Source: Oscillospiraceae bacterium
Lineage (GTDB): Bacteria; Bacillota; Clostridia; Oscillospirales; Oscillospiraceae
Reading direction: 5' to 3'
Assembly: GCA_910575265.1 (NCBI GenBank)
Contig: CAJTEA010000004.1
Span: 124,001-188,000, forward strand
DNA: 64,000 bases
The translations under genes and the position numbers were made by a program. Shown one piece after another: positions 1-64,000 of the stretch. The notes below the pieces were generated by a model. The model worked only from the letters and a program-made list of their open reading frames with translations, ran no database searches and was not told the origin of the DNA. Each line of letters opens with the position of its first letter. The stretch's first letter is position 1.

Positions 1-484
1 CCGCGCTGGAGCGCATAATATTGCTGTCCCAAACTCCTACGAAAATGCCGATATAAAAGGATACCAACATGCACAGCAGGGTACCCGCGGCGACGAACCG
101 GGTGAACCGGGGAGAGTAATAGTGGCAGGACAGCACGATCGGACAGGTCCAAGCCATAATCATCTGCAACGTCAGCACGAAGGACATGGCGGAGATGCCC
201 AGCAGGAAACAGCACACGATAAAATATTTCTCCCCCCGTCCCAGCTTGAGGTTCAGCCATTTTCTCGCCAGAGGCAGTAAAAACAGGAGGATTCCCGTGG
301 GCATTACGATATTCATTGAGGTCTTATCTACAATGAAAAAGCCCAAAATATTCAGGATCCACATAAGGGTGGCGACAATGGCCGCAAACTTGAGACAGGT
401 GGCGGCGTAGTGGTTGGCCCGCTCTTCGTTGTAGGAAAAAAGGTTCTCTTTCTCCAAGGCGGCGCCAAATTTCTCATGTTCCAT
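1..484 (-). CDS. Multi-spanning membrane protein, N-terminal part (C-terminus off window)
   Basis: The reverse strand reads open from an ATG at 484 to the window edge, giving about 161 residues beginning MEHEKFGAALEKEN. After a soluble stretch of about 25 residues there are roughly four to five hydrophobic segments (for example LKFAAIVATLMWILNILGFF and YFIVCCFLLGISAMSFVL). I do not recognise the family. Membrane-anchored signalling proteins of Clostridia (GGDEF or HD output) often have such a start, but the deciding domain lies outside the window. It begins only 32 bases after the VirB4 stop on the same strand with no terminator between, so it may be the last gene of the T4SS operon. The Shine-Dalgarno is weak (GGGAAAG). 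Confidence 0.6.
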   Translation of the reverse strand, partial: MEHEKFGAALEKENLFSYNEERANHYAATCLKFAAIVATLMWILNILGFFIVDKTSMNIVMPTGILLFLLPLARKWLNLKLGRGEKYFIVCCFLLGISAMSFVLTLQMIMAWTCPIVLSCHYYSPRFTRFVAAGTLLCMLVSFYIGIFVGVWDSNIMRSSA

Positions 485-516
485 TCTTACTTTCCCATGC
501 TTTCGTTTCAACGCCC

Positions 517-3500
517 TCAGTCTGTCATGGCCATCAGCTGCTCCAGCGTGACCTCGTAGACCAGGGGCAGCTCCTCAGGCTCCTCCGGCTCGGGTTCGGG
601 TTCCGGCTCCGGTTCCGGCTCTGGAGGCACATCGGGGAACCAGAGTCTCTCCTCTTCCGAGGGCTCAGCCTCCTCCTGGTTCTCCTGGCCCTGGAACAGG
701 CCGGCGAACAGATCGTCCACCGACACAGGCGCCTCCTCCGCGGGGGGCTCCCACAGCGGCTCAACCGGTGGGGGCGGGGCGAAGAGATCGGCAAATATGT
801 CGTCGTTATCCTCAACGCCCGCCGGATCGGACCAGTTCTCCTCCGCCCTGGCAACGGGCTCCTCCCGGTACGCGGTTCCCCGCTCGTTCTCCAGCTCCTG
901 GCGGACAGTGCGGCGGATCTCCTGTACCAGCGCCTCAAACCCGTAGCGCTGGAGGGCGGCGGGACTGAATGGGCCGTCCTCTCCGTCCCCGTTCTCTTCC
1001 TCCTCTGCCTGGAAAATCATATGCCTGGGCAGCTCCTGTGCTACCGGGGTATCCTCCCCCATGAGAAGGATTTCTTCCTCCCCTTCGTCCTCCACCTCCA
1101 CCAGGGAGATGCCGCTGGCGCGGAAATCGGGAAGGTCCTCCTCTTCCGGGGTAAAGCTCAGGCGGCTGGCCTGCTCCTCCTCCCAGGCCCAGCGGGCGGG
1201 ACGGCTGGGGCCGACCTCATCCTCCCAGACCTGCATGCCCTCCTCGCCGCCGAAAAAGTGGGTGGCGTAGAACGGATTGGTAAACAGGTCCTCCACCGGC
1301 TCAGGGGTCTCGATCTGGAGGGTGGCCCGACTGGCCGGCCCGGTCACCACAAAGGCCTGGCCCCGGGGCGCGGAGATAATCTGCTCCTGCTCGCTTTCAT
1401 TGATTCCCCCGGCCTTTTCATAGAGGGTGCAAAGGTCATGCATGTCGTTGGGAGCCAGGGAGAAGATCAGGCTGTACTGGCAGGCGTTGATGATGGCGGT
1501 GGACTTCCGGGCCAGCTCCTCGCTGCCCACAAAGTCCTTGATGTTCTGGGTAATGACAATCTGCATGCCGTTGTATTTCCGGATGCGCTTGGCCAACTGG
1601 AACATGAAGTCCAGGGCCAGAGGGTATTTGGCGTCGATAAATACATGGGCCTCGTCAATGACCACGATAATCTTTCGGCTGGCTTTGTATTTCAGGTTGT
1701 ACTCCCGGTTTTTGATGATCTCGTTGTCCAGGTATTTCAGCACCAGCAGCATCTGGGCGTTGGCCACCGTGTTGTTCCGGTTGGCCAGCAGGGACTGGAA
1801 ATTGAACACAATGAAGTTCTCTACGGTAGACAGGGTGGAGGGACCGTTCCAGATATTGGCGTTCCGCCCACCGGTGGAAAACTTGGCGATGTAGTTCATC
1901 AGCACCCGGAGGTTGGTCTTCAGGTAGTCGCTCTTGGTGCGCTGGAACTCCTCCAGCACGCAGTCGTACAGATCGTCGAAAATGGGGTAGTCCTCCGGCC
2001 GGAGGGTGTTCAGGTTGGTATACTGGTCGATCCCCTTCTGGCTGTATACCCGGTTAATCAGGTTGTTCAGATACTCCATCGCGTCCCCATCAATCTCAGG
2101 GAGGATCTGGCGGAAAAACTCCTCTAAAAACTGGAGGTGGGCGGCGTAGGAGCTGGTTTCCTGACCGTCCTCCGCCTCATCGTCCTCCAGAGAGGTGATG
2201 ATGTGGAACGGGTTGATCCGGCCGTGGGAGGCGTTGGCCACATTGATAAATTTGCCGTGAAGGTTGCCGGCCAGCTCGGTATACTCGTTTTCCGGGTCTA
2301 GGACAAAAATTTTGCTGTCGTCCGCGGCCAGGTTGGACAGGATGCTCTTGGTGGCGTAGGATTTGCCGCCGCCCGACTTGCCCACGATGACCATATTTGA
2401 GTTGACACGCTCACTGTCCCGGCGGAAGAAGTCGATGAAGGTGGGCACCCCGTCGCTGGAGCCCAGGCTCAGTCCCTTGCTGTCGCTGAGGCTGGCGTAA
2501 ATCCAGGGGAAAACGGCGGCCACCGTGCTGCTGGGTACCCCCCGGGCCGACTTGGCGAAGGGGTCGTAGCCGTTGACCTGGGTGGCCACAAAGCCCTCGA
2601 ACTGCTGGAAGGACAGGTCGTTCAGGCGGAAGCCCTTCTCGGTGAAGGAGCGTTTGATGTCTTTCTTCATCTCGCTGATCCGGGGCAGGACGGAGGGGGG
2701 CGGCTGAGGCACCAGCAGCTTGTTGTCCCGGGTGGCCATAATATCGTAGCCGGTGATATACATGTTCATGGCCATCAGGTTTTCGTTGTTGTTCTGGAGC
2801 ATGACCAACAGCTCGGACAGGGTCTCTATGTGGGTCTGGAGCTCCAGGACCCGGCTGGACACCTCGGTCTTATCCAGCTGGCTGTTCAGCTCGCTGATGG
2901 AACGGTCGATGGCCCGGATGGACTTCTCCCGGTCCATCTGGCTGAATTTCATCACCACCTTGGTGCCCGGCAGGTCAAACAGGCTGGCCCCCCAGGCGTC
3001 CTCCACCTCCAGGGGGTAGTTGGACACACGGAAGGTATGGGTGATCACGCTGTTCACCTCGGCGGTGCGGTGCTTCAGCTCCAGGGACTCGGGCATGGCA
3101 AACAGGGCGTAGTCGGCGGGGTCTGTGTCTTCAATCTCCCGCTCGTCAAAGTCCGCGCTGTTCACATAGCGCAGAAAAACGGCCAGCTCCTTGTCGTTCA
3201 GCCGATGGGGGACCATCTCCCCCTGGGTCAGGCTGGTGATGGCGGAGCGCATCTGGTTTTCCAGCTGGCGCTTATCGCTGTCGAACAGGACCAGATAGAA
3301 GTGGGGAATCAGCACCTTGTCCATCAGGTTCTGCTGGCGCAGCTGGTTGATCCGGTCGTAGATCACCTCAATCCGGGCCTTCAGCTCCTCCTCGGAGAAC
3401 ACGCCCCGCTCATAGCCCTTTTTCAGGGCGTCGATTTTATCGTACTCGCCGTCAATGTACTCGTCCAGCACCATGGGCCGCTCCAGCTTCACCAGGTTGG

Positions 3501-4410
3501 CGGCATATTTCGGCCCCACGGAGCGGATGACGCCGCCCAGCGCCCGGTCGATGGCGTTGGACTGGCGGTGCTCGCTGAAAAAGCGGAACTCCACTGGCGG
3601 GATCTCAATCACCGCTCCATAGTACTGGCCGCTGTAGCAGATAAAGCCGTCCAGAATTTCGGTCACCAGGTACATCCGCTGGATGTCCACCCGCTTCCGC
3701 CGCTGCTCGGCCACCTTGGCCTTGTAATAGCGCTCCTCCGCCTCCCGCTTGCGGCGCTCCCGAATGGGGGTTTTGTCCGCCTCGGGGATTTTTTTGTCCT
3801 TGAGGAACTTATCCTCCGCCTTTTTCGCCTTCTTTTTTCGCTTTCGTTCCTTTTTCTCCGCTTTTTTTGCCGCGCGCTTCTCTTTCCGCGTCAAGGGCGG
3901 CGGGGCCTCCTCTTCGGGCGGCTCCTGCTCCGCCTCCTCGGGGAGCGGCTCCTCCGGTTCTGGGTCCTCCAGAACCTTACCCTTGTTTTTCTTCTGCTGC
4001 TTTTGCTGTTTCTTTTTTTGCTTCTCCTGCTGTTTTTTCCGCTTGAGCGCCTGTTTGCGCTCCTTTTTCTTTTTCCTGCGGTAGGCCCGCCGCTGCTTCC
4101 GGTTCATCCCCATCATGGGGTCCTCCCGCTCGTCTACCGGGATATAGGGAATCTTTTGATACCGGCGTACGTAGGAAAAATGGCGCAGCATCCGAAACAG
4201 GAACATATAATTTGGCTCATCGTCAATACGAGCCAGTAAAAAGCCAAAGAGAAAGAGCAGTCCCAGGTCGATCCACAGCCGGTAGGGCAAGGAGGACAGA
4301 AAGACAAAGAAGATTACCAGAACTCCAAAGAACCCCACCAGGACATCCGCCAGGGATACGCCCCGGAAAAATTCCGTGGATACCTTTGTCTTCTTTGGAA
4401 TGATGCGCAT
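517..4410 (-). CDS. VirB4-type T4SS ATPase with PrgI/VirB3-like N-terminal membrane domain
   Basis: Cytoplasmic energising ATPase of a type IV secretion system, 1297 residues. Residues 1-75 hold two membrane segments after IPKKTKVSTEFFRGVSL, the layout of Gram-positive PrgI (VirB3-like) proteins. Residues about 95-230 are a very Lys/Glu-rich coiled segment. The VirB4 core follows, with Walker A GKSGGGKS near 676 and Walker B IIVVIDEAHVFID near 915. The last 200 residues are acidic and end with an (EP)n run. Usual VirB4 proteins are 600-850 residues, so both extensions are unusual. Start ATG 4410 has GAGGTG 8 bases upstream. It lies 21 bases after the VirB6-like gene, consistent with one transcript. 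The VirB4 assignment is firm; the PrgI fusion is inferred from position, length and the two-helix pattern. Confidence 0.92.
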   Translation of the reverse strand: MRIIPKKTKVSTEFFRGVSLADVLVGFFGVLVIFFVFLSSLPYRLWIDLGLLFLFGFLLARIDDEPNYMFLFRMLRHFSYVRRYQKIPYIPVDEREDPMMGMNRKQRRAYRRKKKKERKQALKRKKQQEKQKKKQQKQQKKNKGKVLEDPEPEEPLPEEAEQEPPEEEAPPPLTRKEKRAAKKAEKKERKRKKKAKKAEDKFLKDKKIPEADKTPIRERRKREAEERYYKAKVAEQRRKRVDIQRMYLVTEILDGFICYSGQYYGAVIEIPPVEFRFFSEHRQSNAIDRALGGVIRSVGPKYAANLVKLERPMVLDEYIDGEYDKIDALKKGYERGVFSEEELKARIEVIYDRINQLRQQNLMDKVLIPHFYLVLFDSDKRQLENQMRSAITSLTQGEMVPHRLNDKELAVFLRYVNSADFDEREIEDTDPADYALFAMPESLELKHRTAEVNSVITHTFRVSNYPLEVEDAWGASLFDLPGTKVVMKFSQMDREKSIRAIDRSISELNSQLDKTEVSSRVLELQTHIETLSELLVMLQNNNENLMAMNMYITGYDIMATRDNKLLVPQPPPSVLPRISEMKKDIKRSFTEKGFRLNDLSFQQFEGFVATQVNGYDPFAKSARGVPSSTVAAVFPWIYASLSDSKGLSLGSSDGVPTFIDFFRRDSERVNSNMVIVGKSGGGKSYATKSILSNLAADDSKIFVLDPENEYTELAGNLHGKFINVANASHGRINPFHIITSLEDDEAEDGQETSSYAAHLQFLEEFFRQILPEIDGDAMEYLNNLINRVYSQKGIDQYTNLNTLRPEDYPIFDDLYDCVLEEFQRTKSDYLKTNLRVLMNYIAKFSTGGRNANIWNGPSTLSTVENFIVFNFQSLLANRNNTVANAQMLLVLKYLDNEIIKNREYNLKYKASRKIIVVIDEAHVFIDAKYPLALDFMFQLAKRIRKYNGMQIVITQNIKDFVGSEELARKSTAIINACQYSLIFSLAPNDMHDLCTLYEKAGGINESEQEQIISAPRGQAFVVTGPASRATLQIETPEPVEDLFTNPFYATHFFGGEEGMQVWEDEVGPSRPARWAWEEEQASRLSFTPEEEDLPDFRASGISLVEVEDEGEEEILLMGEDTPVAQELPRHMIFQAEEEENGDGEDGPFSPAALQRYGFEALVQEIRRTVRQELENERGTAYREEPVARAEENWSDPAGVEDNDDIFADLFAPPPPVEPLWEPPAEEAPVSVDDLFAGLFQGQENQEEAEPSEEERLWFPDVPPEPEPEPEPEPEPEEPEELPLVYEVTLEQLMAMTD

Positions 4411-4431
4411 GGGCTCACCTCAATTCGTCAG

Positions 4432-6768
4432 TCATCGCTTGTTTCGCGGGGGCGGCGCGCTGCTCCCGGGCTTTCGTCCCGAGGGCGGGGGCGGAGGGGG
4501 CGTTCCGCCGCCCGTTGTCCGGGGCGTGCCGGTAAAGCCGCCGCCAGAGGAGGACGCTCCACCGGAAGCCGTTCCAGACCCGGCGCTCTGTGGTCGGAGC
4601 CTGGACGGGGGCGTTCCGCCGCCCGCTGTCCGGGGCGTTCCGGTAAAGCCGCCGCCGGAGGAGGACGCTCCACCGGCGGAAGACGTTCCACCGGAAGCCG
4701 TTTCAGACCCGGTGCTTTGCGCTCGTGCCCTGGGCGGGGGAGGGGCGACAGCCGCGCTCCCGCCGGAGGATTTACTGACGCCGGAGGGACCCGCCGCGGC
4801 AGACGCCCCCGCCTTCTCTGCCGCGGCTTTTCTGGCCGGAGACACATAACGAGGTTCTGTGGGGGCGGGACCGCCCAGCGTTCTGGGTGTACCGGTGAAT
4901 CCGCCGGAAGAGGATATTCCGGAGGCGGAACCCTCACTGTCGGAGGAGGACATTCCACTCATACTGTCGCTGCCAATACCGCCATACGTTTTTTTCGGCG
5001 TATAAGCCGCCTGGCCGTATTTTGCCTGCCGTTTGTCCAGCTTGTTTTCGGTCTTTGACGCCTTGTCCTGAGCCTTGATCGCATGGCCCATAGTCCGCCG
5101 GACGCTGCGCTGGCTCTTCCCCTTGTCCTGCTTCTTGTCCGCCTGGTCAAACAGCTTATCCGCCTTGTTCTGCTGCCGCAGAGCCTTCCGGGCCATATGT
5201 TGAGACTTTTTGTCGTGGTGTGCTTCCAGGCGGTTTTTCAGGCCCTTAATGCCTTTGGTAGCTGTGATCGGGCTCTTGATGATTCCACCCGCGATCCGGC
5301 CCGTGCCGCGGACGGCGGACATGGCTCCATGGGTCACCATGCCGCCAATGCGGCCCTCCTGCTGGATGGCGGCCATGCCCGGATTACCGGCCAGAATGCC
5401 AGTGATAACCGCGCTGGCCTGGAGTACCGCCCAGGCGCCGCCCAACACCATGAGCAGCTGGGCCATCCGGTTCAGAACGGCAAAGCCCGCCCCGTCGCCG
5501 GGGAAATAGACCAGATCACTGCTCAATGCCAGCGGGATGATAATCAGGTACAGCCGCATGGCGATCACGCTGCCGAAGCCGGAGAACAGCTGGATGACAA
5601 AGGCCTGTGTCCAGCTCTGCCATTTGCCCCCGTCGTCAATGGGCATGCTGGAAGCAAACAAAGGCGCCACCAGATAGAGCAGCATCAGATTGAACATACG
5701 CACGATAAAGGTAAAAATACAGATTGCCATTATAACGATGAACACGACGGAGGAGATGTAAGCCACCAGATAGTCCATCTCCCAGATGTCAAAGTCCCGG
5801 CGGACCTGCGTCAGGTTCATATAGTCCTTCTCCCCGGTGACGTAGCCCCGGCGCAGGGCGTCGTCATAGCTGCCGTTGTTGTACATCCCGTTCTGGGCAG
5901 CCTCCATACCGGCGATGAGGAAGATGAGCACATCGGTTTCGATCACGCTGTCGGTATCCATCCGGGCCGCCTGGACAGGCGCGAAGTCCTTGTAGGTGCT
6001 GATCTCCCTGCTCACCGTCTGAACGGCGTAGGTCACATCGGAGTAGTAGGTGTCCAGCTTCAGGTCCGCGGTCAGGTCCGACGAGGTGGCCAGCAGGGCC
6101 AGGGCCGACTGCCAGGTGTGGTGGCCGTTTTCGTCCATGCCGTAGTCGTAGTCAAAGAAGCCGTTGACATGGAGGGCCAGCAAATCGTTGCGGATGGCGT
6201 TGAAGCAGCTGTTGACGTTGTACCGGCTGTCGGCGGAGGGGTTTACCGAGTAGTTGGCCACCGTGGCCAGCACCCGGGCCATGGCGGCGTATTCCGCATC
6301 GGAAAAGCTCTTTTCCTCATCTTCCCGATTCAGGATGGCGGCATTCTCCAGGGCGAAGTTAATGCGGTCCAGCAGCACGTTGGTGATGTTGACCGCCGCC
6401 ACCGAGATGGCGTTCAGGAGCAGGATGATGACCAGACAGCGGATGAAGTTGGAAAAAATCTGCCCCACCGACTGCTTCACCGAATCTGTGACGTCGGCGG
6501 CCTTTCGGGCCATGCCCACAATGCAAAAGCCGAAGGCCATCACAATGGCGATGAGGGCCATGGCCCAGAAGGCGTTGGTCACCGCGTCGTGGCCGAAAAA
6601 GATGTTGATGAGAAAGTCGCCGCTGTCCTTGTACATCACCTTGGAGGTGCCGGCAAAAATGTCGAAAAAGGACTCCATAAAATCCACCAGCTTGAGCAGA
6701 CCCTGCAACAGCCTGCACAGCAGTACAAACACCCAATCAAACAGCAGCCTCGCGAGCCACTTTCCCAT
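4432..6768 (-). CDS. VirB6/TrbL-like T4SS polytopic membrane protein
   Basis: Inner-membrane channel component of a type IV secretion system, 778 residues. Hydrophobic helices occur near residues 60-135 (AFWAMALIAIVMAFGFCIVG; FIRCLVIILLLNAISVAAV). An extracellular loop of about 170 residues follows, then a second helix cluster at about 325-470 (YISSVVFIVIMAICIFTFIV; LLYLVAPLFASSMPIDDGG). The YLVAPLF...DDGGKWQSW stretch is typical of Firmicutes TrbL/VirB6 proteins. The C-terminal 250 residues are cytoplasmic, Lys/Gln-rich and then Gly/Ser/Pro low complexity, with three GGFTGTPRT repeats and a basic end. Start ATG 6768 has AGGAGG upstream. It sits between the Ig-like exported protein and VirB4. 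Confidence 0.88.
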   Translation of the reverse strand: MGKWLARLLFDWVFVLLCRLLQGLLKLVDFMESFFDIFAGTSKVMYKDSGDFLINIFFGHDAVTNAFWAMALIAIVMAFGFCIVGMARKAADVTDSVKQSVGQIFSNFIRCLVIILLLNAISVAAVNITNVLLDRINFALENAAILNREDEEKSFSDAEYAAMARVLATVANYSVNPSADSRYNVNSCFNAIRNDLLALHVNGFFDYDYGMDENGHHTWQSALALLATSSDLTADLKLDTYYSDVTYAVQTVSREISTYKDFAPVQAARMDTDSVIETDVLIFLIAGMEAAQNGMYNNGSYDDALRRGYVTGEKDYMNLTQVRRDFDIWEMDYLVAYISSVVFIVIMAICIFTFIVRMFNLMLLYLVAPLFASSMPIDDGGKWQSWTQAFVIQLFSGFGSVIAMRLYLIIIPLALSSDLVYFPGDGAGFAVLNRMAQLLMVLGGAWAVLQASAVITGILAGNPGMAAIQQEGRIGGMVTHGAMSAVRGTGRIAGGIIKSPITATKGIKGLKNRLEAHHDKKSQHMARKALRQQNKADKLFDQADKKQDKGKSQRSVRRTMGHAIKAQDKASKTENKLDKRQAKYGQAAYTPKKTYGGIGSDSMSGMSSSDSEGSASGISSSGGFTGTPRTLGGPAPTEPRYVSPARKAAAEKAGASAAAGPSGVSKSSGGSAAVAPPPPRARAQSTGSETASGGTSSAGGASSSGGGFTGTPRTAGGGTPPSRLRPQSAGSGTASGGASSSGGGFTGTPRTTGGGTPPPPPPSGRKPGSSAPPPRNKR
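4470..4910 (-). repeat. In-gene repeat encoding GGFTGTPRT-type units in the VirB6 tail
   Basis: Three related coding units (near 4500-4545, 4620-4665 and 4870-4905) specify GGFTGTPRT followed by Gly/Pro-rich linkers. The first two are nearly identical at DNA level, including the flanking Ser/Gly-rich codons. This looks like internal duplication within the disordered C-terminus of the VirB6-like protein. Confidence 0.7.
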
Positions 6769-6792
6769 CGTCGGCCCCTCCTTCTATGTATC

Positions 6793-7755
6793 TCAGCCCA
6801 CCCGGGCGTGTTTTCGCACCCAGCGGCTGTAAAAAATCAGTCCAATTATCCCGCCCGCCGCCAGGGCGATGGCGGTGACGGCGCTGATATTCAGGTAAAA
6901 ATGAATGATAAAGCGGTAGGTATTGGAGTTGCCCGCCTGGTCGTGGGTGGTAATCGTATACCGCCCCGGCTCGCTGAACACCGTTCGAGCGGAGGTAACC
7001 TGACGGACCTCGCCGTCACAGTCCACATCCAGCCAGGTGCCCGCCTCCAGGTCCTCAATGGTCACCGGCTCCTGGGCCTCCCCCTCCACCACCTGGGGCA
7101 GCGCCAGGACGGGAGCGGTGCGGTCCACAGTGAAAGCCAGACTGTAGCTGCGGGCAATCTCCTCGCAGGCGTATTGCAGGCGGTACTCCCCCTCGGACAG
7201 CAGCTCGATATAATTGCTGTACCCAGCGGATACATCCTGACCGTCAATGGTCACGGAGGTAAAGGAAAAGCCCTCTGGAAGAGCGTACTCAATCAGGGTG
7301 CGGGTGGGGGAGTTTTGAATGGTGAAGGCGAACTGGGCCTCGTCAAAGCCGCTGGCGCTCCGGACATGAAGCAGATAGGAGCCCACGCCGGATATCTGGG
7401 ACAGGTCCGGCTGGTCCACCGGGTCGCCGTTTTTATAGAGCGTTCCGGTGAGCTGCTCGGGCAGCTTAACAGACACCGTCCCATCCTTATCCAGGATGAT
7501 GCCTGGGGGGACAGAGGCGGTGAAGCTGTAGCTGCCCACCTGGATCACATAGCGCTGACTGTCCCGGTCGAAGCCGCAGCCCTCTCCAAGGGGGACCACC
7601 GAGCCCTGATTCACCTGCTGGGCCATGGCGGCGGGCAGGCCGGTGGCTGGGTCCAGGTCGCCGGAGTAGCTGGGGTCCAGATAGCCCGCCGCCGGGAGGC
7701 ACAGCCCCAGCGCCAGCAGAGCGGCGGCCGCTCCCCGGGCGATCATGTTTTTCAA
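6793..7755 (-). CDS. Exported single-pass protein with bacterial Ig-like domain, in T4SS operon
   Basis: About 320 residues, predicted to face outward and be anchored at its C-terminus. I chose the TTG at 7755 because GGGAGGACCC lies just upstream and it gives a clean signal peptide (LKNMIARGAAAALLALGLCL, cleavage near PAAG). An ATG at 7776 would add an acidic GEEG-like leader with poor spacing. Middle residues are beta-rich, and near 210-280 there is an Ig-like/Y_Y_Y pattern ending in FSEPGRYTITTHDQAGN. A C-terminal helix (AVTAIALAAGGIIGLIFYS) and a basic tail WVRKHARVG follow. It lies between VirD4 and VirB6 with short gaps, so a surface or assembly role in the T4SS is likely. No named T4SS family fits; a functional replacement for a VirB8-like bitopic protein is speculative. 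Confidence 0.75.
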   Translation of the reverse strand: MKNMIARGAAAALLALGLCLPAAGYLDPSYSGDLDPATGLPAAMAQQVNQGSVVPLGEGCGFDRDSQRYVIQVGSYSFTASVPPGIILDKDGTVSVKLPEQLTGTLYKNGDPVDQPDLSQISGVGSYLLHVRSASGFDEAQFAFTIQNSPTRTLIEYALPEGFSFTSVTIDGQDVSAGYSNYIELLSEGEYRLQYACEEIARSYSLAFTVDRTAPVLALPQVVEGEAQEPVTIEDLEAGTWLDVDCDGEVRQVTSARTVFSEPGRYTITTHDQAGNSNTYRFIIHFYLNISAVTAIALAAGGIIGLIFYSRWVRKHARVG

Positions 7756-7785
7756 GGGTCCTCCCTCCTCTTCCATGGTCTGAAG

Positions 7786-9795
7786 TTACACCGCCTCCTG
7801 CTCCTGCTCTGGGAGCATCATCTTGTTCCGGCGGGTGATGTCGTAAAAAACCCGGTCGGCGTAGAATACGTTGGACCGCACATCGGTCAGGTCCATCTCG
7901 CCGAACTGGTACAGGGGGCACAGATAGCTGGGGGTGTATTTGGTCTTCAGCGGAAAGTTGCCGAAGGTGACAATGATGGCGTTTCCGGTGGACTGCTTGT
8001 TGTTCAGCTTTTGCAGCTCGCTGGGGTAGATCAGCGGTCTGGTCTGGAGCTGGGTGGACACATTCAGATCCCCTTCCTTGCTTCCCATGGAGGAGGAGAT
8101 GGACCGGGTGGACACAGTGACGTTGCCGCACAGCTCGGAGAACTCCTTGCAGGTGCCGATGTCGTTGGAGCCGATGAACATCTTCACGCCGCAGTTGGAT
8201 TTGACGATGTCGGCCACCTGCTCGCCGTAGACGTTGTTAAGCTGAGAGTAGCTCTGGACCACCATGTTGAACCAGATCTTCCGGGACCGGCCCACGGTAA
8301 TCATCTTGTCGAATTTTTCGATTTTCGGCATGTTGCCGAACTCGTCCAGAATAAAGTATACGTTCCGGGGCAGGGACAGGTCCTCCCGGCTGGAGGCCAC
8401 CTTGATCAGGGCCTTGTACATGCACAGGATGAATACAGCGGCCAGCCCGTGGCGGGTGTCTTTCTCGTCGGGAATCTTCATAAACAGGGCGGTGGGCCGG
8501 TTGGCGAAGTCCTCCGGGTTGATGTCGGTGGCGGAGGTCAGGCCGCACAGCCCCCGGTCATTGAACATGGACAGCTTATCAAACGCGATGGACATGTAGC
8601 TGGACAGGGTGGAGTCGGCGGCGGACACCACCTGCCGGGACAGGGTGACGGCGGAGGACAGCGGGGAGCGGCCGTCGAAGTAGGCCTTCAGCTCCCGGAA
8701 ATTGTCCTCACTGTTGGCGATAATCTTGTTCAGGTTGAAGAAATTGAATTTCTCCTTGGTCATGCCCAGCTCAGGGATCTCGCTGTCCTCCAGCATGGCC
8801 AGCAGGGTGGCCATGATAATGGACCGGGCTCCCTTCTCCCAGACGGGGTCGTCCTTGCTCTCAATGGGGCAGATCACGCTGACCAGGTCGTTCAGGTCCT
8901 CGTACATCTCGTCAAAAATCTTCTGCCGGGCCACACTGGCCTCGTCGGCCAACTGACCGCGGTTGGAGTAGGCCTTCCCCTGATACTCGTACCACTGCTC
9001 GCCGAAGAGCTCCGGATCCCCCACCCACTTCAGGTCCGGGTAGTCGATGATGGCGTCCCGGTGGACGTAGATGCCCCGGCCCAGGGATACGTACTGCTGG
9101 TACATCTCCCAGATGGAGTCCAGCGGGTTCCAGCGGTAGGAGGAGTAGGTATCACGCAGGTCCAGCACCATCACGTTGTAGCCCCGGGACTGTAAGTACT
9201 TGCTGTGCAGGGAGAACAGCTCCCCCTTGGGGTCGGTCATAATCATGGAGGAGCCGGCGGAGGTGGCCCCGATGATCTGAATCATGGGATTGATAAAGGT
9301 GGTGGTCTTGCCCGAACCGGTGGCGCCGATTACCAGGGCGTGGGCTCCGCCCAGAATGTTCACCTGAAGGTTGCCCTTTTTGTCCATCACCGCCCGGACG
9401 GGGACGCCGTCCTTGCTGGAGGCGGCGGCCTGGAAAAAGTTGAAGCTGGGGAAATTGGCGTCTCGTTCCTTGTCGGTGAGGAAACGGCTGTTTTCCAGGG
9501 GGCTGTCCACCCCTTTGGCCGAGCCGCCCAGCAGCCGCTTGCCGCCGAAGGACCTCCGGCCCAGCGCCAGCCACAGCACGGCGCCCACCGCGACCACCGT
9601 CAGGCCCACCACCCAGATCCGGGGATCGGTCAGGTCGTGCGGGACGAAAAAGTCCTGAACGGTCACCTCGCCGTCGTAAATCCTGTCCATATGAAACAGC
9701 GGGGTGCTGAGCAGCAGGCCAATCACGCCCGATCCGATTACGATTCCCAGGATGGACAGCAGGATGATCAGGACCAGCCGCTTTCCCTTTTTCAT
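7786..9795 (-). CDS. VirD4/TraG-type T4SS coupling protein
   Basis: Hexameric ATPase that recruits substrates to a type IV secretion channel, about 669 residues. Two N-terminal membrane helices (LVLIILLSILGIVIGSGVIG; WVVGLTVVAVGAVLWLALG) precede the motor. Walker A is GATGSGKTTTF near residue 155-165 and Walker B is FILDEFGNMPKI near 480, followed by the TraG/TraD-type TVGRSRKIWF and VVQSYSQL stretches. I chose ATG 9795 (MKKGKRLV) because AAGGAG is 9 bases upstream; an upstream ATG at 9822 lacks a ribosome site. It is the first gene of the leftward T4SS operon. A coupling protein without a relaxase in view suggests protein substrates or a relaxase elsewhere. Confidence 0.93.
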   Translation of the reverse strand: MKKGKRLVLIILLSILGIVIGSGVIGLLLSTPLFHMDRIYDGEVTVQDFFVPHDLTDPRIWVVGLTVVAVGAVLWLALGRRSFGGKRLLGGSAKGVDSPLENSRFLTDKERDANFPSFNFFQAAASSKDGVPVRAVMDKKGNLQVNILGGAHALVIGATGSGKTTTFINPMIQIIGATSAGSSMIMTDPKGELFSLHSKYLQSRGYNVMVLDLRDTYSSYRWNPLDSIWEMYQQYVSLGRGIYVHRDAIIDYPDLKWVGDPELFGEQWYEYQGKAYSNRGQLADEASVARQKIFDEMYEDLNDLVSVICPIESKDDPVWEKGARSIIMATLLAMLEDSEIPELGMTKEKFNFFNLNKIIANSEDNFRELKAYFDGRSPLSSAVTLSRQVVSAADSTLSSYMSIAFDKLSMFNDRGLCGLTSATDINPEDFANRPTALFMKIPDEKDTRHGLAAVFILCMYKALIKVASSREDLSLPRNVYFILDEFGNMPKIEKFDKMITVGRSRKIWFNMVVQSYSQLNNVYGEQVADIVKSNCGVKMFIGSNDIGTCKEFSELCGNVTVSTRSISSSMGSKEGDLNVSTQLQTRPLIYPSELQKLNNKQSTGNAIIVTFGNFPLKTKYTPSYLCPLYQFGEMDLTDVRSNVFYADRVFYDITRRNKMMLPEQEQEAV

Positions 9796-9845
9796 CTCGT
9801 TTCGCTCCTTCGCGCCGGGCATACCCGGCCATTTTTTGTGTTTTT

Positions 9846-9851
9846 ATTATA
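9846..9851 (-). promoter_or_regulatory. -10 element for the virD4-virB6-virB4 operon
   Basis: TATAAT on the minus strand about 50 bases upstream of the VirD4 start. No good -35 is seen at 16-18 bases, so an activator or weak basal expression is likely. The AT-rich 100-base divergent region also carries the elements for the giant secreted protein. Confidence 0.55.
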
Positions 9852-9930
9852 CATCATCCCGCTCTTCCGCGCTCCTGCCAATTTTGCGGTTAAGAAGCGG
9901 TTTTTGAAAAGCGATTGTTTTGGGTAAAAA

Positions 9931-9976
9931 TTTTTGATAGCATTTAATCATTATTTTTGATAGCATTTAATCGTTA
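9931..9976. repeat. Tandem 23-bp direct repeat, candidate regulator binding site
   Basis: Two adjacent 23-base units (9931-9953 and 9954-9976) differ by one base; each contains TTTTTGATAGCATTTAATC. A spacing of about two helical turns between identical half-sites is what LytTR and OmpR/PhoB-type activators use. The second unit overlaps the -35 position of a -10 like sequence (TTATAT, 9985-9990) that would drive the 1778-residue secreted protein at 10037, a class II activator layout. Genes for one regulator of each type lie within 15 kb. Binding is inferred, not shown. Confidence 0.6.
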
Positions 9977-10036
9977 TTGTAGAGTTATATCGGAAATGTT
10001 TTCCGGTTTCGCCATTACAACAGGGAGGTATATTCC

Positions 10037-13000
10037 ATGAAACGAGGTTTTTTCCGCGGATTTGGGTTTGTTCTTGTCCTGGCTCTGGCGCTGGGGGCCA
10101 TGACCTTCCCCGCCTCGGCGGACAACCTGGACAACAATCTGGCCAGCAAGGCCAGCCAGGCCCGCGCAAGGTTTGAGCTGGAAAACGGCGGCGAGATCAA
10201 GCGGGGCAGCAAGAGCGGACAGTATCAGCTCAACGCCGTGTCTCCTGTCAGCGGGAAGGATCTGTACGTGGTCCGTGCCCACTCCGCCAGCACATGCGAC
10301 GGAAATATCTACTTCTCACTGTACTACGAAGGGCCGGACGGCAAGCTCTATTACACCGAGGAAGTGGATTTTGACAGTGCCACCGAGGACTTCCTGGGCG
10401 TGAATGACGGCTTTCAGGAGGGGCAGACCAATTCCCTGTCCATCCTCCTGCCCCACCGGGCCCAGCGTATCCTGGGGGTCTACCTCTACAAAACCGGCGG
10501 GCAAGCCCTGGAGATCGATACCCTGACCATCGCCAGGGCAACCGGCCCCATTGAGGGCGCCCTTGAGGACGGCAGCGGGCAGCGCTTCCGGGGGTTCCAG
10601 GGGCAGTATGTGGCCTATACCACCGATATGACCACCTATATCAAAGATACCAACGAGCTGAACAGCAGCAAAAAGAACACCGGCGCCATCGTGTACACCG
10701 AATCCGTCCCCTCCAGCACTCACTCTGCCGCGCTGTCCACCTACGCGGTGGAGCTGGTGACGGGCAGCGACGGCTATGTGAACAAAGACGGCACTATCAC
10801 CATCAGCTACACCGACACCCTGGGCCTGTCCCACCAGCGCACGATCCGTTTCAGGGAGGGCTACGGGGCGGTCCAGCTCAATCAGAACGTGCAGGGGGCC
10901 GAAAAGGACTACAACCACACCATCACCTCCCCCTGGTTTGAAACCTCCGTCCGGGAAATGCAGGGGCTCTCATCGGGTTATGTGGGCAACTACTATACCT
11001 ATCAAAACGTATCGGAAACCTGCCTGCGGCCCTACACCGGCACCTGCTTTCTTCTCGTCATGCCCCAGAATATCGCCCAGATCAATTCCATCAACGTCAG
11101 CCTGGACGAGGATGACAGCCTGATCCTTCAGAGCATACGTCTGGTGGAGCTGGACTACCTGGGCGACGGAAGCAGCAACTACTGGAACGGAGGCTTCGGC
11201 CTGGAGCGCACCCGCCCCTGGTCAGGGCGGCTCCTCGCCGAGAGCGGCACCACCGAGGTCACCATCCTGGGACGGAACAACGTCAGCTTTACCGCCGGAG
11301 GCCTCCGCAACCTGATCAACTACCCCCAGGGCGAGGGCCCCTACCTGGACAACAGGGGCACCGGCGTGGGCGTGTCCATCCAGCTGGCAGACACGCTGGG
11401 CGCGGGCGCGGAGAGCTTTTTGGCCTGGAACGGCCGCGGCTACGGCAAAGAGGCCCGATTCGCCGCCAGCAGTCAGATGGACAGCCAGGCGGGGGAGGAC
11501 GCCAGACTGTCCTGGTACAATATGAACATCTTCCGTCAGGAGTGTATGACCCTCACCATCCGGTACCGGGACACCCGGGGTTCCACCCGGCAGGTGGATA
11601 TCCCCTTCTCCACCACTTATCTGATCTACCTTTTAAAGGAAAACCAGGGCAAGCTGACCGGCGGGAGCTGGGAGACCTGGATCTCCGGCATCTTCCAGCA
11701 GAACGAAAACGTGGCCCTGCCCATCCGGCTGGCCGAGTATAACAGCCTAATCAGCGTTCAGATGTCCTACGGCTCTGTTCCCGCCGGCTTCACCTCCAGC
11801 AACTCGGGCACGGTGGACACCAGAAGCGACCCCATCACCATAGAAAATATCTGCTTCTACGAGGGGGTTACCAGCACCAATTTCAACTGCAAATACGACG
11901 CGAAAAAGCTGGCCTGTATATTCCGGACCAGCCTGACCCCCGCCTACAGCTTCGCCGCCGCCTCCTCTCAGGGCCAGCAGCTCAACGGCGGCAGCAGCAT
12001 CTCCGCCTCTCTGGAGGACGGCCGGCTGGAGCCGGGCGCTCCCAAGGCCAGAGACTACTCCAACCAGTATCTGGTCCGGATCAAAACCGCCGACATTGAG
12101 ACATCGGGAACCACCGACCCCGTTACCCTCACCCTCAGCTATACCGACACCGCCGGAAACCGGCACACCACTACCGACTACTCCCTGTCCGCCCTGTCCG
12201 CCGATTTCTACGGCACCAGCTTCCGGCTGAAGGACTCCTACAGCGTCGCGGACCCCAAATTGCAGTATGACCGGCACATGCGCCGCAACTGCCGGTGCGA
12301 GTTTGTGGTGGAGCTGGACGATGTGGCCACCATCGACGCGATCACCCTGACCCTGGACGGCACCAACGAGTGGCAGATCGAATATGTGGAGGTCTACGCC
12401 CTGGAAAGCGTGGAGCAGCGCTATGGCGAGCGCTCCGCGGACGGCGGCGACACCGCCCACCTGTACTGGCGGCGGGACTTCACCGGCCGGCTGGTGGCCA
12501 CCGTCCGCCAGGATGTGCTTCTCTACGACCGGGCCAACCAGCGCACCATCAACTTCTCCCTCTTCGACGAGAACGGCGAGCCGGTCGCGCCGGACCTGCC
12601 TCTTCAGACAGAGGAGTATCTAACCAGCCTGCCTGACTCCATGACATATGAGGAAACCTTGAAAAATCTTGGGCTGGCCATCCCCAAATTTGTCTACCAG
12701 GTGGATGTGAAGGTGGCTGACCTGGAGGACGCGGGCAGCGGAAACTACTTCTATTTTCAGCTGGTCTTTGAAAACGGGACCAGCGGCGTGGTGCTGGCCA
12801 ACCAGCAGCTGGCCTCCGACTCCTTCCGCCGGGGGATCACTGAGTCCTTCCAGATCAAGACCACTCAAAATTATGGAAATATCCGCTCCGTGCGCGTCAT
12901 CTGCGATAACACCTCCTCCACCAGCAACGTGTTCGACAAGCTAAACATTGAGAACATCACTGTCACCCTTCAGGGCAACACCGGCGTCAGCCGCAGCTGG

Positions 13001-15373
13001 GTGGTCAGCCGGGTGGGCTGGATCGACATCACCTATATGGACGAGGGCTCTGAAAACGGCATCGACGGGCTGGACGATATCACCCAATCCGAGACGAACA
13101 ATGTGGAGGTGGTCAAGGAATTCCCCGTCACCGGCACCGCCACCGCCGTGGACCTGCTGTTCTGCATCGCCACCAGCAAGGACAGCGCCGGCGTAAGTCA
13201 GGACGGCGCCATGATGTCCGACCCCTTCAACAGCGCCCTGGGAGGCGGCCAATTCAGCGCTACCCTCTACTACCGGGACAGCAGCGGACAGCAGCAGTCC
13301 TATGCCTTTGACCTCACCGCCCAGATCAAAGCCTACAACGACACGGATAAGACCCATTGGCTCTACCGTCCCACCCACATGGACCGGTTCACGATCTCCC
13401 TGACCGATGTGCGGTCCATCACCGCTCTGGAGATCACCCGGTCCGGAGGCTCAGGGGTGTGGAAGATCGACACGGTCTCAGTCACCCAGGTGGGTGGTCT
13501 GGGAGAAGTCTTCCTCAGCCCGGTTCTGTCGGAGTTCTACCGGGAGCCCACCACTGAGACCGAGCTGACCCAGGGCACCAACGGCCAGCCGGTGTCCATC
13601 CCGGCCAATAACAACACCACTATCTCCTTCCAGGAGAATGTCATCGAGGTGCAGGCCGGGGAGGAGGACGCCAACTGGAGTACCTCCATCTCCCGCATCC
13701 CCGACGCCAGCAGCGAGACGCTGAACATCTACCTCTACCCCGGCACCCTGCTGGGCAAGACCTATACTTTCCGGGAGGGGGACCAGGTGACCGCCACTCT
13801 GGTTTACACCACCATCTACGGCGGTCGGCCCGTCCAGAACACCTTCCAGATCAGCTCACTGGGTGAGTTCAACGATACGCCGGTGCTTTACGCCAAAAAT
13901 CAGAATGTCAGCCTGATGTCGGCCATTCGGCTGCTGAAGCTGAGCAGTGGCTCCACCTCCACCCTGGGCCAGCCCATCATCAGCCACGCCATCATCGAAC
14001 GGGTGAAGGGCGGGGTGCTGCTGGACACCTACTACTTTGACATGGGCAACGTCGATTTGAGCTCCACCCAGCCCGAGGCCTCCATCTCGGGCAAGTCGCC
14101 GCTGTCCAACATGAATCAGGTGGCGCGCCTCCAGCTGGCCTCCGGCCAGTCGGCCAAGCTCACCCCCGAAATCAGCGACATCGCTGTGGCCCTGCGGTAC
14201 ACCACCGCTCTGGATCCCGCGGAGAACAAGACGGTGTATCAGTCCCCCTACTTCTATCTCACCGACTTTACCACCTCCACGGTAAACCCGGAGGGTCAGA
14301 CGGAGACGCGGCAGCTGTACAGCTCCATCTCCAGCGGCCAGATTGTGGACCTGCCCTTCGACATCGACGGCATCGGCGAGATCATCGGGCTGTCGGTGGT
14401 CAGCTCCGGGCCAAATGTCAGCTTCGACCGGGCCGTGGTGAACAACTATCTGGGCGACCCCCAGAACAACGCCGCCGCCAACCTGGACAGCAGCTGCTAT
14501 ATCTCCGACTCCTTCACCACCGGCTCCATCCCCATCTCCATGGCCGGGCAGGAGCAGCCTGTGGTCCCCGTCACCTTCCGCTTCGTCACGCCCGCCGAGG
14601 AGGTCGTGGCCGGCGCGGGCACCTTCGGGTCGGTCAACATGACGGTGGGCTATCAGGACTTCGACGGCGACAGCCGCACAGTCACCCTGGACAACATTGT
14701 CAGCTATCTGCCCGAGGGCGGCAGCTTTGCCAGCGGCTCCACCACCGAGTTCACCGTTCTGCTCACCGGAGCCAGGACAATCACCTCCCTGACCATTCAC
14801 GCCGCGGAGGACGCATGGTTTATCAACTCGGCATACGTCCAGTCCAGCCTGCCCGACGGCACCATCACCATGGGCGAGACCACTGTGAACAACTGGTCCA
14901 AGCTGGGCGGCTCCCTCACTATCGACATCCGGCCCGACTCCATGCGGGGCGACGAGGTCACCGGCAACCAGATGCTCACCTTCGCCGTCACCGGACGGGG
15001 CAGCCTGGCCGGCATAACCGCCAGCGCCGCCAGCGGCTCCGCCCTTCAGATCACCGCCTATCCCGGCGACACCGTGACCCTGACGCCCACCGTCACGGTA
15101 CAGGGCGAACCCGACGCCACCTGGACCTGGGTGCCCGGCGCGTATGAGAATAACCTGATTGTCAACGCGGACGGCTCGGCTCTCTTCTACATCAACGCCG
15201 ATACTCTGGCGGGAACCAGCTACACCTTCTCGGTCCACTGCGTGGGTGACCAGCGCCTGTCTGTCCCCATCACCATCGCGGTAGAGGATCCCCCGCCTGA
15301 GCCCGAACCGGAACCCTACCCAACTCCTGATCTGGACCCTGAGCCTGCCCCTGAGTCCACGCCCGAGTCCTAA
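10037..15373 (+). CDS. Giant secreted protein (1778 aa) with repeated PLAT/LH2-like beta motifs
   Basis: Start ATG 10037 follows GGGAGG at ideal spacing. A signal peptide MKRGFFRGFGFVLVLALALG ends at an ASA cleavage site near residue 29. The body is almost entirely beta-rich and Thr/Ser/Asp-rich. A pattern like I-x-x-I-x-L...W-x-I-x-x-V-x-V recurs near residues 145, 350, 770, 950, 1130, 1450 and 1585 (for example ITALEITRSGG with VWKIDTVSV), resembling PLAT/LH2 domains. The C-terminus is a Pro/Glu/Asp tail with EPEPEPYPTP and has no LPXTG motif or membrane anchor, so release or non-covalent attachment is expected. It is divergent from the T4SS operon. The role is unknown; an adhesin or sheath protein is plausible. 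Domain identity is my pattern reading only. Confidence 0.8.
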   Translation: MKRGFFRGFGFVLVLALALGAMTFPASADNLDNNLASKASQARARFELENGGEIKRGSKSGQYQLNAVSPVSGKDLYVVRAHSASTCDGNIYFSLYYEGPDGKLYYTEEVDFDSATEDFLGVNDGFQEGQTNSLSILLPHRAQRILGVYLYKTGGQALEIDTLTIARATGPIEGALEDGSGQRFRGFQGQYVAYTTDMTTYIKDTNELNSSKKNTGAIVYTESVPSSTHSAALSTYAVELVTGSDGYVNKDGTITISYTDTLGLSHQRTIRFREGYGAVQLNQNVQGAEKDYNHTITSPWFETSVREMQGLSSGYVGNYYTYQNVSETCLRPYTGTCFLLVMPQNIAQINSINVSLDEDDSLILQSIRLVELDYLGDGSSNYWNGGFGLERTRPWSGRLLAESGTTEVTILGRNNVSFTAGGLRNLINYPQGEGPYLDNRGTGVGVSIQLADTLGAGAESFLAWNGRGYGKEARFAASSQMDSQAGEDARLSWYNMNIFRQECMTLTIRYRDTRGSTRQVDIPFSTTYLIYLLKENQGKLTGGSWETWISGIFQQNENVALPIRLAEYNSLISVQMSYGSVPAGFTSSNSGTVDTRSDPITIENICFYEGVTSTNFNCKYDAKKLACIFRTSLTPAYSFAAASSQGQQLNGGSSISASLEDGRLEPGAPKARDYSNQYLVRIKTADIETSGTTDPVTLTLSYTDTAGNRHTTTDYSLSALSADFYGTSFRLKDSYSVADPKLQYDRHMRRNCRCEFVVELDDVATIDAITLTLDGTNEWQIEYVEVYALESVEQRYGERSADGGDTAHLYWRRDFTGRLVATVRQDVLLYDRANQRTINFSLFDENGEPVAPDLPLQTEEYLTSLPDSMTYEETLKNLGLAIPKFVYQVDVKVADLEDAGSGNYFYFQLVFENGTSGVVLANQQLASDSFRRGITESFQIKTTQNYGNIRSVRVICDNTSSTSNVFDKLNIENITVTLQGNTGVSRSWVVSRVGWIDITYMDEGSENGIDGLDDITQSETNNVEVVKEFPVTGTATAVDLLFCIATSKDSAGVSQDGAMMSDPFNSALGGGQFSATLYYRDSSGQQQSYAFDLTAQIKAYNDTDKTHWLYRPTHMDRFTISLTDVRSITALEITRSGGSGVWKIDTVSVTQVGGLGEVFLSPVLSEFYREPTTETELTQGTNGQPVSIPANNNTTISFQENVIEVQAGEEDANWSTSISRIPDASSETLNIYLYPGTLLGKTYTFREGDQVTATLVYTTIYGGRPVQNTFQISSLGEFNDTPVLYAKNQNVSLMSAIRLLKLSSGSTSTLGQPIISHAIIERVKGGVLLDTYYFDMGNVDLSSTQPEASISGKSPLSNMNQVARLQLASGQSAKLTPEISDIAVALRYTTALDPAENKTVYQSPYFYLTDFTTSTVNPEGQTETRQLYSSISSGQIVDLPFDIDGIGEIIGLSVVSSGPNVSFDRAVVNNYLGDPQNNAAANLDSSCYISDSFTTGSIPISMAGQEQPVVPVTFRFVTPAEEVVAGAGTFGSVNMTVGYQDFDGDSRTVTLDNIVSYLPEGGSFASGSTTEFTVLLTGARTITSLTIHAAEDAWFINSAYVQSSLPDGTITMGETTVNNWSKLGGSLTIDIRPDSMRGDEVTGNQMLTFAVTGRGSLAGITASAASGSALQITAYPGDTVTLTPTVTVQGEPDATWTWVPGAYENNLIVNADGSALFYINADTLAGTSYTFSVHCVGDQRLSVPITIAVEDPPPEPEPEPYPTPDLDPEPAPESTPES

Positions 15374-15381
15374 AAAAGTCC

Positions 15382-15410
15382 TTGCCAACCGTTTACCCAG
15401 ACGCTAAAAT
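15382..15410 (+). promoter_or_regulatory. Sigma-A type promoter for the LytTR gene
   Basis: TTGCCA (15382-15387), 17-base spacer, TAAAAT (15405-15410). It lies right after the stop of the giant gene and about 48 bases before the LytTR start, so this gene need not depend on the upstream promoter. Confidence 0.7.
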
Positions 15411-15457
15411 AGACCCAGCGCACGATACCATTTCCGGGGAAGGAGGTCCGCCGCCCC

Positions 15458-16225
15458 ATGCATATCGGAATATACACCCCCGATCCCCATTCGCTTGGGG
15501 AACAGGCGGCGGCGGTGGAAGAGCTGATCGAGACATCCTGTCTGAATCTCTCCCTCCATCTCTACTCCCGGCATGGCGACCTGATCGCCTCCCTCACCAA
15601 CCAGCCCCTGGACGTGCTTTTCTACCACATTGAAGCCGGCGGGGAGTTTGAGAACCGGGTGTGGGAAGTCCGGCGAATCATTCCGGGCTGTGCCCTGGTG
15701 CTGGTGGGCGACGACCCCCGGCACGCCGTCTTCGGTTACCAGGTGCGGGCGGAGGACTTCCTCCTCGCCCCCCTGGACCCGGAGGACCTGATCTCCTCCC
15801 TGGCTCAGCTGCTGCGCCGCCGGATGGAGGCGGAGGAGCAGTATCTTCCCGTAAAGGTGGGGGGCGTGTGGGGACCGTTGAACATGGCCCATATCCTGTA
15901 TCTGGAGTCGGCGGGCCACAGCCTCATCTTCCATATGGACGACGGCCGCCAGTTCCGCTCTATTTCCTCCTTCAAGGACTACCAGTCCCTGATTGACCTG
16001 AACCGGCACTTTTTTCGCTGCCACAAGAGCTACGTGGTCAACCTGAGCCACGTCACGGGCCTGGAGCAGAACAGCTTCACCCTGGACAACGGGGACACCG
16101 TCAACATCTCCCGCCCTTACCGGCAAATCACCCGCAGCTACTACGCCAGCTATGTCACCGGCCGCTACGACCGGGACGGCGCCCAGACCGTGACCGCCCG
16201 CCCCAGGGAGGAACAGCCGCTATGA
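15458..16225 (+). CDS. LytTR-family DNA-binding regulator with degenerate receiver domain
   Basis: 255 residues. The C-terminal half (about 135-235) is a LytTR domain: NMAHILYLESAGHSLIFH, then FRCHKSYVVNLSHV and ISRPYRQ, as in AgrA/LytR regulators. The N-terminal 120 residues have the length and order of a response-regulator receiver, but the catalytic residues are gone. The acidic pair is replaced by YTPDP, position 57 (normally the phosphorylated Asp) is His in LFYHIE, and the conserved Lys is Ala104 in FLLAPLD. It should therefore bind DNA without standard phosphorylation. The next gene follows 30 bases later, probably as an operon. A tandem-repeat site at 9931 is a possible target. Confidence 0.87.
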   Translation: MHIGIYTPDPHSLGEQAAAVEELIETSCLNLSLHLYSRHGDLIASLTNQPLDVLFYHIEAGGEFENRVWEVRRIIPGCALVLVGDDPRHAVFGYQVRAEDFLLAPLDPEDLISSLAQLLRRRMEAEEQYLPVKVGGVWGPLNMAHILYLESAGHSLIFHMDDGRQFRSISSFKDYQSLIDLNRHFFRCHKSYVVNLSHVTGLEQNSFTLDNGDTVNISRPYRQITRSYYASYVTGRYDRDGAQTVTARPREEQPL

Positions 16226-16255
16226 GAAACCAAATTTGCTTCAGGAGGTGTGAGC

Positions 16256-17431
16256 ATGGCCCTCTATGACCTCTACGCGGCGTATCGGGACCCCCGTCTC
16301 ACGCCGGAAGAACAGCGCGTTCTGGACACCGCCGGACAGCGGGACAGCGGCCCGCTGGCTCCGGAGACCGCCGCCCATATCGCCATCGCCATGGCTCGGG
16401 CAGAGAAGCAGTTCCGGGGCTTTCCCCCCATGCCGGAGGACAGCGGCATCGCCCTCCGCTTTCCCGGAGTGGACCCGGTGGGGCGGTACAGCGTGATTGA
16501 CATGAAGCTGGCCCGGCGGCAGGGACTGGCGGAGGCCGCCCTTCAGGTTCGGCCCGCTTCCACAAAGCAATTTGTCCAAGCCCTCCGGCAGACCGCGGCG
16601 GAGCGGCCCGAGCTGCGCCAAATCAACGACGCCATGCGCACCGCTGCCCGCCGCCACCGTACCCTCACCCGGGCTGGAAAGCTATGCTTGGACGGGGAGG
16701 GCCGCACCGTCCTCCGCCGTCAGGCCCGCTCTTTGGAGGCGGGAGAGGCGGTGGTGGACTACGACCTGTTCCTCCAGGGGCTGGAGTATGTCTCCGGCTC
16801 CAAACAGGGCCCCCTGCCCGGAGACGTGGAGGCCTTTTACGCCGGCCGGCTGGCCGTCCCCATCCCTCATGCGGTTTTGGACCAGTCCAGCGTACTGGTT
16901 CCCCCTGAAACCTTGACCGTGACCTTCCCTGATTTTCAGCATCGGCTGCTCCAGGTTCAATTTTCCGACCCGGAAAACTGGGGCAAGCCGCTCGACGCGC
17001 CCGACCTGACCCGTCCTGATCTGGACGCCCTGCTCCTGCCCTACGCGGCGGCGGCGGCGGACCGGACCCTGTCCGCCCTCTTCCCTGGCGGGGAGGAGGC
17101 CGGCCCGGAGGCGCTCATCCGGGTGGACGGCGTCTCCCTCCGGGAGCGGCTGGAGGCGGAGGGCCTCTCCTCCCCCACCCCCCGGCAGAGCCGGGAGCTG
17201 GCCTCCCAGCGAGTCTCCTCCGCCCTCATGGCGGGGAGACAGGTGGACGTCCGCCTGCCGGGCGGAACGGAGCCGGTCCCCATCGCCGGAACCGGCTTCC
17301 GGCCCGCGCCGGAGCAGAAGGACCTTCTGGCCGCCTGGGACCGGTGCTGCGCCAAGCAGGGCTTCCGCCGGGAGCCCCCTGCCCCCGTCAAAAGAGACAA
17401 GCCCCCCCAACTGGGGGGGCGCTCCAAATGA
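16256..17431 (+). CDS. Cytoplasmic protein of unknown family, short paralogue
   Basis: About 391 residues with no signal peptide or membrane segment. ATG 16256 has AGGAGG 7 bases upstream, better than the in-frame GTG at 16250. I do not recognise the family. It aligns over its whole length with the first 400 residues of the next gene's product. Shared blocks are YxxYRxxLTxxEQ, FPGxDPxG, PxTLTVxF, DPENWGK or NPENWGK, VDGxxxR, RxVSSxLMxG and a Trp-centred AWxRxxAKxG block. The C-terminus is short and basic, ending GGRSK. It lies between a LytTR regulator and its larger paralogue near T4SS genes. Export by the T4SS is a hypothesis only. A GC-rich inverted repeat (17401-17420) lies in its last codons. 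Confidence 0.7.
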   Translation: MALYDLYAAYRDPRLTPEEQRVLDTAGQRDSGPLAPETAAHIAIAMARAEKQFRGFPPMPEDSGIALRFPGVDPVGRYSVIDMKLARRQGLAEAALQVRPASTKQFVQALRQTAAERPELRQINDAMRTAARRHRTLTRAGKLCLDGEGRTVLRRQARSLEAGEAVVDYDLFLQGLEYVSGSKQGPLPGDVEAFYAGRLAVPIPHAVLDQSSVLVPPETLTVTFPDFQHRLLQVQFSDPENWGKPLDAPDLTRPDLDALLLPYAAAAADRTLSALFPGGEEAGPEALIRVDGVSLRERLEAEGLSSPTPRQSRELASQRVSSALMAGRQVDVRLPGGTEPVPIAGTGFRPAPEQKDLLAAWDRCCAKQGFRREPPAPVKRDKPPQLGGRSK

Positions 17432-17434
17432 ACG

Positions 17435-17468
17435 AACCTCTGCTGGACAGACCGGCGGAGGTTTTTTT
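17435..17468 (+). terminator. Rho-independent terminator
   Basis: AACCTCTGCTGG pairs with CCGGCGGAGGTT (with G-T pairs) and is followed by a run of seven T. It ends the LytTR / short-paralogue transcript. Confidence 0.85.
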
Positions 17469-17566
17469 CATTCCAAATTGACCGTTCCAGTGCAAAAACG
17501 TGGCTTTTCTTTCCCCAGATCCCAGAGTAAAATAACATTATCCAATTGAAACAGGAGGTACATACT

Positions 17567-20017
17567 ATGCCTACGATTTATGAAGAATATGCCCCCTACC
17601 GCCCAGAGCTGACCGCCGGTGAGCAGGAGATGATCGACACCTCGCCCGACCTGCGTCAGGTGGAGATGCGAATCGGCATGGACCGGGCCGAGGAACAGCT
17701 GCGGGATTGGCCCTATCCGGAGAGCCAGGATACCTTCGAAAAATTCCCCGGCATCGACCCCAGAGGCAAGGTGTGCGATGTGGACATGGGGTTTTTCGAG
17801 CGCTTCACCAGGCTTCAGGCTACCCTTCCCTCCCGTCCCCCGGAGGTGCGGGAATACATCGGCGGAGTGCTTGACCAGCTGAAAGACCGCAAATCCACAC
17901 TGTCTCAGAGCTGGACGGCCATGACGGACGACTGCATTACCATCCGCCTGATCAACCGCGGCGCAAAGCTGGCCCCTACGGCGGAGGCCAGCGAGGAAAT
18001 GCTTCGGGACGCCGCGAAGCGCTCCACCGAAATGGCCAGCATCCAGCGGATCGACGGCTTTTTGAACGCGATGGAGTACGCCGCCGGAATCAGCGACAAG
18101 GTCCCGGACGAGCGGGCCAGAAACTTCCTGGACAACAAGCTCAAAGCCCCCATCCCCGCAAAGGTGGAGGCGGTGCGCACCGTCTCCAACGTCACCCCCT
18201 CCACCCTGACCGTCAACTTCCAGAATTTTGACCACATTATGGCCCAGCAATTCTGCTCCAACCCCGAAAACTGGGGCAAATCCCCCAAGGACATGCCCCC
18301 TGATCCCGCCGAATCCATTAAATTGCTCCCCCTGATTTACCGGTACGCCCCCGCCACCGTGGACCGTGCCCTCCAACCCGTCTTTGAAAAGATAGAAGAT
18401 ATGCCCGGTAAGCAAATAACGGACTACCTGGACCGGGGCGGCCTGATTACCGTGGACGGCAAGACGGTCCGCAGCATGATGGAGGAGAGCTATAAAGGTG
18501 ATCCCGAGAATTTTACAGACTGGTACCGGGAAAACGTGCGGGAGATGACCAACCGGTTTGTGTCCTCCGGACTGATGTCGGGCAAGCGGGTGGAAGCCCT
18601 TATCCCTGATGCCAAGGGGAAGTTCCCCAAGGAGCCGGTCCAGATCACCAAAAGCGGCTATGAGCCATCCCCCCTGAAAAAGGTCACCCTCAACGCCTGG
18701 GAGCGCTACTTCGCCAAACATGGCCATTACAAGGCAAAGGCCGCCAAGGCCGCCGAGTACCAGCGGGTGATGGAGGGCCGGGAGCAGATGCGCAGCAACT
18801 GCCTGTCGGGCACTTTGGCCGCCCATGCTATTGGCCGGAATCAGACGGAAAACCTGTTTTTCAGTGAATATAAGCAGGAGTTGGGCGGCAGAACCGATGT
18901 AAAGCTGAACACCATGGTAGTGGACAAGGGCATTGAATGCTCGGCTCACTTCCGTCTTTCCCGCTCCGCCCCTGTCTCCACCTGCATCTGCTATCTGGCC
19001 GCTCAGGGGCATTCCATCCAGGACATCATGAACCCCGACAAGCTCCAGGTCGAACGGCAGGCAGCGGGCAAGCTGTATATGGAAAAGGCTATTGCCAAAG
19101 ACAACAACTGGCTGGGTGAAACCTACTTCCACGGGATAGAGGCGCTGACGAAACAGGTTCGTGAGATCTTCAGCCAATGCGATCTTACGAATAGAGAGAG
19201 TACACTCGCAGTCATGCCTGAAGCCGAACCCGCCCTCAGAACAATGTTCGATTCGTACCAGGAGAAGGACCGCGTTCTCGAAGCCTTTTACCTGGCCGCT
19301 GAGAAAGAACATCCCGGAAAGGGCGTTGAATACGCCGATCACGTGTGTGCCACGGCCACGGGGGCTAGCAACTTCGGCGATGTTGTTACGCATGAGCTGC
19401 ATGGCTATATGGCCCTGGCCAGTCCGAACAAGACTGATACCCTCCGTCCGTTATCCCAAATCGTAGAAGGCGCCGGCATGCGCGAAATTATGAAAAACAG
19501 CAGCGAGCCGGACCCCCTCCGCCGAATAGACCTTCTTACTCTTGGAACTATCACTCGCGCCGGGGGACTCAACTCCAGCATTCGTGATATGGCTAAGCGT
19601 CTGAATAAAGACCCCGCCGCCCGCCGCGCCGTCGCCCACCTGGCCTACTCCGGCCAGTTCCAGGACAAAGTTCATATCAGCATAGGGCAAATGCTCAAGC
19701 CAGACGGTACACCCATGACAGGGAACCGCTTCGAGACCGTTTACAGCTTGGTTAAGGGGGAGGACGGCCAGCTCCATCTAAAGAGCGAGAAGGTCAAGGT
19801 CACCCAAGACTTGATTGGAATGAAGATTACCCCCAGCAAGTCTCTCCAGGCCAGTATGGAGAAGCACCAGAAGGCCCAAGAGTTCCAGGCGAAGCACCCC
19901 CTGTCCGATCTCGAGTCGAAGGAGTCAAAGAAAGCCGACCCCAAGAAAGAGGCTCCTCAGAAACCCGCTCCCAAGAAGCAGGCCCCTGCCAAGGGCGGCG
20001 GCGGACGCACCAAATAA
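17567..20017 (+). CDS. Cytoplasmic protein of unknown family, long paralogue (816 aa)
   Basis: ATG 17567 has AGGAGG 8 bases upstream; an upstream in-frame start at 17546 adds seven residues before that ribosome site and is unlikely. Residues 1-400 are homologous to the preceding gene's product. Residues about 400-740 are an extra region with no motif I can name (it includes THELHGYMALA, which is not an HExxH site). The last 60 residues are Lys/Pro/Ala-rich and end KGGGGRTK, like the paralogue's GGRSK end. It has no signal peptide or membrane helix. Codon choice around 19140-19600 looks less GC-biased than its flanks, suggesting a mosaic origin. It has its own terminator. Function is unknown; candidate T4SS substrate. 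Confidence 0.72.
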   Translation: MPTIYEEYAPYRPELTAGEQEMIDTSPDLRQVEMRIGMDRAEEQLRDWPYPESQDTFEKFPGIDPRGKVCDVDMGFFERFTRLQATLPSRPPEVREYIGGVLDQLKDRKSTLSQSWTAMTDDCITIRLINRGAKLAPTAEASEEMLRDAAKRSTEMASIQRIDGFLNAMEYAAGISDKVPDERARNFLDNKLKAPIPAKVEAVRTVSNVTPSTLTVNFQNFDHIMAQQFCSNPENWGKSPKDMPPDPAESIKLLPLIYRYAPATVDRALQPVFEKIEDMPGKQITDYLDRGGLITVDGKTVRSMMEESYKGDPENFTDWYRENVREMTNRFVSSGLMSGKRVEALIPDAKGKFPKEPVQITKSGYEPSPLKKVTLNAWERYFAKHGHYKAKAAKAAEYQRVMEGREQMRSNCLSGTLAAHAIGRNQTENLFFSEYKQELGGRTDVKLNTMVVDKGIECSAHFRLSRSAPVSTCICYLAAQGHSIQDIMNPDKLQVERQAAGKLYMEKAIAKDNNWLGETYFHGIEALTKQVREIFSQCDLTNRESTLAVMPEAEPALRTMFDSYQEKDRVLEAFYLAAEKEHPGKGVEYADHVCATATGASNFGDVVTHELHGYMALASPNKTDTLRPLSQIVEGAGMREIMKNSSEPDPLRRIDLLTLGTITRAGGLNSSIRDMAKRLNKDPAARRAVAHLAYSGQFQDKVHISIGQMLKPDGTPMTGNRFETVYSLVKGEDGQLHLKSEKVKVTQDLIGMKITPSKSLQASMEKHQKAQEFQAKHPLSDLESKESKKADPKKEAPQKPAPKKQAPAKGGGGRTK

Positions 20018-20024
20018 GCCGTGA

Positions 20025-20061
20025 AACGCGGCCTTCCCAGATGGGAAGGCCGCGTTTTTTA
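20025..20061. terminator. Bidirectional terminator between convergent genes
   Basis: Near-perfect stem ACGCGGCCTTCCC / GGGAAGGCCGCGT with a short loop and T-runs on both strands. It separates the long paralogue from the histidine kinase. Confidence 0.92.
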
Positions 20062-20062
20062 C

Positions 20063-22030
20063 CTACAGCAGGGGCAGCAGGATGGAGAATTCCGCCCCCC
20101 GGCCCGGCTTGGATTTCACCTCCGCCCGGCCCCCGTGTTCTCTGGCCACCGACTGGACGATGAACAGGCCCAGGCCCTCTCCCCCGTCCTCGGCCCGGGT
20201 GGTGAAGCCCCGCCGAAAGACCTGATCCAGCAGCTCCGGGGGCAGGCCGGGGCCGTTGTCCCGCACGGCGATTCGGGCGTACTCCCCCGCCGGCCGGAGG
20301 GACAGGGCAATCTCCCCGTCCTCCGGGGTAAAGCTGACGGCGTTGAACACCAGATTCTGCAAGGCGCGGCTCAGCTTATCCGGGTCCGCCCGGACGGCAC
20401 ATAGCTCCGGCGGCAGCTCCAGCAGAAAGTCCGGGCCGCTCACCTCCACGTCGGGCTGGAACCGGCGGTGGAATTCCTTCAAAAATTCCGCCAGGTCCAG
20501 CCGCTCCCACCGGGAGGCGATGGGGTTTTCCAGGTTGAACTGCTGCATCATGCGCAGCTGCCGGGCCAGCTCCTCGCTCTTGCCCTCAATCACGTCCAGC
20601 TGTCCCCGGGTCCGGTCGTCCAGCAGAACGTTGTTTTCCCGGACCAGCCGGGCGTAGGACAGCAGAGAGGCCAAAGGCGACTTTAAATCGTGGAGGAACT
20701 CGGACAGCAGCTTCTGCCGCTCCCCCACCAGCCCGGCAATCTGGCCGGTCTGACGCTCCACCTCCTCCTGTAAGTGCCGGTTGAGCCGGCGGTTTTCCTC
20801 CGCCATGGACAGCCCCTGGTCCACCATCAGCGCCGCGAAGCACAGTGCCAGCACAAAGCCGCCCCACTCGTCGGGCCAGGCCCCTCTGGCGGGCTCAAAC
20901 CGGTTGATGGTAACCACCGACAGGAACAGGCCGCCCGCGTAGACGCCCACCCCGGCGGCCAGCCAGACCGCTCTGGCGCGCATCCCGCTCCACAGGACGG
21001 CCCCGGTCAGGAGCAGGGCGGAAAACAGCTTCCATACCGACATCAGAACCCCGTAGACGCCGGTAAAAGCGGGGGCCCAGGGCAGCACCAGCGTGGGCAC
21101 CACCGCCGCCGCCAGCATAACGCCAAAGGCCAGCCGCCGCGCCCGCTCCGCCCAGGGACGGCGGTTCAGGCGGCCCAGCTCCAGCGCCAGCCCCAGGGCG
21201 CACCAGATCCCCGCCATGGACGCCGCGTCCTCCAGGGCATAGACCAGGGACACATGGCGCACACCAAAGAGCAGCCGTATGGGGTAGCCCACCCGCAGGG
21301 CGAAGGACAGCGTCAGCCCCGCCAGCCACAGGGCGGTCCGCTCCCGCCGGTTCCCGCCCGTCCACACGGCCAGGGAGAACAGGGCGATGGCCATGGTGCC
21401 AAAGCTCATCAGGGCGTAGAGGGCGGCCCGTCCCGCGGCCAGCGCCGCTATGGCCTGGGGGGAGCCCAGGGCCGGGGGATAGGTCATGCCGCTGTAATAG
21501 TGGGACCGGTTCTCCGCCTGAATCAGCAGCTCCGTCCGGCCGGACAAGGGAAAGGAGACGGTCAGGTCCCGCACCAGAGGGCGGTAGTCGGGGGAAAATT
21601 CCCCGGACTGTCCCACCAGGACTCCGTTCACATACACCTTGCAGGCGGAAAAAACCTCGGGCAGCCAGAGCGAGGCGGTGACCGTCTCCTCCGGACCCTC
21701 CAGGATCAGGCGGTAGCTGGCCTGGCCATAGGGGGAGGCGTCCCTGTGAAAGACTGACCAGCTCTGCACCTGCCCCGCGTAAACGGCATAGCCCAATCCC
21801 CTCTCTCCCGGCTCCAGAAGGACATCCGGGTACAGATGCCAGCCGTAAGGGGCCCAAATCAAACCGTTTTTCTCAAAAATTGTACGATCTGCCACCAAAG
21901 CTCCGTCTTGTGTAAGTGTCCCAGACATGGTATACTTATTGTCAAACCGGATCAAAAAAAGGAAGACCGCCACAGCCGCCAATCCGGCGGCCAGAAAAAC
22001 AGCCAGGCGCTTCCACACCGTACCAGCCAT
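20063..22030 (-). CDS. Sensor histidine kinase with 7TM-DISM type sensor
   Basis: About 655 residues from ATG 22030 (MAGTVWKR, with AGAGGTG upstream). One N-terminal helix leads to an extracellular beta-sandwich domain (about 40-205, with the ASLWLPEVFSACKVYVNG pattern of 7TMR-DISM sensors). About seven helices follow (210-400), then a short coiled coil and the kinase core. The H-box is FLHDLKSPLASLLSYARL with His near 447, the N-box NLVFNAVSFTP, G1 DNGPGLP and G2 GEGLGLFIV. The likely partner is the OmpR-family regulator at 24044, with one divergent gene between them. DISM sensors commonly detect carbohydrate or envelope cues; the ligand is unknown. Confidence 0.92.
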   Translation of the reverse strand: MAGTVWKRLAVFLAAGLAAVAVFLFLIRFDNKYTMSGTLTQDGALVADRTIFEKNGLIWAPYGWHLYPDVLLEPGERGLGYAVYAGQVQSWSVFHRDASPYGQASYRLILEGPEETVTASLWLPEVFSACKVYVNGVLVGQSGEFSPDYRPLVRDLTVSFPLSGRTELLIQAENRSHYYSGMTYPPALGSPQAIAALAAGRAALYALMSFGTMAIALFSLAVWTGGNRRERTALWLAGLTLSFALRVGYPIRLLFGVRHVSLVYALEDAASMAGIWCALGLALELGRLNRRPWAERARRLAFGVMLAAAVVPTLVLPWAPAFTGVYGVLMSVWKLFSALLLTGAVLWSGMRARAVWLAAGVGVYAGGLFLSVVTINRFEPARGAWPDEWGGFVLALCFAALMVDQGLSMAEENRRLNRHLQEEVERQTGQIAGLVGERQKLLSEFLHDLKSPLASLLSYARLVRENNVLLDDRTRGQLDVIEGKSEELARQLRMMQQFNLENPIASRWERLDLAEFLKEFHRRFQPDVEVSGPDFLLELPPELCAVRADPDKLSRALQNLVFNAVSFTPEDGEIALSLRPAGEYARIAVRDNGPGLPPELLDQVFRRGFTTRAEDGGEGLGLFIVQSVAREHGGRAEVKSKPGRGAEFSILLPLL

Positions 22031-22058
22031 ATCATCACCTCTGAAATGGAGCGTTATT

Positions 22059-24008
22059 ATGAAAAAAATCTTTGCGCTGGCGCTAGCCCTGCTGCTGCCC
22101 CTCTCCACGCTCACACCGGGGGCGCTGGCCGTGGAACACGCCGCTCCGCCCGTTCAGCCGGAGGAGAACCCCCTCCCCGACGTATGGACCGAGGTATCCA
22201 CCGCGGAGGAGCTGTTCGCCGCAGGGGGAAGCGCCCCCCTCGTCCGGCTGACCGAGGACCTGACAGTAACCGCGGCGGACGCCCAGTTTTTCCCCTTCTG
22301 GACCCCCACCACCTTGGATATGAACGGCCACTGTATCCGGGTCGCCCAGGGCGGCTGCTTTTCCTTCGGAGGCGGCGCGTACCCACTGATCCTCATAGGG
22401 GACGGAGGGGAAACCGGTCTGCTTCAGGTGGAGGCCGGAGGCGAGCTCCAGATTGAGAATATAGACGCCAGCCAGGTCGCCGGCCCGCTGGCCCGGCAGG
22501 CGGAGGGCGGCTGGCTGGTCACCCAGACGGTTACCGCCGCTCCGGAACAGATGATTTACGCCCAGGCCCCGGTATTGCGGGAGAACTCCGCCTCCTTTGC
22601 CGTCCTGCCCCAGGGCCTGGCCCAAGAGGAACTGCTGGAGCAACTGCCGGAGCTCTCGGTTTCCATCAATTTTCAGGGACAGTCTGAGCCGGTCACACTC
22701 CCCGCGGACCAGCTCTCCTGGGACCTGGAGACCCAGTGGCCCGGGATCGAGGCGGGGCACAGAACACTCCTTCACGCCCAGCCTGTTGGTCCGCTGTCCG
22801 GGGTGGACTGGCCGGAAAGCGAGCTGTCCCCTGTCCTCTTCGACGCGCTTACCTGTGAGCTGGCCATTCTGGTGGATGGTGCGGCCATCGGCAATATAGC
22901 GGTCCGAAATTATGTCTGCGGCAGCAGCTATGCCCTGAGTATTTTTCTTCCCGATCAGGTACAGCCCGACGGACACCCCCTATCATCGGAGCGGTCCCCC
23001 GCCTTTTTGGAGCTCTCTCTGGACAACGGAGCAACCTGGTTTTCCGCCAGCGTCGGAGAGGACATGGATACCGATCTGCTGTTCATTCGTCTATCCGCAC
23101 GCCAGGAGGACGCGCCCGGGGATTTCCAGGCCAGCCTGGATGTTCTTCAGGAAACCGGCCCGCTGTTGATTCGAGCCGGGGCGGACTACCGGGGAGATGG
23201 CTACCGCTATCGCCTCTATACGGACACACTGTCCCTGTCCTCCGCCGGCGTTCCCACCCAGTCAGACATCGGGGGCAGCCGGGGCGGCACATTAGACATT
23301 CTGCCCGCCCGGCCAGACCCCGAACCGCCCGCTCAACTGGAAGCGGAACCACCACTTCAGCTAAAGCCGGAACCGGAACCGCCCACCCAGCCAGAGCCGG
23401 AACCGGAACCGCCCACCCAGCCAGAGCCGGAACCGGAACTGCCCGCCCAGCCAGAGCCGGAACTGCCCGCCCGGCCAGAGCCGGAACCGGAACTGCCCAC
23501 CCAGCCAGAGCCGGAACCGGAACCACCCACCCAGCCAGAGCCGGAACCGGAACTGCCCACCCAGCCAGAGCCGGAACCGGAACTGCCCACCCAGCCAGAG
23601 CCGGAACCGGAACCGCCCACCCAGCCAGAGCCGGAACCGGTGCCGCTTGTCCAGCAGAACCCAGATCCGGTACTGTCCATCCAGCCGGCGCCGGAATCGA
23701 CCGCTCAGCCAGAGCCGCCTCAGGACAGCGTCCTGCCCGCTGTTGTCCAGCAGCCCCAGGCTCAGGTTCCGGAGCCGGAACCGTCTTCTACTCCAGCCAC
23801 TCCGGAACCGCTTTCCCCGGTTCAGCCGGCCAATGTCCAGCCGCCGGCCCAACCCAAGAATCAGCCCGTTGATACAGAACCCGAAGGGCTTTCTCCCGCG
23901 GTCCAGATAGCAGCCGGAGCCGCTGTCACCTGCGTGCTGGTGGCCGCCGCCGCCGCGAAACCCGCCGCTCCGCTGAACTGGCTGCGCAGACTGCTTCACA
24001 GACCATGA
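22059..24008 (+). CDS. Surface protein with signal peptide, Pro-Glu stalk and C-terminal membrane anchor
   Basis: 649 residues from ATG 22059 (MKKIFALALALLLPLSTLTP, cleavage near GALAV); GGAG lies 7 bases upstream. The N-terminal region (about 30-170) has short beta repeats that could form a right-handed helix. A middle domain follows. Residues about 420-540 are a run of roughly ten-residue QPEPEPEPPT/QPEPEPELPT units, a probable wall-spanning stalk. A C-terminal helix (VQIAAGAAVTCVLVAAAAA) and a basic tail anchor it in the membrane. It starts 28 bases from the divergent kinase, so the two promoters overlap the opposite coding regions. It may be a ligand-presenting or sensing partner of the kinase. 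No known family recognised. Confidence 0.82.
   Translation: MKKIFALALALLLPLSTLTPGALAVEHAAPPVQPEENPLPDVWTEVSTAEELFAAGGSAPLVRLTEDLTVTAADAQFFPFWTPTTLDMNGHCIRVAQGGCFSFGGGAYPLILIGDGGETGLLQVEAGGELQIENIDASQVAGPLARQAEGGWLVTQTVTAAPEQMIYAQAPVLRENSASFAVLPQGLAQEELLEQLPELSVSINFQGQSEPVTLPADQLSWDLETQWPGIEAGHRTLLHAQPVGPLSGVDWPESELSPVLFDALTCELAILVDGAAIGNIAVRNYVCGSSYALSIFLPDQVQPDGHPLSSERSPAFLELSLDNGATWFSASVGEDMDTDLLFIRLSARQEDAPGDFQASLDVLQETGPLLIRAGADYRGDGYRYRLYTDTLSLSSAGVPTQSDIGGSRGGTLDILPARPDPEPPAQLEAEPPLQLKPEPEPPTQPEPEPEPPTQPEPEPELPAQPEPELPARPEPEPELPTQPEPEPEPPTQPEPEPELPTQPEPEPELPTQPEPEPEPPTQPEPEPVPLVQQNPDPVLSIQPAPESTAQPEPPQDSVLPAVVQQPQAQVPEPEPSSTPATPEPLSPVQPANVQPPAQPKNQPVDTEPEGLSPAVQIAAGAAVTCVLVAAAAAKPAAPLNWLRRLLHRP
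23371..23645 (+). repeat. Tandem 30-bp coding repeats (Pro-Glu stalk)
   Basis: About nine units with period 30 (one deletion variant) built from CCAGCCAGAGCCGGAACCGG blocks, encoding QPEPEPE(P/L)P(T/A). Near-identical copies suggest recent expansion or contraction by slippage, so stalk length may vary between strains. Confidence 0.9.
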
Positions 24009-24014
24009 TAGCAT

Positions 24015-24043
24015 AAAAACCACTGGCCCGGCCAGTGGTTTTT
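24015..24043. terminator. Bidirectional terminator
   Basis: AAAAACCACTGGCC / GGCCAGTGGTTTTT stem with a 1-base to 3-base loop and T-runs on both strands, between the convergent surface protein and response regulator genes. Confidence 0.92.
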
Positions 24044-24745
24044 CTATTCCGGAGGAATAAAGGCATAGCCCTTACGGCGCACGGTGCTGATATAATTCGT
24101 CCCGCCGCACAGGTCGGTCAGCCGCTGACGCATGGAGGCCACCCGGGCCTGAAGGTTGTGGCGGCTCCGGCCCATAGGCTCCTTCCAGATGCCGTCGTAG
24201 ATCTGCTCATAGGAGAACACACGCCCGGGACTCTGGGCCAGAAAGGCCAGGATGTCAAACTCAATCCGGGCAAAATCCCCCTCCCGGTCCCCGTAGCGCA
24301 CCAAACGCCGCCCGGTGTCAATCACCAGGGGACCGAAGGTGTGGACGGCAGCGGGGCGCTGGACGCCCCGGCTCTGGATACGGGCGCGCACCCGCAGTTC
24401 CAGCTCCCGCATGGAGAAGGGCTTGCACACATAGTCGTCCCCTCCCAGGGAGAGGCCCCGGATCCGTTTCTCCTCCTCGGTATAACTGGACAGAAATACA
24501 ATGGGAATCGCGCTGTCCGCCCGCAGCTGGGCGCACAGATCAAAACCGTCCTGGTCTGGCAGGCCCACGTCCAGCACCACACAGTCCAGCTGTACCCGGT
24601 GGATCAGCTCCAGGGCCATGGCGCCGGTGCTGGCCCGCAGCACCTGAAAGCCGGCGGCGGTGAAGTGGTCCTCCACGTTGTCCAGCAGCTCTCGGTCATC
24701 ATCCACTACCAGGATGCGAAGCTCCTGCTTTCCATAAAAGCGCAC
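24044..24745 (-). CDS. OmpR/PhoB-family response regulator
   Basis: About 233 residues. The receiver (about 7-120) has the acidic pair VVDDD, the phospho-acceptor Asp in VVLDVGLPDQDG, and the Lys in YVCKPFS. The winged-helix output domain (about 130-230) ends with VRRKGYAFIPPE, as in Trans_Reg_C regulators. I chose GTG 24745 because GGGAGG lies 7 bases upstream; the TTG at 24760 would place the ribosome site inside the gene. It probably pairs with the 7TM kinase at 20063. OmpR-type regulators bind head-to-tail direct repeats, so the 23-bp repeats at 9931 are a candidate target. Confidence 0.93.
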   Translation of the reverse strand: MRFYGKQELRILVVDDDRELLDNVEDHFTAAGFQVLRASTGAMALELIHRVQLDCVVLDVGLPDQDGFDLCAQLRADSAIPIVFLSSYTEEEKRIRGLSLGGDDYVCKPFSMRELELRVRARIQSRGVQRPAAVHTFGPLVIDTGRRLVRYGDREGDFARIEFDILAFLAQSPGRVFSYEQIYDGIWKEPMGRSRHNLQARVASMRQRLTDLCGGTNYISTVRRKGYAFIPPE

Positions 24746-24811
24746 AATTTTCCCTCCCAAAAGTCCTCTAACGTTCCTTTTTGACGGACCCTGCTTCTTT
24801 TCGAGAACAAA

Positions 24812-24828
24812 ACTGCTATAATAGCAGT
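24812..24828 (+). promoter_or_regulatory. Palindrome overlapping a -10 element
   Basis: ACTGCTATAATAGCAGT is a perfect 8+1+8 palindrome containing TATAAT (24817-24822). A weak -35 (TTCTTT, 16-base spacing) lies upstream. It would drive the small HATPase-like gene at 24901, and the symmetry suggests an operator for a dimeric repressor. Confidence 0.5.
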
Positions 24829-24900
24829 CAGTTGCCTCTTTCTCCGTTTCACACCAACGGATTGACGCGCCACCGCCTTTTTCGAGAGGATTACCAAACT

Positions 24901-25251
24901 ATGAGAAAACGATTCGCTCCTCTGACCGTCACAGAGGTTGACCCTGTTCTGGACTTTATCGACAGGGCGCTGACCCGGCTGGGTCTTTCCACTGCTTCCC
25001 GTCTGCCCCTGCTGGCAGCCGCGGAGGAGCTGCTTCTGGCCGCCCTGGTCATGGCGCCCGGGCAGGAGGCCCAGGTTCTCTGTTCCCTGGCGCGGCCCGG
25101 CGAGCTTCAGCTCTCATTCCGGACAAGGGCAGGCCCGTTTGTTTTAAATGACGCGGACCTGGCGCTGCCGGAAGGGCTCTCTCCGCGCCAAGAGGGCGCC
25201 GCTTACATTATTCCGCTGAACGGCGGAAAACCGTCACGGCTGAATGTTTAA
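24901..25251 (+). CDS. Small degenerate HATPase/RsbW-like protein
   Basis: 116 residues from ATG 24901 (MRKRFAPLTV), downstream of GAGG and of the TATAAT at 24817. The order resembles an anti-sigma-factor kinase. Residues about 40-56 (PLLAAAEELLLAALVM) look like the N-box helix of RsbW/SpoIIAB, but the Asn is missing and no G1 or G2 ATP-lid motif follows. It may therefore bind its partner without kinase activity. It faces a STAS gene on the other strand and the two overlap by 18 bases at their 3' ends, which supports a shared partner-switching role. The family call is an inference. Confidence 0.5.
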   Translation: MRKRFAPLTVTEVDPVLDFIDRALTRLGLSTASRLPLLAAAEELLLAALVMAPGQEAQVLCSLARPGELQLSFRTRAGPFVLNDADLALPEGLSPRQEGAAYIIPLNGGKPSRLNV

Positions 25252-25539
25252 AATGCCGCTGAAGCCGGTCATCTCAAAAACTTCCATAATCGCGGGGCTC
25301 ACGTGGGTGAGAACCAGACTTCCCCCTGTTTTATTCACCTGCTTCTGAAGCACCAGCAGCGCCCGCAGACCCGCGCTGCTCACATAGGCCAGCTCGGTAA
25401 AATTCAGCTCGATCTGGGCATATTCCCCTGCCACCTTTAAAAAGGCCTCCTGTGCCGCTGGGGCGGATGAGGTATCCAGCCGACCCTCCAGCCGCAGCTC
25501 CACGCCCCTGGGTGGACGCTTGACCAGTTTGATATTCAT
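25234..25539 (-). CDS. STAS-domain anti-sigma factor antagonist
   Basis: 101 residues, a single STAS domain. The signature is LEGRLDTSSAP followed by IELNFTELAYVSSAGLRALL, with Ser54/Ser55 at the site phosphorylated in SpoIIAA/RsbV. In such switches the unphosphorylated STAS protein binds an HATPase-type partner, and a PP2C phosphatase resets it. Both kinds of partner are nearby: a degenerate HATPase (24901), a SpoIIE phosphatase (26238) and a MATE-HATPase fusion (29327). Start ATG 25539 has GGGAG 9 bases upstream. Confidence 0.92.
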   Translation of the reverse strand: MNIKLVKRPPRGVELRLEGRLDTSSAPAAQEAFLKVAGEYAQIELNFTELAYVSSAGLRALLVLQKQVNKTGGSLVLTHVSPAIMEVFEMTGFSGILNIQP

Positions 25540-25596
25540 AATGCCACACTCCCTATTTCCTGGATTTTCTGTACAAATAAATCGGATTGTTTGGGT

Positions 25597-25625
25597 ATTG
25601 TAACACAGTTTTTTCCCGCTTACAA
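25597..25625 (-). promoter_or_regulatory. Promoter of the STAS gene
   Basis: On the minus strand TTGTAA (25620-25625), 17-base spacer, TACAAT (25597-25602), about 58 bases upstream of the STAS start. The same hexamers occur in the promoter of the MATE-HATPase operon (31141-31170). Confidence 0.7.
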
Positions 25626-25676
25626 TCGTTTTTCAGCCGCTATGCAAAAATGACCAATTTTCTTCAAATAAAGAAA

Positions 25677-25705
25677 TTGCGAAAGTCTCTGTCCGCCGTT
25701 ATCAT
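25677..25705 (+). promoter_or_regulatory. Promoter of the pilin-like gene
   Basis: TTGCGA (25677-25682), 17-base spacer, TATCAT (25700-25705), about 75 bases upstream of the start at 25782. It is divergent from the STAS promoter. Confidence 0.6.
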
Positions 25706-25781
25706 AAACATATGCGCGAGGCGGCGGAACGTCAGGCCCTGCCCGCCGGATCAAAACGCTTAGTTTTAGGAGGTACATATT

Positions 25782-26072
25782 ATGTTTACAACAGTCGTCG
25801 CTCCAATCGTCAGTCTGCTCAACAGTCTGATGGCCCCTCTGCTGGCCATCGTAGGCGCGCTGGGCGCACTTTACTGTGTGGTGCTGGGCGTGAAATACGC
25901 CAAGGCGGAGGAGCCCCAGGAGCGCGAGAAGGCAAAAGGCGCGCTGAAGAATGCGGTGATCGGCTTTATCCTGATTTTCGTGCTCATTCTGGCCCTGAAT
26001 CTGCTGCTGCCCATTATGATCAACTGGGTCAACGAGCAGGCCAACGGCACTATTATCACCGGCATGGAATAA
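25782..26072 (+). CDS. Small two-helix membrane protein, VirB2/TrbC pilin-like
   Basis: 96 residues. Two hydrophobic segments (about 12-40, SLLNSLMAPLLAIVGALGAL; about 60-82, VIGFILIFVLILALNLLLPI) flank a short charged cytoplasmic loop KYAKAEEPQEREKAKGALK. This is the layout of VirB2/TrbC-type pilins and of small T4SS membrane proteins in Firmicutes. It lacks a long cleavable signal. Start ATG 25782 has a perfect AGGAGG at 8 bases, suggesting high expression. It is monocistronic, 16 kb from the other T4SS genes but inside the same accessory region. The pilin call is inferred from topology. Confidence 0.6.
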   Translation: MFTTVVAPIVSLLNSLMAPLLAIVGALGALYCVVLGVKYAKAEEPQEREKAKGALKNAVIGFILIFVLILALNLLLPIMINWVNEQANGTIITGME

Positions 26073-26131
26073 GCACTGCCGGCTGATCTTGTAAAACGGC
26101 AAAATACCAGAACGCAATGTCATTCCGTCAA

Positions 26132-26187
26132 GGGAAATGGGTAGGGGTTCTCTCTAACGTTGTTAGAGAGAACCCCTACAGCTTTCC
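26132..26187. other. Very strong hairpin between convergent genes
   Basis: An 18-bp perfect stem (26141-26158 with 26162-26179, GTAGGGGTTCTCTCTAAC) has a 3-base loop and is flanked by GGGAAA...TTTCCC pairs. No T-run follows on either strand, so it is not a classic terminator. It may protect or process the pilin-like mRNA, or be a residual mobile repeat. Confidence 0.7.
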
Positions 26188-26237
26188 CGCGGCAGCGTAC
26201 AATCCTCAGTCAGCCCGCGGCTGACAGCTCCTGTTGC

Positions 26238-27887
26238 TCATTCCGCCCGCTCCTGCCCCATATAGCGCTTGAATTCCAGACACAGCATGGTAATGTCGTC
26301 AAACTGGGGGGCCGCGCCCACAAAGGCGTCGATGTCCGCTTTGACCAGGGGCAGCAGCTCCTCCGGCTTCTTGTCGGTGTTCCGGTTGAGCACCGCCCCC
26401 AGCCGCTCCATACCATAGAGCTGCTCATTCGCGTCGGTGGCCTCAGTAACGCCGTCGGTATACTGGAAAATTTTGTCCCCCGGGGCCAGATTCAGACTGC
26501 CGCAGCGGTAGTTCATCTCCTCCATCCCCGCCAGCACAAAGCCTGCCTGAATCTTATAGGGTGCGAAGGGCTCGCCATTCTTTGCGATAAACGGAATCTC
26601 ATGTCCGGCGTTCACAAAGGTGAACTCCCCGGTCATCAGGTCCAGCACTCCCTCAAAGGCGGTGATGAACAGGCCCTCGCTGTTGGACTCGCACAGCAGG
26701 TCGTTCACCTCAGAGAACACGCTGCCCAGGTCGGTCCCTGACTGGGTGTGGTCTTTAATGAGGGTTTTGCCAATCACCATAAACAGCGCCGCCGGCACGC
26801 CCTTGCCGGAAACGTCGGCCATGACGATGGCCAGATGGCGTTCATCCACCATGAAGAAATCGTAGAAGTCGCCCCCCACCTCCTTGGCGGGATTCATGGT
26901 GGCGTAAATGTCAAACTCGCCGCGCTCCGGAAAGGCGGGGAAGATGCAGGGCAGCATGGAGGACTGGATGTGGGTGGCCACATCCAGCTCCGCGCTGATG
27001 CGTTCCTTCTCCGCCGTCATGGCGGTCAGGTCGTGAATGTAGTGGTCCAGCTCCAGCAGCATAAAGTTGAAGGAACTGCCCAGCGCTTCAATCTCGTCCC
27101 CGGTCTTCAGCTCAATGCCCCGGGTGTTGAACCGGCCGGCGGTGGTAACGTTTTTGGCGAACTCCGCCAGCCGGCCGATGGGCTGGGTCACAGTCTTCCG
27201 GATGAACATGATGTATGCCACGACCGAAAGCCCCACCACAACCAGGGCGATGGTCAGTGTGGAGTACAGGTAGGAGTTGAGATGCTCCCGCATATCATGC
27301 ATGTCCAGAATATATTGGATGGCGGCAATGGTGCGGCCATTCTCATCCAGAATCGGCGCGACAACGGTGTAGTTATAACCGTAGCTGTTGTCTGTCACCG
27401 CTGGAGGATCCACCGCCTGACCGTTGGCGTAGCACTCCCAGATGTCATAATATTTCCGCAAATCCTCCTCCCCGTTCGCGGCGTCGGTGTACAGGACATC
27501 GGTGCCGTAGGGCATCTCATCGGCGGGATCGTCCCCCATTTCCGGCACGTTGCAGTCAATGTAAAAGGTCACGCTGTCCGCGTCGTTGCTGACAAGGGAG
27601 AGAAAGGATATCCCGCCCTCCCGCTTGAGCTGGTTCAGCAGGGCGGAGGTTCGCCGGTACGCCTCCGTCTGATCGCCGCCGGGGGCCAGAATTGTTCTCA
27701 CATCATCCAGATCCAGCATGGCGGCGATGCTCTTCGCCCCGAAGGTAACCCGGTACTCATACATATCCTCCAGATACGACTTTGTATTATGGTATCCGAA
27801 GAAGGCCAGGGAAAGAGTGAGTACTATGCCCAGAATGGTCAGAGACATCATCAGCTTGGGCAGTAATTTCAATTTCATGTTGCCCAT
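26238..27887 (-). CDS. Membrane SpoIIE/RsbU-type PP2C phosphatase with HAMP domain
   Basis: 549 residues. An N-terminal helix (LMMSLTILGIVLTLSLAFFG), an extracellular sensor domain (about 35-195), a second helix (IALVVVGLSVVAYIMFI), HAMP (about 215-270) and a cytoplasmic PP2C domain (about 330-545) with GGDFYDFFMVDE, ADVSGKGVPAALFM and GDKIFQYTDGVTEA. Such enzymes dephosphorylate STAS antagonists, and the STAS protein at 25234 is the obvious substrate. The gene overlaps the end of the upstream methyltransferase-GNAT gene by 13 bases, so translational coupling is likely. An ATG at 27878 is an alternative start. Confidence 0.94.
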   Translation of the reverse strand: MGNMKLKLLPKLMMSLTILGIVLTLSLAFFGYHNTKSYLEDMYEYRVTFGAKSIAAMLDLDDVRTILAPGGDQTEAYRRTSALLNQLKREGGISFLSLVSNDADSVTFYIDCNVPEMGDDPADEMPYGTDVLYTDAANGEEDLRKYYDIWECYANGQAVDPPAVTDNSYGYNYTVVAPILDENGRTIAAIQYILDMHDMREHLNSYLYSTLTIALVVVGLSVVAYIMFIRKTVTQPIGRLAEFAKNVTTAGRFNTRGIELKTGDEIEALGSSFNFMLLELDHYIHDLTAMTAEKERISAELDVATHIQSSMLPCIFPAFPERGEFDIYATMNPAKEVGGDFYDFFMVDERHLAIVMADVSGKGVPAALFMVIGKTLIKDHTQSGTDLGSVFSEVNDLLCESNSEGLFITAFEGVLDLMTGEFTFVNAGHEIPFIAKNGEPFAPYKIQAGFVLAGMEEMNYRCGSLNLAPGDKIFQYTDGVTEATDANEQLYGMERLGAVLNRNTDKKPEELLPLVKADIDAFVGAAPQFDDITMLCLEFKRYMGQERAE

Positions 27888-29305
27888 TTTCCTTTCAAAA
27901 CCTTATAATAGATCGCCGCGCCGCACTTGCACCGGCCCTCGCAGCAGGGACAGACCAAGTCTTTGCGGCCATACCACACCATACGGGAGTCGGTCAAATG
28001 CTGAAAGCCGCACTTCAGCAAATTGCTGGCTAACGGCACGAAGCCGCCCCTTTTCCAGGCCGTACATATGGCGGCGCTGGCCTCCATTTCCCGGAACCAG
28101 TCCAGCGCCCGCTCCAGCAGCTCTCGACACAGCCCAAGCGTCCGAAAGGCCGGAGACGTGCCCACCGATTGAATCCGCGCTACCATCGGGACATCTCCCA
28201 AACGCTCCCGCAGAAGCCCCGGCGGCAGCTTCGCGTCCGCTGCCGCCGCGTCCAGAGGCGTGAGGCGGGACCAGCAATATCCCCCGATCTCATCTTCTGG
28301 GGTTAAAAGCAGCTCAAAGCATTGATCCGGCTGGCCTATAGCAGAGGCAAGCTCCTCTTTGGAATATAAATTTTCTCCTACGCACTGGCCGCAAAGCTGT
28401 GTAATCTGGTCCAAATATTTCTCGGTCAGCCGTTGGACGCGAAGGGGGACATCCTCACTTCTCCCCGCGGTAAAGATATTCAGTCCCATGGAAATTGAGG
28501 TGCCTTCCGCCAGGACAAGCTGTTGAAGCCGTTCAAATTTCTGTTGTATCCATCTTTTCCACTGTACCGGCCGCGGATGGTCTGGTTCCTGTTCCAGCAG
28601 GATCTGGACATCCTCCGGCAAATACGAGAAAAACATATCGAACAGGTCCTCTTTTTTCCCCCGCTCCGGCCCCCGCGCGTCAATCGTTTGACACTCCAGC
28701 TTCACCGGAGAATAGCCCTGTTCCTCCAGCAGCTTCGGAACCTTGCCGCCGAAATAACGGTCGCCTGAGAATGGATCCTGGGCCAAAATATCCAAAAATT
28801 CTGTGAGCAGTCCCTCCGGGTCGGGGGACAGGACGCTGGAGCTGTCATTGGCCTCAACAATCAGCAGGCGTCCTGCCGGAGCCAGGAAGGGCTTCAATAT
28901 ACCCAACAGTTTGTTTGGATCCTTTAAGTGCATCAGTACAAAGGAGAGGTGAATCAGGTCAAACGCCTCCACCTGGCGCTCCGCCATCCAGCCCCGGAGC
29001 TGATCTGGAAACTCCGGCTGTTCCACGTCGCACCGGTAAAAGGAAAACCGGTCGTCCCCATAGGCCTCCTGGGCCCGGTCGGCCAGGGTTTGGTTGTACT
29101 CCAGCCCTATGACCGTTGAAACGCCGGAACGGGAAAACCGGGCCGCCGTTTTACTGCCGTTGTTGCACCCCACGTCCAGCACCCGGACCCCCTGACGGCC
29201 CTCCAGCAGGCGGAGGCAGACCGGCTCCTCATACTCCTTCAAAAGACGGTTCTGCACCGCAAGGCGGTCGATTTCCTTGCTGCTCTCAAAGATATTTTCA
29301 AACAT
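27875..29305 (-). CDS. Class I SAM methyltransferase fused to GNAT acetyltransferase-like domain
   Basis: 476 residues. The N-terminal part (about 20-290) is a Rossmann methyltransferase: motif I VRVLDVGCNNGSKTA, an acidic GLEYN strand end, and FDLIHLSFVLMHL. The C-terminal part (about 300-450) looks like a GNAT fold, with IQSVGTSPAFRTLGLCRELL as the acetyl-CoA binding region near 380-395. A Cys-rich end, CPCCEGRCKCGAAIYY, could bind a metal. It sits between a MATE-HATPase fusion and a SpoIIE phosphatase on one transcript. Substrates are unknown. The methyltransferase call is firm and the GNAT call good. Confidence 0.85.
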   Translation of the reverse strand: MFENIFESSKEIDRLAVQNRLLKEYEEPVCLRLLEGRQGVRVLDVGCNNGSKTAARFSRSGVSTVIGLEYNQTLADRAQEAYGDDRFSFYRCDVEQPEFPDQLRGWMAERQVEAFDLIHLSFVLMHLKDPNKLLGILKPFLAPAGRLLIVEANDSSSVLSPDPEGLLTEFLDILAQDPFSGDRYFGGKVPKLLEEQGYSPVKLECQTIDARGPERGKKEDLFDMFFSYLPEDVQILLEQEPDHPRPVQWKRWIQQKFERLQQLVLAEGTSISMGLNIFTAGRSEDVPLRVQRLTEKYLDQITQLCGQCVGENLYSKEELASAIGQPDQCFELLLTPEDEIGGYCWSRLTPLDAAAADAKLPPGLLRERLGDVPMVARIQSVGTSPAFRTLGLCRELLERALDWFREMEASAAICTAWKRGGFVPLASNLLKCGFQHLTDSRMVWYGRKDLVCPCCEGRCKCGAAIYYKVLKGKWAT

Positions 29306-29326
29306 ACCGCATCCCCTTTCTTCGCG

Positions 29327-31045
29327 CTACAATATCAGATAGAGGTAGTTGAAAATCAGCTTGCGCTGGTAGTCGTAGTAACGGGTCTTGGTACGGATCA
29401 TACGAATGACCGCGTTGTCGATGTCGTCTCCGCGGTGCTCAAAGGGGTTGTAACTGTTGACGTTATCCCGGATACGCATGATATACCCGTCCTCGCCGCT
29501 GTCCTGTTTCATCACACGGATGGCGATGTAATACTCCTTCTGCCTATCTGTCAAGCCGAATTTAATAATGTTAATCAGCAGCTCCTCCGCCATCAGGTTG
29601 ATAAAAAAGGTCTGCTGGGGACCGATCTCCCACTCCTCGCACAACCGCTCCAGGTCGGCGGCAATTTGGGTCACGCTCTCTGTCTGAATGGTGTAGTACC
29701 GCTCAAACACCGCACCGGTCATTCGGTATTTTTTCCGCACATAAGCGGCGGAGCCGCCCAGCAGCGCCGCCGCCGCCAGCATGCACACCGCCTCACCGCA
29801 CACATAGGTCAGTCCCAGCCCCGCGATGGACATACTCGGGATCAGCAGCACGCCAAGCGCCAGCATGAGAACAAAGTTGCGCGCCACGGACATCCACGCC
29901 GCCAGCTTCGCCCAACCGATGGACTGCCAGAAGGAGACGGCCAGCGCGTTGACCCCCATAAAAATCACGCTGACAGAATAGATACGGAACGCGTTGACCG
30001 CCTGGGGAATGCTGTCTCCCTCCAAGCCAAAGAAGCGCAGGATGCTCTCCGCTCCCAGCAGAAAGCCCGCGGCAATCACCGCGCCGGCGGCGCACACAAT
30101 CTTGAGGCCCAGCCTCAGAACGGTCAGGATGCCTTCGTCATCCCGCTCCCCGGTGAAGATGGACACCACGGTGGTCATGGCACTTCCCGCTCCGTCGAAC
30201 ACTGCCTGCGGAACGGTGCTCATGGTGTAAATGACGCCGAAAATGGCCACATGGGTTACGCCGTTCTCCCCATCCGCCAGCAGAAGGGTATTGAACACCA
30301 GCATCACCATCGCCTGGAAAATCTGCGAGGAGCCGACGCCGAATCCGTTCCCCACAAACCCCTTCAGGCTTTCCCAGCGGGGGCGCTTCAGTCGGAGCTT
30401 CAGCAGGGCGTTTTTTTTGGTGAAATGGGTCAGCAGTACTACCAGCCCCAGGCCTTCCCCAATGCACAGCGCGGCGGAAGCGCCCGCGATGCCCCAACGC
30501 AGCACCGCCATAAAGAGCAGATCCAGCCCCAGATTGACCGCGATCATAACGGCGGACGCCGCCGCGGCCAGTTTAGGCGCGCCGTCTGTGCGCACGCATA
30601 AGTTCAGAATATGGTAAAGAATAAACACTGGCGCGGCGGCAAAAGCAACGGTTAAGTACGGTTGGGCCAGAGCCAGCAGTTCTCCCTCCGCCCCCAGGAA
30701 CCGGCACAGGCTGGTGCGGAACAGCAGGACCAGGGCCATACAGGCCAGCCCCAGAACCAGTCCCGCGGTCAGTACCTGATGGAACAGATCGTTCGCGCCC
30801 TCAACATCCGAGGCGCCCAGCTTTCCCCCGATCAGCACGCCGCTCCCCATCCCTAGAGTCAGCCCGAACAGGGCGTAGAGCAGATATACCGGCGTGGCCA
30901 AATTGGACACCGCCAGACCGCTGCCGCCTATCAAATTGCCCACCAGCGTCGCGTCTATGATGGTGGACAGGGTTACACTCAGTGAGGAACACATTCCCCA
31001 GAGCAGAAAATTCCAGTAAGCGCTTTTCGCGAACTTCGTATCCAT
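29327..31045 (-). CDS. MATE-family transporter fused to a C-terminal HATPase (RsbW-like) domain
   Basis: 572 residues from ATG 31045 (MDTKFAKSAYWN), which follows AGAGGGG; the open frame continues upstream without a ribosome site. Residues 1-430 form about 12 helices of a MATE/DinF transporter (TIIDATLVGNLIGGSGLAV; WQSIGWAKLAA). After YVRKKYRM the last 130 residues are cytoplasmic and resemble an anti-sigma kinase ATPase: an N-box like FINLMAEELLINIIKFG, then MRIRDNVNSYNPF at the G1 position. The domain could bind the nearby STAS protein and link transport to partner switching. It leads the operon with the methyltransferase-GNAT and SpoIIE genes. Transported substrate unknown. Confidence 0.85.
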   Translation of the reverse strand: MDTKFAKSAYWNFLLWGMCSSLSVTLSTIIDATLVGNLIGGSGLAVSNLATPVYLLYALFGLTLGMGSGVLIGGKLGASDVEGANDLFHQVLTAGLVLGLACMALVLLFRTSLCRFLGAEGELLALAQPYLTVAFAAAPVFILYHILNLCVRTDGAPKLAAAASAVMIAVNLGLDLLFMAVLRWGIAGASAALCIGEGLGLVVLLTHFTKKNALLKLRLKRPRWESLKGFVGNGFGVGSSQIFQAMVMLVFNTLLLADGENGVTHVAIFGVIYTMSTVPQAVFDGAGSAMTTVVSIFTGERDDEGILTVLRLGLKIVCAAGAVIAAGFLLGAESILRFFGLEGDSIPQAVNAFRIYSVSVIFMGVNALAVSFWQSIGWAKLAAWMSVARNFVLMLALGVLLIPSMSIAGLGLTYVCGEAVCMLAAAALLGGSAAYVRKKYRMTGAVFERYYTIQTESVTQIAADLERLCEEWEIGPQQTFFINLMAEELLINIIKFGLTDRQKEYYIAIRVMKQDSGEDGYIMRIRDNVNSYNPFEHRGDDIDNAVIRMIRTKTRYYDYQRKLIFNYLYLIL

Positions 31046-31140
31046 ACGCCGGTTTCCCCTCTGTGCTTTGCCGCAACAGTCCACCAGAAAGCGGGCAGCC
31101 GTCAGGTTGTCCTGTTCTCCAAACAAATATACGCGGATGG

Positions 31141-31192
31141 ATTGTATCACGACTGTCCGTTTACTTACAATGACCAGGTTAAAAATAACCTG
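31141..31192 (-). promoter_or_regulatory. Promoter and upstream palindrome of the MATE-HATPase operon
   Basis: On the minus strand TTGTAA (31165-31170), 18-base spacer, TACAAT (31141-31146). Immediately upstream is an inverted repeat CAGGTTA-AAAA-TAACCTG (31175-31192), a likely regulator site. Confidence 0.6.
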
Positions 31193-31216
31193 AAATGAGC
31201 AAAAATAGATGCCGCG

Positions 31217-31257
31217 TGTCGTTAAGAAAAGCGGCCTGCCCGCTTTTCTTAACGACA
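31217..31257. other. 18-bp perfect inverted repeat at island boundary
   Basis: TGTCGTTAAGAAAAGCGG (31217-31234) and its exact complement (31240-31257) with a 5-base loop; a partial copy (GACCGCTTTTCGACA) follows. Its place next to a recombinase remnant suggests a former mobile-element end. Confidence 0.7.
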
Positions 31258-31276
31258 GACCGCTTTTCGACAAGCT

Positions 31277-31316
31277 GAGGCAGGAATGAATGTCATTCCT
31301 GCCTCGCTTTGATTTT
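31277..31316 (+). terminator. Strong hairpin with T-run
   Basis: GAGGCAGGAATGA / TCATTCCTGCCTC with a 3-base loop, followed 8 bases later by six T. It reads as a terminator on the plus strand, although no intact plus-strand gene precedes it; probably left over from a lost element. Confidence 0.6.
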
Positions 31317-31341
31317 TTCTGCTTCTTCGTTTCACTGGCAA

Positions 31342-31485
31342 TTGTGACGCGCTTGACGGAGCCCCCCCCCCGCGACTGGTCTGAAAGCACTGTCGCCGAC
31401 ATGCTTGAGAATGAGGTCTATCTGGGCAACACCGTCAACATGAGGTACAGCGCCAAGTCCTATAAGGACAAGCGTTACATTGATC
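31342..31485 (+). pseudogene. Serine recombinase (large resolvase) remnant
   Basis: A fragment reading DWSESTVADMLENEVYLGNT then VNMRYSAKSYKDKR matches the Recombinase domain of large serine integrases (W-S-x-S-T-[IV]-x-x-[IM]-L-x-N-x-x-Y-L-G). There is no catalytic Ser domain upstream and no continuation downstream, so it is a decayed piece of an integrase gene. Confidence 0.7.
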
Positions 31486-31539
31486 GATCGACTGACAGCA
31501 CTCCAGGCCCATCTTTAAAATGGCGGGTATGTCCAATGG

Positions 31540-31731
31540 TCACAGAAGCGCGCTGTCGTTCTCTATGTACAAACGACTTTTTTCTTTTGCCCTCGTGCGG
31601 CAGATAACGCTATTATTGGGCTTTTCCGCTTCGCCGTTGATGTCGATTAAATAGACTTCACAGGGTGAAAACTCCATGTTCTCGGTGAACAAGCTTTTTG
31701 CGAGTTCGGCAGACTTGTCTATGAGTATAGT
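31540..31731 (-). CDS. Short hypothetical ORF (possible remnant)
   Basis: About 63 residues beginning at a GTG (VTILIDKSAELAKSLFTENM), in lower-GC DNA than its neighbours. I do not recognise it. It has no clear ribosome site and lies between the recombinase remnant and sigE, so it may be part of the same decayed element. Confidence 0.3.
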   Translation of the reverse strand, partial: TILIDKSAELAKSLFTENMEFSPCEVYLIDINGEAEKPNNSVICRTRAKEKSRLYIENDSALL

Positions 31732-31775
31732 CACATGGTCCGCATTGTATCAACGTTGGCGCGAAGGTGGTGTTT

Positions 31776-32498
31776 TCACATCATCTTCACGATTTCCTTT
31801 TTTAAGCGGGCGATAATACGCTTTTCCAGCCGGGAGATGTAAGATTGAGAGATGCCAAGCTGGTCGGCCACCTCCTTTTGGGTACATTCCCGCTTGCCGT
31901 CCAGGCCAAAGCGCAGTGTGATAATATGCCGCTCCCGCTCGTCCAGATGCTCCATGGCCTGACGGAGGAGCTGCCGGTCCACGTCGGCCTCCAGAGGCTG
32001 AACCACCACATCCTCGTCGGTGCCCAGGATATCGGACAACAGAAGCTCGTTGCCGTCCCAGTCGGTATTCAGCGGCTCATCGAAGGACAGCTCCGTCTTC
32101 TGATTGGCGGTTTTGCGCAGATGCATCAGAATTTCGTTCTCAACGCACCGGCTGGCGTAGGTGGCCAGCTTGATGGCCTTGGCGGGCTGATAGGTGCCCA
32201 CCGCCTTAATCAGACCAATCGTACCGATGGAAATCAGATCCTCAATGTTGACGCCTGTGTTCTCAAACCGCCGGGCTATGTAGGCCACCAGACGCAAATT
32301 GTGCTCGATCAGCAAAGTCCTGGCCTCGCCGTCCCCCGCTTCCAGACGGGCGATCAGTGCGCTTTCCTCCTCCCGCTTCAAGGGCGCGGGAAGGGTGTCG
32401 CTGCCGCCGATGTACATAATCTTTCCGGGCAGGAGCAGCCCAAAACGGGCCAGGAGGGCGGAAAGCCTCTCTTTCCATGCTCTATAAACTCTTATCAA
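31776..32498 (-). CDS. sigE: Sporulation sigma factor SigE (pro-sigma E)
   Basis: Mother-cell RNA polymerase sigma factor. Region 2 ([40 protein letters not shown]) and the region 4 helix-turn-helix ([20 protein letters not shown]) are complete. I chose TTG 32498: AAGGGG lies 5 bases upstream, and it puts the processing site ([12 protein letters not shown]) at residues 28-30, matching the roughly 27-residue pro-sequence of Bacillus pro-sigma E. An ATG at 32516 inside spoIIGA has no ribosome site. It directly follows spoIIGA. sigG, the usual next gene, is absent here; a recombinase remnant lies there instead. Confidence 0.95.
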
Positions 32499-32499
32499 C

Positions 32500-33375
32500 T
32501 TAACCCCTTCTTTCATCCATTGGTCCGATCAGCGCCTGATACCCGCCGCCGTCTGACACGGGGGTGGGCGACAGCGCCACCAGCACCGGCCCTCTTGCCC
32601 GTCCCTCCAGCTCCAGCCCGTCCGCCCGCACAGCCAGCAGCAGGCCCCGGTCCACCCCCACGCTGCGGTAGGGCAGAAGCCGGAACCTGGAGCGCCACGC
32701 TCCCGTTCCCAGCCGGGTCAGAGCGGCAGTCGGGTCCCGCAAATCAGTCGGTTCAGGGCGGTGCTCCCGTGGGAACAGGGGAGCGGCCCGCTCCCCCTCC
32801 GCCACGATTACCGGACGGCCGGACGCCGGGTCGGTGAGTGTATTCCCCGTGTCCACCAGGGCGGTGAGCTCCACGGACCGCTCCCCCAGCCGCAGCCGGG
32901 CCCGTACCAGCTCCCCGCTGGCGGCGCTGTGCCTCCCGAGCCGCTGGAACACCAGAGTGATCACCCCATAGCACACCGCCGCCGACAGCAGCACTGTCTT
33001 CAGATCCAGAGCGGAATAGAACACCCCGCCGCCCAGCGTCAGCCCAGTTCCGCCCAGCAAACCGATGGCCACCACTCCGCCCCCGAAGGCGCAGGTCAGG
33101 GCCACGAACAGCACCCCCTGCCGGAGCAGCCGCTGGCTGCCCCCGTAGGAGACCAGCAGCATCAGGGCGGCGGAGGCCAGACGGCAAAGAGGGTGGGCCA
33201 GAAAACCCAGTCCCGGCAGGAAGATGGCCACAGCGTACAGCCCCCCCAGCGCCGCCCCCAGGGCAAAGCGAACCCGCCGCAGAGGCTCTCCAGCCAGCCG
33301 GGCCGAAGCCAGCAGAAGGAGATAGTCCACAAGGGCGTTGAGGAGAAACAGCGTATCCACATAGATGACGGTCAA
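32500..33375 (-). CDS. spoIIGA: SpoIIGA, membrane protease processing pro-sigma E
   Basis: About 291 residues. The N-terminal half has about five membrane helices ([37 protein letters not shown]), and the C-terminal half carries the aspartyl protease motif [15 protein letters not shown] near residue 165. The start is probably TTG 33375 ([10 protein letters not shown]), preceded by GGGGGAAGG; the ATG at 33396 falls at the expected transcription start of the TATAAT at 33402. SpoIIGA signals across the septum when activated by SpoIIR, and it is paired with sigE as in other spore formers. Confidence 0.93.
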
Positions 33376-33401
33376 CTGCCTTCCCCCTTTCGGCACGTCC
33401 T

Positions 33402-33435
33402 ATTATAGGAGCTTGGCCGGGAGAAAGCGGTCAGA
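33402..33435 (-). promoter_or_regulatory. Candidate spoIIG promoter with long spacer
   Basis: TATAAT (33402-33407) upstream of spoIIGA has no -35 at 16-18 bases. TCTGAC lies 22 bases away (33430-33435). The Bacillus spoIIG promoter is known for a 22-base spacer that needs Spo0A. No clear 0A box (TGTCGAA) is visible. Confidence 0.45.
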
Positions 33436-33507
33436 ATTTTGATAGGGCTTTGAGGCGAATTTCGCCCGCCATCTCTATGTCGGAGCTGTGAATACAGGGC
33501 AGCAAAA

Positions 33508-33529
33508 GGGACGGCCGTCCGGCCGTCCC
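33508..33529 (-). terminator. Terminator of the comEC-holA-rnmV transcript
   Basis: GGGACGGCC / GGCCGTCCC stem with a 4-base centre, followed on the minus strand by TTTT. It abuts the rnmV stop codon. Confidence 0.8.
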
Positions 33530-34116
33530 TAACAGTTCAGAATCTCTTCCGCCTCCTCCCGGCTGTAGCATCCGTTGAGAACGGCCAGCAGCGCGTTGGC
33601 GGACATGTGCTCCGGCAGCTCCAGGCGCTTGAGCAGCGCCTTCCGCTTCTCTCCGCTCCCTGGCCCTCCGGACAGACCGGCGGCGAACAGGTCCCCCTTG
33701 GTCAGGGGCGGGCCGGAACGGAACGCCGTCTCTTCCTCCAAAACGGTGGCTCCCCCACGGCGAAGGGCCTGCTCCAGTACCTGGGGGGGCATGCCCTCCA
33801 CCCCCAGCTTGCCCTCCTTCCCCGGCTTGCGCTTGCGGCGCTCCTTGCCCCAGACATCGGGGATGTAGGCGTGCTTCAGCTGCTCCGCCGGAATCGCCCC
33901 CCTGAGCCGGTTCCGGATGACAAACCCCGCCCCGTCGGAGTCGGTAAGCACAATCAAACCCCTCCGCTGAGCCGCGCGGCGGAGGAGAGCCAGCTTTTCC
34001 GGGTCCTTGAACAGTTGAAAGCCCCCTGTCTCCAGGATAAGGGTGTCCACCACCTGGGACAGGGCGTTTTTGTCGTACCGGCCCTCCACCACAATGGTCT
34101 CCTTAATGTGAAGCAT
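33529..34116 (-). CDS. rnmV: Ribonuclease M5-like Toprim protein (DUF4093 type)
   Basis: 195 residues. A Toprim domain begins at once: ETIVVEGRYDKNAL supplies the catalytic Glu, and LIVLTDSDGAGFVIRNRL the Asp-x-Asp motif. The Clostridia form with the C-terminal DUF4093 region is annotated as RNase M5, which matures the 5S rRNA precursor. ATG 34116 is preceded by AGGAGG. It is the last gene of the comEC-holA-rnmV set. In other Firmicutes it neighbours ksgA, which is not seen here. Confidence 0.85.
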   Translation of the reverse strand: MLHIKETIVVEGRYDKNALSQVVDTLILETGGFQLFKDPEKLALLRRAAQRRGLIVLTDSDGAGFVIRNRLRGAIPAEQLKHAYIPDVWGKERRKRKPGKEGKLGVEGMPPQVLEQALRRGGATVLEEETAFRSGPPLTKGDLFAAGLSGGPGSGEKRKALLKRLELPEHMSANALLAVLNGCYSREEAEEILNC

Positions 34117-34131
34117 GGCGTATCTCTCCTC

Positions 34132-35166
34132 CTACCCGGCGTTGGCCAGCTCCAGCAGCAGCGTGGTCAGCAGCTCCCTGGGGTCCTGGCCGGTGGACTT
34201 CATGGCCAGGTCGGTCTGGGCGCAGCGGGTAACCGCCCGGCGGCACCAGGACAGGGAAAAGCGGCGGGCGCTGGCCATCAGGCGGTCCGCCGGGTAGCGC
34301 ATCCCCCACAGCTGGGCCACGTAGGCCGCCCCCTTCCGGTGTTCCAGGGCCAGGCGGGCGGAGTAGAGCTGCCGCATCTGCTTGCCCAGGGCGCTGAGAA
34401 TCTCATAGGGGCTTTTCTGCATCTGATACAGTTCCCCCAGCACCGACGCGGCCTTGTCATAGTTCTTCTCACCGATGGCGTCGGCAATGCGGAACACCAC
34501 TGCGCTGAGCCGCGGGGCGGCCACCGCCTCGATATCCGCTCTTGTAATAGAGGAGCCCTTGGCGTAGGCGGCGATCTTGCCGATCTCCTGCTGGAGGTTG
34601 TTCATCAGGTCGCCGCACAGGAAGATCAGCTCCTCGCACAGCCGGGTGTCGATCTCCTTCCCCTGGGCCTTGAAGTGGCGGCGGACCCAGTCCATCAGCT
34701 CCCGCTGGCCCTGGCGGACAAAGTTCACCGCCGTACCGTGGGCCTTCACCACCTGGGCCAGCTTGGTGCGGGCGTCTGGCTTATACTCAATCAGGTCGTA
34801 CAAAAACACCAGGCAGCAGTAGTCCGGCAGACCGGACAGAATGCGGATATACGCCTCCCGGTCCTTCTCCCCCGCCTTGAACAGATCGAAGTCGGTGACC
34901 AGGACCAGGGTGCGCTCCGCCATCATGGGCAGACAGTCCACCGCCTCCTCCAGGGCGTGGGGGGACATATCCTTCCCCCCCAGGTCGTGGCGGTTGAACT
35001 CCCCCAGCCCCCCGGTCAGCACCAGCTCCCGCAGACGGCCCAGGTAATAGTCCCGGAGATAGGTCTCTTCCCCATGGAAGATATAGAGCTGCCCTGGCTT
35101 GCCGGCGGACAAATCCTTTTTCAGCTTCTCAAAGCCGGCGGTATCCGGCTTATATTTCGGCGGCAT
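34132..35166 (-). CDS. holA: DNA polymerase III delta subunit (clamp loader)
   Basis: 344 residues from ATG 35166 (MPPKYKPDTAGFEKLKKD), with GGAGGAGC just upstream; the frame is open further 5' but without a ribosome site. N-terminal HolA pattern GQLYIFHGEETYLRDYYLG, then the C-terminal all-helical region with LCEELIFLCGDLMNNLQQEI and the FRIADAIGEKNYDKA block. It opens the sliding clamp during loading. comEC followed by holA is a common Firmicutes order. Confidence 0.93.
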   Translation of the reverse strand: MPPKYKPDTAGFEKLKKDLSAGKPGQLYIFHGEETYLRDYYLGRLRELVLTGGLGEFNRHDLGGKDMSPHALEEAVDCLPMMAERTLVLVTDFDLFKAGEKDREAYIRILSGLPDYCCLVFLYDLIEYKPDARTKLAQVVKAHGTAVNFVRQGQRELMDWVRRHFKAQGKEIDTRLCEELIFLCGDLMNNLQQEIGKIAAYAKGSSITRADIEAVAAPRLSAVVFRIADAIGEKNYDKAASVLGELYQMQKSPYEILSALGKQMRQLYSARLALEHRKGAAYVAQLWGMRYPADRLMASARRFSLSWCRRAVTRCAQTDLAMKSTGQDPRELLTTLLLELANAG

Positions 35167-35180
35167 AGCGCTCCTCCTGT

Positions 35181-37484
35181 TTATCCATTCAGCTGTACCT
35201 CTATAGTCCCGCACAGGTCGGTACGGTAGATTTCAGCTCCCACTCCGTCCAGACGCTCCAGGGTATCCCAGGACGGGTGGCCGTATTTGTTGTTCAGCCC
35301 CACCGAGATCAGGGCCAGCTCGGGTTTTACCCGGTCCAGCAGCTCCTGGGTGGTGGAGGTGTCCGAGCCGTGGTGGCCCGCCACCAGCACCTCAATATCG
35401 GGCAGCCCGTCCTTTTGGACCAGGCGCAGCTCGCCCTCCCGCTCCATGTCTCCCGTAATCAGGACGTCAGCGCTTCCAGCGGTAGCCAGCACAGTCAGGC
35501 CCAGCTCGTTGGTGCTTCCGGCCTCCAGCACCGGGGCAAAGACGGCCAGGCTGTTCCGCTCCGACAGGTCAAAGCGGGTGTCCTCCCGGACAAATAACAC
35601 TTCCACACCCCGCTCCGCGGCGGCGGCGAGGATTTCCGCCCGAAGCGGGGCGTCCTCCTCCACATCGGGCAAGGCGATTTTACCCACATTGAGCCGGCGC
35701 AGCAGCTGGGGGATGCCGTTGGCGTGGTCGGAGTGGTAATGGGACACCACCAGAAGGTCAATGGAGCTTCGCCCCAAGGCCTGAACATAGTCAGCGGCCA
35801 CATCTCCTGGGTCGTCCTGACTGTCCCCGCCGCAGTCCACCAGAGTGAAAAAGCGCCCCATCCGGACCAGAACGCACTGGCCCTGCCCCACATCCTGCAC
35901 CGCCACCGCCATATCCCCCGCATAGAAGGAGGCGCGGGTCAGGCACATCGCCAGGACCAGTCCCGCCGCCCCGGCGGCAAGGGGCGCCCAGAGGTTCTTT
36001 TTCCCCTTCATCCGCGCCGAAACCAGCAAAAGCAGATAGACCAGCACCAGCCAGACCCGGTAATAGACCGACTGCAGAGGCAGCGCGGCTAGGGCGGGCT
36101 TGGACAGCGCCTCTACCACCCATTGAAGATACCGGGCCAGCCCGGTGAAGGGGACAGCGGCAAGCCTTGCCGCGCCGGGGAGGAAATTGGCCAGCGTACC
36201 CACGCCCAGCCCACCCAGAAACAGCCAGCCGATGGCCCACAGGGTCAGCAGATTGGACAGGGGCGCGATGAGGGAAATGATCTGAAAATGGACCGCCACC
36301 AGCGGGATGGTGAGCACCGAGGCGCCCAGGGTGGCGGAGAGGGAGGAAATCACAAAGTATGGCGCCGCCCGGAGAAGCCTTTCCCGCCTGGTTTTCGCCC
36401 GTTTGTCCATATGGCACCAGGCCAGCAGCCGGTCCTGAACGCGGTCGGACACCAGTAAAATACCCGCCACCGCCGTAAAGGACAGCTGCAAGCCGATGTG
36501 GGCGGCGGAGAAGGGGTTGACCCACAGCAGCAGAAGCAGGGCCAGCGCCAATGAGGTGGGGCCGTCCCGCTCCCGGTCCAGCAGAGGCGCGAGCTGGAGC
36601 ATCAGAATCATCACCGCCGCCCGGAGCACCGAAGGCGTGTTGCCCGCGATGCCGCAGAACAGCGCCACCCAAAAGATGGTAAACAAAGCGGTGGTCCGCT
36701 TCCCCCGGCCCAGCAGGGCGGTGAGCAGACTGGCCAGAAAGGCCAGGTGCATGCCAGACACCGCCACTGTATGGCTCAGCCCCGCCCGCTCTAAAGAGGT
36801 GGTGAACTCGTCGGTGAGATTGTCCCGGTTGCCTGTCACCAGAGCCCGGACAAAGCCGGAGGCCTCCTCCGGAAAGGCGGCGTCGATGCCCTGTTTCAGC
36901 GCCCTGGAGGCCCAGGCCGCCCAGTATTGGGGCGCGACACGCTCCGGGCGCTCCACCTCCAGCCGTCCGTAGGCCGTGCCCCGGAGAAAGATGCCTTTGG
37001 CGGTGTAATAGCTGATCTTCACCCCGGAGAAGGTCCGGTCCCCCAAGGCGCAGTGGACGATGGTCTCAATCCGGTCGCCGGGGCGCAGGTCCGCCCCCTG
37101 TTCATCCACATATAAAATGGCGGATACCGTGGTCCAGCTCTCCGTATCCGCCCGGACCACCACGGTATAGCCGCCGTAGGTCCCCTCCTGGGGCCAGTCG
37201 GCCACCGTGGCGGTGAGACGGACCGTCCGGTCATCCAGGTCCCGGGCGGGCTGGAAGAACACCGCCATATACAGCGCCGTCCACAGAAAGCCCGCGGCCA
37301 GACCGGTCAAAATCAGCAGAACACGGGCCCGCTCGCGGCTTTTCTCCCTCATGGCAAGGCGCGCAACAGCCGCCGCGGCCAGCAGCGCCCCGCCCAGCGG
37401 GAGCAGGAAAGCGTCCGGCTTGCCGTAGATCGTGAGAAAAACGGCGGTGGCAAAGGAGAACGCGAAGGTGGCCAGTATCCGCAC
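35181..37484 (-). CDS. comEC: ComEC/Rec2 DNA uptake channel with metallo-beta-lactamase domain
   Basis: 767 residues, GTG start at 37484 with GGGAG upstream. The N-terminal helices and OB-like DUF4131 region (about 60-200) are followed by the Competence domain (about 215-480, with GLSHTVAVSGMHLAFL). A C-terminal metallo-beta-lactamase domain (about 515-760) carries the metal site VVSHYHSDHANG and a second His in VAGHHGSDTS. The full three-domain form transports and trims single-stranded DNA in competent cells. No other competence gene is visible here. Confidence 0.95.
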   Translation of the reverse strand: MRILATFAFSFATAVFLTIYGKPDAFLLPLGGALLAAAAVARLAMREKSRERARVLLILTGLAAGFLWTALYMAVFFQPARDLDDRTVRLTATVADWPQEGTYGGYTVVVRADTESWTTVSAILYVDEQGADLRPGDRIETIVHCALGDRTFSGVKISYYTAKGIFLRGTAYGRLEVERPERVAPQYWAAWASRALKQGIDAAFPEEASGFVRALVTGNRDNLTDEFTTSLERAGLSHTVAVSGMHLAFLASLLTALLGRGKRTTALFTIFWVALFCGIAGNTPSVLRAAVMILMLQLAPLLDRERDGPTSLALALLLLLWVNPFSAAHIGLQLSFTAVAGILLVSDRVQDRLLAWCHMDKRAKTRRERLLRAAPYFVISSLSATLGASVLTIPLVAVHFQIISLIAPLSNLLTLWAIGWLFLGGLGVGTLANFLPGAARLAAVPFTGLARYLQWVVEALSKPALAALPLQSVYYRVWLVLVYLLLLVSARMKGKKNLWAPLAAGAAGLVLAMCLTRASFYAGDMAVAVQDVGQGQCVLVRMGRFFTLVDCGGDSQDDPGDVAADYVQALGRSSIDLLVVSHYHSDHANGIPQLLRRLNVGKIALPDVEEDAPLRAEILAAAAERGVEVLFVREDTRFDLSERNSLAVFAPVLEAGSTNELGLTVLATAGSADVLITGDMEREGELRLVQKDGLPDIEVLVAGHHGSDTSTTQELLDRVKPELALISVGLNNKYGHPSWDTLERLDGVGAEIYRTDLCGTIEVQLNG

Positions 37485-37546
37485 AGTCCTCTCCCCTCTC
37501 CCGGCTTTTTCTCAAGGGTATCATGTTTGAAGGGAAATTGCAAGCC

Positions 37547-37575
37547 TTGCCATTCCCCCGCGAATGTGATAAAAT
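37547..37575 (+). promoter_or_regulatory. Promoter of the mrnC operon
   Basis: TTGCCA (37547-37552), 17-base spacer, TAAAAT (37570-37575), about 32 bases before the mrnC start. It is divergent from comEC. Confidence 0.75.
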
Positions 37576-37606
37576 CAACCCACTTTCTCAAAAGGAGCGC
37601 CCTGCC

Positions 37607-38017
37607 ATGACCGACTATTTCCACCTGAATACGGACCGCGACGCCTTGCTGTCCCTGTCCACCCTGGGACTGGCCCACCTGGGGGACGGCGTGTACGAAT
37701 TGATGGTCCGCTCCTGGCTGATCCTCCACGGCAAGGCTAAGGCCAGGGACCTGCACAGGGCCACGGTGAGCTATGTGTCCGCCCCCGCCCAGGCCGAGCG
37801 GTTTGAAAAAATCCACCCCATGCTGTCTGAGGAGGAGGCCGGCGTTTTCCGCCGGGGCCGCAACACCGCTCCCCACTCCATCCCCAGAGCCGCCAGCCGG
37901 GCCCAGTACCAGACCGCCACCGGCCTGGAGGCCCTGTTCGGCTGGCTCTACCTCCAGGGGCGGACGGAACGGCTGAATGAGCTGTTCTCGGTTATGATAG
38001 AGGAGGTATCTCAATGA
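37607..38017 (+). CDS. mrnC: Mini-ribonuclease 3 (23S rRNA maturation)
   Basis: 136 residues from ATG 37607, with AAAGGAG upstream. It is an RNase III catalytic domain without a double-stranded RNA-binding domain: LGLAHLGDGVYELMVRSWL near the N-terminus and TGLEALFGWLYLQGRTERL near the C-terminus carry the conserved acidic residues (the Asp in GDGVYE and the Glu in GLEALFG). Mini-III trims 23S rRNA ends in Firmicutes. It overlaps the next gene by 4 bases. Confidence 0.95.
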   Translation: MTDYFHLNTDRDALLSLSTLGLAHLGDGVYELMVRSWLILHGKAKARDLHRATVSYVSAPAQAERFEKIHPMLSEEEAGVFRRGRNTAPHSIPRAASRAQYQTATGLEALFGWLYLQGRTERLNELFSVMIEEVSQ

Positions 38018-38361
38018 TTTTATACCGCCCTGTCGGAACGCAGGAGCTTGCTCTGATTGCTGAAAGCGGATACGCCTCTTTCCCGCCCCGCCTGCCGGAG
38101 CAGCCCATTTTTTACCCCGTGCTTAACCAGCAGTACGCCGCTGAAATCGCCTCCAAGTGGAACACTAGAGACCCGACCTCCGGATTCAAGGGCTACGTCA
38201 CCCGCTTTGAGGTAGACGACAGCTTTCTAGCCCGCTATCAGGTCCAGACCGCGGGCCGCTCCTACCATCAGGAGTATTGGATTCCCGCTGGGGACCTGGC
38301 GGAATTTAACCGACACATTTCCGGCAAAATTGAAGTGATTCAGACCATCAATGGGAGGTAA
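38014..38361 (+). CDS. Small conserved protein, ADP-ribosylation/crystallin J1-like
   Basis: 115 residues, beginning at an ATG overlapping the mrnC stop. The sequence (MILYRPVGTQELALIAESGY; FPPRLPEQPIFYPVLNQQYA; GYVTRFEV) matches a short family usually annotated as ADP-ribosylation/crystallin J1. The name is historical and no catalytic activity is established that I know of. It is coupled with mrnC and rqcH. Function unknown. Confidence 0.75.
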   Translation: MILYRPVGTQELALIAESGYASFPPRLPEQPIFYPVLNQQYAAEIASKWNTRDPTSGFKGYVTRFEVDDSFLARYQVQTAGRSYHQEYWIPAGDLAEFNRHISGKIEVIQTINGR

Positions 38362-38366
38362 TCCCC

Positions 38367-40124
38367 ATGCCCTTAGACGCCCTTTGCCTATCCGGCGTAA
38401 TCAACGAACTGAATACCGCCCTGTCCGGGGCCCGGGTGGACAAAATCTACCAGCCCGGGCGGGACGAGGTCATTCTGGCCCTGCGTTCCCCCGCCGAGGG
38501 AAACGTGCGGCTGCTGTTGTCCGCCAACCCGGCCCATCCCCGGCTCCATCTCACCACCCTGCCCCTGGAGAACCCGGAGAAGCCCCCCATGTTCTGCATG
38601 CTGCTGCGCAAGCACCTGTCCGGGTCCCGGCTGCTGGAGATTGTCCAGACCCCGCTGGAGCGGGTGGCCACCCTCCGTCTGGAGGCGCTGAACGAGCTGG
38701 GGGACCGGGTGGAGCGCCGCTTGGTGCTGGAGGCCATCAGCCACAAAACGAATCTCATTCTGTTGGACGGGGAGGACCGCGTCCTGGACTGCATCCGCCA
38801 TACGGGGGCCGACCTCTCCTCCGCCCAGCGCGTCCTCCAGCCGGGGATGTTTTACCGGCTTCCCCCCGCTGTGGACAAGGAAAACCCTCTCACCGCGGAC
38901 CGGGAGCGGCTGGAATCCCTGCTGGCCGCCGCCCCAGAGGAGGCCCAGGCCGACCGCTGGCTGCTGGACACCTTCGGAGGGCTGTCCCCCCTCATCTGCC
39001 GGGAGCTGGCCCACCATGCGGGAGGCGCTGTGGACGCGCGGCTGAACGCCCTGGGACCCGAGGGCCGGACCCGGCTGCTGGACGGGCTGGAGGCCCTGCG
39101 GGACGCTCCCCGCGTCCCCACCATGATCTCCATGGAGGGCCGTCCCCGAGACTTCACCTTTCTGCCCATAGCCCAGTATGAAAGCGCCGCCCAGGTGGAC
39201 GCCTGGCCCGCCTTCTCCCCCCTGCTGGACGCCTTTTTTGAACAGCGGGAGCGGCAGGACCGGGTGAAACAGAAGGGTCAGGACTTAATCAAGTCGGTCA
39301 CCAACGCCCGGGACCGCGCCGCACGGAAAATCGGCAATCAGGAGAAGGAGCTGGCCGCCACCAGAGACCGGGACCGGCTGCGCCAGCTGGGGGATATCCT
39401 CACCAGCAATTTTTACCAGATGGAGAAGGGGATGGCCCGGCTGCGGGCGGCGGACTTTTATGACCCGGAGGGAAAAGAGATTGAAATCAAGCTGGATCCC
39501 CTCCTCACCCCCCAGCAGAACGCCGCCAAATACTACAAGGACTATAACCGGGCCAAAAAAGCGGAAGAGATGCTCACCATCCAGCTGGAGAAGGGCCGGC
39601 AGGAGCTGGACTATCTCAACAGCGTTCTGGAGAACATCTCCCTGGCGGAGGGAGAGCGGGACCTGGCCGAGATCCGCCAGGAGCTGACCGATACCGGCTA
39701 TCTCCGCCGGCCCGCCAAGGCCAGGGACCGGGGGAAGCGGGTGACCTCCAAGCCTATGGAATTTATGTCAACCTCCGGCCTGCGCATTTCGGTGGGTAAA
39801 AACAACAGCCAGAACGATCTGCTTACCTGCAAGCTGGCTGGGAAGGGGGACATCTGGTTCCACACCCAGAAAATCCACGGCTCCCATGTCATTTTGTGGA
39901 CGGAGGGCGGCCAGCCCGACCTCCAGAGCCTGAACGAGGCCGCGATATTAGCCGCCTGGTTCTCCCAGGCCCGGGACAGCAGCAAGGTCCCGGTGGACTA
40001 TACCCCCGTCCGGTACGTGAAAAAGCCGGGGGGCGCCCGACCCGGCATGGTAATCTACACCACCTATGAGACCGCCCAGGTCACCCCGGACGGGGAACTG
40101 GTCAAACGGCTGCGGGTCAAATAA
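38367..40124 (+). CDS. rqcH: RqcH/NFACT ribosome-associated quality control protein
   Basis: 585 residues; ATG 38367 with GGGAGG upstream. NFACT-N domain (about 1-260: DALCLSGVINELNTALSGAR; HLTTLPLENPEKPPMFCMLL), helical and coiled-coil middle (about 290-440), and NFACT-R near 450-560 with ISVGKNNSQNDLLT and DIWFHTQKIHGSHVIL. RqcH binds obstructed 50S subunits and recruits tRNA-Ala to add C-terminal alanine tails. Older names are fibronectin-binding protein A or FbpA. Confidence 0.94.
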   Translation: MPLDALCLSGVINELNTALSGARVDKIYQPGRDEVILALRSPAEGNVRLLLSANPAHPRLHLTTLPLENPEKPPMFCMLLRKHLSGSRLLEIVQTPLERVATLRLEALNELGDRVERRLVLEAISHKTNLILLDGEDRVLDCIRHTGADLSSAQRVLQPGMFYRLPPAVDKENPLTADRERLESLLAAAPEEAQADRWLLDTFGGLSPLICRELAHHAGGAVDARLNALGPEGRTRLLDGLEALRDAPRVPTMISMEGRPRDFTFLPIAQYESAAQVDAWPAFSPLLDAFFEQRERQDRVKQKGQDLIKSVTNARDRAARKIGNQEKELAATRDRDRLRQLGDILTSNFYQMEKGMARLRAADFYDPEGKEIEIKLDPLLTPQQNAAKYYKDYNRAKKAEEMLTIQLEKGRQELDYLNSVLENISLAEGERDLAEIRQELTDTGYLRRPAKARDRGKRVTSKPMEFMSTSGLRISVGKNNSQNDLLTCKLAGKGDIWFHTQKIHGSHVILWTEGGQPDLQSLNEAAILAAWFSQARDSSKVPVDYTPVRYVKKPGGARPGMVIYTTYETAQVTPDGELVKRLRVK

Positions 40125-40129
40125 AATAC

Positions 40130-40158
40130 TTGCAAGGAAGGCCGACCTGTTGTAGAAT
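40130..40158 (+). promoter_or_regulatory. Promoter of glnS
   Basis: TTGCAA (40130-40135), 17-base spacer, TAGAAT (40153-40158), 31 bases before the glnS start. No T-box leader fits in this space. Confidence 0.75.
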
Positions 40159-40188
40159 GGCACTATTGGAAAAGGAGGAGAGGATATT

Positions 40189-41895
40189 ATGTCTGACAAA
40201 ATCGAAACCACTGTCGAGGAGAGCGGGGCGGAGAGCCAGAACTTTATCCATCAGTTTATTCAGGAGGATATTTCCGAGGGCGGACGCTGCGCCGGAATGC
40301 GGGTCCACACCCGTTTTCCGCCGGAGCCCAACGGCTATCTTCACATCGGCCATTGCAAGGCTTTGACCATCGACTTTGGAACCGCCGAAAAGTTCGGCGG
40401 CCTGTGCAACCTACGCATGGACGACACTAACCCCACCAAAGAGGACGAGGAATTTGTGGACGCCATCAAAGAGGATATCCACTGGCTGGGCTTCGACTGG
40501 GGGGACCGCTTTTTCTACGGCTCGGACTACTTTGAAGAGGACTACCGCCAGGCGGAGCTTCTGATACAGAAGGGTCTGGCCTATGTGTGCCAGCTCACCC
40601 CCGAGGAGTTCCGGGAGTACCGGGGCGGCGTGGGCGTCCCGGCCAGAAGTCCCTGGCGCGACCGTCCTATAGAGGAGAGCCTGGACCTGTTTCGCCGGAT
40701 GCGGGCGGGGGAGTTCCCCGACGGCGCCATGACCCTGCGGGCCAAAATTGATTTGAGCAGCGGCAACTTCAACATGCGCGACCCTGTCATTTACCGGATC
40801 AATCACCTTCCCCACCACCGCCACGGGGATAAGTGGTGCATATACCCCATGTACGACTTTGCCCACCCCATCCAGGACGCCCTGGAGGGTATCACCCATT
40901 CCCTGTGCTCCCTGGAGTTTGAGGCACACCGCCCCCTCTACAACTGGGTGATTGACAACTGTGAGCTGCCCAGCAGACCCCGACAGATTGAGTTCGCCCG
41001 CCTGGGCATCAACTACACCGTCATGTCCAAGCGGAAGCTCCGCCGCCTGGTGGAGGAAAACCGGGTAGACGGCTGGGACGACCCCCGCATGCCAACCCTG
41101 TGCGGCCTGCGCCGGCGGGGCTATACCCCCCGCTCTATCCGCAATTTCTGCGAGCGCATCGGCGTTGCCAAGGCCGCCAACGTGGTGGAATTTGGCTTTT
41201 TGGAGCACTGCCTGCGAGAGGACCTGAACGACCACGCCAAGCGGGTGATGGCCGTCCTGCGGCCGGTCAAGCTGGTGATCACCAACTACCCCGCCGGTCA
41301 GAGCGAAACCCTCACCGTGGAGAACAACCCCCTGGACCCCTCCGCTGGGACAAGGGAGGTCACCTTCTCCCGGGAGCTGTGGGTGGAGGCCGACGACTTT
41401 CTGCCTGAACCTGTGCCCAAGTACAAGCGGCTGTATCCCGGCGGCCCGGAGTGCCGACTGAAGGGGGCTTACCTTATCAAGTGTGTGGGCTATGAGACTG
41501 ACGGGGCGGGCAATATCACTGAGATCGCCGCCGAGTATGACCCGGACAGCCGGGGCGGCGACCCCGCCGACGGCCGGAAGGTAAAGGGGGCCACTATTCA
41601 CTGGGTGGACGCCGCCACCGCTGTGGACGCCCAGGTGCGGCTGTATGAAAACCTGTTCGCCGATGAAAACCCTGACAGTGGGGACAAGGACTTTCTGGAG
41701 TGCCTGAACCCCGGCTCTCTGGAGGTGCTGGAGGGCTGCAAGCTGGAGGCCTCTCTGGCCTCTGCCCAGCCCGCCGACCGCTTCCAGTTCCTGCGCCTGG
41801 GCTACTTCTGCGCCGACAGCAAAGACTCCAAACCCGGCGCTTTGGTCTTTAACCGGGCCGTCAGCCTGAAGGACGGCTTCAAATCTGGAAAATAG
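40189..41895 (+). CDS. glnS: Glutaminyl-tRNA synthetase
   Basis: 568 residues, class I synthetase. The HIGH-type motif is PPEPNGYLHIGHCKA near residues 44-58, the KMSKS-type motif YTVMSKRKLRRL near 277, and the glutamine-specific LRMDDTNPTKE segment follows the HIGH motif. The C-terminal beta-barrel anticodon domains are present. Length is usual for bacterial GlnRS. Many Firmicutes lack it and make Gln-tRNA through GatCAB, so its presence here marks the lineage or an ancient transfer. Confidence 0.96.
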   Translation: MSDKIETTVEESGAESQNFIHQFIQEDISEGGRCAGMRVHTRFPPEPNGYLHIGHCKALTIDFGTAEKFGGLCNLRMDDTNPTKEDEEFVDAIKEDIHWLGFDWGDRFFYGSDYFEEDYRQAELLIQKGLAYVCQLTPEEFREYRGGVGVPARSPWRDRPIEESLDLFRRMRAGEFPDGAMTLRAKIDLSSGNFNMRDPVIYRINHLPHHRHGDKWCIYPMYDFAHPIQDALEGITHSLCSLEFEAHRPLYNWVIDNCELPSRPRQIEFARLGINYTVMSKRKLRRLVEENRVDGWDDPRMPTLCGLRRRGYTPRSIRNFCERIGVAKAANVVEFGFLEHCLREDLNDHAKRVMAVLRPVKLVITNYPAGQSETLTVENNPLDPSAGTREVTFSRELWVEADDFLPEPVPKYKRLYPGGPECRLKGAYLIKCVGYETDGAGNITEIAAEYDPDSRGGDPADGRKVKGATIHWVDAATAVDAQVRLYENLFADENPDSGDKDFLECLNPGSLEVLEGCKLEASLASAQPADRFQFLRLGYFCADSKDSKPGALVFNRAVSLKDGFKSGK

Positions 41896-41906
41896 CAAAC
41901 GGCAAT

Positions 41907-41932
41907 ACAGGCCGCCCAAAAGGGCGGCCTGT
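41907..41932. terminator. Bidirectional terminator between glnS and marR
   Basis: ACAGGCCGCCC / GGGCGGCCTGT with an AAAA loop; a modest T-rich tail on the plus strand. It lies 3 bases beyond the convergent marR stop. Confidence 0.8.
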
Positions 41933-41934
41933 TC

Positions 41935-42375
41935 TCATTTTAAGTTGACCTCCGGCATCAGTTCCCGGCCCACAATTTGCAGCACACGGTCGATCTGGGC
42001 CACCTCCTCCGGAGTAAAGCGCTCCCGCACCCGGCCCATGACCTCCTGAATATAGGCGCTGCTCAGATTATAGTAGTCATGGAACTTCTGGGTGGGACGC
42101 AGGTGGTACTCCCTCCGGTCGCTGGGGGACTGGACCTTCTCCACATAGCCCTTCCGGATCAGGCTGTTCACCTTATAGGCGGCGTTAGGCGAGGAGATGT
42201 TGGCGAAGGAGGCGAATTCATTGATCGTAGGCTCCTTCAGCGCCCGGATGATCTCCATGCAGAAGGTCTCCACCGCTGTCAGGCTGGCCTCTCGGGTCTG
42301 GAACCTGGAAAAAACCGCCTGATAAAAATGCAGCTTGAATTTGGTGTAGATTTGGTCAAAGCTCTCCTCCAGCAC
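41935..42375 (-). CDS. MarR-family (FabT-like) fatty-acid regulator
   Basis: About 146 residues. The winged-helix domain (INEFASFANISSPNAAYKVN; SLIRKGYVEKVQSPSDRREY) is typical MarR. The longer reading frame begins at 42438 or 42411, but a strong promoter (42410-42438) overlaps those codons. I chose GTG 42375 (VLEESFDQIYTKFKLHFYQA), with GAGGGGG upstream. MarR proteins in this position control type II fatty-acid genes, and the palindrome before acpP is the likely operator. It is last in the operon here, whereas many Firmicutes place it first. Confidence 0.85.
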   Translation of the reverse strand: MLEESFDQIYTKFKLHFYQAVFSRFQTREASLTAVETFCMEIIRALKEPTINEFASFANISSPNAAYKVNSLIRKGYVEKVQSPSDRREYHLRPTQKFHDYYNLSSAYIQEVMGRVRERFTPEEVAQIDRVLQIVGRELMPEVNLK

Positions 42376-42409
42376 CTTTTTTGCCCCCTCTTGTTTCCGA
42401 ATCAAGGCC

Positions 42410-42438
42410 ATTATACCAGAGTTTGCTCCATTTCGCAA
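42410..42438 (-). promoter_or_regulatory. Internal promoter for the MarR regulator
   Basis: Minus strand TTGCGA (42433-42438), 17-base spacer, perfect TATAAT (42410-42415), located in the last codons of fabZ. It would let the regulator be made independently of the operon. Confidence 0.75.
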
Positions 42439-42878
42439 GAGCTGTCGGGGCGGTCAGTGAGGGCAAAGGTCAGCTCCGCCTTGCAGGCCAGCCTGCCGTC
42501 CACCCTGGCCTCCGCCGTGCCGAAGCCCACAGGACCCTTGCGGGCGGTGAGCTGGCATTGCAGCTCCAGCATATCCCCGGGCCGGACCTGCCGCTTGAAC
42601 CGGGCGTTTTTAATCCCGCCAAACAGGGCCAGCTTTCCGGCGCCCCCCTCCCCGGTGAGAATAGCCACCGCCCCCACCTGGGCCAGAGCCTCAATCATCA
42701 GCACCCCGGGCATCACCTTGAAGCCGGGGAAGTGCCCCTGGAAAAAGGGCTCGTTGGCGGTGACACACTTGAGCCCCCTGGCGCTCTCGCCCGGGACGCA
42801 CTGGGTAATTCTGTCCACCAGCAGAAAGGGGTAGCGGTGGGGCAGAATGGCCTCAATCTGGTCAATGTTCAGTTCCAT
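42411..42878 (-). CDS. fabZ: 3-hydroxyacyl-ACP dehydratase
   Basis: 155 residues, hot-dog fold. The catalytic His is in [14 protein letters not shown] near residue 17 and the acidic residue in [20 protein letters not shown] near 50-68. It dehydrates 3-hydroxyacyl-ACP in the elongation cycle. ATG 42878 has GGAGG upstream, 5 bases past the fabF stop. No fabA/fabM partner is seen in the window. Confidence 0.95.
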
Positions 42879-42882
42879 AGCG

Positions 42883-44124
42883 TCAGCCCTCCCACTTTTT
42901 CAGCACAATGGCCGCGTTGTGCCCGCCGAAGCCCAGAGAGTTGGACAGGGCAAGCCTGATCTCCGCCCTCCGTCCCTGGTTGGGTACGATATCCAGATCA
43001 CAGGCCGGGTCGGGAACCTGATAGCCGATGGTGGCGGGGACAAAGCCATCCTTCAGCGCCAAAACGGTGAAGATGGCCTCCACCGCCCCCGCCGCTCCCA
43101 GCAGGTGGCCGGTCATGGACTTGGTGGAGCTGACCATCAGCTTCCCGGCGTGACCTCCAAAGACGGCGCGGATCGCCGCCGTCTCACTGGCGTCGTTGAG
43201 GGGGGTGGAGGTGCCGTGGGCGTTGATATAGTCCACCGCCTCCGGCTCCACTCCGGCGTCCGTCAGGGCCTGGGCCATGCAGGCGGCTCCCCCCGCGCCG
43301 CCGGGGGCGGGGGCGGTGATGTGGTGGGCGTCGCAGTTGGCGCCGTAGCCGATCACCTCGGCGTAAATCCTGGCGCCCCGGGCTTGGGCGTGTCCGTATT
43401 CCTCCAGCAGAAGGGCGCCCGCCCCCTCCCCCATGACAAAGCCGGAGCGCTCCGCGTCAAAGGGAATGGACGCCCGAAGGGGGTCGGTGCTCTCAGACAG
43501 GGCCTTCATAGCGGTAAAGCCCCCCATGGCCAGAGGGGTGACGGCGGCTTCCGCCCCGCCGCACAGCATTACCTCAGCGTAGCCGTCCCGGATGTGGCGG
43601 AATGCGTCGCCCACGGCGTTGGTCCCTCCGGCGCAGGCAGTGACCACACAGGAGCACATCCCCTGGAACCCATACCGGATAGCCATGTGGCCCGCCGCCA
43701 TGTTGGAGATAATCATGGGAATCATAAACGGGGACACGGTGTCCCAGCCCCGCTCGCTCCCTCGCTTGTGGGCCTCGCCCACCGTCTCAAAGCCGCCGAT
43801 GCCGCTGGAAAAAATCACGCCGCGTCGGTCCAGTTTCTCCTCTTCCCGGTCCAGACCGGAGTCGGACACGCACTCATCCGCGGCGACGAGGGCCAGCTGA
43901 GTAAAGCGGTCCATCTTTTTCGCGTCCCGCCTGCCCAGCAGGCTGTCAATGTCCAGATTTTTCACCTCACCGGCCAGCTTCACCTTCATTTCCGCTGTGT
44001 CGTACCGGGTTATGGGTCCGATGCCGCACTGGCCCGCCTGAACCGCGCTCCAGCTTTCAGACACCGTATTCCCCAGCGGATTCACGGTGCCCATGCCGGT
44101 GATTACAACTCTGCGCTTTTCCAT
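42883..44124 (-). CDS. fabF: 3-oxoacyl-ACP synthase II
   Basis: 413 residues from ATG 44124 ([18 protein letters not shown]), with GAGGTG upstream. The catalytic triad is complete: Cys in [15 protein letters not shown] near 162, His in [11 protein letters not shown] near 300, and His in [16 protein letters not shown] near 337. It performs the condensing step of chain elongation. Confidence 0.96.
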
Positions 44125-44137
44125 CTCGTTCACCTCA

Positions 44138-44881
44138 TTAAACGGCCATGCCGCCGTCCACGCACAGCACCTGTCCGGTGATGTAGGCGGACTCGGGCGC
44201 GGCGAAGAAGGCCACCGCCCGGGCTACATCCTCGGGAGCCCCGGGACGGCCCTTGGGGATGGTTCCCAGCATGGCCTCCTTGGCCTTGTCAGGCAGAACG
44301 GCGGTCATATCTGTCTCGATATAGCCGGGGGCCACCGCGTTGACGGTGATATCCCGCCCGGCCAGCTCCTTGGCGGCGGCTTTGGTCAGACCCAGGATGC
44401 CCGCCTTGCTGGCGGCGTAGGCGGTCTGACCGGGATTGCCCCGCAGGCCCACCACGCTGGACAGGAAAATAATCCGTCCGTATTTCTGCCGCAGCATCAC
44501 CTTTGCCGCCGCTTTTGTACAGAAATAGGCCCCTTTCAGGTTGGTGTCCAGGGTCTTGTCAAAATCCTCTGTTTTGGCGGTCATGAGCAGACTATCCCGG
44601 CTGACACCGGCGTTGTTCACCAGAATGTCCAGCCGGCCGAACCGCTCCTTTACCGCCTGTATGAGAGCCTCGCAGGCGGCGGGGCCGGCCACATCAGTCT
44701 GAAAGGCCTCCGCCTCCACACCCAGCGTCCGGCACAGCTCCGCCGTCTCCTCCGCCGCCTGGGCGCCGCCCGCGTAGTTGACGGCGACCGACGCCCCCAA
44801 TCGGGCCAGCTCCAGGCAGACCGCCCGTCCGATTCCCCGGCTGCCACCGGTGACCAGGGCCACGTTTCCCTCCATGCTCAT
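44138..44881 (-). CDS. fabG: 3-oxoacyl-ACP reductase
   Basis: 247 residues, short-chain dehydrogenase. NADPH-binding TGGSRGIGRAV near residue 12, NNAG near 89, catalytic Ser in LSSVVGLRG and Tyr-x-x-x-Lys in YAASKAG near 152. The start overlaps the fabD stop by 4 bases (ATGA). Confidence 0.96.
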   Translation of the reverse strand: MSMEGNVALVTGGSRGIGRAVCLELARLGASVAVNYAGGAQAAEETAELCRTLGVEAEAFQTDVAGPAACEALIQAVKERFGRLDILVNNAGVSRDSLLMTAKTEDFDKTLDTNLKGAYFCTKAAAKVMLRQKYGRIIFLSSVVGLRGNPGQTAYAASKAGILGLTKAAAKELAGRDITVNAVAPGYIETDMTAVLPDKAKEAMLGTIPKGRPGAPEDVARAVAFFAAPESAYITGQVLCVDGGMAV

Positions 44882-45813
44882 GCCGCTTCTCCTTTCAAGG
44901 CGGACACCACGCCGCGGAAATCCGCCACGGTTTCAATGTGGCAGGTTTTGATAGCTGGGGCGGTTTTTTTGAAAAAGCCGCTCAGCGCCTTCCCCGGACC
45001 GATCTCCACCACTGTGTCGATGCCGTCCGCCTCCATGCGGCGAATGGTATCCTCCCAGTAGACGGAGGACTGAACCTGACGCTCCAGCAGGGCCGGAATA
45101 GTGTCGCCCGGCTCCATCGGCCCGCCCTCGCAGTTGAAGTAGACAGGGATAGACATGGGACTGAAGTTCAGGGTCCGGAAGTGGGCGGCCAGGGCGTCCC
45201 CGGCGGGCCTCATCAGGCGGGTGTGGAAGGGGCCGCTGACCTTTAAGGGCATACACCGCTTGGCGCCCAGCGCTCTGGCCAGCTCCCCGGCCCGGTCCAC
45301 CGCCTCCTTCTCCCCGCCGATTACCAGCTGACCGGGGCAGTTGTAATTGCAGATCTGCACCACGCCCAGCTCCGACCCTTTCTCGCAGGCCGCCAGAAGA
45401 TTATCCCGCTCCAGACCCAGCACGGCGGTCATGCCGCACTCCAGGCCGGCGGCGGCCTCCTCCATGGCCCGGCCCCGGAACGCCACCGTGGAGATGGCGG
45501 TCTCCCGGCTGAACACTCCGGCGGCATACAGCGCCGAGTACTCCCCCAGAGACAGCCCCGCCGCCGCCTGGGGCCGGATGCCCTCCTGATACAGCAGGTC
45601 GGTCGCCCCCACAGCAAAGGCCACCATGCAGGGCTGGGTGTACCGGGTCTGGGACAGCTGTTCCTCCGGCCCCTCGAAGCACATCGTTTTCAGGTCAAAA
45701 TCCACCGGAGCATGGTCGAAAATATTGGCGAAGGCGGGAAATTCCGCGTAGAAGTCCTTTCCCATGCCCACCTTCTGGCTGCCCTGTCCGGCGTATACAA
45801 AGGCTAATTTCAT
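44878..45813 (-). CDS. fabD: Malonyl-CoA:ACP transacylase
   Basis: 311 residues from ATG 45813 (MKLAFVYAGQGSQKVGMG), which overlaps the fabK stop by 4 bases. Oxyanion-loop GQGSQ at the N-terminus, active Ser in GLSLGEYSAL near 90, and catalytic His in VSGPFHTRLM near 200. It loads malonyl groups on ACP. Confidence 0.96.
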   Translation of the reverse strand: MKLAFVYAGQGSQKVGMGKDFYAEFPAFANIFDHAPVDFDLKTMCFEGPEEQLSQTRYTQPCMVAFAVGATDLLYQEGIRPQAAAGLSLGEYSALYAAGVFSRETAISTVAFRGRAMEEAAAGLECGMTAVLGLERDNLLAACEKGSELGVVQICNYNCPGQLVIGGEKEAVDRAGELARALGAKRCMPLKVSGPFHTRLMRPAGDALAAHFRTLNFSPMSIPVYFNCEGGPMEPGDTIPALLERQVQSSVYWEDTIRRMEADGIDTVVEIGPGKALSGFFKKTAPAIKTCHIETVADFRGVVSALKGEAA

Positions 45814-46748
45814 CGCAAAACCTCCCGCGCCAGCCGCTGGACCGTCTGATGGCAGCCGGCACACAGCTCCTCAAAGATGGCCCGCAGGGGACGAATCTCA
45901 TGGAGCAGCCCCGCTGTCTGGCCGCACATCAGAGAGCCGGTCCTGGTGTCGCCGTCAAAAACCGCCCGGCGCAGGGAGCCCAGGGTGAACCGCTCCAGCT
46001 CCATCCGCTCCGCCCCGGCCCGCTCCCGCTTCAGATACTCCCGGGACATCTGATTTTTCAAAATCCGCACCGGAGCGTTTACCGACCGGCCAGTGACGGT
46101 GGTGTCGCTGTCCTTGGCCTTTAAAACGGCCTGCTTGTAGTTGTCGTGAATGGGGCACTCCTGGCTGACCAGCAGGCAGGTGCCCACCTGGGCGCCGCAG
46201 GCCCCCAGGGCGAAGGCGGCGGCAAGCTGGCGCCCGGAGGCGATGCCGCCGGCTGCGATCACAGGCAGGCCGGTGACCTCACACACCTGGGGAACCAGGG
46301 CCATGGTGGTCAGCTCCCCCACATGGCCGCCGCTCTCGGTGCCCTCGGCGATGAAGCCGTCCACCCCCAGCGGCTCCAGACGGCGCGCCAGGGTGGTGGC
46401 GGGCACTACGGGGAATACCTTGATTCCCGCCTCCTTCCAGGCGGGGATAAACTGGCCGGGCACCCCCGCCCCGGTGGTGACCACCTTCACTCCCTCCTCC
46501 ACGACCACCTGGGCCATCTCGGGGGCGGCGGGGTTCATCAGCATGATGTTCACGCCGAAGGGCTTGTCAGTGAGGGATTTGCAGACGCGGATGTGCTCCC
46601 GGAGTATGTCCGCCGTCATCCCCCCCGCGCCGATCAGGCCCAGAGCCCCGGCGTTGGACACGGCGGCGGCAAACTCGCCGGTGGCGATGTTTGCCATTCC
46701 CCCCTGGATGATGGGGAACTCGGTCCCCAGGATTTCGTTCAGCTTCAT
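45810..46748 (-). CDS. fabK: Enoyl-ACP reductase II (FMN)
   Basis: 312 residues, nitronate-monooxygenase fold: FPIIQGGMANIATGEFAAAV, SNAGALGLIGAGGM, VIAAGGIASGRQLAAAFALG and the active EGTESGGHVG. FabK replaces FabI in many Firmicutes and confers triclosan tolerance. No fabI or fabL is visible. ATG 46748 has GGAG upstream. Confidence 0.95.
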   Translation of the reverse strand: MKLNEILGTEFPIIQGGMANIATGEFAAAVSNAGALGLIGAGGMTADILREHIRVCKSLTDKPFGVNIMLMNPAAPEMAQVVVEEGVKVVTTGAGVPGQFIPAWKEAGIKVFPVVPATTLARRLEPLGVDGFIAEGTESGGHVGELTTMALVPQVCEVTGLPVIAAGGIASGRQLAAAFALGACGAQVGTCLLVSQECPIHDNYKQAVLKAKDSDTTVTGRSVNAPVRILKNQMSREYLKRERAGAERMELERFTLGSLRRAVFDGDTRTGSLMCGQTAGLLHEIRPLRAIFEELCAGCHQTVQRLAREVLR

Positions 46749-46760
46749 AGTATCTCTCCT

Positions 46761-47702
46761 TTACCAACGCAGCAGCGCCCCGGCCCAGGTCAAGCCCCCG
46801 CCGAAGCCTACGGTCAAAAGCCGCATTCCAGGGCGCAGGGTCCCGGTCTCCACCAGCTCGTCCAGGGCGATGGGAATGCTGGCGGCGGAGGTGTTGCCGT
46901 AGCGGTCCATATTTTTATAAAACAGACCCTCCCGGGCCTTCAGCTTTTTGGCGGCGTGGTCAATAATCCGGGCGTTGGCCTGGTGGCAGACCACCAGATC
47001 CAGGTCGTTCACCGAACAAATCCCTTCCGCCTCCAGCAGCTGGCGGATGGACCGCTCCACCACCTCCACCGCGAAGCGGAACACCGCCTTACCGTCCATA
47101 TGGATAGCGGACGGGACCGGCCCCGGACCCTGAACCCGGATGCTGGACCGATCCCCTCGGGAGCCGAACACGGTGTGCCAGCTCCGGGACTCATCCCGGC
47201 GGAGCGCCACCGCCCCCGCTCCGTCCCCGAAGAGGACGCAGGTGTCGCGGTCGGTGTGGTCCATCACACGGCTGATGACCTCCGCCCCCACCACAATGGC
47301 GCAGGGCCGGGGAGCGTCGAACAGCAGGGCGTGGGCGGTTTTTAACCCGTATAAAAAGCCGGCGCAGGCGGCGTTCAGATCAAAGCAGATGGTATCCTCC
47401 TCCAGCCCCAGCTCCCGCTGGAGCAGGCAGGCGGTGGAGGGGCTGGCGTGGTCCGGGGTGAATGTCCCCACCAGACACACACCGATGTCCGCCGCGGTCA
47501 CCCCCGCCCGGTCCATGGCCTGACGGGCCGCCTTTGCGGCCAGCTCCAGGCCGGTTTCCCCGGCGCAGAAGTGGCGCTGGTGTATTCCGGTGCGGCTGAA
47601 CACCCACTCGTCGCTGGTGTCCACCGCTTCGCTCAGTTCCTCGTTGGTCACCACCCGGGCGGGAATACACCGGCCGGTGGCTAAAATCCGGGGCGCGCTC
47701 AT
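46761..47702 (-). CDS. fabH: 3-oxoacyl-ACP synthase III
   Basis: 313 residues. The thiolase-fold triad is Cys in DLNAACAGFLYGL near 112, His in VVCHQANARIID near 240, and Asn in RYGNTSAASIP near 270. It starts chain synthesis by condensing acyl-CoA with malonyl-ACP. Its ATG overlaps the accA stop by 4 bases. Confidence 0.96.
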   Translation of the reverse strand: MSAPRILATGRCIPARVVTNEELSEAVDTSDEWVFSRTGIHQRHFCAGETGLELAAKAARQAMDRAGVTAADIGVCLVGTFTPDHASPSTACLLQRELGLEEDTICFDLNAACAGFLYGLKTAHALLFDAPRPCAIVVGAEVISRVMDHTDRDTCVLFGDGAGAVALRRDESRSWHTVFGSRGDRSSIRVQGPGPVPSAIHMDGKAVFRFAVEVVERSIRQLLEAEGICSVNDLDLVVCHQANARIIDHAAKKLKAREGLFYKNMDRYGNTSAASIPIALDELVETGTLRPGMRLLTVGFGGGLTWAGALLRW

Positions 47703-48523
47703 GGCTCCTCCTTCCCCAGCCGGGGCAGATTCCGCCCCATGGCCCGAAACATATCGTATCTCTGTCTGGCCAGAGCCGGGCCCTTCAGCTTATCCAGCGC
47801 GGCCAGTTCCCTGGTCAGCGCGGCGTCCACTGTGCGGAACATGGCATTCCAGTCGGTGTGGGCTCCCTCCTCCGGCTCCCGCAGGACCCCCTGGACAATC
47901 CCGCCCCGGCGCAGGTCCTGAGCGGTGAGTTTCATCACGCCGCAGGCCTCGTCCGCGCGGCTGGCGTCCTTCCACAAAATGGAGGCAAATCCCTCCGGGG
48001 ACAGCACCGAGTAGACAGCGTGCTCCAGCATAAGCACCCGGTTTGCCACCGCCAGGGCCAGAGCGCCGCCGCTGCCCCCCTCGCCAGTGATGACAGAGAT
48101 AATTGGGACCTCCAGGGCGCTCATCAGGGCCAGACACTGGGCGATGGCCTCTCCCTGGCCCCGCTCCTCCGCCTCTTTTCCCGGATAGGCCCCCGGGGTG
48201 TCCACGAAGGTGATGATGGGCCGACCGAACTTCTCCGCCTGCTTCATCAGACGCTGAGCCTTGCGGTAGCCCTCCGGTGAGGGCATACCGAAGTTACAGC
48301 GGAGGTTTTCCTCCAGATTTTTTCCTTTCCGGTGGCCCACTACCGTGACGGGCCAGCCGTGGAACCGGGCAATTCCGCCTAAAATGCTGGCGTCCTCGCC
48401 GCACAGGCGGTCCCCTTTCTGCTCAAAGAAGTCAGTGAACAGGGCGGCGATGAAATCCGCCGTGCCCGGACGCTCCGGGTGACGGGCGATTTTTACCTTT
48501 TCCTCCGGTGTAAAGCGGCTCAT
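47699..48523 (-). CDS. accA: Acetyl-CoA carboxylase carboxyltransferase alpha
   Basis: 274 residues. Typical AccA blocks: RLMKQAEKFGRPIITFVDTP, GAYPGKEAEERGQGEAIAQC and ITGEGGSGGALALAVANRVL. It pairs with AccD to transfer CO2 from biotin to acetyl-CoA. ATG 48523 overlaps the accD stop by 4 bases, supporting equal synthesis of both subunits. Confidence 0.96.
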   Translation of the reverse strand: MSRFTPEEKVKIARHPERPGTADFIAALFTDFFEQKGDRLCGEDASILGGIARFHGWPVTVVGHRKGKNLEENLRCNFGMPSPEGYRKAQRLMKQAEKFGRPIITFVDTPGAYPGKEAEERGQGEAIAQCLALMSALEVPIISVITGEGGSGGALALAVANRVLMLEHAVYSVLSPEGFASILWKDASRADEACGVMKLTAQDLRRGGIVQGVLREPEEGAHTDWNAMFRTVDAALTRELAALDKLKGPALARQRYDMFRAMGRNLPRLGKEEP

Positions 48524-49374
48524 GAACGTCCCCCCTTCTCATGGAGGGCCAGCAGCTGGGACAGGACAGCCCTCCATTCGCTCCGGGGGACAATCCGGTC
48601 CAGAAAGCCGTGGTCCAGCAGATATTCCGCCCGCTGAAAGCCCTGGGGAAGCTGTTCCTTGATGGTCTGCTCAATCACCCTGGGTCCGGCAAAGCCGATG
48701 AGCGCTCCCGGCTCGGCCAGCATGATGTCCCCCAGGGAGGCGAAGCTGGCTGTCACCCCGCCGGTGGTGGGGTGAGTGAGGCAGGAAATGTATAGTCCGC
48801 CCCCGCTCTGGAAGCGCTGGATGGCGGCGGCGGTTTTGGCCATCTGCGTCAGGGAGAAAATGCCCTCCTGCATCCGGGCGCCGCCGCTGGCGGAAAAGAT
48901 CACAAGGGGCAGCTTTTTCTTGCCGGCGTACTCGGTGGCCCGGGTGACTTTCTCCCCCACCGCCGTGCCCATGCTGCCCATGAGAAAACGGCTGTCCAGC
49001 ACGGCGAAGACCGCTCCGCGGCCTTCCACCCTCCCCAGCGCGGCCACCGCCGCGTCCTTCAGGCCGGTCTTCTCCTCCAGCTCCGCGAGCCTGGCGGGAT
49101 AATCGGGGAAGGTCAGCGGGTCGGCGGGGGACAGCTTTTCCTCCAGCTCCTGAAACGAGCCGGGATCCAGGATGTTGGACAGCCTGTAATAGGCGTCGAT
49201 AGGCGCGTGAAACCCGCACTTGGGACAGACCTGCTGGGCCCGCTCCCACTCCAGATTGGCGCTCTCCGCGCCGCAGGCGGAACACCTGGTCCGGCGGGTG
49301 GAGGTGATTTTTCCCTCCCGCATGGTCTTATAGATCAAAAGGCGGTCCCGGCGGCGGGCAAATGTCTTGTTCAC
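48520..49374 (-). CDS. accD: Acetyl-CoA carboxylase carboxyltransferase beta
   Basis: 284 residues. An N-terminal four-Cys zinc ribbon (CSACGAESANLEWERAQQVC then PKCGF) and a carboxyltransferase core with VIFSASGGARMQEGIFSLTQ and LIGFAGPRVIEQT. The start overlaps the accC stop by 4 bases. Confidence 0.96.
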   Translation of the reverse strand: MNKTFARRRDRLLIYKTMREGKITSTRRTRCSACGAESANLEWERAQQVCPKCGFHAPIDAYYRLSNILDPGSFQELEEKLSPADPLTFPDYPARLAELEEKTGLKDAAVAALGRVEGRGAVFAVLDSRFLMGSMGTAVGEKVTRATEYAGKKKLPLVIFSASGGARMQEGIFSLTQMAKTAAAIQRFQSGGGLYISCLTHPTTGGVTASFASLGDIMLAEPGALIGFAGPRVIEQTIKEQLPQGFQRAEYLLDHGFLDRIVPRSEWRAVLSQLLALHEKGGRS

Positions 49375-50762
49375 GGCTCTCCCTCCATCATGCGGTCACA
49401 GGTCCGGGCCAGCTCCAGCAGGCGGTCCAGGTTTTGATCCAGGAATCCGGTGTCGTACTGGCCCCGGATGAACGCGGGGTCGTGCAGAATCAGGTGGGCC
49501 AGAGAGGCGTTGGTGGGGTAACCCTCGATGATCAGCTCCTCCAGCGCCCGGCGCATCCGGCGGATGGCCTCCAGCCGGGTGGGGGCGTGGGCCAACACCT
49601 TGGCGGCCAAAGAGTCGTAGTAGGGCGGGACTTCGTAGCCGGTATACAGGGCGGTGTCCACCCGTACCCCCGGTCCGCCGGGCAGGTGCAAAAAGGTGGT
49701 GGTCCCCGGACAGGGCATAAACTCTCGCTCCGGGTCCTCCGCGTTGATCCGGCACTCGATAGCGTGGCCGGACACCTTAACATCCTCCTGCTTGAAGGAC
49801 AGGGGCAGGCCCGCCGCCACTCGCAGCTGCTCCTTCACCAGATCAATTCCGGTGACCAGCTCCGTGACCGGATGCTCCACCTGAATACGGGTATTCATCT
49901 CGATAAAATAGAAGGCTCCATCGGGGGCCAGGACAAACTCCACCGTCCCCGCGCCCACGTAGCCCGCCGCCTGGGCGGCGGCCACAGCGGCCCGGCCCAT
50001 CTCCTCCCGCAGGGCGGGGGTGAGGGCTTTGGAGGGAGATTCCTCTACCAGCTTTTGCCGGCGGCGCTGGATGGAACAGTCCCGCTCCCCCAGATGGACC
50101 ACATGGCCCTGTCGGTCCGCCATGATCTGGAACTCGATGTGCCGGGGATTGACCACCAGCTTTTCCAGATACAGCTCCCCGTCGCCAAAGCAGGCCACGG
50201 CCTCCGCTCTGGCCTCCTGCCAGGCCCTGTCGATGTCCTCGGGGCCGTCCGCCTGGCGCATCCCCCGGCCCCCGCCTCCGGCAGAGGCTTTCAGCAGAAT
50301 GGGATAGCCCACTTGGCCGGCCAGCGTCCTGGCTTGACGGGCATTGCTCAGCGGTCCGTCCGACCCGGGTACCACCGGAACCCCGGCGCTCTGGGCCAGG
50401 GTCCGGGCGGCTGCCTTGCTACCCAGCTTCCGGATGACGTCCCCGGAGGGACCAATGTACTTTAAGCCCGACTGGGCACAGCGGTCAGCGAAGTCCGGAT
50501 TTTCCGACAGAAAGCCGTAGCCCGGATGAATGGCGTCACAGCCGGTGGCCATTGCGGCGGACAGGATGGCGTCCTGGTTCAGATAGCTGTCCGCCGCCCG
50601 GGCCGGACCGACGCACAGCGACCGGGTGGCCAGTTGGGCGTGGAGGGCGCTTTTGTCGGCCTCCGACCAGACAGCCACCGTCTCCACGTCCAGTTCCCGG
50701 CAGGCCCGGATGATCCGCAGGGCAATCTCTCCCCGATTGGCGATGAGTACGCGCTTCAGCAT
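49371..50762 (-). CDS. accC: Biotin carboxylase
   Basis: 463 residues, ATP-grasp enzyme. N-terminal MLKRVLIANRGEIALRIIRA, glycine-rich loop LLKASAGGGGRGMR near 160, metal-binding Glu in FYFIEMNTRIQVEHPVTE near 285. It carboxylates biotin on AccB using ATP and bicarbonate. It lies 4 bases from accB. Confidence 0.97.
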   Translation of the reverse strand: MLKRVLIANRGEIALRIIRACRELDVETVAVWSEADKSALHAQLATRSLCVGPARAADSYLNQDAILSAAMATGCDAIHPGYGFLSENPDFADRCAQSGLKYIGPSGDVIRKLGSKAAARTLAQSAGVPVVPGSDGPLSNARQARTLAGQVGYPILLKASAGGGGRGMRQADGPEDIDRAWQEARAEAVACFGDGELYLEKLVVNPRHIEFQIMADRQGHVVHLGERDCSIQRRRQKLVEESPSKALTPALREEMGRAAVAAAQAAGYVGAGTVEFVLAPDGAFYFIEMNTRIQVEHPVTELVTGIDLVKEQLRVAAGLPLSFKQEDVKVSGHAIECRINAEDPEREFMPCPGTTTFLHLPGGPGVRVDTALYTGYEVPPYYDSLAAKVLAHAPTRLEAIRRMRRALEELIIEGYPTNASLAHLILHDPAFIRGQYDTGFLDQNLDRLLELARTCDRMMEGEP

Positions 50763-50766
50763 GGTA

Positions 50767-51174
50767 TCACACCCTTCGAACGCGGAACAGGGGTTCGCCT
50801 ACCCCTACCGCCTCGCCGTCCTGAACCAGAATCTCCTCTATCACACAGTCCGCAGGGGCGGGGACCTCGCTCATCATCTTCATAGCCTCGATCAGGCACA
50901 ACGTGTCCCCCTTTTTCACCTGCGCGCCGGCTGTAACATAGGGTGGCTCCTCCGGGGCGGGAGCGGCGTAAAACACCCCCACCAGGGGGGCGGCCACCGT
51001 CTCGGCCGGCTCCTCCTCCGCCTGGACCGCGGGGAGCGAAGCCGGAACGGCGGCGGCACTCAGAACCGGCTCCCGGCGCAGCGCCACCCGCTCTCCCTCG
51101 TGTTCCCACTCCAGCGACGTCAGTCCGGATGCGGCAAAGCGGTCCATCAGGCCGTATAACTCCTGTAATTCCAT
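50767..51174 (-). CDS. accB: Biotin carboxyl carrier protein
   Basis: 135 residues. The C-terminal biotinyl domain carries the modified Lys in IEAMKMMSEVPAPADC near 98, preceded by a Pro/Ala/Glu linker. N-terminal MELQELYGLMDRFAAS is typical of Firmicutes AccB. It lies 6 bases after acpP. Confidence 0.96.
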   Translation of the reverse strand: MELQELYGLMDRFAASGLTSLEWEHEGERVALRREPVLSAAAVPASLPAVQAEEEPAETVAAPLVGVFYAAPAPEEPPYVTAGAQVKKGDTLCLIEAMKMMSEVPAPADCVIEEILVQDGEAVGVGEPLFRVRRV

Positions 51175-51180
51175 CGCGGT

Positions 51181-51417
51181 TTACGCCTGCTTGCTCTTGA
51201 TGTAGTCCAGAATGTCCTGGACCGTGTGAATCTTCTCCAGGTCCTCATCCTCAATGCCCACACCCAGGCTCTCCTGAAGGGCCATGGACAGCTCCACGAT
51301 CTCCAGGGAGTCGGCCTCCAGGTCCTCCACCAGGTTGGTCTCCAGCTTGACCTCCTCCGCGTCGCAGCTGAGGGTGCTGACAATAATATCCCGTACGTTC
51401 TCAAAGGTGATTTCCAT
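51181..51417 (-). CDS. acpP: Acyl carrier protein
   Basis: 78 residues. The phosphopantetheine Ser is in DLEADSLEIVELSMALQE near residue 37. Very acidic helices as expected. First gene of the fatty-acid operon, after a promoter and 40-bp palindrome; an AAAGGA ribosome site sits about 12 bases upstream. Confidence 0.97.
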   Translation of the reverse strand: MEITFENVRDIIVSTLSCDAEEVKLETNLVEDLEADSLEIVELSMALQESLGVGIEDEDLEKIHTVQDILDYIKSKQA

Positions 51418-51469
51418 CTGAATCTACCATCCTTTCAAATTCAGCGGGTTCCAGACCGGACCCGTCACT

Positions 51470-51509
51470 TCAAGTATTTTATCTAAAATTTTTTAGTTAA
51501 AATACTTGA
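51470..51509. promoter_or_regulatory. 40-bp palindromic operator before the fatty-acid operon
   Basis: TCAAGTATTTTA (51470-51481) pairs with TAAAATACTTGA (51498-51509), and CTAAAA with TTTTAG inside; 19 of 20 symmetric pairs match. It begins at the expected transcription start of the promoter next to it. It is probably bound by the MarR regulator encoded at the operon end, though its sequence differs from the Streptococcus FabT box I know. Confidence 0.75.
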
Positions 51510-51514
51510 GGATT

Positions 51515-51542
51515 ATTATACGGAAATCCACTGAGATGTCAA
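51515..51542 (-). promoter_or_regulatory. Promoter of the fatty-acid operon
   Basis: Consensus TTGACA (51537-51542) and TATAAT (51515-51520) with a 16-base spacer on the minus strand, about 100 bases upstream of acpP. Confidence 0.9.
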
Positions 51543-52063
51543 GGATAATTTTTCCGCCGCCTGTTTTTCTCCGTTTTTCACAAAGCTCATTATTTCCCCG
51601 GCCGCATCAGTATCGCGGGTGGGCACAAAAGTATACAAAAACACCGCTTGCTTTTGTAGGCTTCTTTCTTCCGCTCGTTGTGGCGCTCACAGGCCGCGAC
51701 GGAACCGGCCTTGCGCTTCTGGAAGCGCAATATCGCATAGGGCATGGTCATCCCTCCAATCGAAATGTGCGGGCAGACCGGGGGCGCGTCCGCCCATCAG
51801 GTTGACAGCGGTGACGGTTATTTTGGGATGCCCCCCGCCGCTGTCACCCTGACGGGAGAACACCCCGGAAACGCATGGTGCAGGGGCGGGGCTTTCCTCG
51901 CTCACCGGCTCGGAAAGCGCCACCCCTGCGGCCGAAAAAATCTCCGATTTTTCCGGCTGCATTTCCAGGGTGTAACACACTACACCTTGCAAGCAAGGCC
52001 GTGTGCCAGACGTTCCCTCTGGACTCCCTTTTTGCGGGGCTGCGCCCCGCGTGACCCTCCGGG
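51543..52063. other. Stretch without a supportable gene
   Basis: No open frame here has a ribosome site and coherent composition. A minus-strand frame includes SGGGHPKITVTAVNLMGG and HFDWRDDHALCDIALPEAQ, which could be a decayed mobile-element gene following the ATPase at 52064, but it is interrupted by a stop. Confidence 0.4.
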
Positions 52064-53101
52064 TCACAGGACGGGGGTGACGGCTGTTCCCCTCACTGAC
52101 GGCATCCCAGATAAACCGTCACCGCTGTCAACGCCGTCACCCCTCGAAAGGACGATGCGTCGCCCCGCCTTGGTGCGGCGGTACACATAGCGGACGTTAT
52201 TCTGGCGCAGGACGGTGGCGTGGTACTCATTCAGCAGCTTTGTGATGACGTTGGACGCAGTGTCTGTTTCCCCCATCTGCGTCAAAAGTTCGGTAGCGGT
52301 GCCCGACCACTCCCGCCGTCCCTCCATAAAAGCCACCAGCCGAAAAAGAATGGGCGGCACCTCTGCCGCCGCAAGCTGTTCCTGGGATTTCCGCTCCACC
52401 AGCTCCCAACTGCAATCACGAAAGCGCAGGGTGAACTCCTGGTACTCAATGTCCCTGCCGATGGCGTAGAGAGCGGCGGTGTCGGATGCCCGGTGTTCCT
52501 TTTCCAGCACAAAGGTGGCGTCCGCACTGCCCGTCAGCCCGGTTGTACCGGATACCCGATTGAAAATGTCGCTGTCCCCCTGCTTGCGGATATGGTGGAC
52601 GACCACTACCGCCAGGGCGTGCCTGTCCGCGAAATCCTTGAGCAGCGATATGTCCCCGTAGTCGTTGGCATAGGCGTTGTCCTTGGACGCGGTGCGTATC
52701 TTCTGCAAGGTATCTATGACGATCAGCCGGGTGCCGGGGTGCTCTTTGAGATAGTCCTCCAACTGGCCCACCAGACCGTCCGTCAGCTTGCAGCTTGCCA
52801 CGGCGAAGCGCAGGCGCTCGCTGGCTTCATCGGTCAGACGAAACAGCCTGTCCTGGATGCGGTAAAAGGTGTCCTCCAAACACAGGTACAGCACGTCCCC
52901 CGGTGTGGTCGGCAGCTCCCACAGGGGCCTGCCCTCCGACACGCACAGGCACAGCTTCAGCATGAGCCAGCTTTTCCCGATCTTTTGCGCCCCGCAGAAC
53001 AGGGTCAGGCCAGTGGGGATCAGGCCGTCCACCACGAAACTGGGCTTGTCAAGCGGCTGGTAGAGCAACGTGTCCGCGTCCACCGTTTTCAGCTTCTTCA
53101 T
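52064..53101 (-). CDS. RepA-like AAA ATPase (mobile-element type)
   Basis: 345 residues, RecA-fold ATPase of the AAA_25/RepA helicase type: Walker A FCGAQKIGKSWLMLKL near 38-52, Walker B RLIVIDTLQKIRT near 125, and the HHIRK sensor block near 170. Such proteins occur in integrative elements and plasmids of gut Clostridia next to replication or mobilisation genes. Those are absent here, and flanking DNA holds no integrase, so it is likely a remnant. The C-terminus runs into low-complexity GDGVDSGDGLSG coding. Confidence 0.75.
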   Translation of the reverse strand: MKKLKTVDADTLLYQPLDKPSFVVDGLIPTGLTLFCGAQKIGKSWLMLKLCLCVSEGRPLWELPTTPGDVLYLCLEDTFYRIQDRLFRLTDEASERLRFAVASCKLTDGLVGQLEDYLKEHPGTRLIVIDTLQKIRTASKDNAYANDYGDISLLKDFADRHALAVVVVHHIRKQGDSDIFNRVSGTTGLTGSADATFVLEKEHRASDTAALYAIGRDIEYQEFTLRFRDCSWELVERKSQEQLAAAEVPPILFRLVAFMEGRREWSGTATELLTQMGETDTASNVITKLLNEYHATVLRQNNVRYVYRRTKAGRRIVLSRGDGVDSGDGLSGMPSVRGTAVTPVL

Positions 53102-53415
53102 AGCGGCACCTCCCCCGGCGTTTTTTCCTGATATGAAACATAAGCGGTTTCCTCCTTTGAAAATTCACACCCCGCATTGCGGGATATGTAACGCAGACCG
53201 CCATACGGTTCCCCGCCCAACTCTGGCCGGGTTTTCTCTGCCGGCGCTATGTGCGAATTAAGCAGCAGGTACGCTCATGTCATGGCACACTATCTACTGC
53301 GGCAGGTATCTCTCTGACGGCTGCTATTCAGTTTTCAAAAGAGGAATGTCGTTCCATCTGTTTACTCACGAATAGCCGCTTTTGAAAGTCTACTCCGCAA
53401 AATTTCCAGAGGAAA
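53102..53415. other. Intergenic stretch, no gene seen
   Basis: About 310 bases between the ATPase start and the terminator of the leftward cluster. I see no ribosome site with an open frame and no tRNA fold. Confidence 0.5.
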
Positions 53416-53461
53416 TAAAAAAGCGCCTGCCCTTGGCCCAAAGGCCATAGGCAAGCGCCTG
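53416..53461 (-). terminator. Terminator of the M20/transporter/DUF554 cluster
   Basis: On the minus strand GCGCTTGCC ... GGCAGGCGC (one G-T pair) with an inner GGCC/GGCC pair, then TTTTTT. Confidence 0.82.
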
Positions 53462-53495
53462 TTTCCTGTTTATGTTCTCTAAAAAAGTTTTACAT

Positions 53496-54182
53496 CTATC
53501 CTAAAACCGCATGCCATAGAGCTGAGATTGGCATAACCAAGATTAATGATGGTAACAGGCATGTTACACGCATCCGCTTAATTTCCGCAATCCGCAACCC
53601 GGTTACTAAAGCGATTACACCGCCACAAGCGCTAAAGTCGGCAAGCATATAGGCATTTGTACAGGGCATAATGAAACCAGCGCAGAAAAATAACAGCAAA
53701 TACAGTGCCAACTGTGGTATAGCAATCAGTACGACACTAGCTCCCAAATTAGCGGCAAAAATGGCACCTCCCGCAAAGTCCAGTATCCCTTTTGTCAGAA
53801 TAAGGGATGCGTCCCCCGTCAGACCTTCAGTCATAGCCCCCATCAGGCCCAAACTGCCCGAGCACATCAACACCATCACACTGATGTAACGCTGAATGAA
53901 ATCCTTGTCCTCTTTACCGTGGCTGATTCGTATAGACAACTGTTCCAGATGCTCATCCAGCTTTAGCCCCTCGCCGATAATTGCTCCCAAAATAAGCGCC
54001 AACATCACGGGTGAGAGGGATTGCGTCTGTCCAATCAGATTCACGCCCACGGCAATGGAAGTGACCCCAAAAAATTTTGATAGATAGTCACGGATCCGCT
54101 GGGGGAAATAGATTCCTCCAATGCTCCCCAGCAGTCCGCCCAATGCCAGACAGGCGCAGTCAATAATAATTCCGCAAGGCAT
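53496..54182 (-). CDS. DUF554 family membrane protein
   Basis: 228 residues with about seven helices and the DUF554 signatures: an N-terminal GGLLGSIGG, GVNLIGQTQSL, LGAIIGEGLKLDEHLEQL and LTKGILDFAGGAIFAANLGA. The family (YdfK-like) has no proven function; a transport role is suspected. It lies 13 bases after the transporter gene and is last in the cluster with the M20 amidohydrolase. Confidence 0.85.
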   Translation of the reverse strand: MPCGIIIDCACLALGGLLGSIGGIYFPQRIRDYLSKFFGVTSIAVGVNLIGQTQSLSPVMLALILGAIIGEGLKLDEHLEQLSIRISHGKEDKDFIQRYISVMVLMCSGSLGLMGAMTEGLTGDASLILTKGILDFAGGAIFAANLGASVVLIAIPQLALYLLLFFCAGFIMPCTNAYMLADFSACGGVIALVTGLRIAEIKRMRVTCLLPSLILVMPISALWHAVLG

Positions 54183-54195
54183 ATAAACCGCTCCC

Positions 54196-55359
54196 TTAGA
54201 CCAGCTTTACCACATAGCTGGCAATGATAACGGATGCAATGGTTACCGTGGCGATACCAGCGGTGACAATTTTAGGCACCAGATAATTATTTAACGCGGA
54301 ACGTTCTTCGTCATTGGAGCCACAGGCCTTGGCCACATCTTGAGAGATGAACAGGGTTGTGGGAAACCCATACATGCAGGTCAAACTCATCGCAATAGCC
54401 AGATAGGGATTCGTCTTGGTAAATTTAGCGATAACGATAGAAACCAAGCCGGCGAACAGACTGCCCAGCCCCAGAACAACCAGGATGGGAACGATCATTC
54501 CCAGTACGTCCTGGGGTGTAATATAGGAAAAACTTTCAAACAGGCTGGCCAGAATCAGGACCAGGAACAGGCTGGAGCAGCCGGTTTTTGCCATAGCGTT
54601 TTCCTCTAAAAGCCCAAGCTGAGTGAAGATCAGGCCGATAAACATGGCCATAACCATATAGTGGACTATGCCATTAGTGAATCCCGCCAGGAAATTGGCC
54701 AGGGCGGCAGCCACGGCTAACTTAGCCAGGATAATGATGCTGGTGCCCATAGACTGTGGGAGCTGAAGCGGCTTTTTCTTTTCCCTCGTGGCCTCCGTTA
54801 CCGCACCGCCATACAGCGCCAGGTTGTTCTTGTCCTTTAGGAAATCCTTGGCGGCCCTGCGCATCATAATGGTGGAAAGAGGGAGTCCCACCAGGGTTTG
54901 TACGGTTAAAAGCATATTGCACAGGGCCGACAAGTACTCCCGCCCGTCGGCGTTGAAATGATCCCGCATAATGATAACCGCGGAGATGGAGCCGGCAAAT
55001 ACTGGAGCACCGGCCGCAGCTTGTTCTTGGCCGATGATCAGCGAACCAACTAGGATAATGCCCGCTACACCCACGATCACGGAAACCACGCTGATAATAA
55101 TAGTTTTCCACTGACGGATCAGCTCCGTCAAATTAATTGTAGAGCCCACGCCGGCAATCAGGATTCCGCTGATAACTGAGCCGATGACATTCAGTCCTGC
55201 ATCAGCCACCAGCGTTTTGGGAAATCCCAGCCAGAAAAAGAGAAGCATCAGAATTGCGCCGACCAGCGGCTGAGACAAAATAGCGTTTGTTTTTGCGGAA
55301 CAGAATTCGCCGATGGCGAAAATGACCAAAACAATGGCCAAAGCGTAAATAGCTGTCAA
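54196..55359 (-). CDS. About 10-TM transporter-like membrane protein
   Basis: 387 residues from TTG 55359 (LTAIYALAIVLVIFAIGEF), chosen because AAAGGAG lies 8 bases upstream; the open frame continues into the upstream gene's end without a ribosome site. About ten hydrophobic helices with two inverted-looking halves, and a cytoplasmic loop near 185-205 (GAVTEATREKKKPLQL). A Gly-rich GVGSTINLTELI block near 75 and TCMYGFPTTLF near 335 recall ion-coupled carriers of the ESS/GltS type, but I cannot assign the family. Its neighbour is an M20 amidohydrolase, so a cleaved amide or peptide product may be the substrate. Confidence 0.7.
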   Translation of the reverse strand: MTAIYALAIVLVIFAIGEFCSAKTNAILSQPLVGAILMLLFFWLGFPKTLVADAGLNVIGSVISGILIAGVGSTINLTELIRQWKTIIISVVSVIVGVAGIILVGSLIIGQEQAAAGAPVFAGSISAVIIMRDHFNADGREYLSALCNMLLTVQTLVGLPLSTIMMRRAAKDFLKDKNNLALYGGAVTEATREKKKPLQLPQSMGTSIIILAKLAVAAALANFLAGFTNGIVHYMVMAMFIGLIFTQLGLLEENAMAKTGCSSLFLVLILASLFESFSYITPQDVLGMIVPILVVLGLGSLFAGLVSIVIAKFTKTNPYLAIAMSLTCMYGFPTTLFISQDVAKACGSNDEERSALNNYLVPKIVTAGIATVTIASVIIASYVVKLV

Positions 55360-55379
55360 AAAAATCTCTCCTTTATTAT

Positions 55380-56549
55380 TCAGCGGCGCAGCCACTCATA
55401 GGCGCAATGGGCCAGCAGAGCGGCACCTGTGGTTAATATCTTCTCATTGTAACGAACATACGGGTTATGGTTGGGATAACATTTGCCCTCCTCTGGACAG
55501 CACCCAAGCAGAAACATGACAGACGGGACCTGCTGGCTGTAGAAGCCGAAATCGTCGGAAACCTGAAGTCGATAATTCGGTTGGGTGACAAATTCTGTGC
55601 CAAAGCTGGTTAAACATTCCGCCAGCGCTTCCGCTAGGCCGGGATCGTTGTATGTACAGGGACAGTGCTCCGTAAAGCGCAGCTGAGCCGATGCACCCAA
55701 AGCCTGGGCAGTGTAAGTGACTGCTTGCTTCATACGCTCCTGAATGGTACGACACAGCTGGTTGTCAAAGGTACGCAGCGTGCCCCAGAGTCGGGCCTGA
55801 TCGGGGATGATGTTTGTTGCGCTGCCAGATTCCATCTGGCATACATTCAATACTACGTTTTGATCCGGAGGAACTGCCTTTACTTGGAGCGACTGAAGAG
55901 CCAGGATGATGTGGGCTGCCGTGCTGATGGGATCTATGGCCAGGTGGGGGGACGCGGCGTGCCCTCCCTTTCCGGCCACCTCAATTTCGAACATATCGGT
56001 GGAGGAAAGGATCGTTCCTTTTGGATAATATAGATGTCCGACAGGCAGTGTAGGCATCACATGAATCCCCAGAACAGCATCTACTCTGGGATGCTCCAGG
56101 GTCCCGGCTCGCAGCATGGCCGCGGCACCCTCCAATGTTTCCTCGCCCGCCTGAAAGATCAGTTTGACCTGTCCGGCTAGTTCTGGTTCCCGCTCTTTCA
56201 ACAGTTGGGCGGCTCCCAAAAGAAGTGTGGTGTGCAAATCGTGACCGCAGGTATGGGCACATCCAGGTACTTGAGACGCGAAGGGTTCTCCGCTTTTCTC
56301 CTCCATGGGTAGAGCATCCATATCCACACGCAACAGAATTCTTTTTCCTGTGTCCGTACCTGCCTGGGTTACTAGTCCAGCTCCTGGGATTTCCTGAACC
56401 GAATAGCCCAGATCTTCCAGCCGACCTTTTACATAGGCAGAGGTTTTGGGAAGCTGAGTTCCAAGTTCCGGACACTGGTGTAACGTACGTCGGTTTTTGG
56501 AGAGTGATTCCTTCAGTTCCAGGCTTCGTGTAAGAAAATCATGTTTCAT
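55380..56549 (-). CDS. M20 family amidohydrolase/aminoacylase
   Basis: 389 residues from ATG 56549 (MKHDFLTRSLELKES), with GGAGG 7 bases upstream. Metal and catalytic residues: LRVDMDALPMEE, CAHTCGHDLHTTLLLG near 100-115, QAGEETLEGAAAML near 135. This is the M20D amidohydrolase pattern (hippurate hydrolase, IAA-amino-acid hydrolase, N-acyl-amino-acid deacylase). It is co-directional with a membrane carrier and DUF554 and follows a LysR gene. Confidence 0.93.
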   Translation of the reverse strand: MKHDFLTRSLELKESLSKNRRTLHQCPELGTQLPKTSAYVKGRLEDLGYSVQEIPGAGLVTQAGTDTGKRILLRVDMDALPMEEKSGEPFASQVPGCAHTCGHDLHTTLLLGAAQLLKEREPELAGQVKLIFQAGEETLEGAAAMLRAGTLEHPRVDAVLGIHVMPTLPVGHLYYPKGTILSSTDMFEIEVAGKGGHAASPHLAIDPISTAAHIILALQSLQVKAVPPDQNVVLNVCQMESGSATNIIPDQARLWGTLRTFDNQLCRTIQERMKQAVTYTAQALGASAQLRFTEHCPCTYNDPGLAEALAECLTSFGTEFVTQPNYRLQVSDDFGFYSQQVPSVMFLLGCCPEEGKCYPNHNPYVRYNEKILTTGAALLAHCAYEWLRR

Positions 56550-56665
56550 ACTCATACCTCCGCATTAGCTGGCCAGCCAATAAAATAAAAATCTCGCCAA
56601 GCAAATAATAGCATTAGCAAGATTTTTTGTACAATATTTATAATTTATACTTGTATAAATCAGAT

Positions 56666-57577
56666 TTATACTGCCTGTTGGATAAAATCGGATAGAAGCT
56701 GGCTTTGTTTATTCAGGGGCCGTTTTCTGGTAAAAACAACTGCTACGTTATACTGGCAGGGTGGGTCAAAGGGTAGCAGTATGCAGGAATTGTGCCCTGA
56801 GGATTCCTTCTGGTACTGAGTGGGGGTGAACCAAGGATCGTAATAAGTTAATCCCACACCATCGTTGTTTTCAATATACCGGAAATAGGAATCCAGCATC
56901 ATGGAAGACATATGCGGCTTTAATTCAAGCACTCGGTTCGGATAGGCATCCTGCAGGATGCGAAAAATATAGCTGTCCATAGGGTCCTTGAGGGACAGCG
57001 AGATCAGAGGTTGACGCTCAAATTCTTCCAATGTTACCGCCGGAGCCTGGCTGATCAGGTTCTGTTTGCTTACACACACTCGTAGTTCTCCCTGAAATAG
57101 AGGACGGATCACCAGATTTTTTTCTAAATCTTTGGAGACAGCTACAACACCCAGATCCAACTCACCATTTTCCAGTTGTTTTGCGATAGCGGGCGTAGGG
57201 CTCTCGTTTTCCATCACGGTGATACCGGGGTATTGATTCCGAAAACGACTGAGTATGGTCGAAAGGGATGAGCGAATTTGAACTGCGTAGCCAATACGCA
57301 CCCGCTCCTCTCTCCGGCGCAGGAAAGCGTGTATCTCTTGCTCGGTTTCTTCCAATGTCTGGATAAGATAGCGGGCCCTTTGCAGCACAAACGCTCCTTC
57401 CGGTGTGGGTGTAAATTCTCCCCGGCAGCGGTCAATCAGGCAGACATTCAGTTCATTTTCCAGGTCCCGAACCGCTATAGTGACAGAAGGCTGGGTTACA
57501 TGGAGGATTTGTGCTGCTTTGGTAAAACTCTTTTCCCGGCAAACAGCTTCAAAATAAGTTAACTTTCGGAAATCCAT
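56666..57577 (-). CDS. LysR-family transcriptional regulator
   Basis: 303 residues from ATG 57577 (MDFRKLTYFEAVCREKSFTK). The N-terminal winged helix has the LysR pattern AAQILHVTQPSVTIAVRDLE; the effector-binding domain starts near 90 (RIGYAVQIRSSLSTILSRF). It probably controls the adjacent M20/transporter cluster, although it is co-directional rather than divergent. An ATG at 57589 abuts the ribosome site and is less likely. Confidence 0.93.
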   Translation of the reverse strand: MDFRKLTYFEAVCREKSFTKAAQILHVTQPSVTIAVRDLENELNVCLIDRCRGEFTPTPEGAFVLQRARYLIQTLEETEQEIHAFLRRREERVRIGYAVQIRSSLSTILSRFRNQYPGITVMENESPTPAIAKQLENGELDLGVVAVSKDLEKNLVIRPLFQGELRVCVSKQNLISQAPAVTLEEFERQPLISLSLKDPMDSYIFRILQDAYPNRVLELKPHMSSMMLDSYFRYIENNDGVGLTYYDPWFTPTQYQKESSGHNSCILLPFDPPCQYNVAVVFTRKRPLNKQSQLLSDFIQQAV

Positions 57578-58146
57578 TGCCTGTTCCATCCTCCCCACTA
57601 AGATATCACACCATAATCATACATAAAGATCAAGTAAAGTCAAGTGCAAAATAAGTTGACCTATGTCAGGGAAAGCAGGGGCAAACACTTTCATCTTCGC
57701 CTGTTACTCAGAAGACGCCGCTATGCTTATCTGGTTGATAATCATGAAAATATAATACTGTACATAAATAGGGTCTGCTCCGCAAGTCAGAATATATTGA
57801 AAACAGTGCATTTCAAGGCAGAATGATGTAAAATAGGCGCAAGGAAATTTGAGAAAAAACATGGAAAAGCTTGCGCTTATGGGGCGGAGGAGCGGTATAC
57901 AGCGCGATTCGTGAACAATGGCTACCCTGCTCACCCGGCACGGACGGCGTTAGGCGCGCTGCTGACCGGCCGAACCGGCCGGTTCCGGCGTTCCAGGCCC
58001 TGGCGGAGTATTGGCTGGGTATGATCGGGGTGGATCTGGCAGAGCGGGGAGAGCTGTCATACGAGGAAATGTGGAAACAATTTAGCGTATTTTGAATAAG
58101 GCAACCGTTTGCCAAATATTTTGTTGATGGCTAAAAGAGATAAAAG
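57578..58146. other. Mostly non-coding stretch with a gene fragment
   Basis: Low-GC DNA upstream of the LysR gene, then a GC-rich patch (57871-58095) that encodes a short fragment described separately. No RNA gene recognised. Confidence 0.4.
57871..58095 (+). pseudogene. Orphan 3' gene fragment
   Basis: The second half of this short frame (FQALAEYWLGMIGVDLAERG then ELSYEEMWKQFSVF) looks like a genuine protein C-terminus, while the first half does not. No ribosome site precedes it. Origin not recognised; probably a deletion remnant. Confidence 0.35.
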
Positions 58147-58186
58147 GAGTGCTCACAAGAGGGAATTGTGAGCACTCTTTTTGTTT
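58147..58186. terminator. Bidirectional terminator
   Basis: GAGTGCTCACAA / TTGTGAGCACTC perfect 12-bp stem with T-runs on both sides. It ends the M29-like gene on the minus strand. Confidence 0.88.
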
Positions 58187-58216
58187 GCGGAAAGAAAAAG
58201 GGGGAGTATTATATCA

Positions 58217-59257
58217 TCAGGGATGAAGTTTCTGTGCCATTTCGACCAGGTCGGGATGCACTACCTTGCCGCAGTCCAGAACCTGTACGCCATCCAGCCA
58301 GACGGAGGTGTTCAGACAGATCCCGTCGCAGTGGGAGGCAGCGTTAACCCCGTCAGGAGGACAGTCGGCGGCGGGGAGGTAGCCGATGCCCCATTCGGTG
58401 CCACCCCACACCCGCTCGTCCTCCACGCAGTTACCGCAAAGGGTGGCCTTGGGATGGAAGCCATAGCAGACATGGGCCATCCGGCGCATAAGGGGATCAT
58501 GGAAGCCCTCCACCCACGCCTCAAATTTCTGGGCGTCCGCGCCGCCGGTGATCTCAGTCACGTAGCCCTTCTCAATTTTCAGGGCGATGGGGGTCTGAAG
58601 CAGGCCGTTAGAGGGGCAGAGGCTGCCGTCAAACACCAGAGTGCCGTGGAGTGTTTCCTCCCTGTGGAACCAGCAGATCTGTCCGGAGGGATAGGCGGTC
58701 CCGGGGACATCGGCGAGGCCCAATTCACAGTAGAAGGGACAGTTGGGGTCGTTGTCAAACTCCAGGTCTGTGCCGGCGGGAGAGGTCATTTTCACGTGTT
58801 TGGCGTGTTTAGTCATTTCGGTGACCTTCCGCTGGAAAGCAGCTAGAAGCTCAAAGTCCACATCGTTGAGCAGCCGGTTGGCCAGGCCAGGCTCAAAGCC
58901 GGGGAGGCTGAGGTGGCGCAGATTTTTATTGAGGCTCAGCGCAATCTCCTGCGCGCTGGAGTAGAGAATCCACATGCCGCCGAGCTCAATCCACACGTCG
59001 CTGTTCCCGATGGCCGCGCCAATGGATTGGTAGGGAACATCCTTGTCCGCATCCTTCCCCACGCCGCCGGGGGTGCGGTACCACAGGACGAGGGGCTTTC
59101 CGCCTGCGGCCAGCACAGCGCCAGCAATCGCGTTTGTCAGGCTTTCATCTGTGGAGCTGTCCGCGGTAATGGCGACAAGCTCGCCCTGCTTGACCTTACA
59201 CAGGTCATGAACGATCGCGAAGGCCGCCTGCCCCATTTCGAATTCCAAGGTCTTCAT
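58217..59257 (-). CDS. M29 aminopeptidase/NicX-like metalloenzyme
   Basis: 346 residues; AGGAGG before ATG 59257. The fold pattern fits the aminopeptidase T/M29 superfamily, which also contains 2,5-dihydroxypyridine 5,6-dioxygenase (NicX). N-terminal half: VKQGELVAITADSSTDESL and IGNSDVWIELGG. Candidate metal residues in the C-terminal half: Glu in WGGTEWGIGYL, His in CYGFHPKATLCGN near 266, and His-x-Asp in AASHCDGICLN near 310. It is divergent from pucR-permease-M20, which suggests degradation of an imported N-containing compound. I cannot tell peptidase from dioxygenase by sequence alone. Confidence 0.7.
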   Translation of the reverse strand: MKTLEFEMGQAAFAIVHDLCKVKQGELVAITADSSTDESLTNAIAGAVLAAGGKPLVLWYRTPGGVGKDADKDVPYQSIGAAIGNSDVWIELGGMWILYSSAQEIALSLNKNLRHLSLPGFEPGLANRLLNDVDFELLAAFQRKVTEMTKHAKHVKMTSPAGTDLEFDNDPNCPFYCELGLADVPGTAYPSGQICWFHREETLHGTLVFDGSLCPSNGLLQTPIALKIEKGYVTEITGGADAQKFEAWVEGFHDPLMRRMAHVCYGFHPKATLCGNCVEDERVWGGTEWGIGYLPAADCPPDGVNAASHCDGICLNTSVWLDGVQVLDCGKVVHPDLVEMAQKLHP

Positions 59258-59284
59258 ACTGTTTCCTCCTAAATTTTATTTATG

Positions 59285-59313
59285 TTGAATTTGCTTTGAT
59301 AAACTGATAAAAT
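59285..59313 (+). promoter_or_regulatory. Promoter of the pucR-like gene
   Basis: TTGAAT (59285-59290), 17-base spacer, TAAAAT (59308-59313), in the 87-base region shared with the divergent M29-like gene. Confidence 0.7.
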
Positions 59314-59344
59314 GACAGCCAGAAACGAATAAGGAGGCGCTCCT

Positions 59345-60478
59345 ATGGCTATTACAGTTGCTGAATTGCTGAGGCTCTCTCTGTTTAAAACCGCGCGCCT
59401 GATTTCCGGGAAAGATGGCCTCGCCCGCCGCGTTGAGCAGATTTCAGTTTTTGACTGTCCGTTTACGCCTGAAGACGCGAATATCATTTCAAAGGGAGAC
59501 GCCTTTATCTCCGGCCTGTACCAGTTTCGCGAGAACCCCCACACCCTTGTGGAATTTGTCCGGTTTTTATATCTGACCGAAACGAGCTGTCTTTTGGTGA
59601 CAGATGAAAATATAGACCTGTTTACGGGAGATGTATTAGATGTGCTCTCCCGGATTCCCTATCCAATCATCAGCTTTCCCAAGCAGTACTCCTATGTGAA
59701 AATTATGGAGACTGTACGCAGCCAGATTTTTCAATATAACCGCGGCGGCTCAGCGGAGTGGGCGCTGCACACAATTCTGAACCAAAACATCAGCGGATTC
59801 GACCTGAGAGAGATGATTTATCAGCTGAATCCAAGCTTTGAGTCGAATATTGCCGTTCTATCGTTTTTTCCAAAGAAGACGCCGCTGTCTGGCGCGGCCA
59901 GCCTGGATGGGTTGCTGAAAAAGCAGGAGCTGTTTGTGTTTTACCAGCGTCACTGTATGATCCTTGCAAGTGATTCGGATAAGGGACTGCTCGCTTCGCG
60001 CGTCAAATATTTGAAAAGCAGCCTGCCCTCCCATGTCTCAGATGTGTACTGCGGGATCAGCCCGATTTATCCGCTGTATGACATCAAGCTGGCAATTTTA
60101 AACGCCAATTTTTTACTGACCAAATCCACCATCACTGGCAGCGACTTTTGTACGGCGGAGGCCTTTGACAGTCTTGACCTGTTGATTGCCTTCCGTTACG
60201 ATCAGGCGGTGCAGGACTACTATAAACGCCTTTACAACCTGATCCAAACCTTTGACAATGACGGCAATCTGGAATTGATTAAAACCATCCAGACCTTTAT
60301 CCTCTGTAAGGGCAGCTATAAGGAGACGGCAAAGAGCCTTTCCCAGCACGAGAATACGATCCGTTACCGCCTGAACCGGCTGCGCGGGCTTTTGGGCGTG
60401 GAGGACGATGTGATCCTGTTCCATGAGACGATGTCCGTTTTTGTCAAGCTCCACCTGCTTTTTTCCAAGACTGTGTGA
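59345..60478 (+). CDS. PucR-family transcriptional regulator
   Basis: 377 residues; AAGGAGG before ATG 59345. The N-terminal PucR ligand domain (about 5-125: TVAELLRLSLFKTARLISGK; KGDAFISGLYQFRENPHTL) and a C-terminal PucR helix-turn-helix (about 318-372: YKETAKSLSQHENTIRYRLN). PucR proteins usually control purine, nitrogen or amino-acid catabolism. It is followed by a terminator and the NCS1 permease gene. Confidence 0.9.
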   Translation: MAITVAELLRLSLFKTARLISGKDGLARRVEQISVFDCPFTPEDANIISKGDAFISGLYQFRENPHTLVEFVRFLYLTETSCLLVTDENIDLFTGDVLDVLSRIPYPIISFPKQYSYVKIMETVRSQIFQYNRGGSAEWALHTILNQNISGFDLREMIYQLNPSFESNIAVLSFFPKKTPLSGAASLDGLLKKQELFVFYQRHCMILASDSDKGLLASRVKYLKSSLPSHVSDVYCGISPIYPLYDIKLAILNANFLLTKSTITGSDFCTAEAFDSLDLLIAFRYDQAVQDYYKRLYNLIQTFDNDGNLELIKTIQTFILCKGSYKETAKSLSQHENTIRYRLNRLRGLLGVEDDVILFHETMSVFVKLHLLFSKTV

Positions 60479-60538
60479 AATGCGGAAGTTTTTGGTGAAC
60501 TGTGCCAAATTCTACTCCTTTATACCTGGAGTGTCATT

Positions 60539-60582
60539 GTAAAATCCCCAAAAATTAAAATGTAATTTTTGGGGATTTTCCT
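60539..60582 (+). terminator. Terminator after pucR-like gene
   Basis: AAAATCCCCAAAAATTA / TAATTTTTGGGGATTTT stem with T-run; also symmetric on the minus strand. Confidence 0.85.
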
Positions 60583-60612
60583 TTGCTTTTCCGCAGTAAA
60601 TAATTCTATAAT
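60583..60612 (+). promoter_or_regulatory. Promoter of the permease-peptidase operon
   Basis: TTGCTT (60583-60588), 18-base spacer, TATAAT (60607-60612), about 53 bases before the permease start. Confidence 0.7.
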
Positions 60613-60664
60613 GACAGCAGTTTTGTACCGTACAGACAAATTTTTATTATGGAGGGGAAGACAA

Positions 60665-61930
60665 ATGTCAGACAAAAAGGCAAAGAAGCTGAACATTGAG
60701 ACCAGAACCCTGGAACGTGTGACAAATGAGGAGCGCAAGAGCTGGCTCTCTGTCGCCGCCATTGAGGCGGGCGTACTGATCTGCGTGCCCAGCCTGATGC
60801 TGGGCGGAATGCTGGCGGGGGCCATGCCCATGAACCAGGCGCTGCTGGCGGGGACTGTGGGGTATGTGATAGCGGTCCTTCTGACCGCCGTGATCGGGAT
60901 GGAGGGCTATGACCTGGGGATTCCGTTGTGTGTTCTGTCTCTGTCCTCCTTTGGGAAAAAGGGCGGCAAATATGTGGCGACCACCCTGCTAGTCCTATCC
61001 CTGATGGGGTGGTTTGCCGTCCAGGCCTATGTGTGCGGCTCTGCCTTCTCCAATATGCTCAGCGGCTTTCTGCGCATTGAGGTCCCGGTTGGGGTCTCCG
61101 TTCTGGTCTGGGGCATCATTATGCTCCTGACGGCGGTCTACGGCATTGATGCCTTGAAGTGGCTGAACTACGCCGCCGTCCCCGCTCTGGTGCTTGTCAC
61201 GATGCTGGGCTGCTTCCTCGCGGTTCAGAAGTTCAGCCTGAGCGGATTGGATACCCCGGTGACACAGACCATGACATTTTTGGGCGGCGTCGGCCTCACC
61301 TTCAGCTTCAACGCCACCGGCATGGTGATTGCGCCGGACTATACCCGCTACAACAAGAGCCGAAAGGACGCGGCGAAGTCCATGATTCTGGGGATTCTGC
61401 CCGCGGGCCTGCTGATGTTTTACATGGGCGCCGTGATGAGCAAGCTGACCGGCCTCTATGACATCAGCCTGATTATGGGCGAGGTGGGCATCCCCATCCT
61501 GGGCATCGTTGTCCTGATCCTGGCTACCTGGACCAGCAACACGACGAACGCCTACAGCGCAGGTATCAGCATGGTGATGCTTTTTAATCTGAAGGACGAT
61601 AAACGGGCGGTTACCACGCTTGTGGCGGGAGTTGCCGGCACGATTCTGGCCCTGCTTGGACTGTCCAGCTATTTTGAAGAGGTTTTGAATGTGTTAGGCT
61701 ACGCCTTTGCTCCTATGGCGGGTATCCTGATTGCGGATTACTGGATTTTGATGAAAGGCCGGCCCGAAAGCTGGAAGGAAACGCCAGGAGTTGACATCTC
61801 CGGCCTGGTATCCTGGTGTATCGGCGTCGTGGTTTCTGTTGCGATTCCCTACGGCCTGCCAGTGCTGAATGGCCTGATCGTCGCTGGCGCTGTGTATTGG
61901 GTCATGCGCCGCATGCTGACCAGGGTTTAG
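60665..61930 (+). CDS. NCS1-family (cytosine/purine permease type) transporter
   Basis: 421 residues from ATG 60665 (MSDKKAKKLNIETRTLERV), with GGAGG 9 bases upstream. Twelve helices are predicted. NCS1 hallmarks: WLSVAAIEAGVLICVPSLML (helix 1), GKKGGKYVATTLLVLSLMGW, FSFNATGMVIAPDYTRYNKS and WTSNTTNAYSAGISMVML. CodB-like proteins import nucleobases, hydantoins or related heterocycles with Na+ or H+. It sits 15 bases upstream of an M20 peptidase gene. Confidence 0.9.
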   Translation: MSDKKAKKLNIETRTLERVTNEERKSWLSVAAIEAGVLICVPSLMLGGMLAGAMPMNQALLAGTVGYVIAVLLTAVIGMEGYDLGIPLCVLSLSSFGKKGGKYVATTLLVLSLMGWFAVQAYVCGSAFSNMLSGFLRIEVPVGVSVLVWGIIMLLTAVYGIDALKWLNYAAVPALVLVTMLGCFLAVQKFSLSGLDTPVTQTMTFLGGVGLTFSFNATGMVIAPDYTRYNKSRKDAAKSMILGILPAGLLMFYMGAVMSKLTGLYDISLIMGEVGIPILGIVVLILATWTSNTTNAYSAGISMVMLFNLKDDKRAVTTLVAGVAGTILALLGLSSYFEEVLNVLGYAFAPMAGILIADYWILMKGRPESWKETPGVDISGLVSWCIGVVVSVAIPYGLPVLNGLIVAGAVYWVMRRMLTRV

Positions 61931-61945
61931 GGAGGCTTGGCAAAA

Positions 61946-63343
61946 ATGAAAGCTTTTATTGAAGCCGCGGAACAAGCGATGCTCCAGGATTTGTCGGACT
62001 TTATCCGGATTCCCACAGTCTGCGGGGAGGCCGCGGAGCATGCCCCCTATGGAGTGGAGATACAGCGAGGGCTGCTGTTTCTGGAAAAGCTGGCGGGCTC
62101 CATGGGATTCCGTACTATCAACCACGAGTTTCAGACCCTTGAGATTCAGGCGGGGGACTTGTCCGCCTCCTACGGGGACAGTATCGGAATTGTCTGCCAT
62201 TTGGATGTTGTCCCCGCCGGAGACGGCTGGGAGGGAGAACCCTTTGAGCCGGCGCTCCGGGACGGGCGTCTGTATGGACGGGGTTCCCTGGACGACAAGG
62301 GGCCAATCATCGCCTGCCTGTATGCCATGAAGTATCTGGCGGATCGGAACCTGATTCCCTCTGGGCGGCGCGTCTGTATGATCGTTGGTACAGACGAGGA
62401 GGAGGGCTTTGGGGGTATCAAATACCATGGAGAGCATTGCCGGTTTCCGGCCTTTTCTTTCATTCCGGACGCAAGCTTTCCTCTGATCTATGGGGAGAAG
62501 GGGATGCTGGACTTTGACCTGACCTGTCCGTTGGGACGGCGGGAGGCTCCGCTTCACCTGGAAGGGCTGTCGGGCGGAGACGGCCGGAACATGGTGCCCT
62601 CCTGGGCCTCCTGCCGTGTCACCGGAGCGGCGGACGCCATGCAGGAGGCGATGGAAGCCCTGCGTAAGACGGAGGAAGCCTCAGAGATTCAGGCGGAGCT
62701 TGGAATGGACCAGACCGATGTATTCATTCAGGTGAAGGGCAGGAGCGCCCACTCCATGTCCCCTGAAAAGGGCGTCTCCGCAATTTCAGGATTGATTCAT
62801 TTGCTTGCTTCCCTGGGTGACCGGCTGGACGAGTGTGAATTTGTGCGATTGTACGAGCGGTCGGTTTGTGACTTCTACGGTACCAGTCTGAAAATTGCCT
62901 GCGCCGATGAGGTGTCCGGCCCTCTTACCCTGAACATTGGGACGGTAGAACAGGGAGAGGACTTCCGGCTACGGGCCAATATTCGCTATCCCATGACTTG
63001 CGATCCGGAAAAGACCTGCAGTCACATTCAGAAGCAGATCGAGGGAGTAGGGTTTTCCTACGCCGTTACGGAGCATTTGGCACCCGTGAATTTCAGCAGG
63101 GAAGACCCTTGGCTCCAGAAGCTGCTGGCGGCCTACCGGGAAGTGACAGGGGATATGGTTACAGAACCCATCACCATTGCCGGTGCCACCTATACCCGAT
63201 TCGTTCCCAACTCGGTGGCGTTCGGGCCGGTTTATGCGGACCAGGAGGAACTGGCGCATGAACCCAACGAATACCTGGAAGTCAGGCAGTTGAAGGATAT
63301 TACAGAAATCTACGGGAAAGCGCTGGAAAACCTGTTAACCTGA
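61946..63343 (+). CDS. M20 family dipeptidase-like hydrolase (PepV type)
   Basis: 465 residues from ATG 61946 (MKAFIEAAEQAMLQDLSDFI), GGAGG 10 bases upstream. Metal site: VCHLDVVPAGDGWEGEPF, GRGSLDDKGPI with the bridging Asp, TDEEEGFGGIKYH with the catalytic and metal Glu pair, and the final His in ELAHEPNEYLEV. Size and order fit Sapep/PepV dipeptidases; carbamoyl- or ureido-amino-acid hydrolases are related alternatives, and the NCS1 neighbour makes these worth considering. Confidence 0.9.
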   Translation: MKAFIEAAEQAMLQDLSDFIRIPTVCGEAAEHAPYGVEIQRGLLFLEKLAGSMGFRTINHEFQTLEIQAGDLSASYGDSIGIVCHLDVVPAGDGWEGEPFEPALRDGRLYGRGSLDDKGPIIACLYAMKYLADRNLIPSGRRVCMIVGTDEEEGFGGIKYHGEHCRFPAFSFIPDASFPLIYGEKGMLDFDLTCPLGRREAPLHLEGLSGGDGRNMVPSWASCRVTGAADAMQEAMEALRKTEEASEIQAELGMDQTDVFIQVKGRSAHSMSPEKGVSAISGLIHLLASLGDRLDECEFVRLYERSVCDFYGTSLKIACADEVSGPLTLNIGTVEQGEDFRLRANIRYPMTCDPEKTCSHIQKQIEGVGFSYAVTEHLAPVNFSREDPWLQKLLAAYREVTGDMVTEPITIAGATYTRFVPNSVAFGPVYADQEELAHEPNEYLEVRQLKDITEIYGKALENLLT

Positions 63344-63576
63344 TAGATGGCGTTTCTGCTGGAATTACAGGGGCATATGAGAGGCTGTTCGAATTCAGGA
63401 CAAATTCTCATATGCCCATTATTTTAAACATGAAAATAAGGAGATATCTTGCATGAGTCATATGCTGCCGCGGAAAAGGAGCGAACAGTTTAGTTTGGTC
63501 TATATCGCGAAGGGCTGTTTGCCACCGGAGATACGGGGGATCATACTCTTCACCCCCATGCGGGTCATCCAATACA
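63344..63576. other. Intergenic stretch with one hairpin
   Basis: GGGCATATGAGA (63371-63382) and TCTCATATGCCC (63406-63417) form a stem with a 23-base loop followed by ATTATTTT, a weak terminator for the M20 gene. The rest holds no supportable gene. Confidence 0.55.
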
Positions 63577-64000
63577 TCAGGGCGGATTGGAGATGCAGTA
63601 TTGGAAGGTAAAGCCTTTGAACTGGTCATCGGAGAGAGTGTCACCGAACCGCATATTGTTGGGATCGCCGCCTCGAATCATCATGTCGGCCTTAGCGATA
63701 GCGTAGGTGGCTGGGTTCAACTCCTGCCCAAAGCAGGTCACCTCGATCTCCTCATTGAGGTCGTGAATCCGTTCCTCCATGCAGGAGAGCATCTGGGAAG
63801 TACCCATCGCCATGTCGTAGACGGTGACATTGCCCGCGTGGGTCAGGTCCGCGTCGGACAGAAGAATGTCCGTCATCAGATAGATAATATCCCGGCTGGT
63901 AAAGTGCGCCCCGGCCTCTTCATCGTAGGACTCAGAGAAGCGGCGCGCCAGATCCTCAAAGATGTAGCCGCAGTCTACAGCGCCGATCTTGTCCGGGCCA
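63577..64000 (-). pseudogene. Type I restriction-modification methyltransferase (HsdM) fragment
   Basis: The minus strand is open from the window edge to a stop at 63577. It reads GYIFEDLARRFSE, AGAHFTSRDIIYLMTDILLS, VYDMAMGTSQMLSCMEERI, then MMIRGGDPNNMRFGDTL and ISNPP followed at once by a stop. These are the N-terminal helical end, the SAM-binding motif I (with D-M-A-M-G-T-S-Q-M in place of D-P-x-C-G-[ST]-G-G-[FM]) and the catalytic NPP[FY] site of an N6-adenine methylase. It ends at the catalytic motif, without the last residue and the rest of the domain, so it is probably inactive. Confidence 0.8.

Follow-up and report, generated by a model that had tools for sequence, protein, structure and literature searches.

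A type IV secretion module without a recognised relaxase in an Oscillospiraceae bacterium: a candidate protein-export apparatus

What does a type IV secretion system (T4SS) do in a Gram-positive chromosome when no relaxase is recognised beside it? In its treatment of Gram-positive systems, a 2025 review (PMC12857230) describes almost all known T4SS functions as DNA translocation and dedicated effector translocators as a long-standing question. A stretch of 64,000 nucleotides from an Oscillospiraceae genome, hereafter the window, raises this question, and an initial annotation had proposed that it holds a dedicated T4SS without a relaxase.

The core lies at 517-9822, where genes for VirB4, a VirB6-like protein, an Ig-type membrane protein and VirD4 share the minus strand as open reading frames within the window. 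The VirB4-type ATPase (517..4410; 1297 aa with an acidic C-terminal extension) matched PF19044 (72.8 bits). Its best NCBIfam model was NF045975 (Mbov_0397 type) at 537.3 bits, short of the cut-off of 590 set for this mycoplasma ICE ATPase family. Scoring 7997 candidates yielded 4101 VirB4 homologues. Two hydrophobic segments are predicted at the N-terminus, at the place where a fused VirB3 would sit. Among 79 members, 59 have two such predicted segments and 68 have the first of them inside residues 1-40; Pfam and NCBIfam scans of the block gave neither a separate VirB3 gene nor a VirB3/PrgI profile match. The VirB6-like polytopic membrane protein (4432..6768; 778 aa, with a long low-complexity tail) passed both the MMCAP2_0566 model NF045848 (148.7 bits, cut-off 90) and the Mbov_0396-type model NF045889 (79.7 bits, cut-off 70). 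The VirD4-type coupling ATPase (7786..9822; 678 aa) passed the CD1115-family model NF045973 (287.5 bits, cut-off 250) and matched PF02534 at 181.1 bits. By these profile scores, and for the Ig-like protein by its modelled fold, the genes named in the initial annotation are present well above chance.

The Ig-like protein (6793..7776, minus strand; 327 aa) matched no Pfam or NCBIfam family, and its probable fold was assigned from a predicted structure (pLDDT 89) with Ig/FN3-like beta domains. The model resembles the Ig-type domains of adhesins, among many other Ig/FN3-type folds. A hydrophobic segment, taken as a membrane anchor, lies close to the C-terminus in all 63 family members. No VirB8-type family and no VirB1-type family or cell-wall hydrolase domain was matched among the scanned block proteins (Pfam, with nine proteins also scanned by NCBIfam). 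Divergent to the operon, as had been described, is a gene for a giant secreted protein of 1778 aa (10037..15373, plus strand) with a signal-like N-terminus, a Pro/Glu-rich C-terminus and a PLAT domain at residues 887-988 (PF01477). This domain was found in 18 of 23 scanned members of the family, the window protein included. Neither the giant nor the Ig protein matched any conjugation family in Pfam or NCBIfam.

The pilin-like protein noted earlier proved to be a VirB2-like T4SS pilin (25782..26072, plus strand; 96 aa), scoring 54.8 bits with NF045849 (cut-off 40) when read from a start at 25782, and 43.1 bits with PF18895 (cut-off 26.6). In a related genome (G002) the pilin gene is located within the T4SS cluster. 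Judged by sequence, the block thus has the VirB4, VirD4, VirB6-like and VirB2-like pilin features of the type IV secretion superfamily.

The dense regulation first described was also borne out by Pfam. A LytTR-domain regulator (15458..16225, plus strand; PF04397, 48.5 bits) has a counterpart at the matching position in both G001, a close relative, and G002. Three regulatory genes follow on the minus strand: a histidine kinase, initially labelled as DISM, in which Pfam recognised kinase domains only (20063..22114; PF02518, 93.3 bits), an OmpR-type response regulator (24044..24760; PF00072, 88.3 bits; PF00486, 56.9 bits) and a STAS-domain protein (25234..25539; PF01740, 60.3 bits). The kinase gene is absent in G002 between the STAS gene and E816, a gene described below. 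A Pro-rich repeat protein with no family match was called at 22059..24008 (plus strand); by eye it has a signal-like N-terminus and a C-terminal hydrophobic segment. A SpoIIE-type phosphatase with a HAMP domain lies at 26238..27887 (minus strand; PF07228, 149.7 bits; PF00672, 33.2 bits). Extending the sequence leftward made the system larger than first seen. A second SpoIIE-like phosphatase gene runs over the window's left end (-967..484, minus strand, start codon at 484; window part 1..484), followed by an RsbW-like gene (-1386..-970); both assignments rest on likeness to the other SpoIIE protein in the window and on inspection by eye, and not on Pfam. A SpoIIE-RsbW pair is found at the corresponding end of two related loci (L021 and L022). 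To the left of the RsbW-like gene come a transposase remnant and then ordinary genes.

The same extension gave no relaxase. A profile built from five of the host genome's relaxases, with a sixth recovered as a control, had no match in C4:65001-207274, a span of the host contig (C4) that covers 59 kb left of the window (C4:65001-124000), the window and its right side. The host's PF03432 matches lie on six other contigs and none on C4. Among 80 related loci, searched with up to 10 kb on each side, the profile found no MOBP-type relaxase. For relaxases outside MOBP, the genes of the block were scanned with Pfam and NCBIfam, and 169 of 190 neighbours with Pfam to the extent of the matches listed; the relaxase that an ICE carries in or adjoining the element was not found in the block by Pfam or NCBIfam. 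An integrase profile had no match in the window or its flanks and hit one fragment in the 80 loci, and no intact recombinase family, tyrosine integrase or transposase able to excise an element, was recognised in the block. Among the matches listed, PF00589 occurs on the VirD4 contig in at least 3 of 19 genomes, at least 34 kb away.

The gene set is kept in relatives, whose VirB4 proteins are 46-97% identical in the best segment. In 37 relatives with full flanks, counted with profiles built from members of these same loci, VirB6 and the Ig protein were present in 37/37, VirD4 and the giant in 36/37, the pilin and STAS in 27/37 and a further family, c9, in 26/37. Pairwise distances of VirB4 correlated with those of the giant (r 0.937) and VirD4 (0.815), against 0.466 for RpoB, with conflict between families in the last case; rpoB lies on the same contig as the block. 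VirB4, VirB6, VirD4, the Ig-domain membrane protein and the giant PLAT protein are inherited together as one module on the chromosome; a VirB2-like pilin and STAS accompany them in most cases, and RsbW and SpoIIE often do. Its distribution is sporadic, however: VirD4 was found in 2 of 150 sampled genomes of the family, and at class level 5 of 391 genomes had one at 60% identity or more, the host included each time. In G001 the block has other neighbours at a different site. The description of the apparatus as fixed is thus not supported, given this pattern and the VirB4-RpoB conflict, whereas that of a dedicated T4SS without a relaxase is. Of the opposite picture, a sporadic integrative element at varied sites, the sporadic occurrence and the varied sites were found but an integrative element, with a recognised relaxase or intact tyrosine integrase, was not.

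The block is best read as a T4SS that has spread horizontally and carries no recognised transfer genes. Since the core lacks a recognised relaxase or integrase, is chromosomal and keeps its gene set in relatives, it is best interpreted as a dedicated apparatus for something other than conjugation. We place about even confidence in a more specific form of it: a T4SS related to the Mbov_0395/0396/0397-like (Gram-positive) branch, without DNA processing of its own, that, as we infer, serves cell-surface contact and protein export. The SpoIIE sensors, LytTR and here also the kinase/regulator pair would switch the system on. VirB4 and VirB6 would form the channel, with the Ig protein in VirB8's place, and the pilin may assemble into a short fibre. 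Both the giant and the Ig protein could span the wall and reach a partner cell or surface, while VirD4 would select substrates by a basic unstructured tail. The module would spread between species by means that it does not itself encode.

In this lineage the candidate substrates, proposed from sequence features, are E816 and E391. E816 (17567..20017, plus strand; 104 family proteins found) is predicted to be mostly helical (pLDDT 89) with a disordered basic C-terminal tail, and its model had no PDB match at E<=0.001. E391 (16256..17431, plus strand) is by sequence comparison a shorter paralogue without most of the second half, ending in GGRSK; it also occurs in G001, with a different tail that lacks the basic end. 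A net charge of at least +3 in the last 20 residues was found in 90 of 104 E816 family members, which are kin rather than independent, against 38 of 240 ORFs, which include a few E816 genes. The most conserved region of E816 is internal (331-391) and not the tail. E816 adjoins the T4SS in all five divergent-type carriers examined (G000, G001, G002, G013 and G054), but relatives lie near VirB4 in only 2 of 80 loci, and in the L022 and L024 genomes just outside the compared stretch, so it cannot be a universal substrate. Neither the giant nor E816 was found among 72,556 plasmids, and no E816 among 50,697 phages.

The alternative that survives best, though we think it rather unlikely, is that the machine conjugates in trans, moving DNA with relaxases from elsewhere in the genome, with one that has escaped recognition, or by a route tied to a transposase like that of mycoplasma ICEs. 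VirD4 falls in a conjugation family, and 14 of the best 15 VirB4 plasmid matches are from Spiroplasma, Mycoplasma and other Mycoplasmatota (26-31% identity), several being named ICE proteins. PF03432 relaxases occur elsewhere in the host and in 13 of 20 relatives: in G014, uniquely, on the VirD4 contig 45 kb away, and in 12 on other contigs. A Mutator-family transposase remnant (PF00872) lies past RsbW in L021, with a related remnant adjoining the window, and sporadic occurrence with transfer between families also fits a mobile element. On the other hand, 7/20 carrier genomes (assembly completeness not given) have no PF03432 relaxase, the single integrase match in 80 loci is a fragment, and the giant and Ig proteins, which fall outside conjugation families, are about as frequent as VirD4. 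The likeness to Mycoplasma and Spiroplasma ICE transfer modules is closest in the pilin and VirB4, which match Mbov_0395/0396/0397-type models best, while VirB6 matches the related MMCAP2_0566 model best and Mbov_0396 as well. The locus differs from them in a VirB4 below the model cut-off, in showing no intact transposase or element ends and in its extra Ig protein, giant PLAT protein and partner-switching genes. For the ICE of M. agalactiae, the relevant account names a Mutator-like DDE transposase and proposes a relaxase step (PMC6030558).

It is unlikely that the machine only assembles a surface structure, building a pilus and serving adhesion by displaying the giant and Ig proteins, with no injection. 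The VirB2-like pilin, the PLAT domain of most giants, the adhesin-like match of the Ig model and the frequent c9 family are all consistent with this. However, signal-like hydrophobic N-termini on 42 of 67 giants and 43 of 63 Ig proteins mean that most would not need the T4SS for export, and the retention of VirD4 in 36 of 37 loci implies substrates.

A decaying or captured ICE without present function is very improbable and already disfavoured: occurrence is sporadic, one end carries the transposase remnant and VirD4 matches in G003 and G225 contain a stop codon (G003 is also read as 675 aa), but the window's core genes are all open, relatives keep the set, VirB4 and VirD4 are 54-80% and 62-88% conserved across loci beyond L021 and block GC (0.57-0.63) is like that of the surroundings (0.58-0.64). 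DNA-importing T4SSs exist in archaea (Ced), but a DNA uptake or release device is equally remote here: VirB4 matches the CedD model weakly (28.2 bits, NCBIfam), and Pfam and NCBIfam scans of block proteins gave neither nuclease nor competence families.

Among known protein exporters, the Gram-negative effector systems Cag, Dot/Icm and X-T4SS depend on a VirD4-type component. The present module shares such a component but shows none of their diderm core-complex proteins, and no relation between substrates is known. Compared by description, the MPF-FATA T4SSs of Patescibacteria (PMC12102498) are similar in being monoderm, chromosomal and mostly without a relaxase; they have VirB2-like pilins, and VirB8 proteins are seldom recognisable among them. 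As described there, VirB4 occurs in 2,417 of 3,035 assemblies and belongs mostly to one clade, and a VirD4 homologue seldom lies close to virB4; here, by contrast, the host belongs to Bacillota, VirD4 lies inside the cluster and distribution is sporadic. The T4SS of the Streptococcus suis 89K island, as the 2025 review presents it, is likewise Gram-positive, with protein export reported there and inferred here, but has VirB1, VirB3 and VirB8 genes, lies on a pathogenicity island and exports a protease (PMC12857230).

In some gut and rumen bacteria, this compact machine, related to DNA-transfer systems but without a recognised relaxase and equipped with large surface proteins of its own, may deliver proteins or contact cells, a role hardly known in this bacterial branch. 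More tentatively, and with low probability, the module may represent a new class of contact-dependent protein delivery system in Gram-positive bacteria, patchily distributed among Clostridia of gut and rumen. It would combine a VirB2 pilus, an Ig protein replacing VirB8 and a giant PLAT adhesin, would deliver the largely helical E816/E391 proteins, themselves a new family, by a basic C-terminal signal, and would be controlled by partner switching. As a candidate dedicated effector translocator the module has a stable parts list, with regulators and candidate substrates named. It also occurs in genome records not labelled MAG, those of Ruminococcus flavefaciens YRD2003, Eubacterium ruminantium FB3002 and Lachnospiraceae bacteria C10 and LC2019, and together these features make the question of Gram-positive effector T4SSs testable by gene removal.

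Sequence comparisons indicate that the T4SS genes form a real, coherent and conserved module. VirD4 (7786-9822; Pfam and NCBIfam scans), an Ig-type membrane protein (6793-7776), a VirB6-like protein (4432-6768) and VirB4 (517-4410) are encoded on the minus strand, as are a SpoIIE-like and then an RsbW-like gene left of VirB4, extending beyond position 1. Divergent to the VirD4-VirB4 set are the giant exported PLAT-domain protein (10037-15373), LytTR (15458-16225) and the paralogues E391 and E816 (16256-20017). The genes rightward of E816 encode a kinase, a Pro-rich protein whose N-terminus is signal-like, a response regulator, STAS, a pilin (25782-26072) and a second SpoIIE. The relative G002 has a single block ordered VirB4-VirB6-Ig-VirD4, giant-LytTR-E816-E816, short ORF, STAS-pilin-SpoIIE-RsbW. 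Because the pilin is contiguous with T4SS genes there, gene order indicates that the window pilin is part of the system despite its apparent detachment. At 29327-31045, inspection by eye suggests a MatE-like transporter whose C-terminal part resembles RsbW; a distant relative (26%) comes after VirB4 in the G001 genome.

The module was compared with 80 loci of other species, of which 37 had long flanks on both sides. VirB6 and Ig occurred in all 37 and VirD4 and the giant in 36, with c7 (28), pilin (27), STAS (27), c9 (26), c8 (23), SpoIIE (14) and RsbW (14) less frequent; over all 80 the counts were giant 68, VirB6 66, Ig 65 and VirD4 62, all of which describe composition and are not an independent search, as the profiles were built from the same loci's members. 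The commonest arrangement had all genes on one strand: pilin, c9, VirD4, Ig, VirB6, VirB4, STAS, giant, c7, c8. VirD4 followed the giant in some loci (e.g. L026, L030, L040), and the giant was divergent in six loci, the window and G054. VirB4 distances correlated with those of the giant (r 0.937, n 18) and VirD4 (r 0.815, n 18), and more weakly with RpoB (r 0.466, n 19). All 63 Ig members had a hydrophobic segment close to the C-terminus, the modelled Ig protein comprised Ig-like beta domains and a helix (pLDDT 89), and 18 of 23 giants scanned had a PLAT domain.

The initial annotation proposed a fixed system without relaxase, and the absence of a recognised relaxase was borne out. Scans of the block proteins within the window (Pfam; nine also with NCBIfam) gave no match to families of relaxases, integrases, replication proteins or cell-wall hydrolases. 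PF03432 matched six sites in the host genome, none on contig C4. A profile of five host relaxases, which detected a sixth as control, had no match in the window, its flanks or the 80 loci, which reached at most 10 kb to either side of VirB4 and less in many cases. An integrase profile over the same sample matched one fragment, in L024 of G002. The fragment belongs to a tyrosine integrase, is 100 aa long and lies some 10 kb from VirB4 on G002:C18, where CRISPR-associated-looking genes were seen by eye at 0.4-13.6 kb.

The module is real and conserved, with its own surface proteins and no recognised relaxase, and its likeliest job would be export or contact. The main rival is mobilisation of DNA in trans. 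On this point, 13 of 20 carrier genomes have a PF03432 relaxase and seven have none; it is on another contig than VirD4 in 12, and G014 alone has one on the VirD4 contig, 45 kb off. Among the PF00589 matches listed over 19 genomes, the VirD4 contig was shared in G001, G010 and G014, at a distance of at least 34 kb.

The proposal that the system is fixed did not hold. The host genome is 3.6 Mb (96% complete), and its 207-kb contig C4, of which the window covers bases 124001-188000, carries rpoB and is therefore chromosomal. VirD4 (E<=1e-60) was found in two of 150 family genomes, host counted, and was absent from two other same-genus genomes listed; in the class it occurred in 14 of 391 genomes, five (host counted) at 60% identity or more. 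The genes that lie right of the block are flanked by different genes in G001 and G148, and the G001 block is at another place than the host's. The VirB4 tree matched RpoB groups for close relatives (G000, the host, with G001 and G002; G004 with G005; G008 with G014 and G019). It also placed G008/G014/G019, which are Ruminococcus and an Oscillospiraceae MAG, within the Lachnospiraceae carriers, and the Lachnospiraceae MAG G013 beside the host group, both with support 1.0. These groupings across families indicate that the module moves between lineages; no transfer means of its own was found in the relaxase and integrase searches of the block and related loci. Transposase remnants lie past the RsbW end of the host block (window -2105..-1602; C4:121895-122398) and of a 97% relative (L021:15963-16346; Mutator family by Pfam). 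A possible separate island is window 52000-64000, where GC falls to 0.529 (the rest of the window has 0.57-0.64) and a short gene at 63577 looks by eye like a type I methyltransferase.

The window pilin, VirB6 and VirB4 show similarity to the Mbov_0395-0397 set of mycoplasma ICEs (NCBIfam), and 14 of the 15 VirB4 plasmid matches listed were Spiroplasma, Mycoplasma or other Mycoplasmatota (26-31% identity). VirB4 scored under the cut-off of the Mbov_0397-type model and is therefore a relative of that family, not a member. The nearest functional parallels are the T4SS of Patescibacteria (PMC12102498) and the S. suis 89K system (PMC12857230). A VirD4 36-49% identical to the window's is encoded in nine Clostridia genomes (G471, G292, G174, G454, G339, G542, G439, G268, G212; L144-L153), which measure 0.8-1.5 Mb and are 98-100% complete. 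G471 has, in a row, VirD4, an Ig-type protein of 1488 aa, pilin, VirB6 and VirB4. T4SS parts in such reduced genomes recall Patescibacteria.

Several T4SS substrates are signalled by basic, unstructured C-terminal tails. By analogy, the basic tail of E816 may be an export signal and E816 a candidate substrate, as a lead only. E816 matched no Pfam or NCBIfam family and none of the plasmids or phages searched; its search returned 104 proteins, of which 93 ended in Lys or Arg (41 of 240 ORFs) and 90 had a net charge of at least +3 in the last 20 residues (38 of 240). The E816 model was confident and mostly helical, strand-rich near 702-756, had its one stretch below pLDDT 50 at residues 798-816, and matched no PDB structure at E<=0.001. 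In E391 the second half is mostly missing and the C-terminus reads GGRSK, an end not shared by its G001 relative. Linkage was judged in five of eight divergent-type carriers, those with both flanks available (G000, G001, G002, G013, G054): all five had E816-type genes beside the T4SS, with up to three matches each. Some contigs seem, from their equal lengths, to carry two diverged copies, and L062 has a weaker relative. Within the DNA examined around VirB4, E816 was absent from 78 of 80 loci (in L022 and L024 it lay just outside). Either the substrates differ in other carriers, or E816 has a different role. Genes of about 400-700 aa stand at the operon end after c8 in nine loci (L027, L032, L033, L036, L064, L075, L082, L087, L090); none matches E816, and they are possibly lineage-specific substrates.
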